Positions 1-64,000 of a DNA stretch of 64,000 nucleotides are shown piece by piece. Both the position numbers and the translations under genes were made by a program. The notes below the pieces were generated by a model, which was not told the origin of the DNA, ran no database searches, and saw nothing but the letters and a program-made list of their open reading frames with translations. Source of the stretch: Gammaproteobacteria bacterium (GTDB taxonomy: Bacteria; Pseudomonadota; Gammaproteobacteria; Steroidobacterales; Foliamicaceae); NCBI GenBank assembly GCA_009844425.1, contig VYBN01000017.1:208989-272988 (forward strand). The letters run 5' to 3'. Each line of letters starts with the position of its first letter. The stretch's first letter is position 1.

Positions 1-2
1 CG

Positions 3-290
3 CGGCATGCCGTCGATTCAGGCCTCGACATGGAGCAGGGCATGAGCAGGGACATGCGCAAGTTCCTCTACCTTCCCTTCGAGCACAGCGAGGACCTCGA
101 CGACCAGCGGTTTTGCATGAAGCTGATGGCCGAGCGCCTTGATCCCGTCGGGGATGACTTGGACTGGGCCCGCAAGCACTTCGTCATCATCGAACGCTTC
201 GGCCGCTTCCCCCACCGCAACGAAGCGCTGGCTCGCGAATCCACCCCCGAAGAACTGGAATTCCTGAAAGAACCCGACTCCAGCTTCTGA
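3..290 (+). CDS. DUF924 family protein, C-terminal part (5' end outside window)
   Basis: Open from window edge; FLYLPFEHSEDL...FGRFPHRNEALARESTPEELEFL is typical of the DUF924 C-terminus. Confidence 0.75.
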   Translation, partial: RHAVDSGLDMEQGMSRDMRKFLYLPFEHSEDLDDQRFCMKLMAERLDPVGDDLDWARKHFVIIERFGRFPHRNEALARESTPEELEFLKEPDSSF

Positions 291-370
291 TTCTGACCAA
301 TATTTTCGCAACTATTCCCTAACAAGCCCGCGATCTGCACTGGGCGCGTTAGCCACAGTCGGCGGCAGAG

Positions 371-399
371 TTGACGCAAGACGTCTAGACGTCTAACCT
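371..399 (+). promoter_or_regulatory. Candidate promoter/operator of the R-M methyltransferase: TTGACG (371-376), 16-bp perfect palindrome AGACGTCTAGACGTCT (379-394), weak -10 TAACCT (394-399)
   Basis: Palindrome read directly; promoter boxes by eye with 17-bp spacing. Confidence 0.5.
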
Positions 400-405
400 T
401 CCAGC

Positions 406-1584
406 ATGAAGCGTTCGAACAAACAGCCCCCGGGACGTGTTCGTGACGCCATACTCAAAGCCTTGGGGGATTCGAGCAGCCCGCTTCCCGTCTCCTCCAT
501 CGTGAAAGCTGTTCACAGAGAAATCGGCGAGACGCCTGTTTCATCAATCCGTTCTTACTTGAGGCTGAACACGCCAGAGCTTTTTGTTCGTGAAGCCAGG
601 GGCGTATACCGTGCGAAAGCAACCCAGGTTAGTCCGGGACAAAGGTTCCTGGCGCTTGTAGAACAGCAAGAGCAGCCGTTTCGCTTCGCGCGCTCTACTC
701 TGTATCACAATGATTGTCTCGCCTGGCTCGATCAGCAACCTTCCAATTCCGTGCATGCCGTCGTAACGGACCCCCCTTATGGTATGCACGAGTATTCCTA
801 CGAGCAGCAGCAGAAACTTCGTGTCGGCAAAGGTGGCGTATGGCGTTTGCCGCCATCTTTCGACGGTCACCGGCGATCACCGCTTCCGCGATTCACAACA
901 CTCAATGAAAAGCAAATTGACTACATAAGACAGTTCTTTGTTGTGTGGGGACAAATGATCCTGTCTGTTCTCGTACCCGGTGCCAATGTGGTAGTGGCCT
1001 CCAACCCCCTGGTCTCCCACATTGTTGCAACTGCCTTGTCAGCGGCGGGACTTGAACGTCGGGGAGAAGTCATCCGTCTGACGATGACGATGCGGGGCGG
1101 GGACCGCCCCAAGGGCGCCCACGATGAGTTTCAGGATGTAAGCGTGATGCCGCGGTCTATGTGGGAACCCTGGCTGGTGTTCAGGAAACCCGTGGAAGGG
1201 CGAGTTCAGGATAACTTAAGGAGATGGAAAACGGGTGGATTCCGCCGGCCGGAACCTGCGAAACCCTTTGGCGATGTCATTCCTTCAGCGCCTACGCGCC
1301 GCGCGGAGAAAGATCTGGCGCCTCACCCCAGCTTGAAGCCGCAAGCATTTCTCCGAACGCTGGTGCGGGGCGTTTTGCCTCTGGGTGAAGGAGTTGTGCT
1401 GGACACTTTTGCTGGCTCGGGATCTACGCTGGCCGCGAGCAACGCCATCGGTTACGAGAGTATCGGCATAGAGAAAGACAGGGACTATTTCCTCTCCGCT
1501 GTTGACGCAATCCCCAACCTCACGGCCTACGAGCCCGGAGGGTCTGCTAAACCTTATAGACCCAGCTTTCGCGTAGTTTCCTGA
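406..1584 (+). CDS. DNA methyltransferase, beta-type motif order (DPPY before FAGSG), with N-terminal winged-helix-like domain
   Basis: Motifs VVTDPPYGMHE and VVLDTFAGSGSTLAA; N-terminal 60 aa resembles HARE-HTH/winged helix. Confidence 0.85.
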   Translation: MKRSNKQPPGRVRDAILKALGDSSSPLPVSSIVKAVHREIGETPVSSIRSYLRLNTPELFVREARGVYRAKATQVSPGQRFLALVEQQEQPFRFARSTLYHNDCLAWLDQQPSNSVHAVVTDPPYGMHEYSYEQQQKLRVGKGGVWRLPPSFDGHRRSPLPRFTTLNEKQIDYIRQFFVVWGQMILSVLVPGANVVVASNPLVSHIVATALSAAGLERRGEVIRLTMTMRGGDRPKGAHDEFQDVSVMPRSMWEPWLVFRKPVEGRVQDNLRRWKTGGFRRPEPAKPFGDVIPSAPTRRAEKDLAPHPSLKPQAFLRTLVRGVLPLGEGVVLDTFAGSGSTLAASNAIGYESIGIEKDRDYFLSAVDAIPNLTAYEPGGSAKPYRPSFRVVS

Positions 1585-2149
1585 TTCCATCTGCGTGCAG
1601 CGTGGCCGTTCGTGTGCCAAGTTCTCCCCTTGGGTTCCTTCTGAAGTCATTCACGGTAACCCTTCCAAGATAGACTTCGGTAAACGTCATGGGACGCCGG
1701 TTTACAGCGGGCTCCGTGACGGTATCCACCTGGTAAACAAACACGCACATCCACTGGTCGCGCGCGCCATGCGTATCCACGGCGCCTCCTCGTTTGCGGG
1801 TCGTCTTGATTTCAACTCCTTCTTCGCCCGCCTTGATCGAGTTATGCGGATAAACACCCTGGACCAGAAGGTCGGGATGGCCGTTGAAGTATTGATTCTC
1901 GACGAGGGCCCGGGAATGCATTGCAAGACTGGATGTCAACATATCCGACAAGACGCCCGACATAATTGCGGGCCTTAGCATATCGTCGAGCCGTTGCAGG
2001 CCTCTTGAGAGCAGATGTTTGTTTACGTCGAAGAAGAAATCGTAAACATCCTGCAAAGCCGCGCGAAAATCATCCAGTCGAAGCTCATAAGGAAGACTGA
2101 TCTCCTGATTAAATGATTCGGGATCAGTCGTATTTCTTGCAATTGACAT
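1547..2149 (-). CDS. Putative restriction endonuclease (PD-(D/E)XK-like: GHPDLLVQ...GVEIKTTRK), convergent with the methyltransferase
   Basis: PDLL...EIKTT motif; adjacency to methyltransferase; 38-bp 3' overlap. Confidence 0.7.
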   Translation of the reverse strand: MSIARNTTDPESFNQEISLPYELRLDDFRAALQDVYDFFFDVNKHLLSRGLQRLDDMLRPAIMSGVLSDMLTSSLAMHSRALVENQYFNGHPDLLVQGVYPHNSIKAGEEGVEIKTTRKRGGAVDTHGARDQWMCVFVYQVDTVTEPAVNRRPMTFTEVYLGRVTVNDFRRNPRGELGTRTATLHADGIRKLRESWVYKV

Positions 2150-2202
2150 AGATCAGTAACTCCGCAGCCTTCAAACGAGCGTGGCCTCGCGCATGCCCGC
2201 AA

Positions 2203-2302
2203 GCCCTATTCGTTGGCCCTTACTCGCCGGAGCGTTGGAGCCAGGATGGCGGAATCGAGCCAAGGATGGCGCCTCCGGAGAGTAAGGGTCAACGAATAGG
2301 GC
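2203..2302. repeat. Long hairpin element 1: 30-bp arms (28/30 paired), 40-nt loop with two GAGCCA(A)GGATGGCG units
   Basis: gccctattcgttggcccttactcgccggag (2203-2232) versus ctccggagagtaagggtcaacgaatagggc (2273-2302). Confidence 0.9.
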
Positions 2303-2331
2303 GAAATCGAAGCGCCTTCGCCAGCCCGAAA

Positions 2332-2898
2332 TCAGCCGTTCGCTCTTGCCGGAAACGGGCAGCTTTCTTCTTTTTCCACCAAGTCGAAGGTGAACAGCAT
2401 CTTGGCCATGCCGGTCAGGACCGCCATGACCATGCCCAGTTCCATGATTTCGGCTGGGCTGAAATGCCGCTTCAGGCGCTCATGCAGAGCCTCGTCGAGC
2501 GAGCCGGCGGGATTCGTGAGCACCATCTGGTCGGCCAGGGCCAGAGCGGCCCGCTCGCGTTCGGAGAACGGGCCGCTTTCGTATTCGTCTAGCCGGTCAA
2601 TCTGCTCCTGCTTGACCCCCGCCGCGAGCGCGTCCGGGCGGTTGCCCTGGTTGCAGAAGCGGCAGCCGTGGGTGGTCGACAGGCGCAGGCGGGCCAGTTC
2701 CTTGATGACCCGCTCCACGCGCCCGCCGTTGAACAGGCGCTCGTAGAACTCCCCGTACCAGTCGTACAGCTCCGGAGCATGCGCCATGATCTCGAACCAC
2801 GTGGCGTCGCCACGCAGCGCCATCGAGCGCTCCCATCCCTGCCGGATGCGCTCCGGCATGGCCTCCGGGGCTACGCGCGGAAGCTGCGGCTGCGGCAT
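2332..2898 (-). CDS. Carboxymuconolactone decarboxylase/AhpD-like family protein
   Basis: HGCRFCNQGN CxxC-type motif and ERAALALADQMVLTNPAGSLDEALHERLKRHFSPAEIMELGMVMA. Confidence 0.8.
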   Translation of the reverse strand: MPQPQLPRVAPEAMPERIRQGWERSMALRGDATWFEIMAHAPELYDWYGEFYERLFNGGRVERVIKELARLRLSTTHGCRFCNQGNRPDALAAGVKQEQIDRLDEYESGPFSERERAALALADQMVLTNPAGSLDEALHERLKRHFSPAEIMELGMVMAVLTGMAKMLFTFDLVEKEESCPFPARANG

Positions 2899-2901
2899 TC
2901 G

Positions 2902-3660
2902 CTACCCGAGCAGGGGAGCCACAAACGCGTGGGCGCCGTGGATCAGGTTGCCCATGGTCGCGGCCGCTTCCGGCGCGCCGGGTTTGAAGATTCCCAGGAA
3001 GGCTTCAACGATCAGACCGGCCCAGATCATGAACACCCACGGGCGCACGCGATGGATGCTGCGGCGCAAGGCGATGTCCTGCTCCTCGGTAATCGAGCCC
3101 TGACTCAGCGCCCGGATGCCGGCGATAAACCCGGGAAGGAAGATGCGGATCATGACGCCGCACAGGACCATGAACGCAAAGACGATCAGCTTCGGTGCAA
3201 GCCAGGGCGCGTTGTCCAGCCGCCCGGTGGAAACCGACCACCAAACGGAAACCACGATCGCGGCGATCAGGAACCAGCGGAACCACAGGTCCAGCTTGGT
3301 GAGCATCGGCATGAAACTGGCGTTGTGCTTGAAGTGCATGACCAGCAGCACCGTGAACCAGACCGGGCCCAGCACGACGATCATCGCGTATTGCCACGGG
3401 GGATGAGACACCCCTACGTATTCCGAAAGAATGCCTCCCACGGTGAGCATCATGCTCAGGCACAGGCGCGGCAGCAGGTCGATCCACATCATGATGCGCG
3501 ACGCCATGAACCGTTGGTCCGGGCTGTACGAGCGATTGAGGATCATGCGCGTGGAATAAAACACGCCGATGTCGCCGCCCAGCCAGTAGGCAAACAGCAC
3601 CAGGTGAAGAATCAGCCAGATAGTGTGACCGAGATCGCCTTCAGCTCCAGTCATAAACAT
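2902..3660 (-). CDS. Multi-pass integral membrane protein (DUF2269-like), paralogue of 48548..49213
   Basis: Shared HLVLFxYWLGxDxGV...MWIDLxPRxCL motifs between the two. Confidence 0.65.
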   Translation of the reverse strand: MFMTGAEGDLGHTIWLILHLVLFAYWLGGDIGVFYSTRMILNRSYSPDQRFMASRIMMWIDLLPRLCLSMMLTVGGILSEYVGVSHPPWQYAMIVVLGPVWFTVLLVMHFKHNASFMPMLTKLDLWFRWFLIAAIVVSVWWSVSTGRLDNAPWLAPKLIVFAFMVLCGVMIRIFLPGFIAGIRALSQGSITEEQDIALRRSIHRVRPWVFMIWAGLIVEAFLGIFKPGAPEAAATMGNLIHGAHAFVAPLLG

Positions 3661-3931
3661 TCCCCTCCGTTAATCCGGCTCATAGTCTAACCCCCGTTCC
3701 ACACGGTGGCCTACAGCCCATCACCGGATGGGGAGGAAAACGCGGCGCTGTTCCGGGGCACTTGATGAATTTGATGAGCCAACGCCGCCGTGAACTTGCT
3801 GCGGAAACTCTCAATGCGCCTTGCGGGGATTGACTTATCATAATTGGCACAATGCTCAGCAACCATTGAAAGAGCCGATCCCTCATATTCTGTCCCTGCC
3901 CGCAGCGCAAACTTGAATCGCGCACCCACCC

Positions 3932-5839
3932 ATGAGTTTTCTTGACACGCCATTCGCCATCGCAGCCGAGTTCGGCGCATGGCTCGTAGAAGGTATCCTT
4001 TGGACGGCACGATTGATCACCGGCGGACAAGCGGCGCCAGGAATCATATCCGCAGGACTGCTTTTCCTGTTGGCGGTCCTGTCGGTCTGGCATGTGCTCG
4101 CAACAAGGAATTTCTGTAGAGCGGCGAATTGGCTTGCGGACATCCTGAAACCGGCAAGCGTTGATGCGGGTGAAAAGAGGGTTACAGCACTACGCCTTTT
4201 CAAAATAGAAGAGAGGATTCGCGAAGCTCACCACGGCATCCACTACACACGACTGAAGACTGCTTGGGAAGAGTTCAGGGAAACGACGATCGAACCGGAT
4301 GATGATCATTCGCCATTGCGAAATACGGAAAGACCGTCGGTGTTCTTCGCGCGCGAAGAACTTGGCCTGGAAAGCGGAATATGGAGACAGATTCCCGCCT
4401 TGTTCGTCTCCGTAGGATTGTTCCTGACTTTTCTTGGCCTGGTCGCGGCGCTGGATCAAACCAGCGAAATTCTTCGCACATCGGGGGGTGCTGCTAGCGA
4501 AGGGCTGAGAACCTTACTGAACGTGGCCAGCGCCAAGTTCATCATGTCGTTGACCGGATTGTTGTGCTCCATCCTCTTTACGTTGGTCTTGAGATGGAGA
4601 GCCAACGCCACCAATGGAGTGCTGCACGATCTCTGCGCGGAGTTAGAGCGAGGTTGCCAGTACGTGAGCGAACAGTGGCTGGGCCACGAAAGGCTCACCC
4701 AGGCAAAAGAACAAACGGCGCATCTGCAAACACTGAGCACAGAACTTGTTGCTCAAATTGCGCGTCCCTTAAGGGAAATGCCGACGGCCCTCCGCGAGTC
4801 AATTGCAGAAGCCATGGCGCCGGCGATGGAACGAGTCGCGGCAACCACTGGTGAAGGCATTGAGTCACTGGCCGGAAATGTTAGCGGCCAGCTGGCAGGC
4901 GGTGTTCGTGACGCGGTAACGGAAATGAACGAGGCGGTTGGACAAGTTGCATCCCAACTCCAGGCAGTGGCTCAGCGGCTGGACGAGTCATCTAGCGAAA
5001 TGGGCGGGCAGGTGAGTGCTGCTGTGGAGGCTCTGTCCAATCAAATCAACACCCTTGGGGCTGCTATGGCGGCGTCTTCCGAAACCGCTACACAAACTTT
5101 GAACGACGGGTCAGAGGCGCTGATTGAACAAATGAATGAGGCGCTTCAGGCAATCCGGGCCGAAACGACAGCGGGGGCGCAAGGAATTGACCAAGCAAGC
5201 GCCCGAATGGCCGACGCCATTGGCAACGCCGCATCCACCACACAGCAGAATCTCTTGCAGCCCATGAACGTCTTGCTTGAGCAGGTGCAGACGCTGACCT
5301 CTCAGGTAGAAGCTGCGGCCGAACGATTCGGACAATATGCCGAAGCCTTGCAAGGCGGAATCGGTGTGGCGCGTTCGGCCAGCGAAGAACTGGGCCAATC
5401 CGCCCAACACTTGGCAGCGGCGGCTAGTCCGGTGCGCGGAGCGGCTGACCGGATCGAATCGGCAACTCGCTCGATGACGCAAAATGTCAACAAAACCGCC
5501 AGCACGATGCTAAATAGCGCGCGAGAAACGAGCCGTCAGACGGAAGCCGTTCTACGGGAGACAAGAAACGCTATAACTGCTTCGCAGACTGCGGCGACGA
5601 AATCGCTTGATTCTCTCCATGCGGCTGTAAAGGAGTTTCAGCGTGTTCTGGAGAATTACGACAAGATAGACGGGCAACTTGGTGACGCCTTTCAGTCAAT
5701 CGAAGGTAGCGTGCATGCCAATATTGAAGAAATCAGCAATTTCAACAGGAAGTTGAATGATGAATTCGGCCGCGCTCTGAGGCAATTGGAGACGGTCATC
5801 GCGCAGGCCGAACCATTTGAGCCCCGGCAAGAGACTTGA
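3932..5839 (+). CDS. zorA: ZorA-like MotA/TolQ/ExbB-family protein with long coiled-coil tail
   Basis: N-terminal TM helices, MotA/ExbB-like core (IMSLTGLLCSILFTLVLRW), long helical tail, operon context with zorB/C/D. Confidence 0.85.
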   Translation: MSFLDTPFAIAAEFGAWLVEGILWTARLITGGQAAPGIISAGLLFLLAVLSVWHVLATRNFCRAANWLADILKPASVDAGEKRVTALRLFKIEERIREAHHGIHYTRLKTAWEEFRETTIEPDDDHSPLRNTERPSVFFAREELGLESGIWRQIPALFVSVGLFLTFLGLVAALDQTSEILRTSGGAASEGLRTLLNVASAKFIMSLTGLLCSILFTLVLRWRANATNGVLHDLCAELERGCQYVSEQWLGHERLTQAKEQTAHLQTLSTELVAQIARPLREMPTALRESIAEAMAPAMERVAATTGEGIESLAGNVSGQLAGGVRDAVTEMNEAVGQVASQLQAVAQRLDESSSEMGGQVSAAVEALSNQINTLGAAMAASSETATQTLNDGSEALIEQMNEALQAIRAETTAGAQGIDQASARMADAIGNAASTTQQNLLQPMNVLLEQVQTLTSQVEAAAERFGQYAEALQGGIGVARSASEELGQSAQHLAAAASPVRGAADRIESATRSMTQNVNKTASTMLNSARETSRQTEAVLRETRNAITASQTAATKSLDSLHAAVKEFQRVLENYDKIDGQLGDAFQSIEGSVHANIEEISNFNRKLNDEFGRALRQLETVIAQAEPFEPRQET

Positions 5840-6675
5840 GCGCAATGGCTATCCGCTCCACGAGAACCCGCGCGCGCTCAGAAGAAGGCGAATCGGTTTT
5901 CGTCTCGATGACAGACCTGACTGTTTCGTTTCTTTTCATCATTCTTATTCTCCTGGCTTTCTTTGCCAAGAAGGTGGAAATGGAAGAAACCACGCTTGCG
6001 ACGTACCTTGAGCGCATTGCGTCTGAACGCGTGGAATTGCTCGATAAACTGAAGGACGAACTCAGCCGGAATCTGCCGGGCATTCAGGTGACAGTCGACG
6101 TTAAGCACGGGGTCATTCGATTCCGTGCCGAGGAGCTTTTCGCCTCCGGATCATGGGAAATCAGACCCGGAAGCCTGGCCTACAGGATGTCGCACGCCGT
6201 TGGAGATGCGCTTGCCGACACGCTGCCCTGCTACACGCTGACGCCACCCGCCGACATTCAGGTCGTGGATTGTCCCGACGTGGTCGCCGCCATCGAGACC
6301 ATACAGATTGAGGGTCACACGGACGATGTCCCGGTTAGCGACAGGCGGCGAGCGCAAACAGGGCTGGTTGACAACCGTGATCTTTCGGCGCGACGAGGAG
6401 CGGAAACTCTTCGGGCTGTAACTGACCGCTACCGGCCGGATCTGATGTCCTACCGCAACCGCAAGGGACAGCCTGTCTTGTCGTTCGCCGGCTATGGTGA
6501 GATGCGGCCAATCGAGCCCGGGGATAGCGAGGAAGCGCGTGCTTTCAACCGACGCATCGACATTCGCTTCATACTGGAAACGCCGCAGAACGTGAGCGAG
6601 GTGGAAGAAATCAGGGACCGGTTGATCAGGAATCGCCAGCGGCTACTGCCTTTGCAGGATGGACAGGCGCTGTGA
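5836..6675 (+). CDS. zorB: ZorB-like MotB/OmpA-family protein (TTG start at 5836 or ATG at 5845)
   Basis: Single TM with MTDLTVSFLFIILILLAFF and OmpA-like domain IEGHTDDVPV...RRIDIRFIL. Confidence 0.88.
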   Translation: MSAMAIRSTRTRARSEEGESVFVSMTDLTVSFLFIILILLAFFAKKVEMEETTLATYLERIASERVELLDKLKDELSRNLPGIQVTVDVKHGVIRFRAEELFASGSWEIRPGSLAYRMSHAVGDALADTLPCYTLTPPADIQVVDCPDVVAAIETIQIEGHTDDVPVSDRRRAQTGLVDNRDLSARRGAETLRAVTDRYRPDLMSYRNRKGQPVLSFAGYGEMRPIEPGDSEEARAFNRRIDIRFILETPQNVSEVEEIRDRLIRNRQRLLPLQDGQAL

Positions 6676-8042
6676 CTTCCTTGTCTGAACTGCTGCGCAG
6701 CTCTGGCTCTTTCCGGTTGCCGAGTTGGACAGGTAATCCGCAGCGGGTGATTCGCGCCGCGGCGAGCATCAGGCGCCGTTGGCCACACGCGGAATCCGAA
6801 GTGTCTGTCAGTGACCCCGAAAAGTTGGCGAAGGAAATGGATCGGCGGCGTAAGAGCGGCGAGTGGTCGGACTTTTATTGGAAAGACGCGACACAAACAG
6901 CACTGGCCTTTGCTGGAAGTGACTTATGGGAACGGCGCAGATATCGTAAGTTGCTGAATCTGCTGTTGGATCAGATCGGACCCAATGGCACGGACGGAAA
7001 TCGGGCGTACATCCGCGCCCTGTTTCGAAAGTATTTGGCGACATTTCAGAGTGGTAGCAGGCTGACGGTCAGATTGGCCGAGAAGTTGCAGAGCGAAGAA
7101 AATTGGCGTGAAACCGGCTTACCGATTGAGTCGCTGATCAAGGATTGGCATGTTTTCGAGGTTAAGGACGCCCCCAGATGGATCGCAAACCGTATGAGGG
7201 AGCACAAGTCTCCCTTTACCGCGCTGCGAAACGCCGGTATGGAAGCGCCTCATGGCGCCGGACTCATGCAAGAAGCCCACAGGAATTATGTGGATTTGAT
7301 CAAACAGGAAATGAGGCGGGGTATTGACACAGGCATCATGAAATTGCTGGACTGGATCAGCCCTCCGGAGCATGAAAAATCGCTAGACAAAGGTGCTGAA
7401 CTTGCAATTGACGCGCTCCTGGAGCCCTGGACACGTAAAGAACCCGATTCGGCAATCAAGGAACTCATTACGGCGCGTCTGGTTGCAGGCTACGGTGACC
7501 CGCGTCTGACCCAGGCTGGGGCCTGGTCACGGTGTTCGGCTACAGCCCGGAAGGTTATTTTCAGGTGGTTAATTGGCGACACAATCAAAGCATTTTTCAA
7601 GGTCATTTCACAGGTGGTCGAATCGCATATGTGGGCGGATCGCAGGGACCTCTGGCTTGATTTGCACGGGCAGGGCCAAATTACAGAAGGATGGTTTGCG
7701 CTAAGCGATGCGGGCGTGCGTTACGCTGATCGGCTTGCGCGAGAACCGAGTAACAACGAACTGCAGCACGCCTTGCGGGCGTACGCCAGAAACGTATCCT
7801 GCAATAGTCAGGATCGTCAAAAGTGCCTGCTAATCATGAAGGTCAACGACCGGTGGGTGGTGGAGGGGTCACACAGCTTCAAGACTCATGTGTTTCCGAG
7901 AACGGGCGAAGCGCGCGTCACGCCTTACGAAGATTTCTATACTTGCGAGCAATTCAGGGAAATGACCGGACCAGGTGAACCTGAACGCTTTGTTCATCAT
8001 GCCAACTGGCGGTACAGTGTATTCAGCGCCCTGATGACGTGA
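6672..8042 (+). CDS. zorC: ZorC-like protein (EH-signature family)
   Basis: Position between zorB and zorD with 4-nt overlaps; size and C-terminal WRYSVFSALMT. Confidence 0.75.
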   Translation: MTSLSELLRSSGSFRLPSWTGNPQRVIRAAASIRRRWPHAESEVSVSDPEKLAKEMDRRRKSGEWSDFYWKDATQTALAFAGSDLWERRRYRKLLNLLLDQIGPNGTDGNRAYIRALFRKYLATFQSGSRLTVRLAEKLQSEENWRETGLPIESLIKDWHVFEVKDAPRWIANRMREHKSPFTALRNAGMEAPHGAGLMQEAHRNYVDLIKQEMRRGIDTGIMKLLDWISPPEHEKSLDKGAELAIDALLEPWTRKEPDSAIKELITARLVAGYGDPRLTQAGAWSRCSATARKVIFRWLIGDTIKAFFKVISQVVESHMWADRRDLWLDLHGQGQITEGWFALSDAGVRYADRLAREPSNNELQHALRAYARNVSCNSQDRQKCLLIMKVNDRWVVEGSHSFKTHVFPRTGEARVTPYEDFYTCEQFREMTGPGEPERFVHHANWRYSVFSALMT

Positions 8043-11000
8043 TGCCGATCCAATACACACGCGACGGCAAACAAGTAGTCTTCACCAACGCCAACCAGCG
8101 CGTCGATGACTGGGTTGCAGGAAGCGCGGCGCGCTGCGGCGCCTTGGCAGCGTTCCGCGGATTTGCCGATGAACATCCCGGAACCGTCCTATTCGAGCCT
8201 GACCGCATTATTGCCGGACAAGCAGCGATAGCCTCGCTTTCCATCAGCCAGGCTCGAGCAATGAGCCTGCCGGATCGCCCACCCTATGTTCTTGCGACAG
8301 ACACGAGCGGGGTCATTGGATCGCGCAATTTCAAGCTGACGACGCGATGGCTCGCCGGTAACTTCCCAATTGCGACACAGCGCGACGGTGCCTTCCTACA
8401 AACCGGCGACGGAACCTTTCTGATTCCTGAACCATTGTTTTCCGCCCTTGAACTGGCGGATAGCTTTGAATCAGGTGACCATGATCTTCCGGGCCATTGG
8501 GCCGCGCTGTCGGAGTTTCGAAGCCTGCTCGGGAGTGTAGCGGCAGGCGAAACCGAGCAAATGGAAATGAGTGCCTTCCTGGAAGGTTTGCGGATTTATA
8601 CCGGGACTGCTCTGTCACTGGCCCTGCGCACAGACGGCGAAGACGTCACTTTTGATCCGGTGCTCTTCCACCCGGATAAAGTGCGGGAGGCGCGGGAAGA
8701 AAAACGGCCTCTTACCGAACAAGATGGATTGCTTCAAGGTCCCCAGCTTCACAGCTTCCAGAATCACGCCAGGACGGGTTTTCGCGCGTTTGACGACGCC
8801 AAGAAAAGTTACTTGTTGGACCACAACACCTATCTGATTATCGACGACGACCTTGAAACGGTGTTGCAGATAGTTCGCGAGAAACAGCAGGCCGAGGCGC
8901 CAGAGCGCAAGGCTTTCGCCACCAATCCGCGCGCGGGGATAGCGGAACGGATACAGAAAGAGAAGGAGATCGGCGAAGAAGAAAGTGAGGCTCTGGCGGA
9001 GGTGTTATTGGTTGAGACTCCGGAGTACGCCGACCGCGCGATCGGGATTGGCTTATGGAAGAAGCCCGAATTTGCGTTCTTCACACCACAACCCGAAGTC
9101 TGGCTACCCGAAACGTTCTCTCTGAATCTTGGCGGCGTATGGGTTCGTTTGGATCGGAACACGGTAGCGGAGCTCAGGGGAAAGGTTGACGATGCAATTG
9201 AAGCCGGGCACACATTGGTCGAATATGGCGGACAGCAAATTCCGGTCACGGACGAGGTGCGCCAGAAACTGGCCGAAGTTATTGGGGTGGAGCAACCTCA
9301 AGATCGGCCGGAAACGGGGTCTGGCCGCAAGAAACAGGAGACCCAAGATTCCATCGTAGTCCAGGTTCACGAGAATTTCGTGGAAGAGAACTGGCCACCG
9401 GAAATTCCAACACGCGAGATTCGCACGCCAACCGATCAGGCCCCAAGGGTTCGCACCCAATTACTCTCTCATCAGAAGGAAGCGTTGCAATGGCAAATTG
9501 AAGCTTGGCGATCCGGTCTTCCGGGAATCTTGAACGCCGACGATCAAGGTCTCGGCAAGACCCTTCAAACCTTGGCATTTCTGGCCTGGCTGCAAGCGGA
9601 TATGGACCAGACTCGGCTTTCGCGGCGCAAGCCCTTCCTGATTGTTGCGCCACGCGGATTGCTCCGAACTTGGGAAAGTGAGGTGTCCCATCATTTGACC
9701 GGTATCGGTCTTGGTGCCCGCGTCCGCGTGTACGGCCCCGATTTGAAAGCACGTCGAATCCCGCATGTGGCTGGCCTGGATACGGACGACGGTCGTCCAC
9801 GGCTCGACTTCAAGGACATTCAGTCGGCCATAAGAAAAGGAAATGGCCACAAGTTCTGGCTCCTGACGACTTACGAAACCCTAAGTAACTATCAGCACAG
9901 CTTTCGTCAGATCAGCTTTTCGGTGATTGTCTTCGACGAGATTCAGAAAATAAAAAACGCACAGACTCGCATTGCGCTCGCGGCACGCTCCGTGAAGGGC
10001 GACTTTCGGATTGGCCTGACGGGAACCCCGATCGAAAACCAGGTTGCCGACCTTTGGGCGATCATGGATGCGGTTGCGCCCCGCAGCCTGGGGACCCTGA
10101 AGGACTTTGCTGAGCGTTACAGGCAGATAACCCCGCACGGGATGGAGGAATTACATGCCAGGCTTTTTAGGGACAGGCGCAATGGCAACAGGTCTTACCC
10201 ACCAGTCGCCCAGCGGAACTTGAAAGAGAACGAAATTACGGGGTTGCCACGTAAAGACTACCGCCTCTATCCCTCAACAATGCCTGATATTCAAGCAACA
10301 GTGTATGAAAAGGCTCGTGAACATCTTGCTGCCGGAGAACAGGGGGCGGCGCTGAAGATGCTGCATCATCTTCGAAGCGTTTCTTTGCATCCTCACCCGC
10401 CGGAAACAGCAGAAATGGATATGGAGGATTATTTCACCTGCTCGGCGCGCTTTGCGGGTATGCACGATATTCTCATACGCATCCAGGAATTGGGCGAGCG
10501 GGTACTGATATTCACAGAGCACCGGCAAATGCAGCAGTTCCTGGCGCAATGGCTCAGATCAGAATTTCAGCTTGGCAAGGTGCCGATCGTCAATGGAGCG
10601 ACATCGATCTCCAAGCGCCAGAGTTACGTCCTAGGATTTCAAGAGCATCTTAAGAATGATTGCGGCTTCCGTGTGATGATTCTCTCTCCAAGGGTTGCGG
10701 GAGTCGGGCTGACCCTGACTGCCGCGACCCATGTAATTCACCTCAGCCGCTGGTGGAACTCCGCGGTCGAAGAACAATGCAATGATCGCATCTACAGGAT
10801 CGGACAGAAGAAAGACGTTACCGTGCATCTGCCGCTCGCCGTGCATCCCATCCACCGCGAGCGTTCATTCGATTGCGTGCTGAACAAGTTGATGAAACGC
10901 AAATCCTCACTGGCGCACGCGGCCTTATGGCCTCCGTCCAATAAAGACTATGACATCAGCGAGTTGATGGCCGGACTCAGCGGTGGGGAATCGACCGATC

Positions 11001-11386
11001 CTTCCGAAATCGACAATCTTGACTGGGCGCGATTTGAGGACTGGGTCATGACGCGCGCCCGGGATAGCGGCGATTGGGAAGTTGCCAGGACGCCAGCTTC
11101 CGGTGATGGCGGCGCCGACGCAGTGCTGCGCCATCGCCGACGGCGTCATGATGCCGCCCTCGTTCAAGTGAAGCACACTGAGAACCGCCAACGCATACTG
11201 GATCGATCTGCGATTTTCGAAATCATGCACGCAAGAGGGCGATATGACGTAAGCAATCCACAACTCGCAGTTGTTACCAATGCCCAGGGCTTTACGCTCG
11301 CTGCCCAACACCTTGCGCGTGAAAAGAGCGTTGCGCTGGTGGACCGTGACCGTCTTGGACTATGGCCAGCCCATGTTCTTGCTTAG
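8039..11386 (+). CDS. zorD: ZorD-like SNF2/DEAD-like helicase with C-terminal Mrr-like nuclease domain
   Basis: Walker A DDQGLGKTLQTL, DEIQKIKN, SNF2 C-lobe RIYRIGQKKDVTVHLPLA; C-terminal GDGGADAVL...ALVQVKHT resembles the Mrr D/QxK core. Confidence 0.87.
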   Translation: MMPIQYTRDGKQVVFTNANQRVDDWVAGSAARCGALAAFRGFADEHPGTVLFEPDRIIAGQAAIASLSISQARAMSLPDRPPYVLATDTSGVIGSRNFKLTTRWLAGNFPIATQRDGAFLQTGDGTFLIPEPLFSALELADSFESGDHDLPGHWAALSEFRSLLGSVAAGETEQMEMSAFLEGLRIYTGTALSLALRTDGEDVTFDPVLFHPDKVREAREEKRPLTEQDGLLQGPQLHSFQNHARTGFRAFDDAKKSYLLDHNTYLIIDDDLETVLQIVREKQQAEAPERKAFATNPRAGIAERIQKEKEIGEEESEALAEVLLVETPEYADRAIGIGLWKKPEFAFFTPQPEVWLPETFSLNLGGVWVRLDRNTVAELRGKVDDAIEAGHTLVEYGGQQIPVTDEVRQKLAEVIGVEQPQDRPETGSGRKKQETQDSIVVQVHENFVEENWPPEIPTREIRTPTDQAPRVRTQLLSHQKEALQWQIEAWRSGLPGILNADDQGLGKTLQTLAFLAWLQADMDQTRLSRRKPFLIVAPRGLLRTWESEVSHHLTGIGLGARVRVYGPDLKARRIPHVAGLDTDDGRPRLDFKDIQSAIRKGNGHKFWLLTTYETLSNYQHSFRQISFSVIVFDEIQKIKNAQTRIALAARSVKGDFRIGLTGTPIENQVADLWAIMDAVAPRSLGTLKDFAERYRQITPHGMEELHARLFRDRRNGNRSYPPVAQRNLKENEITGLPRKDYRLYPSTMPDIQATVYEKAREHLAAGEQGAALKMLHHLRSVSLHPHPPETAEMDMEDYFTCSARFAGMHDILIRIQELGERVLIFTEHRQMQQFLAQWLRSEFQLGKVPIVNGATSISKRQSYVLGFQEHLKNDCGFRVMILSPRVAGVGLTLTAATHVIHLSRWWNSAVEEQCNDRIYRIGQKKDVTVHLPLAVHPIHRERSFDCVLNKLMKRKSSLAHAALWPPSNKDYDISELMAGLSGGESTDPSEIDNLDWARFEDWVMTRARDSGDWEVARTPASGDGGADAVLRHRRRRHDAALVQVKHTENRQRILDRSAIFEIMHARGRYDVSNPQLAVVTNAQGFTLAAQHLAREKSVALVDRDRLGLWPAHVLA

Positions 11387-11467
11387 CCCGAACATTCAGA
11401 ATCGATTGGATACTCAGGCCTCCCGCTATTATGTCCATCATTCCGACGAGCGATTTTTTCTAAGGTT

Positions 11468-12082
11468 CTACAATCCTCGAGTAAGCGCTTGGCGAACCTG
11501 CTCAGCCCAGTCGTGGTTTTGGCGGTAGATTTTCTTTATCTGCCCAGCATCGGTCCGGAACTGTAGCGCCGGACTTTCGCCATCAACGGAGTTGTCGTAA
11601 ACGTATCCGCGATCTACGAGGCGAAGTGCAGACACAAGGTTGCCGACCGACTTATAGAAACGCTCAAAGCCTTTGCGAGTGGGGACATCGTGACCGCCCT
11701 GCGCCACGCGCTTGGCAATACGCGCCGCATTGATTTGCGGCGTGTCCGTGGCGATGAAGAAGAAACGGACAAAGTACCCAGCCTGTTTGGCCTGACGGAT
11801 GAACTGGATCTTCTCACCGGTGGAAAACACGGTCTCAAAGACAAGCGAACGCCGCTCCGCCAAACACTTGCGGCGAATGTTCTCGGCGTGGCGCAGTGCG
11901 TCCAGGACTGCTTTCTCGTCATCCCAGCTCCCGAAAACGTCACGGGCTATTTCGTCCGGATTGATGTGCTCGCATTCCGCCAGCCACTCGTGGCCCAGGG
12001 CTGAATGAGTAAATTCGGTTTTTCCGGCTCCGTTGGGGCCGGCGATAACCACCAGAACCGGGCGGCGTGAAGAGCGCTTCAA
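11468..12082 (-). CDS. Zeta-toxin-like P-loop kinase/AAA protein
   Basis: VLVVIAGPNGAGKTEFTHSALGHEW, ECEHINPDEIAR, VFETVFSTGEK. Confidence 0.8.
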   Translation of the reverse strand: MKRSSRRPVLVVIAGPNGAGKTEFTHSALGHEWLAECEHINPDEIARDVFGSWDDEKAVLDALRHAENIRRKCLAERRSLVFETVFSTGEKIQFIRQAKQAGYFVRFFFIATDTPQINAARIAKRVAQGGHDVPTRKGFERFYKSVGNLVSALRLVDRGYVYDNSVDGESPALQFRTDAGQIKKIYRQNHDWAEQVRQALTRGL

Positions 12083-12309
12083 GTAGAAGCAGCGGAAGGC
12101 GCGGACGAATCTGCGTCGTTGGCGTCCTGCATTGCTTGCGCAAGCTTCTCTCTCGACATGGCAGCCAACTCAGCGTCTTTCCGAAGAACAGTGCGCCGCA
12201 TGGCTCTCGTCAGGGCTTCCAGTTCTTCGTCGGTGGGATCGACATCAGGATCCGCCAGATTGACTCTGGGGACCGTCGGTTCCTCTACAGCCCGCTTCCG
12301 ATTTGACAT
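12079..12309 (-). CDS. Small protein overlapping the zeta-like gene; candidate antitoxin
   Basis: 4-nt overlap, small size, upstream of toxin-like gene; ATG at 12309 (MSNRKRAVEE). Confidence 0.6.
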   Translation of the reverse strand: MSNRKRAVEEPTVPRVNLADPDVDPTDEELEALTRAMRRTVLRKDAELAAMSREKLAQAMQDANDADSSAPSAAST

Positions 12310-12437
12310 GGTCAACAGTATATAACGGCGCGGACAAGGCCAAGGCACACCGCGGGCGCGCTTGTGACGTCAACCCAGAGGGTGCAGGCGGGTTAGAATT
12401 CGCCGTTCCGTAACGGCAGCAGAGTTTCCGCGGAAGA

Positions 12438-13190
12438 ATGCGCAAGATACTGGTTACGCTCAAACGCGTGGTGGACTACAACGTCCGCGTGCGGGTAAAG
12501 CCCGACGGCAGCGGCATGGCCGTCGAAGGCCTGAAGATGAGCGTCAACCCGTTCGACGAGATCGCGCTGGAAGAAGCCCTGCGCATGCGCGAGCGCGGCG
12601 AGGCCGGTGAAATCCTGGCCGTGACGATCGGCGGCGACGAGTGCCAGCAGCAGCTTCGCACGGGGCTGGCGATGGGCGCGGACAGGGCCCTGCTGGTCAA
12701 ATGCGAAGGCGAGGTGGAGCCGCTGGCGGCGGCCGGCATCCTGCTGGAAGTGATCCGGCGCGAGGAACCGGACATCGTCATCATGGGCAAGCAGGCCATC
12801 GACGACGACTGCAACCAGACCGGCCAGATGCTGGCGACGCTGTGGGGGCGGCCGCAAGCCACCTTCGCATCCGAGCTAAACCTGAACGGCGACACGGCCC
12901 GGGTGACCCGCGAAGTGGACGCCGGGCTGGAGGTCCTGGAGGTTCAACTGCCGGCGCTGATCACCACCGACCTGCGCCTGAACGAGCCCCGTTACATCAA
13001 GCTGCCGGACATCATGAAGGCCCGGCGCAAGCCGCTGGAAACGCTGGCGGCCGACGACCTGGAACTTGCCGCGCCGCCGGCGCTGAAGGCGCTGGCGTAC
13101 GAACCGCCGGCGCAGCGTGAAAAGGGCGTAGTCGTGGAAGATGTACCGGCCCTGATGGGCATGCTGCGCGAACGCGGCTTTTTGAATTGA
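12438..13190 (+). CDS. etfB: Electron transfer flavoprotein subunit beta
   Basis: MRKILVTLKRVVDYNVRVRVKPDGSG...MGKQAIDDDCNQTGQMLA. Confidence 0.95.
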   Translation: MRKILVTLKRVVDYNVRVRVKPDGSGMAVEGLKMSVNPFDEIALEEALRMRERGEAGEILAVTIGGDECQQQLRTGLAMGADRALLVKCEGEVEPLAAAGILLEVIRREEPDIVIMGKQAIDDDCNQTGQMLATLWGRPQATFASELNLNGDTARVTREVDAGLEVLEVQLPALITTDLRLNEPRYIKLPDIMKARRKPLETLAADDLELAAPPALKALAYEPPAQREKGVVVEDVPALMGMLRERGFLN

Positions 13191-13199
13191 GGTAGCGGT

Positions 13200-14150
13200 G
13201 TGAGCTCAGTACTAATAGTTGCCGAGCACGACGGACAGACGCTGCACGCAGGCGTCGCCAGGGCCGCAAGTTGCGGCCTGGCGATCGGCGCGGACCGCCT
13301 GGACGTGGCGGTCCTCGGCCTGGACTGCGAAGGGGTGGCGCAGCAGGCCGCACGGATTGAAGGCGTTTCGCGCGTGCTGAGCCTGGACCGGAGCGAGAAC
13401 GCCAATCCGGTGGCCGCAATTCAGGCGCCGCAAGTTGCAGCGCTGGCCAGCCAAGGCTACAGCCATGTGCTCGGGCCCTCCACGACCTTCGGCAAGGACC
13501 TGATGCCGCGCGTGGCGGCCCTGCTGGGCGTGCCGCAGGTCAGCGACATCATGAGCGTGGAGGGCGAGCGCCGGTTCAAGCGCCCGATCTACGCGGGCAA
13601 CGCCGTGCTTACCGTGGAGGCGCCCGCCGGACATATCGTGGTCGGGACCGCGCGGCTGGCTTCATGGCCGGCCGCCGGGGAAGGCGGCGATGCCGCCGTC
13701 GAGGGGGCGCAAACCGACGCGGAGCTGCCGGACCATACGAGCTGGCTGGAACTGAAGTCGGCCGAATCCGAACGCCCGGACCTGCAAAGCGCCAGCGTGG
13801 TCGTGTCCGGCGGACGGGCGCTGGGCAGCTCCGAGAACTTTTCGTTACTCTACGATCTTGCCGACCGCCTGGGGGCCGCGGTCGGCGCCTCGCGCGCGGC
13901 GGTGGACGCGGGCTACGTCTCCAATGACATGCAGGTGGGACAGACGGGCAAGATCATCGCCCCGGATCTGTATTTCGCGATCGGCATTTCCGGCGCAATA
14001 CAGCACCTTACCGGGATCAAGGACGCCGGCGTGATCGTGGCGATCAACAAGGATCCGGAGGCCCCGATCTTCGAGATCGCCGACATCGGCCTGGTGGGCG
14101 ACCTGTTCGCGATCGTTCCGGAGATCCAGGCCGCGGTGGAGGGCTCCTGA
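13200..14150 (+). CDS. etfA: Electron transfer flavoprotein subunit alpha
   Basis: [71 protein letters not shown]. Confidence 0.95.
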
Positions 14151-15017
14151 TTGGCCGCTTTGTTGCTGACCCCGGCAGAACTGCACTCGGCCATCAAGAC
14201 CGGCGAGGCCCGGGCGGTGGACTGCCGCTTCGACCTGATGAATCCTGCCGGCGGCCGCGCGCTCTGGGCCGAGAGCCACATCCCCGGGGCGCCGTACGCG
14301 GACCTCGATCACGATCTCGCCGGTCATGCGTCGGGGGAGGGAGGGCGCCATCCGCTGCCCGAACCGGCGGAATTTGCGACCACGCTGGGGCGCTGGGGCA
14401 TCAAACCCGATACATTGGTAGTGGCATACGACAACATGGGCTGTGCGATTGCCGGACGACTCTGGTGGATGATGAACTGGATGGGACATGAGCGCGCCGG
14501 GCTGCTGGATGGCGGAATCCAGGCCTGGGAGGAAGCGGGCCTGACGCTGGAGCGCACCGAACCGATCATCGAGCCCGCGGATTACCCGGTCGGAGGCCAC
14601 TGCCGGCCGGTCGTGGGGCTCGCCGAAGTGGAGCGCGCGGCGCTTGCCGGCGGCATGTGCATGCTGGACGCCCGCGACGGCGCCCGCTACCAGGGCCTGT
14701 CGGAACCGCTGGATTCGCGGGCCGGTCACGTACCCGGTGCGGTCAACGCCTTCTTCCGCGAGAACCTGGACGCCAGCGGGCGCTTCCGGTCCCCGGACGA
14801 ACTACGTGAGCATTACCTGGACCTCCTGCAAGGCGCCGATCCATCCGGCGCCTGCGTGATGTGCGGCTCCGGAGTGACGGCCTGCCATGATCTGTTCGCG
14901 ATGGAGCTGGCCGGTCTTGGCGGCGCCGCGCTGTATCCAGGCTCCTGGAGCGAATGGTCGCAGTCCGACGCCCGCCCGATAGCGCGCGGCTCCGAACCCG
15001 GAGGACCCGCCTCATGA
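14151..15017 (+). CDS. Two-domain rhodanese-like sulfurtransferase (3-mercaptopyruvate sulfurtransferase type)
   Basis: Two rhodanese domains; [11 protein letters not shown] active-site loop. Confidence 0.9.
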
Positions 15018-15550
15018 TGCTGCAGCGTGCAACATCCCGATTCGCGCTGCCGACCCTGGCCGCGCTTGCGGCGACCTTGCTGCTGACCTCCTGCGCCACA
15101 ACGGACAGTGAAGAATCCGCCGCCTCGCGGCCCGGACGGATCGCCCGTTTCCCGCACAACATGGCGAATGCCGATTGCTTCTTCCAGAACCGCATCGACA
15201 ACTTTGAGGTGCTGAACGAGACAAACCTGCTGGTCTTCGACGGCCGCAGGCGCGTCTACCACGTGGAGATCTCGCCGCCGTCCATGGACCTTCGCCACGC
15301 CTACGGCATTCAGTTCCGTTCATCGACCGGCCGTGTCTGCGGCAATCCGGGCGAGCGCCTGCAGATCAGCGGCGGCACCTTCGGCGCGTTTCCGCTTTCG
15401 GTCACCGGCGTCTACCGGCTGGACGCCGTCACGCAGACGGCCGTGCGGGCGCATTTCGGCCAGGCCGTCGCCCAGCCTCCGCTGCCGGAAGATGAAGACG
15501 CCGGCGCCATCGAAGAACTGGTAACGGAAATCGAAGAAGAGGAGAACTGA
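15014..15550 (+). CDS. Lipoprotein, DUF6491-like
   Basis: Lipobox LLTSCATT; CFFQNRIDNFEVLNETNLLVF. Confidence 0.7.
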   Translation: MMLQRATSRFALPTLAALAATLLLTSCATTDSEESAASRPGRIARFPHNMANADCFFQNRIDNFEVLNETNLLVFDGRRRVYHVEISPPSMDLRHAYGIQFRSSTGRVCGNPGERLQISGGTFGAFPLSVTGVYRLDAVTQTAVRAHFGQAVAQPPLPEDEDAGAIEELVTEIEEEEN

Positions 15551-15552
15551 GT

Positions 15553-15861
15553 ATGGATAGCGTCATCGTGCTGTTTAACCTGAGGGAGGACGCCGATCAG
15601 GCCGAGTACGAGGCCTGGGCGCTTGAGCGCGACCTGGTGGAAGTCCAACGGCTGCCGTCGGTGGACCACTTCCGTATCCTGCGCTGCGTCGGCCTGCTGG
15701 GCGGGACGGGCGCACCCCCCTATCAGTACGCAGAGGTCATCTATCTGAACAGCATGGAGAAGTTTGGAGAGGACCTTCAGTCGGACGCGGTCGGCAAGTT
15801 GGCCGCCGAATTCCGCCAGTTCACCGACAATCCGCTCTTCATCCACTGCCAGGACCTCTAA
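15553..15861 (+). CDS. Conserved hypothetical protein
   Basis: Intact ORF in co-directional operon. Confidence 0.65.
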   Translation: MDSVIVLFNLREDADQAEYEAWALERDLVEVQRLPSVDHFRILRCVGLLGGTGAPPYQYAEVIYLNSMEKFGEDLQSDAVGKLAAEFRQFTDNPLFIHCQDL

Positions 15862-15869
15862 GCCGGCAG

Positions 15870-16373
15870 GTGACTGAGGCAAGCCCCGAAAAAAACCGCT
15901 CCGTGCGGCGCGGCGGTGGACGGTACTACGAGGAGTTCCGCAAGGGAGACGTGTACGAGCATTCCCCGGCGCGCACGCTGACCGAGACCGACAATACCTG
16001 GTTCACGCTGCTCACGATGAACACGCACCCGCTGCACTTCGACAAGGAATACGCGGCGAAGACCGAGTTCGGCCGGCGTCTGATCGTCAGCACGCTGACG
16101 CTGTCGGTGCTGGTGGGCATGAGCGTTTCGGACGTCAGCGAGAAAGCCATCGCCAACCTGGGCTGGGGCGATATCCGCCTGCCGAACCCGCTGTTTATCG
16201 GCGACACGCTGTACGGCTCGTCCGAGGTCATTCGCAAGCGGCCTTCGAAATCGCGTCCCAATACCGGCGTCGTCACGGTGCGCACGACCGGCCGCAACCA
16301 GCACGGCGACGCGGTCTGCGTATTCGACCGAACCGTGCTCGTGCCCAGGCGCGGCCACGGCGTTATGGATTAG
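15870..16373 (+). CDS. MaoC-family dehydratase
   Basis: GRYYEEFRKGDVYEHSPARTLTETDNTWFTLLTMNTHPLHFDKEYA hot-dog fold hydratase motif. Confidence 0.88.
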   Translation: MTEASPEKNRSVRRGGGRYYEEFRKGDVYEHSPARTLTETDNTWFTLLTMNTHPLHFDKEYAAKTEFGRRLIVSTLTLSVLVGMSVSDVSEKAIANLGWGDIRLPNPLFIGDTLYGSSEVIRKRPSKSRPNTGVVTVRTTGRNQHGDAVCVFDRTVLVPRRGHGVMD

Positions 16374-16407
16374 CCAACCACACATATAAAACCGGGGAGG
16401 GGTCCCA

Positions 16408-17145
16408 GTGAGCGAAATTCTTCAAGTTGACCATGTGAACTATCACGGTCGCATTGCTTACCTGAGCAAGAAACCGGACCGCATGGACCAGGAACGCGGC
16501 CGCGAGCGGTTCACCATCACCGTGCACTCCGACGGCCACCGCACCTGCACGGCGCAGAGCGAAATCGACGACAGGCCCAGCGTGATGCGCAATGTGGCGC
16601 TGACACTGGACGAGAACTGGCATCCGCTGGACTGTTTCGTGCGCATTTCGGTGGGCGACCGGTTCATGGGCAGCGGCTGGTTCCGGTTCGGCGAGAATGA
16701 AGCCGAGTGCGAGACCTGGACGGCCGTTGAAGGCCGTGTTTCGCAGAAGATGAGCCTGATCGAGCGCCCGCGGGCGTTTGTCGATCACGCCATCATCTGC
16801 GACTCCTGGGTCCTGAGCATGCTCGATCTCAGCAAGGGACCGGGCGTGCAGAAATTCCCGCAATTGCTGATGTCGTCTCCCGACCACCGCGGCGCCACCG
16901 GGCCCATGCTGCACTGCATCCCCACGGCGATCGAGTACGTCGGCGAAGACCGGATCACGGTGGGCGCGGGCGAGTTCGACGCCCTGCATTTCCGTTTCGG
17001 CGTAAATGTCGGCCTGGCCAACAATCACCCGAGGTACGACGTCTGGTGCACCGCCGACGGCCACTACATCTTCCTTCGCGGCGCCGTCTACGGCTACATG
17101 ATGACCTACTACGAACTCATGGACCTGGAGGTGGAACATGCGTAA
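16408..17145 (+). CDS. Hypothetical protein
   Basis: Intact ORF with RBS-like gggagggg upstream, operon position. Confidence 0.65.
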   Translation: MSEILQVDHVNYHGRIAYLSKKPDRMDQERGRERFTITVHSDGHRTCTAQSEIDDRPSVMRNVALTLDENWHPLDCFVRISVGDRFMGSGWFRFGENEAECETWTAVEGRVSQKMSLIERPRAFVDHAIICDSWVLSMLDLSKGPGVQKFPQLLMSSPDHRGATGPMLHCIPTAIEYVGEDRITVGAGEFDALHFRFGVNVGLANNHPRYDVWCTADGHYIFLRGAVYGYMMTYYELMDLEVEHA

Positions 17146-18091
17146 TCTCAAATCGACACTTGCTGCTGCCTGCCTGGTGACGCTGTTGCCCGCGGGCCCG
17201 GCGTTCGCGCAGGGAGAGGATTCCACGCCAACGGAACGCGACGTGCTGGTGTTGGCCGAGCTGCTGACGCGCGTTTACGACAACTACAACCAGGTGTATT
17301 TCGACCAGCGCATCGGCTATCCGGAAAACGAACGCCACGACCGCATCGAGCTTCGCGTCGATCGCGTGGGCGGGCCGGATTCCATGCTGCTTGCGTTTCG
17401 GGAGTTCTCCGGCGGCGACTATTCCGCGCTCACTCGCGCCGGTGCGCTGGCGCTGTCGCCCGACAATGAGCGGGGCGCTTCGCGCATGGAGGTCTGGAAC
17501 CGTCCGGTGGCAGGCCTGGATCCGATGGCTGAAGGCGCGGGCGTCTCCGAACGCCCGGAAGCGCCACCGGACTGCGTCGTCTACTGGACCCGCGAGGCCG
17601 CGCAATTCCGAGGCGAAGCGGAAGGCGGGTGCGCCGCCTGGGCGGACAAGTCTCTGCTGGGCGAACAGCAGTTGTGGCTGGATGCGCCCGGCGGTCGTGA
17701 TCACCCGGGCGGAACCTACAAGCTGCACGCGGCACGCATGATGAGCTGCTACATCGACATTCCCGGCGTGAGCGGCGGACGCGATGAGGAATACAAGCGC
17801 TACGACAACCTGCAAGTGCATGACCGCGGCGGAGGCGCGCGGATTACCCATACCGACGGCCGGCAAATCGGCCTCCGGCTATCGAACGTCGACTGGCCGC
17901 TCAACAACTACAGCGACGTCTTCACCCGCGACGTACTGGTCTTGTATGTGCTCGAATACCTCGAAGACGGAATCACCTCCCACGGCTACGTCTTCGCCGA
18001 GCCCGACACCGAGCGCATCGGCATCAACCTCTACTGGATGCTGTCGTACTGCTACATGGAGTCGAACAAGAACATCCGTCCGTTCATGTAG
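17138..18091 (+). CDS. Secreted hypothetical protein, possibly CpcT/CpeT-like (tentative)
   Basis: Signal peptide; pattern ELLTRVYDNYNQVYFDQ...REFSGGDYSALTRAGALALSPDNERG. Confidence 0.6.
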   Translation: MRNLKSTLAAACLVTLLPAGPAFAQGEDSTPTERDVLVLAELLTRVYDNYNQVYFDQRIGYPENERHDRIELRVDRVGGPDSMLLAFREFSGGDYSALTRAGALALSPDNERGASRMEVWNRPVAGLDPMAEGAGVSERPEAPPDCVVYWTREAAQFRGEAEGGCAAWADKSLLGEQQLWLDAPGGRDHPGGTYKLHAARMMSCYIDIPGVSGGRDEEYKRYDNLQVHDRGGGARITHTDGRQIGLRLSNVDWPLNNYSDVFTRDVLVLYVLEYLEDGITSHGYVFAEPDTERIGINLYWMLSYCYMESNKNIRPFM

Positions 18092-18104
18092 AAGGAGCAA
18101 GGAC

Positions 18105-18545
18105 ATGGGCCCGACATACGTGGACGTAATCATTCGCAACCCGGCAGAAATGACGCGGGAGTGGCAAGGCAAGTTTTTGGTGGGCACGGGCGCCATTGAA
18201 TCTCTTGTGCCACGGCCCATTCTCGAAGCGATCGGCCTTGAGCCGTTAACGCAACGCACCTACGAACTGGCTGACGGGACCGAGGTCAGGATGGATGTTG
18301 TGGGCGCCGCAATGGAATTGCTCGGCGAATTCACCGCCGGGTTGGTTATCTTCGGCGACGCCAACGCCGAGCCTGTGCTGGGCTCAACGGCAATGGCTTC
18401 AGCCGGCATTGAGTTCGACCCGAAAAACCAACGCCTGAACAAACTGCCTTTCGTGCGCCTCAAGAAAAACTGGCGGAAAGCGATGCTGCCCGTCCATGCA
18501 GCGGGGCACGCCGTAGGCGTCACCGCAAGCAGCCGCAGCGCGTAA
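18105..18545 (+). CDS. Retropepsin-like (clan AA) aspartyl-protease homologue lacking the catalytic Asp (GTG instead of DTG)
   Basis: GKFLVGTGAIESLVPRPILEAIGL...ELADGTEVRMDVVGAA...VLGSTAMASAGIEFD. Confidence 0.7.
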   Translation: MGPTYVDVIIRNPAEMTREWQGKFLVGTGAIESLVPRPILEAIGLEPLTQRTYELADGTEVRMDVVGAAMELLGEFTAGLVIFGDANAEPVLGSTAMASAGIEFDPKNQRLNKLPFVRLKKNWRKAMLPVHAAGHAVGVTASSRSA

Positions 18546-18551
18546 TGATGG

Positions 18552-21302
18552 ATGAACGCGGTTGAGATCGAACAGGCTGTATCCGAGCTGGCGGGGCAGC
18601 CATTCGATCCCGTCGAATTCCCCTTTGCCTTTCTGGAGTCCTTCGGCAATAAGCCCACCACGATAAAGCGCCTCCGCTCCGGCGCCACAAATCAATCGGA
18701 TGTGGGCGGCGTGCTGCAGCGCAACAACATCCACATCAAGGTTTGCGCGGAAGGCGAGGCCGCCGCTACGCTGCGTGAACTCCAGCACAGCGCCGCCACC
18801 CCTCGCGCCAAGGCCAAATTCCTGCTGGCTACCGACGGCGGGGAAATTCAGGCCGAGGAGATTGCCAGCGGAGAAATCCTGGTATGCGATTACCCGGACA
18901 TTCCCGATCACTTCGGCTTTTTCCTGCCGCTGGCGGGGATCACCACCGTCCGGCAAATCCGCGAAAACCCCGTTGATATTCGAGCCACCAGCCGTCTGAA
19001 TCGGCTGTATGTGCAACTGCTTGAGGACAACCCGGAGTGGGGCGCGTCCGACCGCCGCGAAGACATGAATCAGTTCATGGCGCGACTGATCTTCTGTTTC
19101 TTCGCCGAGGATACCGACATTTTCCAGAGCGGCGACCTGTTTACGGGAACGATTGAAACGATGAGTTCCCGGGAAAGTTCAAACACGCACGAGGTAATCA
19201 GCCAGCTATTCCGGGCCATGAACATGAAGCCGAACGCACGCAAGGCTGCCCGCCTGCCACGCTGGGCAGAGCCGTTCCCGTATGTAAACGGCGGCTTGTT
19301 TTCGGGTTCCCTGGAAGCGCCGCGTTTCAGCCGGATTGCCCGATCCTACCTACTGCACATTGGCAAGCTGGACTGGAAGAAAATCAACCCGGACATCTTC
19401 GGCTCGATGATTCAGGCGGTGACGGACGATGAGGAGCGCGGCCAGTTGGGAATGCACTACACCAGTGTTCCCAATATCCTGAAAGTGCTCAATCCGCTGT
19501 TCCTGGATGACCTGAGGGACAAGCTTGAAGAGGTCAGTGGTAACTCCCGCAAGCTGCTTAATCTCCGCAACCGCATGGCCAGAATCCGCGTGTTCGATCC
19601 CGCCTGCGGCTCCGGCAACTTCCTGGTAATTGCCTATAAACAGATGCGGGAAATCGAGGCCGAGATCAACGCCCGGCGTGGCGAAGTGGGCGAAAAGTCA
19701 TCTATCCCGCTGACCAATTTCCGAGGCATCGAACTACGTGCATTCTCCGCCGAAATCGCCCGCCTCGCGCTCATCATCGCCGAATACCAGTGCGATGTGC
19801 TGTATCGCGGCCAAAAGGAAGCCCTAGCGGAACTTCTGCCGCTGGATTCCAGAAACTGGATCACATGCGGCAATGCCTTGAAACTGGAATGGCTTGACAT
19901 ATGTCCGGCCACCGGCACGGGTATCAAGTTGAATGCCGACGACCTTTTCGAATCGCCGCTCGATCAGCCCGAGATCGATTTTGTAAACGAGGGTGGCGAG
20001 ACTTACATCTGCAGTAATCCTCCATATAGGGGGAGCCAATGGCAGTCGAATATCCAGAAAGCAGATCTCAAAACGATATTCGAAGGGCGCACGAAGACTT
20101 GGAAGTCATTGGATTACGTGTCAGGGTGGCTGATGAAGGCTGCTGACTATGGCACGAGGACCAATGCCGCCGCCGCAATGGTGGCGACGAACTCAGTCTG
20201 TCAAGGTCGCTCGGTCAGCACTCTATGGCCGCTGATTTTCGCTACCGGTTACGAAATCTCATTCGCCTACACGTCATTCAAATGGGCCAATCTTGCTGCT
20301 CACAATGCAGGAGTGTCCGTGGTTATTGTCGGAATCGCCAATCGGATAGGTGGGAGGAAACGGAGTCTCTTTTCGACGACCGGAGATGGCAGCGTTATGG
20401 TCAGGAAAACAGGCAATGTCAACCCCTATCTCGTGCCGACACCCAATGTCTTTGTTCAGCCAACGCCATCTCCCTCCGGCAAGCTCGCGGAAATGCGCTT
20501 CGGCAATATGCCGAACGATGGCGGACATTTACTCATGAACACCGCGGAAGCAGAAAACGCGATCAAGTACGACAATGTTGACTCCCGTTTCATCCGCACA
20601 TACATCGGTTCGCAAGAGTTCATTAGCGGCCTGGAACGGCGATGCGTCTGGGTTAGGGATGGAGAGTATGGAGCTTCTCGAAAGTCGGATTGGCTGCGCG
20701 CTCGATTCGAGAGGGTTCGAAAACACAGGCTAAAGTCCAACAGATCGACCACGAGAGCGTTGGCTGAGATTCCTTTTCGATTCGGGGAAGTCCGTCAGAC
20801 CGGAGAGGAGATTGCGATCGTTGTTCCAAGGGTCAGTTCGGAGAACCGCGAGTACCTTCCCGTCGGGTTAGTATCGGCTGGCACGATCATCGGCGACCGA
20901 AACTTCGCCCTATACGATGCTCCGCTCTGGAATTTGGGGTTGATTGCGTCGAAGTTGCACTACATTTGGATCGCAACCGTTTGTGGACGCTTGGAAATGC
21001 GACTTTCCTACTCCAACACGCTAGGCTGGAACACGTTCCCGGTTCCCACGCTTACACGCCAGAACAAGGCCGATCTCGCCCAATGCGCCGAGACCATACT
21101 GCTGGCGCGCGAGGCTCACTTTCCTGCAACCATCGCGGAACTCTATGACCCTGCACGAATGCCGGCAAATCTCAAGGCGGCACACGAACGCAATGACGAG
21201 GTTCTGGAACGGATCTACATCGGGCGCCGGTTCAGGAATGACACCGAACGGCTGGAAAAGCTGTTCGAGATGTACGCAACAATGACGGAAGGCGGCAGTT
21301 GA
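18552..21302 (+). CDS. MmeI/YeeA-like class I SAM-dependent DNA methyltransferase
   Basis: MHYTSVPNILKVLNPLFLDDL, FDPACGSGNFLVIAYKQMREIE, CSNPPYRGSQWQ. Confidence 0.9.
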   Translation: MNAVEIEQAVSELAGQPFDPVEFPFAFLESFGNKPTTIKRLRSGATNQSDVGGVLQRNNIHIKVCAEGEAAATLRELQHSAATPRAKAKFLLATDGGEIQAEEIASGEILVCDYPDIPDHFGFFLPLAGITTVRQIRENPVDIRATSRLNRLYVQLLEDNPEWGASDRREDMNQFMARLIFCFFAEDTDIFQSGDLFTGTIETMSSRESSNTHEVISQLFRAMNMKPNARKAARLPRWAEPFPYVNGGLFSGSLEAPRFSRIARSYLLHIGKLDWKKINPDIFGSMIQAVTDDEERGQLGMHYTSVPNILKVLNPLFLDDLRDKLEEVSGNSRKLLNLRNRMARIRVFDPACGSGNFLVIAYKQMREIEAEINARRGEVGEKSSIPLTNFRGIELRAFSAEIARLALIIAEYQCDVLYRGQKEALAELLPLDSRNWITCGNALKLEWLDICPATGTGIKLNADDLFESPLDQPEIDFVNEGGETYICSNPPYRGSQWQSNIQKADLKTIFEGRTKTWKSLDYVSGWLMKAADYGTRTNAAAAMVATNSVCQGRSVSTLWPLIFATGYEISFAYTSFKWANLAAHNAGVSVVIVGIANRIGGRKRSLFSTTGDGSVMVRKTGNVNPYLVPTPNVFVQPTPSPSGKLAEMRFGNMPNDGGHLLMNTAEAENAIKYDNVDSRFIRTYIGSQEFISGLERRCVWVRDGEYGASRKSDWLRARFERVRKHRLKSNRSTTRALAEIPFRFGEVRQTGEEIAIVVPRVSSENREYLPVGLVSAGTIIGDRNFALYDAPLWNLGLIASKLHYIWIATVCGRLEMRLSYSNTLGWNTFPVPTLTRQNKADLAQCAETILLAREAHFPATIAELYDPARMPANLKAAHERNDEVLERIYIGRRFRNDTERLEKLFEMYATMTEGGS

Positions 21303-21508
21303 CTTCCTTGGGCCTGTCAATTTCGCCGGAGCCACATCAGAAAGCCTTACTTGGCCACTTTTCATAAAGGAGCAGGCCCCGTGACGCTGCCGCTCGCCAA
21401 GGCAAATACCGGCTCACATGATATCCAATTATAGCGTTCGTTCATGCAAACAGCTAAAGTCCACATACCCCGTAATATTCCGCTATATTGAGCCTCGCCC
21501 TAGAAGGG

Positions 21509-21567
21509 GCAGGGCGGGCGTGAAGGTGGTAGCAGCCGGTAACGCCGGACGAATGTAACCGCCCTGC
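21509..21567 (+). promoter_or_regulatory. Perfect 9-bp stem (GCAGGGCGG/CCGCCCTGC) enclosing an inner CCGG/CCGG hairpin just upstream of the helicase start; candidate structured leader
   Basis: 21509-21517 pairs with 21559-21567; inner stem 21536-21539 with 21545-21548. Confidence 0.45.
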
Positions 21568-21577
21568 AAAGAGGCGC

Positions 21578-23635
21578 ATGAACAACAATAAAAGTATTCC
21601 TTCGGTTTCAGTTACCTACGCCCGCACCGGCCGCTCCACGCAATCCAACGAACTGGGTATGCGGCCCATGCAGGAAAGGGCGTGGCAGAAGCGCGGAGAG
21701 CAGTATCTGCTGATCAAGTCACCGCCCGCCTCGGGAAAGAGCCGGGCGCTGATGTTCATTGCGCTTGACAAGCTCCAGAACCAGGGGCTTCGCCAAGCGG
21801 TCATCGTGGTACCCGAAAAAACCATCGGCGCCAGCTTCAGCGACGTGCCCTTGAGTGATTTCGGTTTTTGGAGCGACTGGGTGGTGGCGCCGCGATGGAA
21901 CCTTTGCAATGCGCCCGGCACGGAGGGCGGCAAGGTCGAGTCCGTCAGCAGGTTTCTCGAAAGCAGAGATTCGGTGCTGGTTTGCACCCACGCCACCTTC
22001 CGTTTCGCCGTGGATCGCTTCGGGGTTGAAGCCTTCGACGACCGCCTTATTGCAGTGGACGAGTTCCACCATGTCTCCGCCAATCCAGACAACAGGCTCG
22101 GATCGCATGTGGGCCAGTTGCTGGCCCGTGGCAAGACGCACATCGTGGCGATGACCGGATCGTACTTCCGGGGCGATGCCGAGGCTGTGCTGGCGCCCGA
22201 AGACGAGGCCAGGTTCGAGACGGTCACTTACACCTACTACGAACAGCTCAACGGCTATGAGCACCTGAAGCACCTCGACATCGGCTATTACTTCTACACC
22301 GGCAGCTACGTGGATGAAATTCTCCAGGTCCTTGATCCGTCGGTAAAAACCATCGTGCACATTCCCAGCGTGAACTCGCGGGAGAGCACAACGGACAAGA
22401 TCAAGGAGGTGGAGCACATCCTCGGGGAATTAGGCGACTGGCAAGGCCGAGATGAGGAAACCGGTTTCCAGTTGGTCCGCTCGCCTGAAGGACGCCTGTT
22501 GAGAATTGCAGATCTGGTGGACGATACACCCGCTACTCGCGAACGCGTCGCCAGCGCGCTCAAGGACCCGGCCCGGAAGAATGACCGGGATCAAGTGGAC
22601 ATCATCATAGCCCTGGGCATGGCCAAGGAGGGATTCGACTGGATCTGGTGCGAGCACGCTCTTACCGTTGGCTACCGCTCAAGCCTCACGGAGGTGGTGC
22701 AGATCATTGGCCGCGCCACTCGCGATGCGCCCGGCAAGACACGCACCCGCTTCACCAATTTGATCGCCGAACCGGATGCCTCCGAGCAAACCGTGACCGA
22801 AGCCGTGAACGACATGCTCAAGGCCATAGCCGCAAGCCTGTTGATGGAGCAGGTACTCGCGCCGCGCTTTGAATTCCGGCCCAAGGCGGCTGGCAGCGGT
22901 CCGGTCGATGGATTTGATTATGGCGAGAATGGCTACGACGCCGGGACATGCAACGTTGGTCATAACGAACAAACCGGCCAGTGCCTGATTGAAATAAAGG
23001 GGCTTACGGAGCCTTCGACGCGCGAGGGCCAGCGAATTTGCCGTGAGGACCTTAATGAACTGATTGCCACCTTCGCGCAGGAAAAGGCCGTTATCGAACG
23101 CGGCATATTCGATGCGGAGCTGGTGCCGGAAGAATTGACCCAGGTGCGAATGGGCAAGATCGTCAAGGACAAGTACCCGGAACTGGATGACGCCGATCAG
23201 GAAGCGGTCCGACAGCATGCGATTGCCGCTCTGAACCTGAACCAGGGCGCCAAGGAACTGGTGTTGGAAGACGCGGATTCAGAAGAAAAGCGGAACACCG
23301 CGCTTATTGAAGGCGTACGCAAGTTTTGCATGGATGTTCGCGAGCTCGACATAGACCTGATTGATCGCATCAATCCTTTCGCTCAGGTCTACGCGATTCT
23401 CGGCAAATCGATGAATGAGGACAATCTACGGCAGATCGCAGCCGTCATTTCCGCGAGAAAATCGCCGCTCACGCTTGATGAGGCCCGTGAACTGGCCCAG
23501 CGGGCGTTAAAGTTCAAGCGTGAGCGCCACCGCCTGCCATCACTTGACGCAACCGATCCGTGGGAAAGGCGCATGGCCGAGGGAGTGAGCTTTCTGAGTC
23601 GAATGCAATCGCAACAGGCCGATGCCGCGAAGTAA
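21578..23635 (+). CDS. DEAD/DEAH-like superfamily 2 helicase (YeeB-like)
   Basis: Walker A KSPPASGKSRALM, Walker B LIAVDEFHHVSA, motif VVQIIGRATRD. Confidence 0.85.
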   Translation: MNNNKSIPSVSVTYARTGRSTQSNELGMRPMQERAWQKRGEQYLLIKSPPASGKSRALMFIALDKLQNQGLRQAVIVVPEKTIGASFSDVPLSDFGFWSDWVVAPRWNLCNAPGTEGGKVESVSRFLESRDSVLVCTHATFRFAVDRFGVEAFDDRLIAVDEFHHVSANPDNRLGSHVGQLLARGKTHIVAMTGSYFRGDAEAVLAPEDEARFETVTYTYYEQLNGYEHLKHLDIGYYFYTGSYVDEILQVLDPSVKTIVHIPSVNSRESTTDKIKEVEHILGELGDWQGRDEETGFQLVRSPEGRLLRIADLVDDTPATRERVASALKDPARKNDRDQVDIIIALGMAKEGFDWIWCEHALTVGYRSSLTEVVQIIGRATRDAPGKTRTRFTNLIAEPDASEQTVTEAVNDMLKAIAASLLMEQVLAPRFEFRPKAAGSGPVDGFDYGENGYDAGTCNVGHNEQTGQCLIEIKGLTEPSTREGQRICREDLNELIATFAQEKAVIERGIFDAELVPEELTQVRMGKIVKDKYPELDDADQEAVRQHAIAALNLNQGAKELVLEDADSEEKRNTALIEGVRKFCMDVRELDIDLIDRINPFAQVYAILGKSMNEDNLRQIAAVISARKSPLTLDEARELAQRALKFKRERHRLPSLDATDPWERRMAEGVSFLSRMQSQQADAAK

Positions 23636-24815
23636 GGAATTCACGCCGGAAGACGACTCGCTGCTTGCCGAGCTTGGGGTTGAAAAAACTCCCGCGAGGA
23701 AAGCCAGCCGGACGCCGCGCGAGCAGCGCATCATCGCCGGTTTCGAGGAAATTCAGCGCTTTGTAACGGAAAATGGCCGAATGCCTCAGCATGGTGAGGA
23801 GCGGGGCATATTTGAGCGCTTGTACGCGGAGCGGCTTAACCGGATTCGGCAGCAGGAGGAATCCCGAAATTTACTGGATCCATTGGACCACCAGGGACTG
23901 CTCGCTGATTCAATCGAGGATGTTGACGCGCCCATCGACCAATTGGACGATGATGCCCTGCTGGCCGAACTGGGCGTTACCGAAAGTTCGAGCGATATTG
24001 AACAACTCCGGCATGTGCGAACAGCGGCAGAGAAGCGCGCGGTGGAAGAAATTGCCAGCCGACAGACATGTTCGGATTTTGCGAAGTTCCAACCACTTTT
24101 TGAACAGGTTCAAAAGGAGATTGACGCCGGCAGTCGCGAAACACGCCCTTTTGAACTGAAAGCGGAAATCGAGCCAGGACGCTTTTTCATCGTGAGCGGA
24201 CAGAAAGCTTATGTGGCCGAAAAGAACGATGTGTTCACCAACGCGCAAGGCCGGCGGGATGCACGATTGCTTGTGATTTTCGACAATGGCACGGAAAGTA
24301 ACATGCTGATGCGATCGCTTCAGCGGGCGCTGCACAAGGACAAGACAAGCCGGCGAATCATGGAGGCCGCCGACGGCCCTCTCTTCGAGGGAAGTGCAGA
24401 AAAGGGTGATGTCGCTACCGGAACGATCTACGTGCTGCGGAGCAAATCCGAAGAACCCTACATTGCGCGAAACCGGAAAATCCTGCACAAGATCGGAGTC
24501 ACCGACACCAGCGTCCGGCAGCGGATCGCGGGCGCCCGGCTACAGCCAACCTTCCTGATGGCTGACGTGGAGGTTGTGGCGACCTACAAGCTCTACAACA
24601 TCAATCGAGTCAAGCTGGAAAAGCTAATCCATCGGGTTTTCGTTTCAGCACGCCTGAAAATGGAAATCCCGGATCGTTTCGGCAATCCGGTTGCGCCGCG
24701 CGAATGGTTCCTGGTTCCTCTGCACGTGATTGACCTAGCGGTAGAAAAAATCAAGGACGGCACACTCGTTGATTACGTCTACGAACCAGATAAAGCTGCC
24801 CTGACGCCGCGGTGA
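23622..24815 (+). CDS. GIY-YIG (T5orf172-like) nuclease-family protein (YeeC-like)
   Basis: TGTIYVLRSKSEEPYIARNRKILHKIGVTDTSVRQRIAGARLQPTFLMADVEVVATYKLYN...EKLIHRVF. Confidence 0.8.
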   Translation: MPRSKEFTPEDDSLLAELGVEKTPARKASRTPREQRIIAGFEEIQRFVTENGRMPQHGEERGIFERLYAERLNRIRQQEESRNLLDPLDHQGLLADSIEDVDAPIDQLDDDALLAELGVTESSSDIEQLRHVRTAAEKRAVEEIASRQTCSDFAKFQPLFEQVQKEIDAGSRETRPFELKAEIEPGRFFIVSGQKAYVAEKNDVFTNAQGRRDARLLVIFDNGTESNMLMRSLQRALHKDKTSRRIMEAADGPLFEGSAEKGDVATGTIYVLRSKSEEPYIARNRKILHKIGVTDTSVRQRIAGARLQPTFLMADVEVVATYKLYNINRVKLEKLIHRVFVSARLKMEIPDRFGNPVAPREWFLVPLHVIDLAVEKIKDGTLVDYVYEPDKAALTPR

Positions 24816-24972
24816 TAGGCCCCCCATTGAGTATCTACAATTCCATGGTTGCCGCAGTTGCTTTAAGGAAATAAGTTCAGAGTTCAACCGAAAAGCAATT
24901 CAGTCGCATTACGTGATGAAACGCGTGGGATTATGCGTATGTCCGTGTCGCTCATTGGGATAGACTTGCGGC

Positions 24973-25224
24973 ATGGATTGGATGACGGCAGTTGCTCTGG
25001 CGACATTGATCGTGGGCCTGTTCGCATGGCTGCGTGCGGATATTGCTGCTTTGCGCAAGGAAATGCGGGATGAGTTTTCGATAGTACGCAGCGAAATCGC
25101 GGATTTACGCCGTGATGTTTCCCGGCTGCAAAAGGAAATGGCGGGACTCCGGGAACGGATGGCGCGTACGGAAGGACTTCTTGATGGGCTACGCGAGGCT
25201 GTCGCCGGCAGGCAGGTTGCTTAG
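24973..25224 (+). CDS. Small membrane-anchored coiled-coil protein
   Basis: One N-terminal TM then heptad-rich helix. Confidence 0.6.
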   Translation: MDWMTAVALATLIVGLFAWLRADIAALRKEMRDEFSIVRSEIADLRRDVSRLQKEMAGLRERMARTEGLLDGLREAVAGRQVA

Positions 25225-25320
25225 CCTGCGTCTCCAATATTCGGATTTTGCCCTGGGATAGGGGGCATTGCCCGCACAGCGTCCCGCCCTCCGACAGGAC
25301 GAGATGTCCTCTCTCCCAAG

Positions 25321-27315
25321 TTAGAGGGAGCGGCCGAGGGCGTGGCCGTCGGTGGTGGCGGCGAGCAGCGTACGCGGCATGTCGCAATCGCCTACGGTCA
25401 CCACGTCCAAGCCTTCCGCGCGCAGTGGCGCGGCCAGTTCGTCGTTGGGGGCGCGGCTGCCGGACCAGGTCAGCATCGCCAGGTCGTCGATATCCATCAG
25501 CGAGTCGTTGAGCACGTTGCGGCAGTTCACGCGGCCTTCATCCAGCGCGGAATCGGCATGAATGTCCGAAAGAAGCACGACCTCGACGTTCGGCATGCCG
25601 TACAGGCGCCGGTAGATGCCCTGGCGCGTTACCAGGCCCACGTCGCTGGCCAGGCGCTCCCGCGGGGTCACGACGACCAACCGGGAGAAGCGCTGCGCCA
25701 ACAGTTCGGCGGCGGAGTAGGTAGCCAGCGTATGGTCCTGGTCCCATAACACGGCCGTGCCGTCGATGGTTTCTTCCGGACGGTCCAGCATTTCGCGGCT
25801 GACCTCGCGGATATCGAAAACGAAATCGCGCCATTCCTCCGGCCAGCCGTGCGGCCACAGCATTGTCGCGCCCTCCGCCAGGACCACGACGTCCGGCTCG
25901 CAGGCGAGCACGTCGTCGACGCCCGCCCGGATCCCCAGGTGAACTGTCGCTCCAGCCTTTGCGGCGGCCATTTCCTGGTAGTCGTAGACACTGCTTACGT
26001 TCTCTCCGCCGGGCAGTTGGGCGTGCAGATACGCCTTGCCTCCGGGCCGCTCCGACGCTCCAAAAACCGTGACTGCGTGTCCCCGGGCGGCAGCCACCCA
26101 ACCCGCCTCCATGCCCGCCGGACCGGCCCCCACGACCACGACTCGCCGCCTGCGCCTGGCAGGCTGCGGCCAGTAGTCCACTTCATCGGGCTTCGAGAGG
26201 CGGGGGTTGTTGTCGCAGAGGATCGGCTTGCGCTCGACGATCGTGGCCCAGCAGGTGTTGCAGGACACGCAGTAACGGATCTCGGATTGCCGGCCTTCCG
26301 CCGCCTTCTTGACCCAGGCCGCGTCCGTGACCAGGGGCCGGCCCAGAGCCACCATCTGCGCCTTGCCCGCGGCCAGTATGCCCTCCGCCTCCGCCGGGTC
26401 GGTAATCAGACCCAGTGCCATGAGCGGCACGCCCGGCGCGTGGGCCGCGATCTCCGCGTGCCCCTCGACATACGGGGCGCGCGGATAGCTCATATCCGGA
26501 ATGTGCGTCTCCAGCGTATGGGAATGCGAGCCGTCGCAATAGACCAGGTAATGAAAGCCGCCGGCCTCCGCCAGCCGGGCGGTAATGCGCGCGGACTCGG
26601 AATGATCGATGCCTCCGGGAATCCCGTCAGTACCCGGAAGTTTTAACCCTATTATGAAATTCTTTCCACAACTACTTGTTATTACATCTATTAATTCCCT
26701 TACAAACCGGGTTCTCCCTTCCAGGTCGCCACCGTACTGGTCGTCACGTATATTGGCCGCCGGCGACAGGAACTGATGAAACAGGTGGCCATGCCCGGCC
26801 GAAAGCTCGACCCCGCTGAAGCCCGCCTGCTCAAGGCGGCGCGCACCCTTGCCGAAGTGTTCGATGGCCTCGTGAATGCGGTGCCTGGGCATTTCCCTGG
26901 GCATGGTCCAGCTCAGGTCATCGGGCAGCGCCGAGGGCGCCCAGGCCTGCTGCGACCGGCCCGCCTCGCGGTGACCGCGGCCGGAGTCCTGAAACTGCCC
27001 CAGCAGGCGGCAATCCCTGCTTTCCACGCTGTCCGCCCAACGGGACAGGGCATCGAGGTTGTTCGGCCCGAACAGGGCCGGGCGGTGCGAACGATCGTGC
27101 CAGGGCAGCACGTTCAGCGGCTCGGTCACGATCAATCCCGTTCCGCCCGCTGCGCGGTTGGCGTGATAGCGCACCAGGCGCGGGTCGATGTCCTGGTTCT
27201 GCGTGTAACGCGTGCTCATCGACGCGTGGACCACGCGATTGCGCACCGTTCTCCCGGCCAGCGTGATCGGTTCAAGCAGAAGCGGATATTCCATGCGCCC
27301 AGAACGGATTGGCAA
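25321..27315 (-). CDS. NADH:flavin oxidoreductase / 2,4-dienoyl-CoA reductase-like protein (OYE domain plus FAD/NAD domain)
   Basis: OYE-like N-terminus, CVSCNTCWATIVERKPILCDNNP cluster Cys region, VVVVGAGPAGMEAGWVAAARGH. Confidence 0.88.
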   Translation of the reverse strand: MPIRSGRMEYPLLLEPITLAGRTVRNRVVHASMSTRYTQNQDIDPRLVRYHANRAAGGTGLIVTEPLNVLPWHDRSHRPALFGPNNLDALSRWADSVESRDCRLLGQFQDSGRGHREAGRSQQAWAPSALPDDLSWTMPREMPRHRIHEAIEHFGKGARRLEQAGFSGVELSAGHGHLFHQFLSPAANIRDDQYGGDLEGRTRFVRELIDVITSSCGKNFIIGLKLPGTDGIPGGIDHSESARITARLAEAGGFHYLVYCDGSHSHTLETHIPDMSYPRAPYVEGHAEIAAHAPGVPLMALGLITDPAEAEGILAAGKAQMVALGRPLVTDAAWVKKAAEGRQSEIRYCVSCNTCWATIVERKPILCDNNPRLSKPDEVDYWPQPARRRRRVVVVGAGPAGMEAGWVAAARGHAVTVFGASERPGGKAYLHAQLPGGENVSSVYDYQEMAAAKAGATVHLGIRAGVDDVLACEPDVVVLAEGATMLWPHGWPEEWRDFVFDIREVSREMLDRPEETIDGTAVLWDQDHTLATYSAAELLAQRFSRLVVVTPRERLASDVGLVTRQGIYRRLYGMPNVEVVLLSDIHADSALDEGRVNCRNVLNDSLMDIDDLAMLTWSGSRAPNDELAAPLRAEGLDVVTVGDCDMPRTLLAATTDGHALGRSL

Positions 27316-27363
27316 TTGAGCGAGCGTACCTTAACCTTTAGCCAGAGCTTGTAAACCGACAGT

Positions 27364-30051
27364 TTGAGCACGCTTTCCTACCAGCAGATTCTCGAACAGG
27401 ACCTTTTCCCCGCGCTGCGGGAGGGCGCCCTGGCCGTGACCGCCACTTCAAGGCTGGCGCGGAGAATACGTTTTCGCTACGGCCGGTGGCGCCGCGCCGC
27501 GAACGCAACCGTGTGGCGTCGACCGGCCGTGATGTCGTGGCAGGAATGGATGCGCCGGTTGTGGGAGGACTCGCTGCTGCGCGGCGGAAAGGCCGGCGAA
27601 TACACATTGCTGTCTTCCCACGGATCGCTGATGCTCTGGGAGCAGGCTGTCGGGAAGAATGCCGTGGCCGGCTTCGATCTGGAGCAGAATGCGGAACTGG
27701 CCCGTAGGAGCTGGAACCAGGCGCTCGAATACGGGCTGAACCTTGAGCGCCTGCGCAGCGAGGTGGACGGGGAAGACGAGCGCCGTTTCGCCCGCTGGGT
27801 CGCGCGCTTCGAGGAACTGAGCCGATCGGGGAGTTGGCTGGAACCCGCGGGTCTCCCGCCACTCTTGGCCCAGGATATTCAGAACGGTGCGATCGCCGCT
27901 CGCGGGCGGCTGTATCTGCTCGGGTTCAACGATCCGCTGCCGGCACCGCAAGCCCAGTTGCTGGAGGCCATACGCGTCGCTGGTATCTCCGTGGAGACAG
28001 GCCCTGCAGCGCCCAGGGCGGCAAGCGTCTGTCAGATTCAGTACGAGAACGGCGACGAGGAACTGCAGGCCGCCGCAAGCTGGGCCGTCGAAGGCAACGC
28101 CGGTCTGGTGCTGGTCGATTTCACCGATCGTGCCCCCCGGGCGCGCCAGGCGCTGCTGGACAGGATGCAGCCGGCGTGGCAGACGCGCGGGTTCCCTCAG
28201 GACGCTCCGCTGAATTCCGCTGAAGCGCCACCGCTGGGGCATGTCGGGCCGGCGGAAATGGCACTGGACGCACTCTGCCTGTTGCCGACCGTAGTGGAAT
28301 TCGAGGTGGTCAGCCGGGTGCTGCGCGGCGCATACCTTCAGGGGTCGGACGCGGAAGCCGGCGGGCGCGCACGCGTGGAGCGGCGGATACGGGAGAGACT
28401 GGTCGGGGGCGAAATTACCCGAACGCAACTGATGGCGCGCACCCTGTCCGGCGCGCCGCTGCTCGCCCAGGCGCTGCAGAAGGCATGGAAAGCGTCGCGA
28501 AAGGCCCGCGGAAAGGGCAGGGCGCAGTCCTACCGCACCTGGGCCGGCGTATTCACGACCTTTTTACGCGAACTGGACTGGCCGGGCAACCGGCCGCTGG
28601 TCAGCAGCGAGCAGCAGGCGGTGGAAGCCTTCAGCCGCTTGCTTTCGGAGTACGGCGGCTGCGACGCCATTGCCGCAAGGCCCGTCCCCCTGTCCGCAGC
28701 GCTCTCGCGCCTGGCCACGATGGCCCGGGAGCGCAAGTTCCAGCCTCAGGGTCCCGACCAGGCCGTGGAACTCCTGCCGGTCGGGGAGTCGGCCGGCATG
28801 CACTTCGATCGACTGTGGGTGGCGGGTGCGGGCGCCAATCTGTGGCCACGGGGGATCCGGCCGGCGCCCCTGCTTCCTCTTGGATTGCAACGCCGCATGA
28901 AGATGCCTCAGGCAAGCGCGCAGTCGGCACTGGACCAGGCCCGCCGGCAAACGGACGCCTTGCTGCACGGCGCCGACGAAGTGGTGTTCAGTTGGTCGAA
29001 GGTTGCGGAAGAAGGCGTGGAGACAAGCTGCAGCCCACTCATTGCCCAGGTTCCCCTGCGCGACGCTTCAAGCGTGGTGGAGACGGGGGCAGGCGCTGCT
29101 TACGTCGAAGTCCTTCGCGCCGGCGCCTTGCTGGAGACGCTCAAGGATGATGCCGCGCCTCCGCTTGAGGTCGATGAAGAGGTAGGAGGCGGTACGCGAT
29201 TGATGGACCATCAGCTAAGGAACCCGTTTCGCGCATTTACCGAGCACCGGCTGCATGCGGCCGAGTACCCGATACCATGGGACGGCATCAGCCCGCTGGA
29301 CCGCGGTGACATCGTGCACAAGCTCCTGTTCCGGCTCTACAGCGAGTTCGGAGATGCCGCGTCGCTGGCCGCTGCGTTGCCCGACCTGGCGCCCAGCCTG
29401 GAGGCATGGGCGGCGGAAATCCCCCGGAAGGACCCGCCGGGAGTCCGGCCGCTGGTGCTGGGGCTGCTGCGGATGGAACGCGAGCGGGCCGTGCAGCTTG
29501 CGCTGGACTGGGTCCGTCTTGACCTGGAGCGCGGAGAATTCAGCATCCGGGAACTGGAGGAACTGGCGCAACTGGGCCTGGGACCTGTCACGCTGCGGAT
29601 GAGACTGGACCGGGTCGATCAACCGGGCGCCGACGGGGGCGCGCTGGTGCTGGATTACAAGACCGGGCGGGAAATACCGCTTTCGGGGCTCAACCCGGAG
29701 CGTCTGCGGTCCAGCCAGCTTCCGGCATACGCGCTGGTCACGCCAGACGTGTCCGGTGTCGGCTACGTATTCCTTTCCGGAAGACAGCGAGCGGTGAAGG
29801 GCATATGCGACCCGAGCGCCGATATTCCGGGCAAGGAGAAGCTGCCGAAGCTGACACCCATTTCGAAGCACCGCGATTTCAGGCATTACGCGAACTGGGA
29901 AAGCGTCCTGGCGGCCTGGCGCGAAGCACTGGAAAAAGCGGCGATGGACCTGAGCCGGGGCGATGCGCGCGTCGAGATTTTTTCCTGGGATGACGGCGGT
30001 CGCGGACAGTACCAGGTACTGAGCCGTATCCAGGAGTTGGAGCAGGCATGA
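27364..30051 (+). CDS. PD-(D/E)XK nuclease, AddB-like DNA repair protein
   Basis: C-terminal ALVLDYKTGREIPLSG nuclease motif; precedes UvrD-like helicase. Confidence 0.85.
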   Translation: MSTLSYQQILEQDLFPALREGALAVTATSRLARRIRFRYGRWRRAANATVWRRPAVMSWQEWMRRLWEDSLLRGGKAGEYTLLSSHGSLMLWEQAVGKNAVAGFDLEQNAELARRSWNQALEYGLNLERLRSEVDGEDERRFARWVARFEELSRSGSWLEPAGLPPLLAQDIQNGAIAARGRLYLLGFNDPLPAPQAQLLEAIRVAGISVETGPAAPRAASVCQIQYENGDEELQAAASWAVEGNAGLVLVDFTDRAPRARQALLDRMQPAWQTRGFPQDAPLNSAEAPPLGHVGPAEMALDALCLLPTVVEFEVVSRVLRGAYLQGSDAEAGGRARVERRIRERLVGGEITRTQLMARTLSGAPLLAQALQKAWKASRKARGKGRAQSYRTWAGVFTTFLRELDWPGNRPLVSSEQQAVEAFSRLLSEYGGCDAIAARPVPLSAALSRLATMARERKFQPQGPDQAVELLPVGESAGMHFDRLWVAGAGANLWPRGIRPAPLLPLGLQRRMKMPQASAQSALDQARRQTDALLHGADEVVFSWSKVAEEGVETSCSPLIAQVPLRDASSVVETGAGAAYVEVLRAGALLETLKDDAAPPLEVDEEVGGGTRLMDHQLRNPFRAFTEHRLHAAEYPIPWDGISPLDRGDIVHKLLFRLYSEFGDAASLAAALPDLAPSLEAWAAEIPRKDPPGVRPLVLGLLRMERERAVQLALDWVRLDLERGEFSIRELEELAQLGLGPVTLRMRLDRVDQPGADGGALVLDYKTGREIPLSGLNPERLRSSQLPAYALVTPDVSGVGYVFLSGRQRAVKGICDPSADIPGKEKLPKLTPISKHRDFRHYANWESVLAAWREALEKAAMDLSRGDARVEIFSWDDGGRGQYQVLSRIQELEQA

Positions 30052-33000
30052 CCGCGCCCGGAGACCAGGCGGTCCGCGAACGGGCGCTGCACCCGGAGCG
30101 CTCGTTCATTGTGCAGGCGCCGGCCGGCTCCGGCAAGACCGAGATTCTGGTCCAGCGCTACCTGAGCCTGCTGGCGCGGGAGGCCGAGCCCGACGCGGTG
30201 CTGGCGATCACCTTCACGCGCAAGGCGGCCGCTGAAATGCGCGAGCGCGTGGCCCGCAGCCTGCGTGAGGCCGCTTTGGACAACAAGGACGTTCCGCCTC
30301 ACCGCCAACGGAGCCTCGAGCTTGCGAGGCGCGTGCTTGTACAGTCCCGCAAGCGCGGCTGGGACCTTCCGGACAATCCCGCGCGCCTGCGCATCATTAC
30401 CATCGACTCGCTCGGTTCGTGGCTGGCGGCGAGTTCCCCGGTGTCCAGCGGCGGCGGAGCGCTGGGCAACCTGCGCGCCGACGCAGTGCCTCTCTACGAA
30501 ACGGCCGCCCGCATGTTGCTGCAAGATGGCATCCGGATTGGGGACGAGGATGTGCAGACCCTGCTTCGCCACCTGGACGGCAGCGGGCAGCAATTCACCG
30601 AACTGGTCGCGGGAATGCTGGCCAAGCGCGAACAGTGGCTGCCGTTGCTGGGAGCGGGGGACAACGCAGCGGCGCTCAATGCGGCGCTGCGCAATCTCGC
30701 AGGCCGCGAAATCGGCCGCATGCTCCAATGCCTGGGGAAAGTTCGCGGAGAATTCGAGAAGGCCTTTGCCGATTACTGGGTAACCGACGATGAGCGGGAC
30801 GACCCTTCCAACCCCGATGCGCTTTCCGGATGGGGCCGAGCGGCGAACGACCTGCTCACGCTGAAGAACGAATGGCGCGTACGGTTCAAGAAGCAGCTCG
30901 GCGAAAAACTGGAGCGAACGCTCAGAGAGTCCGACGAGTTTCGGGAACGATTGTCCCGCCTCAGGATTCTCGAGTCGCCTGGTTACGAAGCGGCCCGTCT
31001 GCAACTGGTGCAGTCGGTCATGCGCGTGTTGCGCGGCGCTTTTGCGCAATTGAAGGTGCTGTTCGCCCAGCGCAGGGAAACCGACTACACGGAAGTCAGC
31101 CAGGCGGCGCTCAAGGCCCTGGGCCACGGCGACCGGCCGTCGCTGCTGGCCGAACGCCTGGATACGCGGCTGCGCCACATCCTGGTCGACGAGTTCCAGG
31201 ACACCTCGCGCACCCAGCTCGACCTGCTCCAGCAGATGACCCGCGAGTGGCAGGACGGCGACGGCCGCACCGTGTTCATGGTCGGCGACCCCATGCAGTC
31301 CATATATGGGTTCCGGGAGGCCGACGTACGCGGCTACCTCAGGGTGTGCGAACAGGGATTGGCGGCCCTGCGACCCGAACTGCTCCGGTTGACCGTGAAC
31401 TTCCGTTCCACGCCCGGGCTGGTGGACTGGTTCAATATGGTTTTCCCCAGGGTCTTCCCTGCCGAGGGCGACATGCTGCTGGGCACCGTGGCCTATACGC
31501 CCTGCAAGCCGGCGCCCGGGGCAAGGCCCGCGTCCGAGGCGAAGCACGGAAATGCCGATGCCCGTCTCCACTACTTCCGCAAGGGGAATCACGAGTCCGA
31601 GGTGGCGATCGTCGAGCAAATAGTCCGAACCACGCTCAAGGACCGTCCCGACGGGACCATCGGAATCCTGGTCCGCAGCCGAACTCACGGAGAGGAAGTG
31701 AGTAACGCGCTGGGCAGGACCGGCATCGCGGTCAACCGCACCGAGTTCGAGCGCCGCAAGCGCTTCAGCGTGGTGCAGGACCTGGCCGCGATTGCCCGCG
31801 CCCTGGCGCAACTGTCCGACCGTATCGCCTGGCTGGCGGTCCTGCGCGCGCCGTGGTGCGGGCTTTCGCTCAAGGATTTGCACGCGCTTTGCCACGATGC
31901 CCCGCGCGAAACGATCTGGGACCTGCTGCGCGACGCCGCGCGCGTCGGCCGCCTCAGTCGTGACGGGCGCGACCGCCTGGCCCGCGTCGTCCCGGTGCTC
32001 GAACGGGCGCTGCGCCTGCGCGGGCAACTGGACTTTCGAAGCTGGGTGGAAGGAACCTGGCTGGCTCTGGGCGGTCCCGCGGGCAACAGCGACGAGAATT
32101 GCCTGCGTCATGCGGCCGAGTTTCTCGACAGTCTCGCCGAAACCAGCCAGGGAAGTCAGATCGACAACGCGGTTGCCCGCACGCTCAAACTCACCGACGA
32201 ATTCGTGTCCAACCCGGAGACCGGCGCGCGCGTGCAGATCCTGACCATGCACAAGGCCAAGGGCCTGGAGTTCGACACCGTGATCCTGCCGGGGCTGGGA
32301 CGGGACATTCGCGGCGGACGCGCGCCGGTGCTGCGCTGGTGGCAGCCGCCGCCCGGCGAGAACTGGTTGCCGGCGGAGCAGGGCGCCGCAACCCTGCTGG
32401 CCGTGCCCCCGTCACGGCGAGAAAAGGACACCGACCCCGTGTACGAATACCTGGACAAACTGGAGAAGGCCCGTGAGGATGCCGAGCGCAGGCGGCTCCT
32501 GTACGTGGCGGCGACCCGCGCGCGCACCCGCCTGCATCTGCTGGTGGGCCTGGTCCGGGACGAGGAGTCGCAGGGCCCGGGGGAGTTCAGGCCCTCGGCG
32601 CGGACCATGGCTGCCGACCTTGCGGAGGCTCTCAGGGAACTCTTCGAGCGGGAAGCTCCCGGGGAACTCCCCGCAAAGCGCAGGAGCGCGAGGAAACGGC
32701 GATTGGTGAAACCGGAGATCCAGCGCGTGCCCGACGGCTGGGCGCCGCCGGAGCCCCCGGCGCCGATGATCGCACCCAGCCCGGAGGAAACCCGGTCCCC
32801 TTCATACGTCTGGGCCGGCGAAAGGGCGCGGGTGCTGGGCCTGGCGGTCCACCGCTGGCTTCAGGAAATCGCCGAAGAAGGACCCGGCGCCTGGCCGCGC
32901 GAGCGCCTGGAGACGCAGCGCTCCCGCACTCGGCGGATGCTGCAGTTCCACGGCGTGCCGGCGGACGAACTGGAATCACTTGCGTCGGAAGTTGAAACTG

Positions 33001-33359
33001 CGCTGCTCAATACGCTCGACGATGAAACGGGCCGCTGGACGCTTGAGCCGCACGACGATGCCGCCAGCGAACTGCCGCTGTCTTTGCAGGAAGATGGCCG
33101 AACGCGCAGCCTGATCCTCGACCGCAGCTTTGTGCACGGGGGCGAACGCTGGATCGTGGACTACAAGACTTCCCGCCACGAGGGCGGCGACCTGGAAGCC
33201 TTCCTGGATGAGGAGGAGCGCCGCTACGCCCCGCAGCTCGAACGCTACCGCCTCGCCATGCAGGAACGCGAGAGCCGGCCCATCCGCACCGCCCTCTACT
33301 TCCCCTGGCACAGCGCCTTCCGCGAGGTCACCCCGGCGGATCAGAGTCCGGGAATCTAG
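30048..33359 (+). CDS. UvrD/AddA-like helicase-nuclease
   Basis: VQAPAGSGKTEILVQRYLSLLA, LVDEFQDTSRTQLDLL, MHKAKGLEFDTVILPGL, C-terminal IVDYKTSRH. Confidence 0.92.
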   Translation: MTAPGDQAVRERALHPERSFIVQAPAGSGKTEILVQRYLSLLAREAEPDAVLAITFTRKAAAEMRERVARSLREAALDNKDVPPHRQRSLELARRVLVQSRKRGWDLPDNPARLRIITIDSLGSWLAASSPVSSGGGALGNLRADAVPLYETAARMLLQDGIRIGDEDVQTLLRHLDGSGQQFTELVAGMLAKREQWLPLLGAGDNAAALNAALRNLAGREIGRMLQCLGKVRGEFEKAFADYWVTDDERDDPSNPDALSGWGRAANDLLTLKNEWRVRFKKQLGEKLERTLRESDEFRERLSRLRILESPGYEAARLQLVQSVMRVLRGAFAQLKVLFAQRRETDYTEVSQAALKALGHGDRPSLLAERLDTRLRHILVDEFQDTSRTQLDLLQQMTREWQDGDGRTVFMVGDPMQSIYGFREADVRGYLRVCEQGLAALRPELLRLTVNFRSTPGLVDWFNMVFPRVFPAEGDMLLGTVAYTPCKPAPGARPASEAKHGNADARLHYFRKGNHESEVAIVEQIVRTTLKDRPDGTIGILVRSRTHGEEVSNALGRTGIAVNRTEFERRKRFSVVQDLAAIARALAQLSDRIAWLAVLRAPWCGLSLKDLHALCHDAPRETIWDLLRDAARVGRLSRDGRDRLARVVPVLERALRLRGQLDFRSWVEGTWLALGGPAGNSDENCLRHAAEFLDSLAETSQGSQIDNAVARTLKLTDEFVSNPETGARVQILTMHKAKGLEFDTVILPGLGRDIRGGRAPVLRWWQPPPGENWLPAEQGAATLLAVPPSRREKDTDPVYEYLDKLEKAREDAERRRLLYVAATRARTRLHLLVGLVRDEESQGPGEFRPSARTMAADLAEALRELFEREAPGELPAKRRSARKRRLVKPEIQRVPDGWAPPEPPAPMIAPSPEETRSPSYVWAGERARVLGLAVHRWLQEIAEEGPGAWPRERLETQRSRTRRMLQFHGVPADELESLASEVETALLNTLDDETGRWTLEPHDDAASELPLSLQEDGRTRSLILDRSFVHGGERWIVDYKTSRHEGGDLEAFLDEEERRYAPQLERYRLAMQERESRPIRTALYFPWHSAFREVTPADQSPGI

Positions 33360-33841
33360 TCGCTTCGTTCGAGGACCAGGCTGACCTGGGTCAAGCCGGG
33401 CGCCGAGCTGCGCTCGATGTCGGCGCTCACGGTGCGGATGCCTTCCTGGACCGCCAGGCCGGCAAGCCAGGCGCTGACCTGGGGAAAGGGCGCATCGAGC
33501 AGGCGCAGGCGAACCCGTGTTTCGCTGTCCGCGGCGCTTTCTTCCAGAAAACCGCCCAGGCCGGCGTTGCCGATCGAACGGTTGACCAGGAGCAGCAGCG
33601 ACGCGTCCGATCGGGGGCGCGGCGCCGGCAACGCCGCCATTCGGCTGCCTACGCGGTCCAGCCGTTCAAGCAGCGCGGCTTCGGCCTCGCGCCTTTGCTC
33701 GCTGGCCTCCGCCCGGTCAAGCAGCGGGCCGACGGCCGCGAAATACCAGATCGCGGCAAGCGCCATCACCACCAGCGCCGCGAGCAGGGCCTGCTCGCGG
33801 GCCGATCTCCCGCGCCAGAATTCAGCGAGCGCGGCCATCAC
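33356..33841 (-). CDS. gspM: Type II secretion system protein M
   Basis: FWRGRSAREQALLAALVVMALAAIWYFAAVGPL; operon position. Confidence 0.85.
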   Translation of the reverse strand: MMAALAEFWRGRSAREQALLAALVVMALAAIWYFAAVGPLLDRAEASEQRREAEAALLERLDRVGSRMAALPAPRPRSDASLLLLVNRSIGNAGLGGFLEESAADSETRVRLRLLDAPFPQVSAWLAGLAVQEGIRTVSADIERSSAPGLTQVSLVLERSD

Positions 33842-35045
33842 GAATACTCAGTTCACCCGTGACCGATCCGTTGGACTCGGGCACGGCGGTCTGAATCAGC
33901 ACGGAGTGGCCGCTGGAGATCAGGCTTCGACGAACCTGTTCCAGCGTTTCCATGTCCGCGGCCGCCAAACGGACCTGGGCGGATCCGTTCCCGTAGTTCA
34001 GGCCGAGCACGCGGGCGCCGCTGCCGCCGGCGCGTTCCAGGGACTGCAGCACCCGCAGGAACCCGTCGCTGTCGGCCGCGGCGGAAAGATCGGCCGAAGC
34101 GACCCGGCGCCTGAACTCGCCCCTGATGTCGGCCGATGCTCCCGCATCCGGCATCATCTGCCGCAGCCGCCCTTCCACGATTCCGGCAAGCGCCTGGTAT
34201 TCCCTTTGGGCGCGCCAGCCGTCAATGGCCAGGTAGCCCGGAATCAAAAGGGCCATGGCAAGCAGGCCGATAGCGGCGCTTCTCAGCCGGCCGGCCCGGT
34301 CGTCGCGGCGGCGGAACTCACCCTGCAGCAGGTTCACGGCGCCCCCGGACATCGACTCCGCGGCCAATTGCGGCATCACCCCCTGTTCCAGCAGCCGGAG
34401 CTCCACGTCCCGTCCGTTCAGGCCGGCAATCGCTTCCCTTGCTGCATCTTCCAGGGCGGGCTCGCAATAGATCACCAGCCGGAATGGAGCGGCCTCCTCG
34501 CCGGCATGCTCCTCGCACGCGATATCGACAAGTCCCGCGAGTTCACCGGGCTGGGCAGATACCACTTGTCCGCCGCCGTCGCGCAAAAGCAGCGCATCCT
34601 TCTCCAGCAGGGCGGCGGCGGCGTTGGGAAGATGGGGCAAGGCATCGCCTTCGCCATAAGCGGCGGCCGGCTGCAGTCCCGCTGCTTCCAGCCGCGCCAG
34701 AAGATCTACAAGCCGTTGCCGCTCCACGGCCGCCACGTCCAGTTGATTGCCGTCCGCGGGTCCGACCGCAAAGTGCAGGTCCTCCACGTCGCCCGCAATC
34801 CGGTCCTCCAGCGCGTATCTCGCGCCCCTGACCGCCGACCGGCGCCCGCGCGCGGGCAGGTCCAGGCGGGCCCGAAACACTTCACGCGCCGGGACCAGAA
34901 GGACGACCTTGCGTCCCCCGGCCAGTTCGGCGGCCTGCTCCAGCTCCCCCTGACCGCAATGCGCCAGAGGCGCGCCATGGGCGTCCACCGCCTGCCAGGA
35001 GGCGCCGCCTTCCAGGTCGCTGATCCGAATTACCAAGTATTCCAT
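33822..35045 (-). CDS. gspL: Type II secretion system protein L
   Basis: Actin-like cytoplasmic domain plus TM; between gspK and gspM. Confidence 0.85.
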   Translation of the reverse strand: MEYLVIRISDLEGGASWQAVDAHGAPLAHCGQGELEQAAELAGGRKVVLLVPAREVFRARLDLPARGRRSAVRGARYALEDRIAGDVEDLHFAVGPADGNQLDVAAVERQRLVDLLARLEAAGLQPAAAYGEGDALPHLPNAAAALLEKDALLLRDGGGQVVSAQPGELAGLVDIACEEHAGEEAAPFRLVIYCEPALEDAAREAIAGLNGRDVELRLLEQGVMPQLAAESMSGGAVNLLQGEFRRRDDRAGRLRSAAIGLLAMALLIPGYLAIDGWRAQREYQALAGIVEGRLRQMMPDAGASADIRGEFRRRVASADLSAAADSDGFLRVLQSLERAGGSGARVLGLNYGNGSAQVRLAAADMETLEQVRRSLISSGHSVLIQTAVPESNGSVTGELSIRDGRAR

Positions 35046-35076
35046 GAACTCAAGGAGTCAGTGTCAATTAACGACA

Positions 35077-36027
35077 CTAGCCCTCCACCGGCGCCAGCCA
35101 GGCTTCGGGCGGCAATCCCTGCCGGCGTGCGCGGATCCGGCCGGGCCCGCGCTCCAGCAGGCTGGTCAGGTAGAACCGCGTGCCGTCGGCATTCACGGTC
35201 ACGCGCAGCGCGAACCAATTGCTGGAAAGCGACACCCGCCCGGCCATCCGGGAGGGCAGGGCGGCCTGCACTTCTCCCAGGTCCGTCATGCCGCCGGCCA
35301 GCTGCCGATCACGCCAGCCTTGCACCCGGGCGCGATCCGGGTATTCCGCAAGCGAAAGCAGCACCTCCTCGGAAGCCGTGTTCACGTTGACCGCAACCGG
35401 CGCACCGGTCAGCGGCAATGCCGTGACATGCGGCGAGAGCAGGCGCCAGGTTTCGGCGTCTACCCCCTCCACCGCCAAAAGCTCCGAAGCGTCCTCCATC
35501 GGACGATTGGGGGCCTGGTAGGGCGGGAAAAGCCGCGTGTAGGCTTCGTCTTCGGCGCCGCCCGACGGCTGCGGCAGGTTGTCGGCGTCCATCCAGTCCA
35601 GCACCTTGAGGGCAAGCGTCTCGTCCAGTCCCAGCACGCCGAGCAGGCGTTGAAACTGATCGACCGCGATCATGTCCGGCGTTCCCTGCTGAGTGATCAT
35701 GTTGTTCAGGTTAAACCGCCCCTGCATGTCTTCTATTGTCCCCCGAATCCGCATTGGCCCCACGCTCATGTCGCGGATGCCGCGGAACCAGGGCTCGCCG
35801 TAATGGTCCGTGTCACTGTCGAGCGCATCCCGGGCCATGATCTCGGCCGCCAGCTCCTCGATTCCCAGAGCCGCCAGGCGCGCCTGCGTGGCGCCGATAA
35901 GAACACGGGAGGCCTGCGTTTCAAGCTGCAGGGCAAACATGCGGGCGGCGCCGAGAACGCCGGCAAGGCTGACGATCAGCAGCGCCGAAATCAGCGCCAG
36001 CCCCTTCTGGGAACGATCCGGGTTCAA
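35077..36027 (-). CDS. gspK: Type II secretion system minor pseudopilin K
   Basis: QKGLALISALLIVSLAGVLGAARMFALQLETQ; FNLNNMI. Confidence 0.9.
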   Translation of the reverse strand: MNPDRSQKGLALISALLIVSLAGVLGAARMFALQLETQASRVLIGATQARLAALGIEELAAEIMARDALDSDTDHYGEPWFRGIRDMSVGPMRIRGTIEDMQGRFNLNNMITQQGTPDMIAVDQFQRLLGVLGLDETLALKVLDWMDADNLPQPSGGAEDEAYTRLFPPYQAPNRPMEDASELLAVEGVDAETWRLLSPHVTALPLTGAPVAVNVNTASEEVLLSLAEYPDRARVQGWRDRQLAGGMTDLGEVQAALPSRMAGRVSLSSNWFALRVTVNADGTRFYLTSLLERGPGRIRARRQGLPPEAWLAPVEG

Positions 36028-36626
36028 TGGCCCACCTCAATCAGGCGTGCAACGGTTCCGATACCCGGAACCACAACCGTAATCCGAACTCCGGCCGGCA
36101 ACGTCGCAACGGCGAACTCGCCGGGCGGCGGCCAGAAATCCGTCCATGCGGCCTGCGCCGCTCCGGACTCGGGCAGGAATTCCACCCGAAATGTCTCGAC
36201 TTCCGCCAGCAGCACCTCGCCCGCGGCCTGGGTAGCCCCGATCCGGTCCAGTACCGGCCAGTATTCGCGAAGCAGGCGCCCGTCGATCAACCGGTAACGC
36301 ACCCGTTGCAACTCGGCGCGCGGCAGCAGCCCCGGATTCAGCCAACCGCCGCGGGTGAAGCTCAGTTCGCCCGCGCCGATTGCCTGCAATGCCGGCTCAT
36401 GGTCCTGGCCCAGGATGCCGCGCACCGGACGCCCACGCAACTGGGCGAAATCGTTTTCCATCAGGCGCACCGCTCGCTGCACGCCGTGCCAGCGCTGTTG
36501 CTGCCCATCCAGCCGTTCCGACTGCCTGACCGCTTCCCCGAGCCCGCCGAAGGCCAGCGTCGCCATCACGGCGAAGACGGCCAGGGCCACGAGCAACTCG
36601 ATCAGCGTAAACCCGCGCTTGCTCAT
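36024..36626 (-). CDS. gspJ: Type II secretion system minor pseudopilin J
   Basis: MSKRGFTLIELLVALAVFAVMATLAFGGL prepilin motif; internal start at 36626 preferred. Confidence 0.9.
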   Translation of the reverse strand: MSKRGFTLIELLVALAVFAVMATLAFGGLGEAVRQSERLDGQQQRWHGVQRAVRLMENDFAQLRGRPVRGILGQDHEPALQAIGAGELSFTRGGWLNPGLLPRAELQRVRYRLIDGRLLREYWPVLDRIGATQAAGEVLLAEVETFRVEFLPESGAAQAAWTDFWPPPGEFAVATLPAGVRITVVVPGIGTVARLIEVGH

Positions 36627-36997
36627 TCCTCTTCCTCCGCTTCGACCCGCACCCGAACCACGCCCCTGGCCGCCGCCAGAACCGGGGCGTCGCGTTCCGG
36701 GCCAACCCGCACTTCCACGTCGCGCAGGGTCTCGGCGGCCGATTGCCGGACCCGATACTCGACCCACCAGACCCGGCCGGCGATTTCCTCTTCGCGGCGC
36801 GGCTGCCCGCGCGGAAGTTCTCCGGCCAGGCGCAGGGCCGTCAGCGCGTCAGCGGCCGCCCATTGGGCCAGCGTGCGGACACGAAGTTGCTCGGCGGTGC
36901 GGGCCGACTGGCCGGTTGCGGCGAATGCGGCGCTCAGGCCCAGGGCGACGACCGCCAGCGCCACCAGCACTTCGAGCAGCGTGAATCCTCTTTTCAC
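36623..36997 (-). CDS. gspI: Type II secretion system minor pseudopilin I
   Basis: MKRGFTLLEVLVALAVVALGLSAA. Confidence 0.9.
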   Translation of the reverse strand: MKRGFTLLEVLVALAVVALGLSAAFAATGQSARTAEQLRVRTLAQWAAADALTALRLAGELPRGQPRREEEIAGRVWWVEYRVRQSAAETLRDVEVRVGPERDAPVLAAARGVVRVRVEAEEEE

Positions 36998-37530
36998 AGG
37001 CCCTCAAGCACAAACTGGCCGGAAGAAGCGAAGCGCATCGTAGCGCCCGCTTCCCGCGTGCCGACCAGCCGCAACGTAAACGGCGTGAACTCGCCTTCAG
37101 GCAGAAGCAGGATCTGCGGCGCTGAATCGGCGGCCCCGAACGCGGGCGCCACCGCGCGGCCGTCGATACGCAATTCGAAGCGCATCGGCTGCGGCCAGGC
37201 GCGAGCCGCAAACGCTCCGCTGCGGAGCAATGGTCTCCAGACGAAACCGGGGCCGGCCTCGGTGTCCCGCTCCCGGGGAACCAGTTCAAGATAAGAATAG
37301 CCGTCCTGGCGAAACTTCAGTCCCAGCACCGTTCCCTGCAAGCGGCTCTCCTCCGTGGCCAACTGCAGGGTGGCGGCGAGCCGGCGCGCCTCCCGCGTTA
37401 CCGGGCTGCCCCCGGCGCCGGCCGACAGCGCGGCAAGGCCGGTCAGAAGCGCAATCACCGCCAGCACGACGAGGATTTCGATCAGCGTAAAACCACGCTT
37501 CGCCCGCGTGGCTTCCCGAGATGCCGTCAC
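36994..37530 (-). CDS. gspH: Type II secretion system minor pseudopilin H
   Basis: KRGFTLIEILVVLAVIALLTGLAALS. Confidence 0.9.
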   Translation of the reverse strand: MTASREATRAKRGFTLIEILVVLAVIALLTGLAALSAGAGGSPVTREARRLAATLQLATEESRLQGTVLGLKFRQDGYSYLELVPRERDTEAGPGFVWRPLLRSGAFAARAWPQPMRFELRIDGRAVAPAFGAADSAPQILLLPEGEFTPFTLRLVGTREAGATMRFASSGQFVLEGL

Positions 37531-37988
37531 GGTTGTCGGTCGAGATTCCAGTTGCCGATGTCCCCGTCCTGACCCTCGCCGCCTTCCTGTCCATCGCGTC
37601 CCAGGGTGTATACATCCACGTCTCCGCGGCGGCCCGGGCTGGCGTACAGATAGGGGCGATTCCAGGGGTCCAGCGGCAGGCGGCGCATATAGCCGCCCGC
37701 CGGCCAGCGGACGTCGGGATCATTGGGCCGTTCCACCAGCGCCTCCAGTCCCTCCGCGTTGGTGGGGTAGCGGAAATTGTCCAGCCGGAATATGTCCAGC
37801 GCCGCCTCTATCGTCTGGATATCCGCCCGGGCCCGGGTGATCCGGGCGTCATCGACGCGGCCCACGTAAACGCCCGTCGCGATCGCGGCCAGGATGCCGA
37901 TGATGGCCAGCACCACCAGCAGTTCCATGAGCGTAAAACCGCGGGAACGCCGGGCGGAATCCTGTCTGCCGTAAGAATCGCGCTTCAT
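37527..37988 (-). CDS. gspG: Type II secretion system major pseudopilin G
   Basis: SRGFTLMELLVVLAIIGILAAIATGVYVGRVDDARITRARADIQTIEAALDIFRLDNFRYPT. Confidence 0.94.
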   Translation of the reverse strand: MKRDSYGRQDSARRSRGFTLMELLVVLAIIGILAAIATGVYVGRVDDARITRARADIQTIEAALDIFRLDNFRYPTNAEGLEALVERPNDPDVRWPAGGYMRRLPLDPWNRPYLYASPGRRGDVDVYTLGRDGQEGGEGQDGDIGNWNLDRQP

Positions 37989-38042
37989 CCGGCAATCATG
38001 CCAGAGCAGGATTAAGGGCGCTATCGCCTATAATTTTTCTGC

Positions 38043-38792
38043 GTGTCCGACGATACGAACCTGTTTTCCCTGAGCGGAGAGATCGCCCTGGTCACGGGCG
38101 CGACGCGCGGCATCGGGGCCGAGATTGCGCAGCAGTTCCGGGCCGCCGGCGCCGACGTGATCGGGACCGCGACGACGGCTGCGGGCGCAGTTGAAATCGC
38201 CGACCGCCTGGGCGGCGACGATGCGGGAAAGGTGCTCGACGTGGCGTCCGACGAGAGCGTTCAGGCCCTGATGAAAGACCTGGCCGAGCGCCTCCCCACC
38301 ATCCTTGTGAACAACGCGGGCATCGTCCGCGACAACCTGCTGCTGAGGATGAAGCCGGACGACTGGCAGGACGTCGTCAACACCAATCTCAATTCGGCCT
38401 ACCGCCTGTGCAAGGGCTGTCTGCGCGGCATGCTGAGGGCGCGGCGCGGGCGCATCATCAACCTGTCTTCCGTGGTGGGCGCCGCCGGAGCGGCAGGGCA
38501 GGCCAATTACGCGGCTGCCAAGGCCGGACTGCTGGGCTTCACCCGTGCGCTGGCGCTGGAAGTGGCCGGGCGCGGCATCACCGTGAACGCCATCGCGCCA
38601 GGCTATATCGAAACCGACATGACCGCGGGAGTGACGTCCGAGCGCAAGGACGCGATCGTCACGCAGATTCCGGCCGGACGCGCCGGTTCGCCGCTGGACG
38701 TGGCCGGGGCCGCCGTCTTCCTGGCGTCGCCCGCGGCGTCCTACGTCACCGGCACCGTGCTGCACGTGAACGGCGGAATGTGGATGGGCTGA
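38043..38792 (+). CDS. fabG: 3-oxoacyl-ACP reductase
   Basis: LVTGATRGIGAEIAQQF, LVNNAGIVRDNLLLRMK, NYAAAKAGLLGFTRALALEVAGRGITVNAIAPGYIETDMT. Confidence 0.95.
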   Translation: MSDDTNLFSLSGEIALVTGATRGIGAEIAQQFRAAGADVIGTATTAAGAVEIADRLGGDDAGKVLDVASDESVQALMKDLAERLPTILVNNAGIVRDNLLLRMKPDDWQDVVNTNLNSAYRLCKGCLRGMLRARRGRIINLSSVVGAAGAAGQANYAAAKAGLLGFTRALALEVAGRGITVNAIAPGYIETDMTAGVTSERKDAIVTQIPAGRAGSPLDVAGAAVFLASPAASYVTGTVLHVNGGMWMG

Positions 38793-38828
38793 TGCCCGAA
38801 ACGGGCTGATCGGGACTTCACGCGCAAA

Positions 38829-38842
38829 CGCCCGTCGGGGCG
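38829..38842. terminator. Small GC hairpin between fabG and acpP
   Basis: CGCCC-GTCG-GGGCG; no strong T-tract. Confidence 0.3.
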
Positions 38843-38911
38843 GGTATTCCGTTAGAATACGCGCTTCGGCATTACTGTCGGCTTCGCCCGGCTCCCAGGG
38901 GAATTGGATCT

Positions 38912-39151
38912 ATGAGCAATGTTGAACAACAGATCAAAGCGATCATCGCCGAGCAGCTTGGCGTGTCCGAATCCAGCATCACGAACGAGTCCTCGTTCGT
39001 GGACGACCTGGGCGCCGATTCGCTGGACACCGTGGAATTGGTGATGGCGCTTGAGGAAGAGTTCGAAACCGAGATCCCCGACGAAAACGCCGAGCAGATT
39101 ACTACCGTTCAGGAAGCGATCGACTTCATTTCCGCCCGCCTGGAGGAATAG
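38912..39151 (+). CDS. acpP: Acyl carrier protein
   Basis: [27 protein letters not shown]. Confidence 0.97.
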
Positions 39152-39230
39152 CCGAACCGGCGCGGCCGGACCAAAGAACTGACAGCACCAGCGTGATTTC
39201 CGGCACGCCTGGCCGCCTGGAGTAATTCTC

Positions 39231-40474
<1,244 letters not shown>

Positions 40475-40475
<1 letters not shown>

Positions 40476-41518
40476 TGACCCGCAACGCCAAGACCGTGGT
40501 TGCCGGGGTAGCCGCGGCGGCCCTCCTCGCGCTTGCCGGGCTGTATTCCGCACGGCTGGCGCTGGAAAACCCTCTCGCTGCCGGATCCGCCGATCGGACC
40601 GTGATCGTCGAACCGGGCGACTCGCTGAATGCGGTGGCCGCGCGGCTTGAGGAACGGATGATCCTGGAGCGGCCGTGGCTGTTCAAGCTGGCGGCCTATG
40701 TGACGGGAAGCTCGGCGCGCATACAGGCAGGCGAATACCGGGTCGGGGCCGGGGACACCCATCGCCAGCTCATCGATCGCATGGTTCGCGGCGAGGTCGT
40801 TCAGCACTACTTCACCATCATCGAAGGGTGGACCGTTGGCGAGCTTCTTCGCGCCCTGCCTGCCGCCAAACCGCTGGTTTCCACCCTGCAGGCGCGCGAC
40901 GCGGAAGACCTGGCCGGAGAACTGGCGCTTGGATATGGACACGCCGAAGGATGGTTCTTCCCGGATACCTACGCTTATACGCGCGGTGAAACCGACGCCG
41001 ATGTGCTTCTGCGGGCCCACGCGCTGATGCAGGACCGATTGCAGGCGGCCTGGGCGGAGCGCGTTGCCGGAATGCCCCTCGAAGATCCCTACGAAGCCCT
41101 GATCCTGGCGTCAATCATCGAGCGCGAGACCGGGATCGACGCCGAGCGCCCCGTCATCGCCGGCGTACTCACACGGCGACTTAAACTGCGCATGCGCCTT
41201 CAGGTGGACCCCACGGTGATCTACGGAATCGGCGAGTCGTACGCCGGCGACATTACCCGCGCCCACTTGCGCGAAGACACGCCCTACAACAGCTATACGC
41301 GATACGGGCTGCCGCCCACGCCCATCTCGCTGCCCGGCGAGCCTTCCCTTCAGGCGGCCGTGCAGCCGCAGCCGGGCAAGTTCCTTTACTACGTGGCTTC
41401 CGCGGACCTCGACGGCAGCCATGTATTCAACGAGACGCTGGACGGACACAACGCCGCGGTCGCGTTGCTCGGGCGCAGCCAGCGCGCTCGCAACGGCGGC
41501 AACGCGCCGGTTGAATGA
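40475..41518 (+). CDS. mltG: Endolytic transglycosylase MltG
   Basis: LASIIERETGIDAERPVIAGVLTRRLKLRMRLQVDPTVIYGIG. Confidence 0.94.
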
Positions 41519-41560
41519 CGCCGTCCGCGACGCGGCTTTGCAGGCTATGCTTGAACCGAT

Positions 41561-42187
41561 ATGAGCCGCGGACGATTCGTAGTTCTGGAAGGGATAGAAG
41601 GCGCCGGCAAGTCCACTCACACCGCCTTCCTGGCCGGCTGGCTCAGGCAAAGGGGCATTGCCGTGGTTGCAGCCCGGGAACCGGGCGGGACCGCGCTGGG
41701 AGAACGGCTCAGAGACATACTGCTGGATCCCGAACTGACCGGCATGCCGCCGCTGGCGGAGTTGCTGCTGATGTTCGCCGCGCGCAGCGCGTCCCTCAAG
41801 GAAGTCATCCTTCCCGCGCTCGACGAGGGTTCGTGGGTGATCTGCGACCGCTTCGTGGACTCGAGTTACGCCTATCAATCGTACGGCCGCGGCGTTTCGC
41901 TGGAGTACGTGGAGGCGCTTGAAAAGCAGGTCCTGGACGGCCTGCGCCCCGATCTCACCATTCTTCTGGATACCCCGGTGCGCCTCGGTCTCTCGCGCAA
42001 GGCCGATCCGCAAGGGGCCGACCGGTTCGAACGCGAGAGCCGGGAGTTCTTCGAGCGGGTGCGCGCCGGGTATCTGGAGCGGGCCGCGCTGGGAGGCGAC
42101 GGTTACCGCATTGTCGATGCGTCGAAGTCGCTGGAGGAAGTGCAAACGGACCTCAGAAACGCGGTTCGTCCGCTGGTCGGACTCTAG
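41561..42187 (+). CDS. tmk: Thymidylate kinase
   Basis: RGRFVVLEGIEGAGKSTHTAFLAGWL, DRFVDSSYAYQ. Confidence 0.96.
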   Translation: MSRGRFVVLEGIEGAGKSTHTAFLAGWLRQRGIAVVAAREPGGTALGERLRDILLDPELTGMPPLAELLLMFAARSASLKEVILPALDEGSWVICDRFVDSSYAYQSYGRGVSLEYVEALEKQVLDGLRPDLTILLDTPVRLGLSRKADPQGADRFERESREFFERVRAGYLERAALGGDGYRIVDASKSLEEVQTDLRNAVRPLVGL

Positions 42188-42191
42188 TGTC

Positions 42192-43151
42192 ATGAGCCGG
42201 ACGGAGCTTCCCTGGCTGGAGCCTCTTGAGGCCGAACTCGCGGCCCAGATCGGTTCGGGCCAACTCGCTCATGCGCTGCTGGTGCACGGCCAGCGCGGCA
42301 CCGGGAAACGGCGCCTTGCCGCATGGCTGGCGCAGGAGTTACTGGGTTCCGACCGACCCGTATGGCCCGCGGAATCCGCTCCGGAGACCACCCTGCACGC
42401 GAATCTTCACCCGGCCGCGCCGGAGGCCGGCAAGTTGCTCTCGGTAGAACGTATCCGGGAGCTGATCGATTTCATGCTCCTGAGCACCTACGGCTCGGGC
42501 GCGCGCATTGCGGCGGTCTGCCCGGCCGAGTCGATGACGCGATCGGCCGCCAACAGCCTGCTCAAGATTCTCGAGGAACCGCGGCCGAACAGCTATATCC
42601 TCCTGGTCGCGGACGATCCGGCGCAATTGCCTGCCACGATCATCAGCCGCTGCCGCCTGCTGCGTTCTCCGGCCGTACCGCGGGACGCGGCGCTTGCCTG
42701 GCTGGCGCAGCAGGAACCGGACGCGAACTGGGACAACGCCTTGCGTCTGGCCGGAGGCGGACCGCTCGCGGCGCGGCAGATTCACGCCGACGGCCTCGAC
42801 GAACGCGCCAGAACGATGAGCGGCCAACTGGCCGGCCTGGAACGGCGGGCATCCACGCCGCTGGAAGTGGCGCGGAGCTGGAAGGACCTGCCGATGCGAT
42901 TCTGTTGCGATTTCCTGTTCCGTTGCGCGTTTCGCCGGATCAGCGACTGGACCGCAAACGAAAATAATGCCTACAAGCAGAGATTTTCGGTATTGTCCCC
43001 GGATTTGCAGGAGGCAATGATCAGGGACGGCTTCGTTCACCTGGACAACGTCATGGATTGCCGCCGCATTGAACGCTTCACGCCGAACGCGGAACTGGCC
43101 GTAACGGTGCTGCTCAAGGACTGGTACGGGGGTTTCGGCACCCAGCGATGA
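42192..43151 (+). CDS. holB: DNA polymerase III delta' subunit
   Basis: HALLVHGQRGTGKRRLAAWLAQ, SANSLLKILEEPRPNSYILLV; internal ATG at 42192. Confidence 0.88.
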   Translation: MSRTELPWLEPLEAELAAQIGSGQLAHALLVHGQRGTGKRRLAAWLAQELLGSDRPVWPAESAPETTLHANLHPAAPEAGKLLSVERIRELIDFMLLSTYGSGARIAAVCPAESMTRSAANSLLKILEEPRPNSYILLVADDPAQLPATIISRCRLLRSPAVPRDAALAWLAQQEPDANWDNALRLAGGGPLAARQIHADGLDERARTMSGQLAGLERRASTPLEVARSWKDLPMRFCCDFLFRCAFRRISDWTANENNAYKQRFSVLSPDLQEAMIRDGFVHLDNVMDCRRIERFTPNAELAVTVLLKDWYGGFGTQR

Positions 43152-43483
43152 GCGTCCCCGGCTTCTACTCCCTGGTCCTGGAGGACGCCGATTCGCTTTC
43201 GGCTGCCTGGCTGCCGTTCCTCGAACCGGGCGGACTGTTCGTTGCGACCCGCCGGGATCATTTCCCGGGAGAAGAAGTCGTGCTCCTGCTGCAACTTCCC
43301 GACGGCGAAAAGCGCAGCGTCGCCGGCAGCATCGCCTGGATAAGCGCGGAAGATCTCTCCGGACAGCCGCCGGGCGCCGGCGTGGCACTCGACGGCGAGG
43401 AAGGGCAGGCGCTGGCGGAAACGATCAGGCGAATCGTGCGCGAAGCACCGTCTCCGGCCGAAGCGCTCCTGGCCCGCTTCTGA
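43148..43483 (+). CDS. PilZ domain protein
   Basis: LPFLEPGGLFVATRRDHFPGEEVVLLLQLPDGEKRSVAGSIAWIS; follows holB. Confidence 0.88.
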   Translation: MSVPGFYSLVLEDADSLSAAWLPFLEPGGLFVATRRDHFPGEEVVLLLQLPDGEKRSVAGSIAWISAEDLSGQPPGAGVALDGEEGQALAETIRRIVREAPSPAEALLARF

Positions 43484-43507
43484 AACGATCGAACAACTGA
43501 CGCTCCT

Positions 43508-43617
43508 CGCGGCGTTCTTGCCAGTGCCTTCCGGGAGTTTGTGAGCCATGGATGGCGGAACAAAGCTCCATGGATGGATTTATGCGTCTCCCGGAAGGCA
43601 CTGGCAAGAACGCCGCG
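43508..43617. repeat. Long hairpin element 2: 30-bp perfect arms, 50-nt loop with GAGCCATGGATGGCG and GCTCCATGGATGGA units
   Basis: 43508-43537 is the exact reverse complement of 43588-43617. Confidence 0.95.
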
Positions 43618-43627
43618 TGCCAGCGCT

Positions 43628-45367
43628 TCAGCGCCAACCGGAGAATCGCACTACGCGCTGAGGTGTTTGCTGGACGCGGCATTCGGGGCGCAGCTTTTCG
43701 GCGCCCAGCAGGTACCAGTAGCGGCGGTGGGCATAGCCCAGACGAATTCCCGAATCGCCGGTGAAACACCAGTTTCGATATTCTTCCGGCGCCAGCAGCA
43801 TCCGGTCGGGAGCTTCTCCGAGCCAGGCCGAAGCATCGAGGATTTCCTGGCGGCGGTCGGCGCGCCGGCGCCCGAAATGGGTGACCGGCCGGTCCACGTG
43901 CAGCATCTGCTGGGCCCGCCAGTCGGCCAGTCCCAGTTCCGTGCCCTCGGGAATTGCCTGAAGAGCCGCGGCCGTTATCGTCTTGCCGGAGCGCCCCTCA
44001 TTGAGCAGCGAGAACGATCCCCAGCCCAGCAGCATCCAGAACAGCACGATGATGCAACCCGTGACCGCGGGCGCCCTGCGGCTGCCGGCGGACAAGAGGC
44101 CCGCCAGACCGGCCGCGCTGGCCACGATCACCAGCGGCACGACTACGGGATGGACCGAATTGATCTCGAGAAGCAGCGCGAGCCGTCCCGGATTCAAAAG
44201 GTTGAACCAGAACGGCGAACCGTCCGAAAGCGACGTAACCGCCGGCTCGTCGGCCGGCGTCACGCCGTACACGCTCAGCATCGAAAAAAGCAGAACCAGC
44301 AGCACGGCCATCATTCCGAACCAGAGCGTCAGGCGGCAGTTCCTGCGCTGCAGGGCGCCAGCGAGGTGCGGGCCGCAGGCAAGCGCCAGCGCCGGAATGA
44401 CCGGCAGGAAATCGGCGGCCCGCTTCGCCTGGCTGACGGAAATGAGAAGCAGGACCGCGGCCGCCCAGACGATGAAGCAGAGCAGGGCGGGGTCGCGCGC
44501 ACGCAGGCCGTCCCCCCAGCCGTAGCGGACCCAGGGAAGCGTCAGCACAAGGGGGAAACAGGCCCAGGGGACGACCTGCAAGACGTAGTACCAGAATGGG
44601 TAGAGGTCGCTCCACGACGCGGGCCCGCGGCCCAGAGGCCAGGCTTCCGGCAAGGCCAGCCTGTAAGCGGCCACGGCCTCGCTGCCGGATCCCCAGAGCA
44701 GGGCCAGCCAGGCCGCCGGGACCGCCGCAAGCACGGCAATGCCCGCCAGCAACCTGAGGTTCCAGCGCGCCGGCCTCAACAGCCAGCCGCGGCGCGCAGC
44801 CCAGAGCCACGGCGCCAGCAGCAGGAGCGGCAACAAGCCGGAAATGTCGATCAGCAATCCCAGCGCACAAGCAAGGCAGCCGAGAACGCAATGGCCCCAG
44901 GCGGGGCCCAGCAGCAGGTGGCGGGACAGCCCGTAAAGGCCTGACGCGATGAAGAAACACAAGACGATGTCGCCGCCGGCGCCGTGTGCCTGCAACGCGA
45001 ACTGCACACAGCCCAGCAGTGCGACCCCGGCCCAGAAACCGGCGGCATCGTCCCAGAGCCGGCGGGCCAGGTCGCAGGTCATCCACAGCATGCCGATGCC
45101 GGCCAGCAGCGAAGGCAGGAGGAACCCGATCCTGATGCCGAACAGCCACTGAAAAACCGCCAGTATCCAAAGGTATAGCGGCCCTTCCTTGACGAACAGT
45201 TCACCTGCGAGCGTGGGCGCCAGCCAATCGCCGGAACTGAGCATTTCCGCGGCGGCGAGCGCGTTTTCCGGCTCGTTGGGCGGCCAGGGATCGCGCAGGC
45301 CGAAACCCGCGGTCAGGATCAGCAGTGCGGCGCCGAACAGGATCAGCGAACGGATCCGGTCTCTCAT
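43628..45367 (-). CDS. ArnT/PMT-like membrane glycosyltransferase
   Basis: GLRDPWPPNEPENALAAAEMLSSGDWLAPTLAGELFVKEGPLYLW; many TM segments. Confidence 0.85.
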   Translation of the reverse strand: MRDRIRSLILFGAALLILTAGFGLRDPWPPNEPENALAAAEMLSSGDWLAPTLAGELFVKEGPLYLWILAVFQWLFGIRIGFLLPSLLAGIGMLWMTCDLARRLWDDAAGFWAGVALLGCVQFALQAHGAGGDIVLCFFIASGLYGLSRHLLLGPAWGHCVLGCLACALGLLIDISGLLPLLLLAPWLWAARRGWLLRPARWNLRLLAGIAVLAAVPAAWLALLWGSGSEAVAAYRLALPEAWPLGRGPASWSDLYPFWYYVLQVVPWACFPLVLTLPWVRYGWGDGLRARDPALLCFIVWAAAVLLLISVSQAKRAADFLPVIPALALACGPHLAGALQRRNCRLTLWFGMMAVLLVLLFSMLSVYGVTPADEPAVTSLSDGSPFWFNLLNPGRLALLLEINSVHPVVVPLVIVASAAGLAGLLSAGSRRAPAVTGCIIVLFWMLLGWGSFSLLNEGRSGKTITAAALQAIPEGTELGLADWRAQQMLHVDRPVTHFGRRRADRRQEILDASAWLGEAPDRMLLAPEEYRNWCFTGDSGIRLGYAHRRYWYLLGAEKLRPECRVQQTPQRVVRFSGWR

Positions 45368-45448
45368 ACCGCAAGTGTATCGCTCCGCAGGCGACACTTA
45401 TAATCCCGTTCGCGACTACTCCCGTCCTGCACCGGCGCCCGGAAGCCT

Positions 45449-46480
45449 ATGACCATACGAACCGATGCACTGATCGTTGGCGCGGGGCCCTGCGGGTTGT
45501 TCCAGGTGTTTGAACTCGGACTACTCGGCATCAACGCGCACCTGGTCGACGCCCTGCGGGAGCCCGGCGGGCAGTGTACGGAACTCTATCCGGACAAGCC
45601 CATCTATGACATTCCGGCCATACCGGTGCTCAACGCCCAGGATCTGGTGGATGCCCTTCTTAAGCAGATCAAACCCTTCAATCCCACCTTTCACCTCGGC
45701 GAGGAGGTAACGGTGGTCCGGCCGCTCGGAGAAGGGGATGGCTTTCACGTCGAAACCGGTGCCGGGACGCGATTTCAGGCAAAAACGCTTTTTCTCGCCG
45801 GCGGCGTGGGCTCGTTTCAACCCCGCAAGCTGCGCCTGGACGGCGCCGAGACCCTGGAAGGCCGGCAGCTTCATTACCGGGTAAAGGATTCCTCGCGTTT
45901 CCGCGGCAGGCGTCTGTTGATACTCGGCGGCGGCGACTCCGCGCTGGACTGGGCGCTGGAATTGAGCGGAACCGCCCAATCGGTGACGCTGGCGCACCGA
46001 CGCGACGAGTACCGCGCTGCGCCGGCGTCGGTGGCGCAGTTGAAAGAGCTGGTTGATCAGGGCAGGGCGCAACTCTACGAGAAGGCCCGCGCTACCCACC
46101 TGCACCTTGCCGGCGAAGACCTCAAGGCGGTCACGATCACGGTTGAGGACGTTGAGAGAGATCCTCTGGAAGTGGATGATTTATTGGTATTTTTCGGATT
46201 GGCGCCTAAGCTGGGCCCGATTGCCGACTGGGGCCTGGACCTGAACCGCAAGACCGTAAACGTGGATCCGGAAAAGTTCCAGACCAACGTGCCCGGAATC
46301 TTCGCCATCGGCGATATCTGCCACTATCCTGGAAAGAAGAAGCTGATCCTGAGCGGTTTTCACGAAGCCGCGCTGGCGGCCTTCGCGGCCAAGGCGATAC
46401 TCACTCCCGGCAAGAAGGTCCATCTGCAGTACACGACCACCAGCCCGATCATGCACAAGCGCCTGGGTTTGTCCGACTGA
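45449..46480 (+). CDS. Thioredoxin-reductase-like ferredoxin/flavodoxin-NADP reductase
   Basis: ALIVGAGPCGLFQVFELGLLGINAHLVDAL, LILGGGDSALDWALEL, GIFAIGDICHYPGKKKLILSGFHEAA. Confidence 0.92.
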   Translation: MTIRTDALIVGAGPCGLFQVFELGLLGINAHLVDALREPGGQCTELYPDKPIYDIPAIPVLNAQDLVDALLKQIKPFNPTFHLGEEVTVVRPLGEGDGFHVETGAGTRFQAKTLFLAGGVGSFQPRKLRLDGAETLEGRQLHYRVKDSSRFRGRRLLILGGGDSALDWALELSGTAQSVTLAHRRDEYRAAPASVAQLKELVDQGRAQLYEKARATHLHLAGEDLKAVTITVEDVERDPLEVDDLLVFFGLAPKLGPIADWGLDLNRKTVNVDPEKFQTNVPGIFAIGDICHYPGKKKLILSGFHEAALAAFAAKAILTPGKKVHLQYTTTSPIMHKRLGLSD

Positions 46481-46485
46481 ACGGC

Positions 46486-47073
46486 CTAATCGGACGGCAT
46501 GGCCGCCAGGACGGCCTCTTCGAACTGCTCCTCGCTGTGTCCGCCCAGTAGCGTCCGGAAGATTGATCCGTCCGGGCCGATCACGTAGTTCGCCGGCATG
46601 ACGCCCGGCCAGAAGGGATCCAGCTCTTCCACCAGCAGATAGTCCTCGAATTCCCCGTTCAGATAGCTGTGCCACTCGGGGAACCGGGTCTCGATGAATT
46701 CCGGCACAAGCCAGGCAGCGTCCGCCTGGTCGTCCAGCGATATCGCCACGAGGGCGAACCGGGACGGGTCCAGCTTCTCCCGAAGATTGATCAGCGCAGG
46801 AATCTCGTGGATACAGGGCCCGCACCAGGTGGCCCAGAAATTGACCAGCACCACCTTGCCACGGTGGCTTTCCAGCAGCGGCAGCAAACCGTCCGCCCGG
46901 ACCCACTCAAGGACGGGTTCATCGCCGCCTGCCGCGGCTTCCGGCGCCTGGTCTTCAGGCCACAGGGCAGGAGAGGCCAGCGCCAGGCTCGCCGCAACCA
47001 ACGCAACGGCATATCGGCGAATGGGTGTATGATCTGGGGTTGTTCGAACAGGGTTCACGGGAGCTAGCCTCAT
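46486..47073 (-). CDS. TlpA/ResA-like thioredoxin-fold protein
   Basis: VVLVNFWATWCGPCIHEIPALINLREKL; ATG at 47073 preferred. Confidence 0.88.
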   Translation of the reverse strand: MRLAPVNPVRTTPDHTPIRRYAVALVAASLALASPALWPEDQAPEAAAGGDEPVLEWVRADGLLPLLESHRGKVVLVNFWATWCGPCIHEIPALINLREKLDPSRFALVAISLDDQADAAWLVPEFIETRFPEWHSYLNGEFEDYLLVEELDPFWPGVMPANYVIGPDGSIFRTLLGGHSEEQFEEAVLAAMPSD

Positions 47074-48463
47074 GTTCAAGAAGGCATACTTTAGCGCATT
47101 GGCGCTTTTGGCCGCGTTTCTCTTCCTGCCGTCCACAGCCTGGACACAAGCCGAGATTCTCTATCAGAACGAACTGGGGTTGCCGGACAGAGCGGCCTTC
47201 AGTCCCGAGATTGCGGTATCCGGCAGCGGCGAAGTATATGTCGTGTTTCTGGACCGGCCCGACCCGACCGCGCCGCCTCCGAAGCGCAAACACGGCGAAC
47301 ACAGCCATCGCTCCTCGGTGGACCTGTGGATCGCGCGTTCCGACGACGGCGGGTCCAGCTTTCAGTCCCCCTCCATCGTCAACCATGAACAGGGCGTGAT
47401 CTGGGGCTTCCAGGTCAGCAAGCCCCGGGTCAACATTGACGACCACGGCACGGTACACATCTTCTATCCGGGCAACGCGCAGTCCAGCGAGACCCGGCTG
47501 GACGTCATCGCCTCGCAATACACGCGCTCGCTGGACAAGGGCGCGACATTCTCCGAGGCCGTTTTGCTGAACTCGCACGTCAAGAAGGACGGGCGGGGGC
47601 TTCTGGGTGAAGAACTTGGCGCGGCGCACGCCTTCGGCACCATGGGTGTGGCGCCGGACGGCACCGTGCACACTTTCTGGCTCGACACCCGCTACATGGG
47701 TGGTCCCAGCATGGGGGCCACGCTGTTTACGGCCTCATCGAAAGACGGCGGAGCGACATTCGGCAACGAGATTGAATTTGCCCGCGACGTGGTCTGTCCC
47801 TGCTGCCAGCTGGTCACCGACTTCGTTGGCGACGAAGCGGTGCTCGTGTCCTACCGGCACGTGTTCGACGACGGCTCCCGCGACAGCGTGGTGTTGCGCT
47901 CCACGGACGACGGGCAAACCTGGCCCGAGCTGGCCCGCTTGCCGATCGATCCCTGGTATATCGGCGGCTGCCCGCTCAAGCCCACCGACATGGCCGTGAA
48001 CGAGAACTACGTGTATTCCGTGGCGTTCTCCGCCGGCCCCGAGCAACAGGGCGTCTGGTTCAGCCGCTCGCGAAACGCCGCCCTCGACTTCGAGGAAGCC
48101 ATACACATGCATCCGGACTCCAAATACAGCGACGCGCCGGTCATCACCGTGACGCCCAGCGGGGTAGTGCGGGTCGTCTGGCATTCGCGCGAGGGCCGCA
48201 AGAGCCCCTACCGGCTGTACATGTCGGAGTCCTACGACCACGGCGAAACCTTTACGGCCCCCTGGGAGTTGCCCACGCCTGAAGAAGGCCAGTCACGCTT
48301 CCCGGTAATGGCCACGGATGCCGACGGGAATTCACACGTGGCCTGGGAGCAGCAGGTGAAGATCAGCGAAATCGTGACGACCGAAGTGCACGTCATGGGC
48401 ATCGCGGCGCCCAGCACAGGCCCCACCACGGTCATCGCCAGCCTGGGCCAGGGCGCCGAATAG
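47072..48463 (+). CDS. Secreted BNR/sialidase-like beta-propeller protein
   Basis: Repeated S.D.G.T.. blocks (RSDDGGSSFQ, SLDKGATFS, SKDGGATFG, STDDGQTWP). Confidence 0.8.
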   Translation: MFKKAYFSALALLAAFLFLPSTAWTQAEILYQNELGLPDRAAFSPEIAVSGSGEVYVVFLDRPDPTAPPPKRKHGEHSHRSSVDLWIARSDDGGSSFQSPSIVNHEQGVIWGFQVSKPRVNIDDHGTVHIFYPGNAQSSETRLDVIASQYTRSLDKGATFSEAVLLNSHVKKDGRGLLGEELGAAHAFGTMGVAPDGTVHTFWLDTRYMGGPSMGATLFTASSKDGGATFGNEIEFARDVVCPCCQLVTDFVGDEAVLVSYRHVFDDGSRDSVVLRSTDDGQTWPELARLPIDPWYIGGCPLKPTDMAVNENYVYSVAFSAGPEQQGVWFSRSRNAALDFEEAIHMHPDSKYSDAPVITVTPSGVVRVVWHSREGRKSPYRLYMSESYDHGETFTAPWELPTPEEGQSRFPVMATDADGNSHVAWEQQVKISEIVTTEVHVMGIAAPSTGPTTVIASLGQGAE

Positions 48464-48547
48464 AAAGCAGCGCTTTCGCAGCTTTGCTCGCGGCTCCAAC
48501 CGCGCCCCAATCAAGCGGGCGCGGCTACATGACGCCTTGACGGGCGG

Positions 48548-49213
48548 CTAGAACGGCTTGGCGAGGCCGAGATAGGCCAGCGCCAGCGACGTACCCCAGA
48601 ACAGGTAGACCACCTTTTTCGATTGCCCGAGCATCGTGGTGAAGATGGCCTCCACCTCGGGTGTCGAGCCTTCGGCTGCCAGTCGCCGGAATCCCGTTCC
48701 GATGTCGGCAACGTAGGACCTGAGCCACAGGCCTAGATATACCAGCACCCCGAACAGCATCACCTTCAAACCCAGCCAGTTGCTGCCGAAGCCGATATCC
48801 ATCACCAGCGATACGGCGCCGACAATCACGAGTGCAGGCGCGACGACCCAGCGGATGCGGTTGTCAATGATGCGAAAAGTGCTCCCGGCGGAAGGGCCCT
48901 TGTTCAGGTAGACCGCCCACGACAGCACCAGCCACGCCAGAAAGGCGATCCAGACCAGCCACAGCCAGGTTCCCGTAATCGGGCTAAGGCCCAGACTGTC
49001 CGCCAGCGTAAGGCCCACCGGAAACATGAGGATCAGGCACGACCGCGGCACCAGGTCGATCCACAACATGGCGGTCAGGAAGCGCCGCCGCTCCTCGATC
49101 GGGAGTTGCGCCTTGCAGATGTAGTGGGTCGTGACATAGACCCCCCAGTCCGGCCCCAGCCAATAGACGAACAGCACCAGGTGCGCGTAAAGAACGAAAG
49201 TGTGGAAGTCCAT
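48548..49213 (-). CDS. Multi-pass membrane protein (DUF2269-like), paralogue of 2902..3660
   Basis: AHLVLFVYWLGPDWGVYVTTHYI...MLWIDLVPRSCLILMFPVGL. Confidence 0.65.
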   Translation of the reverse strand: MDFHTFVLYAHLVLFVYWLGPDWGVYVTTHYICKAQLPIEERRRFLTAMLWIDLVPRSCLILMFPVGLTLADSLGLSPITGTWLWLVWIAFLAWLVLSWAVYLNKGPSAGSTFRIIDNRIRWVVAPALVIVGAVSLVMDIGFGSNWLGLKVMLFGVLVYLGLWLRSYVADIGTGFRRLAAEGSTPEVEAIFTTMLGQSKKVVYLFWGTSLALAYLGLAKPF

Positions 49214-49321
49214 TACTTACCTCATACTTAACATAATATATATTATGCCCAACTTATAGAGGGCAACCGCTGTAGCCGTTCGTCGACCCCCTTCTTCCGG
49301 GCCGGCCTGCATTCGACTAAA

Positions 49322-49429
49322 GGTTCCTCCTGCCCACCTGTTCCGGGAACGTCGGAGGCAGGATGCCGACGCCGAGCCCACAGGGATGTGCTTGCAGGCG
49401 TGTCCCGGAACAGGTGGGCAAGAGGAACC
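49322..49429. repeat. Long hairpin element 3: 27-bp arms (26/27), 54-nt loop with GAGGCAGGATGCC and GAGCCCACAGGGATG units
   Basis: ggttcctcctgcccacctgttccggga (49322-49348) versus tcccggaacaggtgggcaagaggaacc (49403-49429). Confidence 0.93.
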
Positions 49430-49434
49430 GAGGG

Positions 49435-50700
49435 TCAGCAATGAGCCCCGGGTTTGGCGAAGAGCATTTGCGAGTCCCCTATCGTGCGCTCCGCAAACCC
49501 CGCCTCGCAGTACCGAAAGTAGAACTCGTACATGCGCAGAAACTCGCTGGAGTATCCCAGCTCCTTCGCCGCGTCCCAGTTCCGGCGCAGCGCCTCCGCC
49601 CAAAGCCGCAGCGTGTGCACGTAATGGCTGCCGATATCTTCCATGCGCACCAGCCGGAAATCGGTCCGACGGCGCACCGCGCCCATGATCGCCTCGACCG
49701 ACGGCAGAAAGCCTCCCGGAAAGATGTAGCGCTTGATGAAGTCCACCCGTTTGACCGCGGCCCGGTACGCCTGGTCGGTAATCGTGATGGCCTGCAGCGC
49801 CATCAGCCCGTCCGGCTTCAGCAACTCGCTGCAACGGTTGAAGAACAGGTCCAGGTACTGGGCGCCCACCGCTTCGATCATTTCTATTGATATCAGCCGG
49901 TCGAACTGCCCGCCGGTGTCGCGGTAATCCTGCATCCGGATCTCCACCCGGTCTTCAAGGCCCGCTGCCTTGACCCGCTGCACGGCCTCCGCGTGCTGCC
50001 GCTCGGAAATCGTGATGCTCACCACACGGCAGCCGTATTTCCGCGCCAGGTGGATGGCGCAGGCGCCCCAGCCGCTGCCGATTTCCAGGACCTGAAGGCC
50101 GGGTTTCAGTTGCAGCATTTCGCACAAACGGTCCAGCTTGGCGATCGAGGCCTCCTCGAGGCTGGCGTCTTCCGACGGGAAGAATGCGCAGGAATACAGC
50201 ATGGTGGGATCGAGGAACAACTGGAAAAAGTCGTTCCCGACGTCGTAATGCGCGGAAATGTTGCGCCGGGAACCCGAGCGAGTGTTGCGGCGCAGCGCAT
50301 GCCCTATTCCTCGCGGAATGGAGCCCAGCGCCGACAGCGGGCCACCCAGGCCCTCCAGCACGTCCTGGTCGCGCAGCATCAACCTGAGCAGGCCGGCCAG
50401 ATCGGGCGAGCGCCAATGTCCGTCCATGTAAGACTCCGCAGCGCCCAGCGCACCGCCCATCGCGATCGCTCGCCAGCAGTCACTGTCCAGCACTTCGAAA
50501 GTAGCCAGCGGAAGATCGCCCGAATCCCTCTGCCCGCCCAGTACGACCCTTTGGCCTGCCTCCAGTAATTCGAGCCGGCCGTTCTCGAGCCGGGCCAGGC
50601 GTCTTTGCACCGGCCGCCGCCAAATCGAGGCGGGCAGATCGATCTTCTCCCGCCCGTTCACGATCCAGGATGCGCCAGCGGCTTTACGCCTTTCAGCCAC
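49435..50700 (-). CDS. cfa: Cyclopropane-fatty-acyl-phospholipid synthase family methyltransferase
   Basis: ISAHYDVGNDFFQLFLDPTMLYSCAFF, VLEIGSGWGACAIHLA, YIFPGGFLPS. Confidence 0.92.
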   Translation of the reverse strand: MAERRKAAGASWIVNGREKIDLPASIWRRPVQRRLARLENGRLELLEAGQRVVLGGQRDSGDLPLATFEVLDSDCWRAIAMGGALGAAESYMDGHWRSPDLAGLLRLMLRDQDVLEGLGGPLSALGSIPRGIGHALRRNTRSGSRRNISAHYDVGNDFFQLFLDPTMLYSCAFFPSEDASLEEASIAKLDRLCEMLQLKPGLQVLEIGSGWGACAIHLARKYGCRVVSITISERQHAEAVQRVKAAGLEDRVEIRMQDYRDTGGQFDRLISIEMIEAVGAQYLDLFFNRCSELLKPDGLMALQAITITDQAYRAAVKRVDFIKRYIFPGGFLPSVEAIMGAVRRRTDFRLVRMEDIGSHYVHTLRLWAEALRRNWDAAKELGYSSEFLRMYEFYFRYCEAGFAERTIGDSQMLFAKPGAHC

Positions 50701-51407
50701 AGGCGTAGCGCGTTGAGATGGATGCGCAAGGTGACGTTGGCGGTCATCAGCGGGTAGCGCAAGAGGCTGCGGGCCAGGACGCTACCCTTGACCGGCTGCC
50801 GGGTCAGCGCCAGGCTGGTCTGAAGCGTGGCCTCTTCCTCCTTGAGCACCTCGATGCTCAGTGACAGGCGCTCACCGGGCGGGCCTGCCCAGCAGCGATA
50901 GGACATGTCCATGGGAATGAATGGAGATACGTGCATTTCCTTATTGAAATCAAATAATTGTCCCCTGCCCCCAGATTTCGCCTCAGAAGCCGGCAGCACG
51001 TAGCATACGCGCTCCTTCCAGGGCGTGTTGCTCACCTCCAGCACGTAGCAGCGGGGCGTCGGGTTATCCCCGTCGAAGCAGTAATAGACCGAGATCGGGT
51101 TGAAGATGTAGCCGAAATACCGCAGATGCGTCAGCAGCCGCACCGGTCCGTCCAGACGCAGGCCGCTCCGTTCACGCACCAGAGCCCTCACCCCGTCGGC
51201 GAGATTGTCGCAATTTCCGTCCAGGTGGTCGCTCGGCAGGAAGCGCGCGATCGCCGGACGCCGCGTGGACCAAAGCCACCTGCCGGAGAAGACCTGGTCC
51301 AGTTCGTCCAGGTCCATGTACGCCATGAACAGGCGGTACTGAAATGCGTGCCTAGCCGGTCTGTGCCGGATGTGCCTGACCCAGCCCTCGTAGATCGCGC
51401 TGTGCAT
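50658..51407 (-). CDS. DUF1365 family protein
   Basis: YEGWVRHIRHRPARHAFQYRLFMAYMDLDEL, YFGYIFNPISVYYCFD. Confidence 0.92.
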   Translation of the reverse strand: MHSAIYEGWVRHIRHRPARHAFQYRLFMAYMDLDELDQVFSGRWLWSTRRPAIARFLPSDHLDGNCDNLADGVRALVRERSGLRLDGPVRLLTHLRYFGYIFNPISVYYCFDGDNPTPRCYVLEVSNTPWKERVCYVLPASEAKSGGRGQLFDFNKEMHVSPFIPMDMSYRCWAGPPGERLSLSIEVLKEEEATLQTSLALTRQPVKGSVLARSLLRYPLMTANVTLRIHLNALRLWLKGVKPLAHPGS

Positions 51408-52725
51408 ATGCGAATTTTGCCTGAATCTCGGGCCTGGCCGCCCATTCGCGCACGCTGCCTGCCGCCTTGAGGCCGCTGACCAGGCCGTCCTCGTGGAAGC
51501 CCCACCCGGTCCAGGCGCCGCAGAAAAAGCGGTTTCCGCCGGCGTTCAGCTCCTCTACCCTGCCCTGCACGGCAAAGGCGTCGGCGCTGAATACCGGATG
51601 CGCGAAGCTGAGCCTCTTGATCACCTTGTCGCGGCGAAGGGGGCGCAGCGGATTGAGCGTGACGCAAATCGGTTCCGGCGACTGAAGATGCTGCAGCACA
51701 TTGAGGTTGTAGGTAACGGATGCCTCGCGTCCGCTGTCGGGCGCCCTGTAGTAGTTCCAGGAAGCCCAGGCCAGCCGCCTCCTGGGGAGAACGCCGCGGT
51801 CGGTATGCACGATCGCTTCGTTGCGCCGATACGATATGGCGCCCAGCACCTGCCGCTCGAGCGGGCTGGGATCCTTGATCAGCTGCAGCGCGTGGTCGCT
51901 GTGCACCGCCAGCACGGCGGCGTCGAATGTCTCCACGCCACGATCCGTTGCGACGCGAACCTCGCCGCCCGCGGACTCAAGCGAGCGCACCGGAGAATGG
52001 GCCCTGACGCGGCCGCCGAAGCCGCGCAATACGGCGTCCACATACCGGTCGGCGCCACCGGGAATCATCCGCCACTGGCGGTGCCCCTTGGCGCCCAGCA
52101 GCATGTGGTTGGCCATGAAACGGAGCAGGTAGAGGCTGGGATAACGCTCGATCGATTGCACGGAACACGACCAGATGGCGCCCGTCATCGGCAGCAGGTA
52201 ATCGTTCACCAGCTCCGGGCCGTAACCGCCCTTTCTCAGGAACTCCGCCACGCTGGTCGCGGCCAGCTCCCCTTCCCTTTCCGCCAGCGCCCTGTTTGCG
52301 TCGCGATTGAACCTCAGGATGTCCCGCAGCATCCGGTAGTGCCTCGGGCGAAGAAGGTTACGCCGCTGCGCGAACAGCTTGTTCATCGTGCTGCCGTGGT
52401 ATTCCAGGCCGGACTGGTCGCAGCGCATGCTGAAGCTCATCTCGGTGTCCCGCGCGGTTATGTTCAACTCCCGCAACAGACGTGTGAAATGCGGGTAGTT
52501 GGCCTCGTTGAACACCATGAAGCCCAGGTCCGCCCGGTATTCCCGGCCGAAGCGCTCGAATTCGAGGGTGCGGGTATGGCCACCCGGCTTTTCGCGCGCC
52601 TCGAACAGCGTGACCTCATGTTCGCCGTCCAGCTCCCTGGCCGCGGCAAGCCCGGAAATTCCTGCGCCGATGACGGCGATGCGCAGTGGGTTGGCCGTCC
52701 CGATACAGGTTACTTCAACGTCCAT
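51352..52725 (-). CDS. FAD-dependent amine-oxidase-like protein
   Basis: RIAVIGAGISGLAAARELDGEHEVTLFEAREKPGGHTRTL; start at 52725 preferred. Confidence 0.9.
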   Translation of the reverse strand: MDVEVTCIGTANPLRIAVIGAGISGLAAARELDGEHEVTLFEAREKPGGHTRTLEFERFGREYRADLGFMVFNEANYPHFTRLLRELNITARDTEMSFSMRCDQSGLEYHGSTMNKLFAQRRNLLRPRHYRMLRDILRFNRDANRALAEREGELAATSVAEFLRKGGYGPELVNDYLLPMTGAIWSCSVQSIERYPSLYLLRFMANHMLLGAKGHRQWRMIPGGADRYVDAVLRGFGGRVRAHSPVRSLESAGGEVRVATDRGVETFDAAVLAVHSDHALQLIKDPSPLERQVLGAISYRRNEAIVHTDRGVLPRRRLAWASWNYYRAPDSGREASVTYNLNVLQHLQSPEPICVTLNPLRPLRRDKVIKRLSFAHPVFSADAFAVQGRVEELNAGGNRFFCGAWTGWGFHEDGLVSGLKAAGSVREWAARPEIQAKFAYAQRDLRGLGQAHPAQTG

Positions 52726-52799
52726 CCGGCTATAATTCGCAGATCTCGCGCTCGCCGGATTCAGGCGCAGGCAGCGAGGAGCCCGGGAGGGATCGATTG

Positions 52800-53666
52800 G
52801 TGAAGACCGCAACGCGAAAGGCGCAACACAAGGCTCGGATAGTAGTCATAGGAATGATCGCCTTTCACCTGGCCTGCTTCGGCGCCATCTACACGGACGT
52901 GAGCTGGACCGCCGTGATCGTCGCGGCCGCGCTCTACTTTCTGAGGGCCTTCGGCGTCACCGCGGGCTTTCACCGCCTTCTCGCCCATTCCTCGTACAGC
53001 GCGTCCCGCCCCGTGCGTTTCCTGCTGACCTTCCTCGGCAGCTGCGCTACCCAGGGCGGACCGTTGTGGTGGGCGTCGCATCATCGCCGGCACCATCGCT
53101 ATTCCGAGCGCGAAGGCGACGTGCATTCGCCGGTTCAGCGTGGCTTCTGGTACGCGCATATCGGATGGATGTGGGATGCGGTTTGCTTCTCGGGCAACTA
53201 CGCCAATATCAAGGACCTTCACCGTTACCCGGAAATCAGGATTCTACAGAAAGGCTACGTTTTCCTGATCCTCGCCCAGGCCGCGGCCCTGTTCGGCCTT
53301 GGCGCGCTGCTGAACTGGCTGAACCCGGCCCTGGGGACCAGCGGCCTGCAGATGCTGGTGTGGGGCTTCTTCATCAGCACCGTGGCCCTGTGGCACGCCA
53401 CTTTCATGGTGAATTCGGTCTGCCACCTGTGGGGCACGCGGCCGAACCCCGCCGGCGACGGCAGCCGCAACAATTTCCTGGTGGCCCTGCTGACCCTCGG
53501 AGAAGGCTGGCACAACAACCACCACCGCTGGGCCTATTCCGCGCGGCACGGACTGCGCTGGTGGCAGCTCGACGTCACCTGGCTCGGCCTGCTGCTGATG
53601 AAGCAACTCCGCCTGGTTCGCGATCTCCGCCTGCCCGCCCGGAGAGTAGCTCCCGCGCGAACCTGA
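52800..53666 (+). CDS. Acyl-CoA/fatty-acid desaturase (delta-9 type)
   Basis: HRLLAHSSY, WASHHRRHHRYSEREGDVHSP, GEGWHNNHHRW histidine boxes; start codon GTG 52800 or TTG 52797. Confidence 0.93.
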   Translation: MKTATRKAQHKARIVVIGMIAFHLACFGAIYTDVSWTAVIVAAALYFLRAFGVTAGFHRLLAHSSYSASRPVRFLLTFLGSCATQGGPLWWASHHRRHHRYSEREGDVHSPVQRGFWYAHIGWMWDAVCFSGNYANIKDLHRYPEIRILQKGYVFLILAQAAALFGLGALLNWLNPALGTSGLQMLVWGFFISTVALWHATFMVNSVCHLWGTRPNPAGDGSRNNFLVALLTLGEGWHNNHHRWAYSARHGLRWWQLDVTWLGLLLMKQLRLVRDLRLPARRVAPART

Positions 53667-53711
53667 TTCCGCGGGACGATGCCGATTTGATCGACACTTG
53701 GGCTTCATAGG

Positions 53712-53736
53712 GTCGATAAAATTCGGATTTATCGAC
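53712..53736. promoter_or_regulatory. Perfect dyad GTCGATAAA-N7-TTTATCGAC upstream of the methyltransferase gene
   Basis: Read directly; about 90 bp upstream of ATG at 53825. Confidence 0.5.
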
Positions 53737-53824
53737 AACTTCTAACGCCGCAAGCAGGTCGTGGGCGCCAAACCCGCTCGGCTGACTTAACGATATACTA
53801 GCCTGCACAGGGAGGTAGCGAGCC

Positions 53825-54544
53825 ATGGATTTGTTTCTGGAACAGCCCCATACAAAGCGCAACAAGAGGATTGTGCGGCGCGGTTCACCCACCAACAATC
53901 TCGTGCTGAGCGCGTATCAGGCCGCCAATGAGCATGTCTTTCCGAAAATACTTGATTTGTATGTAGCGCCGGGGAGCCTCGTTGCAGACATTACCTATGG
54001 AAAGGGCGTTTTCTGGCGCAACGTGGATGCCGACAGGTTCCGTCTCAAGGCAACCGACCTGACCGATGGCATCGACTGCCGCGACCTGCCCTATGACGAC
54101 GGCGAACTGGACTGCGTCGTGTTTGATCCTCCCTACATGCACACGCCGGGAGGCACCGCTCACTCCACACACCAGCCCTTTGAGAACTATTACCGCAATA
54201 ACGTCACCGGCAACAAGACAAAGAGCAAGTATCACGAAGCGGTACTGGAGTTGTATGCGGATACGGGCCTGGAAGCCTATCGAGTTCTGCGCGAGAGAGG
54301 AGTGTTTATCGTCAAGTGCCAAGACGAAGTATGCTCAAACCGCCAGCGATTCACGCACATTGAAATCATCCGGGAATACGAAAGCCTGGGATTTGTTGCT
54401 GAGGACCTGTTTATCGTAATGCGCAACAATCGCCCGGGCGTTAGCCGCACGGCGAAGCAGGTGCACGCGCGCAAGAATCATTCCTATTTCCTTGTCTTCT
54501 GGAAGAAAGGCAAGACCGGCTCAATCTGGACCCCGCCCCAATGA
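53825..54544 (+). CDS. DNA methyltransferase (DPPY type)
   Basis: SLVADITYGKGVFWRNV, LDCVVFDPPYMHTPGG, GVFIVKCQDE. Confidence 0.82.
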   Translation: MDLFLEQPHTKRNKRIVRRGSPTNNLVLSAYQAANEHVFPKILDLYVAPGSLVADITYGKGVFWRNVDADRFRLKATDLTDGIDCRDLPYDDGELDCVVFDPPYMHTPGGTAHSTHQPFENYYRNNVTGNKTKSKYHEAVLELYADTGLEAYRVLRERGVFIVKCQDEVCSNRQRFTHIEIIREYESLGFVAEDLFIVMRNNRPGVSRTAKQVHARKNHSYFLVFWKKGKTGSIWTPPQ

Positions 54545-55041
54545 ACCCCATCGACCTGATGCTTCGAGTAATCAGGGAACATACGCCACAATCAAAATGG
54601 ACCGGATCCCCACTGGAACCTTTTCGCCAGGTCGCCAACACCAACCGTGGGGATATCGGGGAAGAATTTGTCGCACGGTACCTTGAGTCGTTTGACATCC
54701 CGGTGCACAGGAGTGAGTCACGAATCATGGAGTGGGATCTGGAGATCAGGGGCAAGCGCTTTGAGGTTAAGACTGCATCCGAGGATAGCGGCGGATCATT
54801 CCAGTTCAACCATGTCCGGCTCGACAGGAACTACGACTACCTCCTGTGCCTTGGCATCCGACCCGCCGAGATTCGCTTCGAGGCGTGGCGTAAAGGCGAA
54901 GTTTCGGAACAGATAGCCGGCACCCTGGTACGAATGGCAGAAGGCCAGGCCGTAACCTTCAAGCTCACGAAAAAGCCCGAAACCATGAGAACAATCGAAG
55001 ACCTACCGGGCTGGATCAGGCAGGCAATAGTGCAGTTATGA
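54541..55041 (+). CDS. Putative PD-(D/E)XK restriction endonuclease-like protein
   Basis: TNRGDIGEEFVARYLESF...MEWDLEIRGKRFEVKTASED; ATGA overlap with methyltransferase. Confidence 0.75.
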   Translation: MNPIDLMLRVIREHTPQSKWTGSPLEPFRQVANTNRGDIGEEFVARYLESFDIPVHRSESRIMEWDLEIRGKRFEVKTASEDSGGSFQFNHVRLDRNYDYLLCLGIRPAEIRFEAWRKGEVSEQIAGTLVRMAEGQAVTFKLTKKPETMRTIEDLPGWIRQAIVQL

Positions 55042-55547
55042 AACAACTCGTAATCCTGATTACTCTTCTCGTTTGCTGCGATTCTGCCCTCGCCTGCACC
55101 TGTAAGTTCTTTACGACCACCGAACATTACTCCCGGGCTACCGAAGTGTTTCGAGCCCGCGTTGAATCCGTGGATATCGTTCCCGTGCCCAAGCGCTTGG
55201 TAGGCGTTCATTTCCTTATGCCTTCAGCCCGCGAATGGAAGGGCCGCACGCGCACCGTGGTTCGGGCCCGGTTCAAGTTGCTGGAGACATACAAGGGATC
55301 GCCGCAACTTCTCGAGGCTGTTTACACCAGCAATAGTTCATCCTGCAGGTTAAACATCTACGATGGGGAAGAATACGTCTTCTTTGCGGAAACTCAGGGC
55401 ATTGTAGGGTTTTGCGGCGGGAACACGCGTGTTTGGCCTGATGACGAGAGATTCAAGGACACGATCAAGAGCTTGAAGCGCTTGGCATCTGAGCTATTGG
55501 ATCATGAGAAGGGCCCAGCGGCGCCAGAAAGCCGCAGTAGCGAATGA
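55038..55547 (+). CDS. Secreted Cys-rich protein with TIMP/NTR-like N-terminus
   Basis: Signal peptide ending SALA|CTCKF; ATGA overlap with the REase-like gene. Confidence 0.55.
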   Translation: MKQLVILITLLVCCDSALACTCKFFTTTEHYSRATEVFRARVESVDIVPVPKRLVGVHFLMPSAREWKGRTRTVVRARFKLLETYKGSPQLLEAVYTSNSSSCRLNIYDGEEYVFFAETQGIVGFCGGNTRVWPDDERFKDTIKSLKRLASELLDHEKGPAAPESRSSE

Positions 55548-57216
55548 CAAATCCCGCCAGCGGCAGGCGGATCTCCACATTGAAACAGAATCGATCGTCT
55601 TTCGCGTATTCGTAAGAGTCACCGCCCGGCATCAAGCTGCGCGGGAGCGGCAATCCGAGGAAACTCCACCTGCGCATGACCAGGTTCAGGCGCCCGGCGT
55701 CCGGAACCAGGGCCATGCCGAACGTCAACGGACCGAACCGCTCGCACAGGAGGTGTTCGAAGCGACCGGAGCCCGCACTGAACGTGCTGGCAAAGACCTG
55801 GCCTCCAAAATCGCGCGTCCACTTGTCGTAATGCCCATGGCGCCCGAAAGTCACCGACACGGGCACGTTCTCGCCGGCAGCGGGGAAGCGCATGATCCGG
55901 GCCAGTATGCGCGCCAGCACTCCCCTGCCCCGCGTTATGGATGCCTCCCCGCTGACTGTCAGTGCCGGCCCCGCACCATGCACGGCCCTGAGAACGGCAG
56001 GCAGCGATTGCCAGGCCGCGCCGAGAATCCGCTCATGCAGGCATTGCTCGCCGGCTTCCGTGCCGTTTCGTATGCCGATGGAGATGGGCCGTTCCGCGAA
56101 CACGCGCGCGTAATCGGATAACTCCAGCTCGGCGGGCGCGGGCCGAGCGCCGGCCCTGGGCGGCCGTCCGTCCAGCCAGTTGCGGACAATCGCCTCCACC
56201 GCCATCGACGGAATGTAGAGGCCGTGATGGCCTTCCGCCAGGAGGTGCGCCGATCGGCTGATATCGGCTCCGTCCGCGTTCCTTCCTCTGACTTCCACGA
56301 ACATGCCGCCTCGATGCTCGCCCCAGCGCACGTTGTTGGCCGTCGAGTGAATGAGCCGCGCGAGCGGCGCCAGCGAAGGGACCAGTCCCAGACTTACCAG
56401 CCCGGCAAACCAGCGCAGCAGGCCGTGCAGGATCGCGGGTTCCGGGGCGGCGCCCATCCAGACCTCCTTTACCTGCTGCCATTCGTCGGCCAGCAACTGC
56501 AAATCCGGCACATCGACCAGCGAAAACGTGCGTGGGAACAGCGGAACTTCGCCCGGCGGCGCAATCGTGAACCTCCTCGTTTCCCGCAAGGCGCAGGCAA
56601 ATTGCTTGCTTCCTTGCCGCCGAACCGGAATTTCCTTGCCCGCGTAACCGGCAATGGCACGGATTACGTTGTAGCCGACGCCGGCATACGGGGAAGGCGC
56701 GATCCCTCCCGTTATCGAATCAATGCGCCCGAAATCGTTAGCGAGATCGCGAACCATGGCAGCCGACAGCACCGGAAAACTGCTGACTCCGGACAAGACC
56801 ACCAGCCCTTTCTCCTTGGCAGTCCCATCAAATTGCCGGATACCCCGAACGAATTCGGGGCCGTCGGCCAGGTCGAGGTAGTGCGTGCGCGTGGCCAGCG
56901 CAGCCTTGACCACGCGATAGGGGTCCGTCCCGTATGACTGGAACGGACCGGACGCGTCAACAACAATGTCCGGATTGACTTTCTCGATCCGCCGGGCCAC
57001 GTCCCCATCACGATCCACCGCCAGTGCTTCACGCGAGGCCCCGGGAGGAAGCGCATGACAGAAAGCCAGCGCGGCGGACTTTGAGCGGCCGGCGATCACA
57101 AGTGAGACACGCCGCTCGCGGCACAGCAATTCGGCCAATCGGCCGCCGAACGTGCCGTAACCCCCGATGATCAGCAGGCGGATCGTCGTATCCGTCAATT
57201 CCGGCTCTTTCAGCAA
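55465..57216 (-). CDS. Saccharopine dehydrogenase-like NADP-binding protein with C-terminal DUF4166-like domain
   Basis: LLIIGGYGTFGGRLAELLCRE; C-terminal GHYDKWTRDFGGQVFASTFSAGSGRFEHLLCERFGPLTF. Confidence 0.85.
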   Translation of the reverse strand: MLKEPELTDTTIRLLIIGGYGTFGGRLAELLCRERRVSLVIAGRSKSAALAFCHALPPGASREALAVDRDGDVARRIEKVNPDIVVDASGPFQSYGTDPYRVVKAALATRTHYLDLADGPEFVRGIRQFDGTAKEKGLVVLSGVSSFPVLSAAMVRDLANDFGRIDSITGGIAPSPYAGVGYNVIRAIAGYAGKEIPVRRQGSKQFACALRETRRFTIAPPGEVPLFPRTFSLVDVPDLQLLADEWQQVKEVWMGAAPEPAILHGLLRWFAGLVSLGLVPSLAPLARLIHSTANNVRWGEHRGGMFVEVRGRNADGADISRSAHLLAEGHHGLYIPSMAVEAIVRNWLDGRPPRAGARPAPAELELSDYARVFAERPISIGIRNGTEAGEQCLHERILGAAWQSLPAVLRAVHGAGPALTVSGEASITRGRGVLARILARIMRFPAAGENVPVSVTFGRHGHYDKWTRDFGGQVFASTFSAGSGRFEHLLCERFGPLTFGMALVPDAGRLNLVMRRWSFLGLPLPRSLMPGGDSYEYAKDDRFCFNVEIRLPLAGFVIRYCGFLAPLGPSHDPIAQMPSASSS

Positions 57217-57299
57217 ATGCGATCGGCTTCCGGTTCATAGGTTACTATGCCGCGATGATCCGATCTCCGTCACGGATTGCGCTTGCAACGCCCTGGTGA

Positions 57300-58550
<1,251 letters not shown>

Positions 58551-58725
58551 CAGCCGACACAGAGGCTTGGCGCAATATGCAGCCCCCCCCCTTTACGTCG
58601 TTATTCGAGTGCACGGACACGCATTTTTTGGACAATGCGCTCACAATCCAACAATTGCTCGCTCCCGCACAAGCCCGTGTTTTCGCCGGTAAATAGTCTG
58701 GTAAAGATGTGAGGCGGAGAAAGAC

Positions 58726-59928
58726 ATGACGAGCAGCGAGCAGGACCTTTTGCTGGCCAGCGGCCTGCCGATCTTCTTTGAGATCGACAACTTCGACGAA
58801 CTTGATCTAAGCCCGACGGACAATCGCCACGGACAGTCCGTCCGTGTCTGGGCGCGGTCCCTGTCCGTCATGCAGAAAGAGGCGATCGTGGCATCGGCGC
58901 GATCGGGAAAGGCCTGGCGTCTCGCCAGCGATGAGGGGCCGTACCTCGACGGGGTCGACAGCGCGCCCTGCCCGCTGTCGTTCCTGACCACCGGCATGGT
59001 GAGTTCATATTTCAATGAGATTCAGGCACTTGCCCGGCAGCGTGACATCAACATCCGGGATCTCGTTCTGATTCAGGACAACTACTACACGATGGAAGGC
59101 TCGGCGTTGCGCGGAACGATGATCGGCGGAGCCTTGCCGGTCGATCTGGAGGTGCAAATCGACTGCGATGCGGACGATGCCGGGCTGAACGAATTGTTGG
59201 TGCATGCCGTGCATGCGTCGCCGTTGAACGGACTGATGAGAAAAGTCCACGAGTCGCTTTTCACGTTGACAATGAACGGCAGCGAAATCGGTGTCGGCGA
59301 GGTCGCATCGATCAATGCCCCGGCCGAAAAGGACCCGGGCGACCGTTTCGCGTTGATCAGCGCGGGCAACGACACCGGCCGCCATGATGAACTGATCCGG
59401 CGCATAGACAAGGTTGCAGTACAGGATGGAGTCGCCGGCGGCGCGGGCACCAGCTTACAGGCCAGCCAGAGCCGTCAACTGCACGTCCGGGCCCGGTGCC
59501 GGCTGCGGCCGGACGGGGTCAAGGAGATAACCCAGGACCTTCTGAGTCCGCTTGGCTCAAGGTTCCGGTTTCTGTCGGACGAAACGGAAGAGTTCGGCGG
59601 CCAGGACGCCGCGCCGGATGCGGTGACGTACATGTCCGCGGGCATTGCCTTTTGTTTCATGACGCAGCTCGGTCGCTACGCGAAAATCGTGAAGAAGAAC
59701 CTGGACGAATACAAGGTCATCCAGGATACGCATTTCTCTCTGGGCGGCGCCAGCGGGCGTACGGGCCAACCGGGCGTGGCCGACCCTGTCGAGACACATA
59801 CGTACCTGGATACTTCGGAAGAAGCGGAATTCGCCCGCAAGGTCCTGGATATGGGCGAGCGAACCTGTTTTCTGCATGCGTTTTGCCGCACCGAACTGAA
59901 AACGAAGATCAAGATCAGGCGAACCTGA
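58726..59928 (+). CDS. Tandem OsmC-like domain protein
   Basis: Two OsmC-like halves: PLSFLTTGMVSSYFNEIQALA...HAVHASPLNGLMRKV and DAVTYMSAGIAFCFMTQLGRYAK. Confidence 0.65.
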   Translation: MTSSEQDLLLASGLPIFFEIDNFDELDLSPTDNRHGQSVRVWARSLSVMQKEAIVASARSGKAWRLASDEGPYLDGVDSAPCPLSFLTTGMVSSYFNEIQALARQRDINIRDLVLIQDNYYTMEGSALRGTMIGGALPVDLEVQIDCDADDAGLNELLVHAVHASPLNGLMRKVHESLFTLTMNGSEIGVGEVASINAPAEKDPGDRFALISAGNDTGRHDELIRRIDKVAVQDGVAGGAGTSLQASQSRQLHVRARCRLRPDGVKEITQDLLSPLGSRFRFLSDETEEFGGQDAAPDAVTYMSAGIAFCFMTQLGRYAKIVKKNLDEYKVIQDTHFSLGGASGRTGQPGVADPVETHTYLDTSEEAEFARKVLDMGERTCFLHAFCRTELKTKIKIRRT

Positions 59929-60130
59929 CGAATCCGGCCGCGAAACTCACTACTACAGCGCCAATAAACAGCCGATCGGTGCAAGAGCCGGCTTTTCGCT
60001 CCCGATTTGCCCCCAATAGGGGTGCGCTGAAACACTAATAATTGAGCACTCGCGTGCTAGCGTCGGTGAGTGCGGCGCATTTAGCATTGAGCCTAGGGCA
60101 ATACCAATTTGCTCAGAGGGCTCTACTGAT

Positions 60131-62659
60131 ATGAATTTCCAACACGCCAATCCGGTTCGCGTATGCATTCTCGCCGCAAGCCTGTCCGTACCGGCAAGTG
60201 CGCTTGCCCAGGCAGCCCTGGAAGAGATTGTCGTCACGGCGCAAAAGCGCGAGCAATCGCTGACTGACGTGCCGGTCTCTGTTCAGGTCCTGTCCGGCGA
60301 GGACTTCATCGAGCAGGGACTCAATACGCTTGAGGATGCCGCAAATTTCATTCCCGGCCTGCAGGTGGAGCAGACGGAGGGTGGCGCAACCGTGCGCATC
60401 CGCGGAATCTCCAATGAAGGCTTCAACGTCGCGTTTGAACAGGCGACGGCCGTGTTCAATGACGGCGTCTATTACGGCCGGCAACTGCAGGCGCTCTCGG
60501 GGGTGTACGACATCGAGCAAATGGAAGTCCTGTTTGGCCCGCAACCCGTCTATTTCGGCCAGAGCGCCATAGCGGGCCTGATCGGCTATCGGAGCCGGCG
60601 GCCTACCGACGAGCTGGACGGGTACCTCGTTGCCGAGGCCGGCAACATCGGCCACACGAAAATCGAGGGCGCCCTCGGCGGCCCGCTGGGCGGCAGCTGG
60701 GCCGGCCGCTTGTCCGCGAAGATCGTTGAAGACGACGGCTGGACCAAGGTGTTCGGCACCGGAGAGGATGGCAACCCGAACGAAAACTCGGCATTTCGTT
60801 TGCAGCTTTCCGGAGATATCGCGGATAACTTCTCGGTCTGGGCCAAGTACGAACAATTCGAGGCGAACACGGATGGATCATCGACCGATGCGTTCCCGTG
60901 CAACGTCGGGCTTTCTGCGGCGCCTCCGCTGGTGTTCTGCGATGACGCGATCAGGAATGGCCTTGGCGAGTTCGAATACAACGACACGGTCAGCTTCGGT
61001 GGGTCAATCTCGGCACACCCGTTCGGCAGGGCGCCCTTCGGCAATCTCGACCTGACCCAACTGGATATCGCCCAGCGCGACGCGATCGCGATCGACATCG
61101 AAGGCTCGGCAGCCGCTCTGGAACTTGTCTGGGAGCCCGTCAATGGCCTGATCCTGACCTCGCTGACCGGTTTTTCGGATTACGAGGCCGACCGCGCACA
61201 GGATTTTGACTTTTCACCGTACGCAAATTTCGCGTTTCCGAATGTCGAGGAGTTCGACCAGGTCAGCCAGGAATTGCGCGTGCAGAGTGACAATGACGGA
61301 GCCCTCAACTGGATGACCGGTCTCTACTGGCAGGACCAGGAACTCAACTTCCAGGCGGATATCGTGTCTGCATTGCCGAACCCGATGGGGCCGTCGGGCA
61401 CCAACGCAACCGAGTACAACGAAGAAGCCCAGTACTTCGGCGCTTTCGCTGCCGTGGCCTGGGAGGTTTCCGACGAGGTCACGCTGGAATACGGCATTCG
61501 GCATAACGATGTGCAAAAAGACGCCTACCTCTGGGAAGTGGATTCGTACCTGACAAATGCCGCCGGTAATCGAATTTCCAACGCCGGGCCGCCCAATCGG
61601 GGCATGACGCCACTCACCCTCGTGCCCAACGGCACCCAGGCAACCGGTTATTCGGGTCTGCTGGGCGAGATGGTTGCCGGCGACCGATGCCTGGGCAACA
61701 CGCCCAATAACGACGACTGCACTGTCAACATAAACCCGGCGGTTCTGGCGGCCTGGGGAGACACGGACCTGTCCCTCGACGAGAACGACCTTACGCATCA
61801 ATTGACCGTCAACTGGGCCTTCAGTGACTCCTCCAGTGTTTTCTTCCGCTACGCCGAAGCATTCAAGCCGGGTGGGTTCAGCCGCGGAAGTTCATCGTTC
61901 ATCGTATCCACAAAAGGCATATACGACGCCGAGAAGGCCGACAGCATAGAAGTAGGAGGTCGGTTCGGTTTCGCCGATGGGCGCGGCCAGGCGAATGTCA
62001 CGCTGTTCAGCACCAACTATGAGGAGCGCCAGGTGGAACAACGGTTCGACGACCCGGTTACCGGCGTCACCTTCCTTATCTTCCAGAACGCCGCAAATTC
62101 CTCGATCAATGGACTGGAAGGCGACCTGCGCTATCTCGCCGAGAGTGGATTGCGCTTCAGCCTGGCTGCATCGTATGCGAAAGGCGAGTACGACCTGTTT
62201 GACGATGCTGCCTGCTTCCGTGCGGAGCAGCGGATGATGCTTGGCGGGTGCAGGCCGGGAGGCGGCAGCATCGATCTGTCCGGCACGGAGTTTGACGGCA
62301 TCCCCAACTGGACAATAACCGTGGGTCTCGGCTACGACTTTGCCCTGGGCGGCAACCTGCGCATGAACCTCGACACGAACCTGACCACGTACGACGATTT
62401 CGACCGGACGCGCCCGTTCGCATCCCAGACGCCGTACGAATTCCGCCAGCAAAACGGTTTTACGCTGATCAACGCGCGGGCGGCAATCTATCCCGGAGAC
62501 GGGAGGTGGGAAATCGCAGCGTACGCCCGAAATCTCACCGACGAGCGCTACTGGCAAACCCAACCCTCCGAGGTGGGGATATTCGGTAATGCAGTGGCCG
62601 TCATCAATCGCCCCGCGACGTATGGCGTAACGCTCCGATACAACTTCGGCGGCGCCTGA
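60131..62659 (+). CDS. TonB-dependent outer-membrane receptor
   Basis: TonB box-like EEIVVTAQKREQSLTDVPVSV; plug and C-terminal YGVTLRYNFGGA. Confidence 0.95.
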   Translation: MNFQHANPVRVCILAASLSVPASALAQAALEEIVVTAQKREQSLTDVPVSVQVLSGEDFIEQGLNTLEDAANFIPGLQVEQTEGGATVRIRGISNEGFNVAFEQATAVFNDGVYYGRQLQALSGVYDIEQMEVLFGPQPVYFGQSAIAGLIGYRSRRPTDELDGYLVAEAGNIGHTKIEGALGGPLGGSWAGRLSAKIVEDDGWTKVFGTGEDGNPNENSAFRLQLSGDIADNFSVWAKYEQFEANTDGSSTDAFPCNVGLSAAPPLVFCDDAIRNGLGEFEYNDTVSFGGSISAHPFGRAPFGNLDLTQLDIAQRDAIAIDIEGSAAALELVWEPVNGLILTSLTGFSDYEADRAQDFDFSPYANFAFPNVEEFDQVSQELRVQSDNDGALNWMTGLYWQDQELNFQADIVSALPNPMGPSGTNATEYNEEAQYFGAFAAVAWEVSDEVTLEYGIRHNDVQKDAYLWEVDSYLTNAAGNRISNAGPPNRGMTPLTLVPNGTQATGYSGLLGEMVAGDRCLGNTPNNDDCTVNINPAVLAAWGDTDLSLDENDLTHQLTVNWAFSDSSSVFFRYAEAFKPGGFSRGSSSFIVSTKGIYDAEKADSIEVGGRFGFADGRGQANVTLFSTNYEERQVEQRFDDPVTGVTFLIFQNAANSSINGLEGDLRYLAESGLRFSLAASYAKGEYDLFDDAACFRAEQRMMLGGCRPGGGSIDLSGTEFDGIPNWTITVGLGYDFALGGNLRMNLDTNLTTYDDFDRTRPFASQTPYEFRQQNGFTLINARAAIYPGDGRWEIAAYARNLTDERYWQTQPSEVGIFGNAVAVINRPATYGVTLRYNFGGA

Positions 62660-62725
62660 ATTCAGCGAGACCTGCAAGGTCGATGGCGAACGGGAGCCGT
62701 TGCCAGGCTCCGTGGGAACACGCCG

Positions 62726-63538
62726 ATGAAATTCAGGATATGCCTGTTGCTGACAGCCATGCTGGCGGCCTCGGCCTCGGCTGCCGAATCGATTCTGATC
62801 ACCGGAGCAAACCGGGGAATCGGACTGGAATTCGCGAGACAATACGCAGCCAGGGGGTGGCACGTTGTAGCGACTCATCGACGTGACGAAATTCCGGAAA
62901 CGCTGGCGGCGCTGGCTGCCGAATACGGCAATGTGCAGGTGGAAACACTCGACGTCAACAATCCCGGGCATCTCGCGGCGTTGGTTGCAAGGCTCGATGG
63001 CATGCCCATCGATGTGTTGCTCAACAATGCGGCCGTAATGGGTATCAGCTTCGCCGGCACACTGGCAACGCAAACGAACGAAGATTTCGGCACGCTGCAA
63101 CGCGAAGACTTCCTGCCCTACTTCACAACCAACGTGCTGGCGCCGCTGCTGGTGTCCGAGGCGCTCATCGACAATGTGCTCGCGAGCGACCGCAAGATGA
63201 TCCTCAATATGACATCCGGCGCAGGCTCGATGACAACCGGCAGGGAAATGTTCGCCGGCACGGGCTTTTTCTACAAGAGCACCAAGGCCGCGCTGAACAG
63301 GAACATGGTGAACCTGGCTGCACACCTGAGATCGATCGACGCGGAAGCCATCACATTCAACCTGGCGCCGGGTTTTACCATCACGGAGCGCTTTCAGGGA
63401 ATGAGCGCCGATGAAATCGGAAACCGCGGAACGCCTGTTGCGGAGGTCGTCGCCGGCTTTGTCGAAGTCATCGACGGCGCGACGCCCGAATACAACGGCA
63501 GGATTTACGGCTTCAAGGGCGACATCAAGCCTTTTTGA
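62726..63538 (+). CDS. Short-chain dehydrogenase/reductase with signal peptide
   Basis: ILITGANRGIGLEFARQYAARGWHV, VLLNNAAVMG. Confidence 0.9.
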   Translation: MKFRICLLLTAMLAASASAAESILITGANRGIGLEFARQYAARGWHVVATHRRDEIPETLAALAAEYGNVQVETLDVNNPGHLAALVARLDGMPIDVLLNNAAVMGISFAGTLATQTNEDFGTLQREDFLPYFTTNVLAPLLVSEALIDNVLASDRKMILNMTSGAGSMTTGREMFAGTGFFYKSTKAALNRNMVNLAAHLRSIDAEAITFNLAPGFTITERFQGMSADEIGNRGTPVAEVVAGFVEVIDGATPEYNGRIYGFKGDIKPF

Positions 63539-63624
63539 CTCAAATGGCGGCTCCTGTCAGCGGCGCCACGTGCCCGGCGGGATGCTTGCTGGCGTTTTAC
63601 CAGTAACGGGTACACTGCGGACCG

Positions 63625-63948
63625 ATGACCGGCAAGCTTCAGGGTTCATACGGTGATCGCGCAATGTTTGCCGGTGTCGCGGTCTGTTTTGTCCTGTCGG
63701 GATTCGCCGCGCTCCTGTATCAAACCGCGTGGATGCGGCAGCTGTCGACGGTTTTCGGGACTTCGGAACTCGCCGTCGCGACGGTGCTGGCCGCTTACAT
63801 GGCGGGTCTCGCCTTTGGTGCAGCCGTAGCCGCCCGTTACGTTGATCGTATTCGCAATCCGATTCTGGTGTACGGAATTCTGGAGGCGGCGATCGCACTG
63901 TCGGCAATGGCCGTGCCGTACCTGCTCGAGCTGGCCGGCGGCTTTTAG
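63625..63948 (+). pseudogene. N-terminal TM region of a fused-membrane spermidine-synthase-like protein, truncated at a probable IS junction
   Basis: CFVLSGFAALLYQTAWMRQLSTVFGTSELAVATVLAAYMAGLAFGA ends at TAG 63946-63948 immediately before IS-like sequence. Confidence 0.65.
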
Positions 63949-64000
63949 AGGCCATCTCATAAATATTTTTTAGCCAGGATCATGAACGCGGCGAGTTGCA
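63948..64000 (-). mobile_element. Edge of a probable IS (IS5-like) with transposase C-terminus on minus strand, continuing outside window
   Basis: GAGGCCATCTCATAAATA end-like sequence; minus-strand reading gives ...QLAAFMILAKKYL* ending at 63957. Confidence 0.55.

What the first reader, a model, noticed from the sequence alone, without database searches (positions are those of the whole stretch)
2203..49429. Three long intergenic hairpins with unrelated arms but a shared GGATG-containing loop architecture
Seen directly: elements at 2203-2302, 43508-43617 and 49322-49429 each have 27-30 bp arms (28/30, 30/30 and 26/27 complementary). The arm sequences are unrelated between copies, yet the loops (40, 50 and 54 nt) share a layout of two units. 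Element 1 has GAGCCAGGATGGCG then GAGCCAAGGATGGCG. Element 2 has GAGCCATGGATGGCG then GCTCCATGGATGGA. Element 3 has GAGGCAGGATGCC then GAGCCCACAGGGATG. Several units are themselves mini-hairpins (GCCA-GGA-TGGC, GGCA-GGA-TGCC). A conserved loop on diverged but internally complementary arms suggests selection on structure, or a copying mechanism that regenerates arms. This does not look like a simple dispersed repeat or an ordinary terminator.
Basis: seen in the sequence. Interest (0 to 1): 0.78.

Follow-up and report, generated by a model that had tools for sequence, protein, structure and literature searches.

The report
Mobile hairpins with twin GGA loops
The three hairpins are copies of a short mobile DNA element, present about 190 times in this genome and in many other gammaproteobacteria; its RNA would hold up two small loops of the kind bound by the global regulator CsrA, and it links three repeat or RNA families that had been described separately.

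Summary
The three hairpins are real and exactly placed. They are not isolated. Covariance models find at least 192 copies in the 3.03-Mb genome, 24-93 in each of eight other genomes of the genus (capped counts), and matches in 47 of 252 sampled Gammaproteobacteria. Nearly every copy has a 28-31 bp arm pair and a loop with two GGA hairpins (CANGGANG, the CsrA/RsmA consensus). Elements 2 and 3 sit where five sister genomes have an empty site, and near-identical whole copies, arms included, lie elsewhere. So this is a miniature mobile element. Arms travel with the copy and diverge by paired changes; they are not regenerated. In arms of 113 elements outside this genome, G-T mismatches number 33 and A-C none, so the GGA strand is the one that folds, whichever way the neighbouring gene points. 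The loop core matches the Yersinia repeat YPAL/RU-2, whose reverse complement is Rfam Ysr224, and resembles TwoAYGGAY (RF01731). No held paper joins these. Best explanation: a YPAL/TwoAYGGAY-type mobile element whose RNA binds CsrA/RsmA. Mobility is shown; CsrA binding is inferred, and csrA presence does not separate genomes with and without the element.

The parts
2203..2302 (+). Element 1 (class A, 40-nt loop); GGA strand is +; lies downstream of the minus-strand CMD-family gene 2332-2898
2240..2250 (+). Element 1, GGA hairpin 1 (GCCAGGATGGC)
   Evidence: read
2259..2270 (+). Element 1, GGA hairpin 2 (GCCAAGGATGGC)
   Evidence: read
43508..43617 (+). Element 2 (class B, 50-nt loop) between convergent genes ending at 43483 (+) and 43628 (-)
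43545..43556 (+). Element 2, GGA hairpin 1 (GCCATGGATGGC) inside the GGA/GGA internal loop
43567..43578 (+). Element 2, GGA hairpin 2 (TCCATGGATGGA)
43488..43625 (.). DNA absent from the orthologous site of G274, G275, G276, G279, G280 (about 136-138 nt insertion; in G276 the empty site lies in the palindrome GCTGAAGCGCTTCAGC); ends uncertain by a few nt
49322..49429 (+). Element 3 (class B variant, 54-nt loop), 6 nt from the end of the minus-strand cyclopropane-synthase-like gene 49435-50661
49357..49367 (+). Element 3, GGA hairpin 1 (GGCAGGATGCC)
   Evidence: read
49379..49390 (+). Element 3, GGA hairpin 2 (CACAGGGATGTG)
   Evidence: read
49261..49438 (.). DNA absent from the orthologous site of G276 and G280 (1 nt between flanks); also no element in G274, G275, G279

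Best explanation
Each hairpin is one copy of a miniature mobile element of the YPAL/TwoAYGGAY kind (about 110 nt of hairpin plus short flanks). Shown: it inserts at the 3' ends of genes, where sister genomes are empty; it carries its own arms; arms and loop hairpins change in paired fashion; the GGA strand is the folded strand; many copies are gained or lost between species that are about 95% identical. Inferred: when the GGA strand is transcribed, the RNA forms a 30-bp rod topped by two hairpins presenting ANGGA 20-26 nt apart, which a CsrA/RsmA dimer clamps. The copies then act as scattered CsrA docking sites or decoys, and the rod acts as a 3'-end barrier in either orientation. The mobilising enzyme is unknown.
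For: At least 192 copies in the genome. Elements 2 and 3 have empty orthologous sites in five sister genomes, with near-identical copies of element 3 elsewhere. Of 73 syntenic places in G279, 40 lack a hairpin. Arm subfamilies. Paired WC-to-WC changes 60 against 53 one-sided in close copies; about 2 expected by my arithmetic. Loop hairpins covary around invariant GGA. G-T against A-C: 45:20 in the genome, 33:0 outside. A(n)GGA at least twice in 169 of 175 loops; CANGGANG absent from the opposite strand. 3'-end siting: 11 of 178 in divergent spacers, p about 2e-10. One csrA gene in the genome. CsrA binding was already proposed for TwoAYGGAY, in silico only (PMC4333381).
Against: Next to tandem genes the GGA strand is antisense slightly more often than sense (61 against 47), so many copies would not put GGA into the neighbouring mRNA. 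csrA is found in 43 of 47 genomes with the element and 172 of 205 without (my count), no clear difference; G196 (98% complete, 9 matches) is not among the genomes listed with csrA. The sRNA recorded for the Yersinia relative (Ysr224) lies on the other strand. No expression or binding data were available.
Confidence: 0.5

Rival explanations
1. A mobile element whose GGA hairpins are recognised, as RNA or single-stranded DNA, by its own mobilising enzyme; the fit to CsrA is convergence. Selection acts for the element, so orientation to host genes does not matter.
For: Fold constraint on the GGA strand in both gene orientations; strict [-][+] arrangement of 21 of 22 tight pairs, as in paired mobile palindromes; mobility; elements in genomes without a csrA hit.
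Against: No enzyme identified; no Y1 transposase (PF01797) in the genome. The loop fits CANGGANG at both sites in 56 of 60 loops of other genera, closer than chance convergence would suggest (loops were pre-selected for two A(n)GGA).
Confidence: 0.3
2. Host-selected bidirectional terminators or mRNA 3'-end protectors; the loop is incidental.
For: Siting 10-50 nt after stop codons, both orientations, very stable rods.
Against: No T-tract; the loop, which a terminator does not need, is the most conserved part; high turnover between species.
Confidence: 0.12
3. One reading: arms rebuilt at each site while the loop is kept (strand switching at the hairpin).
For: 97% perfect pairing with few wobble intermediates; loop inverted between conserved arms at two clear orthologous sites and one complex one; loop class switched while arms stayed at one site.
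Against: Arms travel with copies; empty sites do not contain the arms; one-sided mismatches are about as common as paired changes in recent comparisons, as ordinary compensation would give.
Confidence: 0.05

Closest known systems
YPAL / RU-2 (Yersinia palindromic sequence, De Gregorio et al. 2006, described in PMC2229807 and PMC2759123); Rfam RF02770 Ysr224 is its reverse complement
   Same: Loop core: element 3 and others align to the RU-2 core at 36-43 of 50-54 positions, far above shuffles. Miniature mobile palindrome with filled and empty sites, next to dyad symmetry, expressed together with upstream genes. RF02770 hits several relatives on the C strand, best E 2.7e-6.
   Different: YPAL is one family in Yersinia and Erwinia; here two loop classes and many arm subfamilies, in a different lineage and across the class. 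GGA sites and the folded strand were not noted in the YPAL passages read.
TwoAYGGAY RNA (Rfam RF01731)
   Same: Weakly conserved outer stem, two ANGGA(U/C) hairpins, GA-rich internal loop beside one of them; one gammaproteobacterial relative (L382) scores 45.2 bits, above the 43-bit threshold.
   Different: Window elements are below threshold; hairpin order is swapped; Rfam's type is cis-regulatory, not a mobile repeat.
REP/REPIN elements and ERIC
   Same: Palindromic, intergenic at gene 3' ends, inverted pairs.
   Different: No GTAG or short conserved stem, no RAYT gene found, arms variable.
CsrA/RsmA-binding sRNAs (CsrB, RsmZ)
   Same: Repeated GGA in hairpin loops.
   Different: Not a dedicated multi-site sRNA gene; two sites per copy, about 190 copies.

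Membership tests
TwoAYGGAY (RF01731) | Rfam gathering score | tested here: not met
   Window: no match at gathering; element 2: none at E up to 10. A relative, L382, meets it (45.2 vs 43); L373, L378, L385, L109 are at 31-37 bits.
TwoAYGGAY (RF01731) | Two hairpins with A-Y/N-GGA-Y loops inside a long outer stem | tested here: met
YPAL / RU-2 | Sequence of the inner loop core | tested here: met
   36-43 identities of 50-54, scores 15.5-26.5 against shuffled maxima 4-10
YPAL / RU-2 | Mobility: filled and empty sites | tested here: met
YPAL / RU-2 | Insertion at or next to dyad symmetry, target duplications of 3-26 bp | tested here: inconclusive
   Element 2 site in G276 is a 16-bp palindrome; flanks overlap by 2-4 bp in three genomes; no clear duplication at other sites
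REP / REPIN (RAYT) | Y1 transposase in the genome | tested here: not met
   PF01797: no match
Intrinsic terminator | GC-rich stem followed by a T-tract | tested here: not met
   Flank composition on both sides
CsrA/RsmA target RNA | ANGGA presented in hairpin loops, usually paired | tested here: met
   130 of 175 loops have two hairpin-presented GGA and 42 have one, against 0 and 21 on the opposite strand
CsrA/RsmA target RNA | Binding by CsrA/RsmA | not testable with these tools
   Needs CLIP or gel shift; genome has one csrA; co-occurrence uninformative

The most novel reading that the evidence does not exclude
A class-wide family of RNA-constrained mobile hairpins (a bacterial counterpart of SINEs) that uses CsrA-type GGA hairpins as its conserved core. 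It spreads as, or is regulated through, a CsrA-bound RNA, and scatters hundreds of CsrA docking sites through the genome; TwoAYGGAY, YPAL and Ysr224 would be branches of it.
Probability: 0.2. Interest if true: 0.85.

Novelty: new variant of a known kind. Interest (0 to 1): 0.6.

Why it matters
It joins a gut RNA motif of unknown function (TwoAYGGAY), a Yersinia mobile repeat (YPAL) and a Yersinia sRNA family (Ysr224) into one testable family, and suggests that mobile DNA can scatter CsrA/RsmA sites through genomes. It also explains a widespread but unnamed 3'-end repeat in Marinobacter and many other gammaproteobacteria, and gives a strand test (G-T against A-C) that can be applied to other palindromic repeats.

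Tried and rejected
Rfam at gathering threshold: nothing in the window; microRNA-model hits at lax thresholds are stem matches only. Literature searches by raw motif gave primers and unrelated papers. REP/RAYT: no Y1 transposase. Plasmids and phages as vehicles: no match with one class-B element. csrA co-occurrence as a test of the CsrA idea: uninformative. Arms derived from the target site: rejected. Sense 3'-UTR element with fixed orientation: rejected, orientation to tandem genes is mixed. The original YPAL paper is not held.

Full report
Observation. They fold far better than shuffles.

Copy number. A pattern from the loop occurs 104 times in the genome and never when reversed. Two covariance models were built, class B (50-nt loop, R1) and class A (40-nt loop, R2). 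They give 192 non-redundant elements, 137 B and 55 A; this is a lower bound, since only 150 candidates were scored per model. Arm length is 28-31 bp in 170 of 183 measured copies, with 97% Watson-Crick pairs.

Anatomy. The consensus is an outer rod; a stem (UGUGC/GCCCA in one form) that covaries and encloses a GGA/GGA internal loop; the hairpin GCC-AnGGAU-GGC; and a second hairpin with loop AnGGAY whose stem changes UAC/GUA, CAC/GUG, UCC/GGA, CCC/GGG. In other copies and genera the first hairpin becomes GGCGGC-AGGA-GCCGCC, GGGCCGC-AGGGAT-GCGGCCC and so on, with GGA kept. Two A(n)GGA occur in 169 of 175 loops. CANGGANG, the CsrA/RsmE consensus (my knowledge), occurs at least once in 145 of 175 loops, never on the opposite strand, and in 9 of 175 shuffles. 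The minimum-energy folds of window elements 1 and 2 do not themselves show both GGA hairpins; the hairpin assignment rests on covariation.

Which strand. Arm mismatches that would be G-U pairs in GGA-strand RNA outnumber those that would be G-U on the other strand: 45 to 20 in this genome (p = 0.003), also where the neighbouring genes run the other way (19 to 7), and 33 to 0 in 113 elements from other genomes (p = 2e-10). The GGA strand is the structured strand, as RNA or single-stranded DNA.

Context. Using a home-made gene caller, elements lie mostly 10-50 nt from stop codons: 61 between genes running against the GGA strand, 59 between convergent genes, 47 between genes running with it, and only 11 between divergent genes. 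The sister genome G279 shows the same. In 21 of 22 close pairs the GGA strands point outward. There is no T-tract. About 12 nt of flank on each side are weakly conserved.

Mobility. In G279 (about 95% identical) 40 of 73 syntenic places have no hairpin; some are deletion remnants. For the window itself, element 2 is missing from G274, G275, G276, G279 and G280, where the flanks abut with -4 to +6 nt, in G276 within the palindrome GCTGAAGCGCTTCAGC. Element 3 is missing from the same five. A 119-nt copy 97% identical to element 3 lies elsewhere in G279, and one 94% identical lies elsewhere in this genome. Arms therefore move with the element. The empty-site data are for elements 2 and 3; element 1 was not placed in relatives.

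Arm and loop evolution. Among close paralogues and orthologues, 60 pairs changed on both sides and kept pairing, against 53 changed on one side; about 2 doubles are expected from the per-site rate (my arithmetic). Loops are inverted between conserved arms at C50:109432 and C50:113696, and probably at C25:76561. At C25:95248 the loop class differs from G274 while the arms are orthologous. Strand switching at the hairpin could produce these, but that is inference.

Distribution. All nine genomes of the genus have matches; in the order the presence is patchy; 47 of 252 Gammaproteobacteria match at E up to 1e-4. Of 22 such loci inspected, all but one showed the twin-GGA loop. Many of the named pattern hits with arms are Marinobacter.

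Known relatives. Rfam TwoAYGGAY hits Clostridia loci at up to 132.6 bits, the gammaproteobacterial locus L382 at 45.2 (threshold 43), and others at 30-37. Its CsrA binding was predicted in silico. Rfam Ysr224 is the reverse complement of YPAL/RU-2, differing at two of 107 positions, and the RU-2 core aligns to these loops far above shuffles. YPAL is described as a mobile element next to dyad symmetry, expressed together with upstream genes; Ysr224 is listed as a temperature-responsive sRNA. A search of the held library found no paper that joins these.

Verdict. Mobile, twin-GGA, GGA-strand-constrained element: well supported. YPAL/TwoAYGGAY kinship: supported by sequence and model scores, though window copies miss the Rfam thresholds. 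CsrA docking: likely but untested. csrA co-occurrence gives no support either way (43 of 47 against 172 of 205, counted).

Noticed in passing
RF02770 (Ysr224) and RU-2/YPAL: The Rfam sRNA family Ysr224 is the reverse complement of the mobile repeat YPAL/RU-2 (two differences in 107 nt), so its wide 'sRNA' distribution may reflect a repeat.
   Followed up: yes
L394, orthologous site of element 2 in G278: A different 189-nt insert with its own long inverted repeat (CTAGCAGCCCGTGGCAGAA...TTCTGCCACGGGCTGCTAG) occupies the same gene junction.
   Followed up: no
L067, L048 (Lachnospiraceae, Ruminiclostridium): TwoAYGGAY matches also occur as close [-][+] pairs there, as in this genome.
   Followed up: partly
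G000 C43:22283, C30:153233, C35:7324, C48:126092: Some copies have the first GGA hairpin replaced by a longer GC hairpin without GGA (e.g. cagtgagcggcgatgccccggcgcgaacagc), shared between loci.
   Followed up: no
L105 (gammaproteobacterium AS07pgkLD_56), 982-1407: Three related hairpins within 0.5 kb, two of them with identical arms, loops with a GGA hairpin of the same kind.
   Followed up: no
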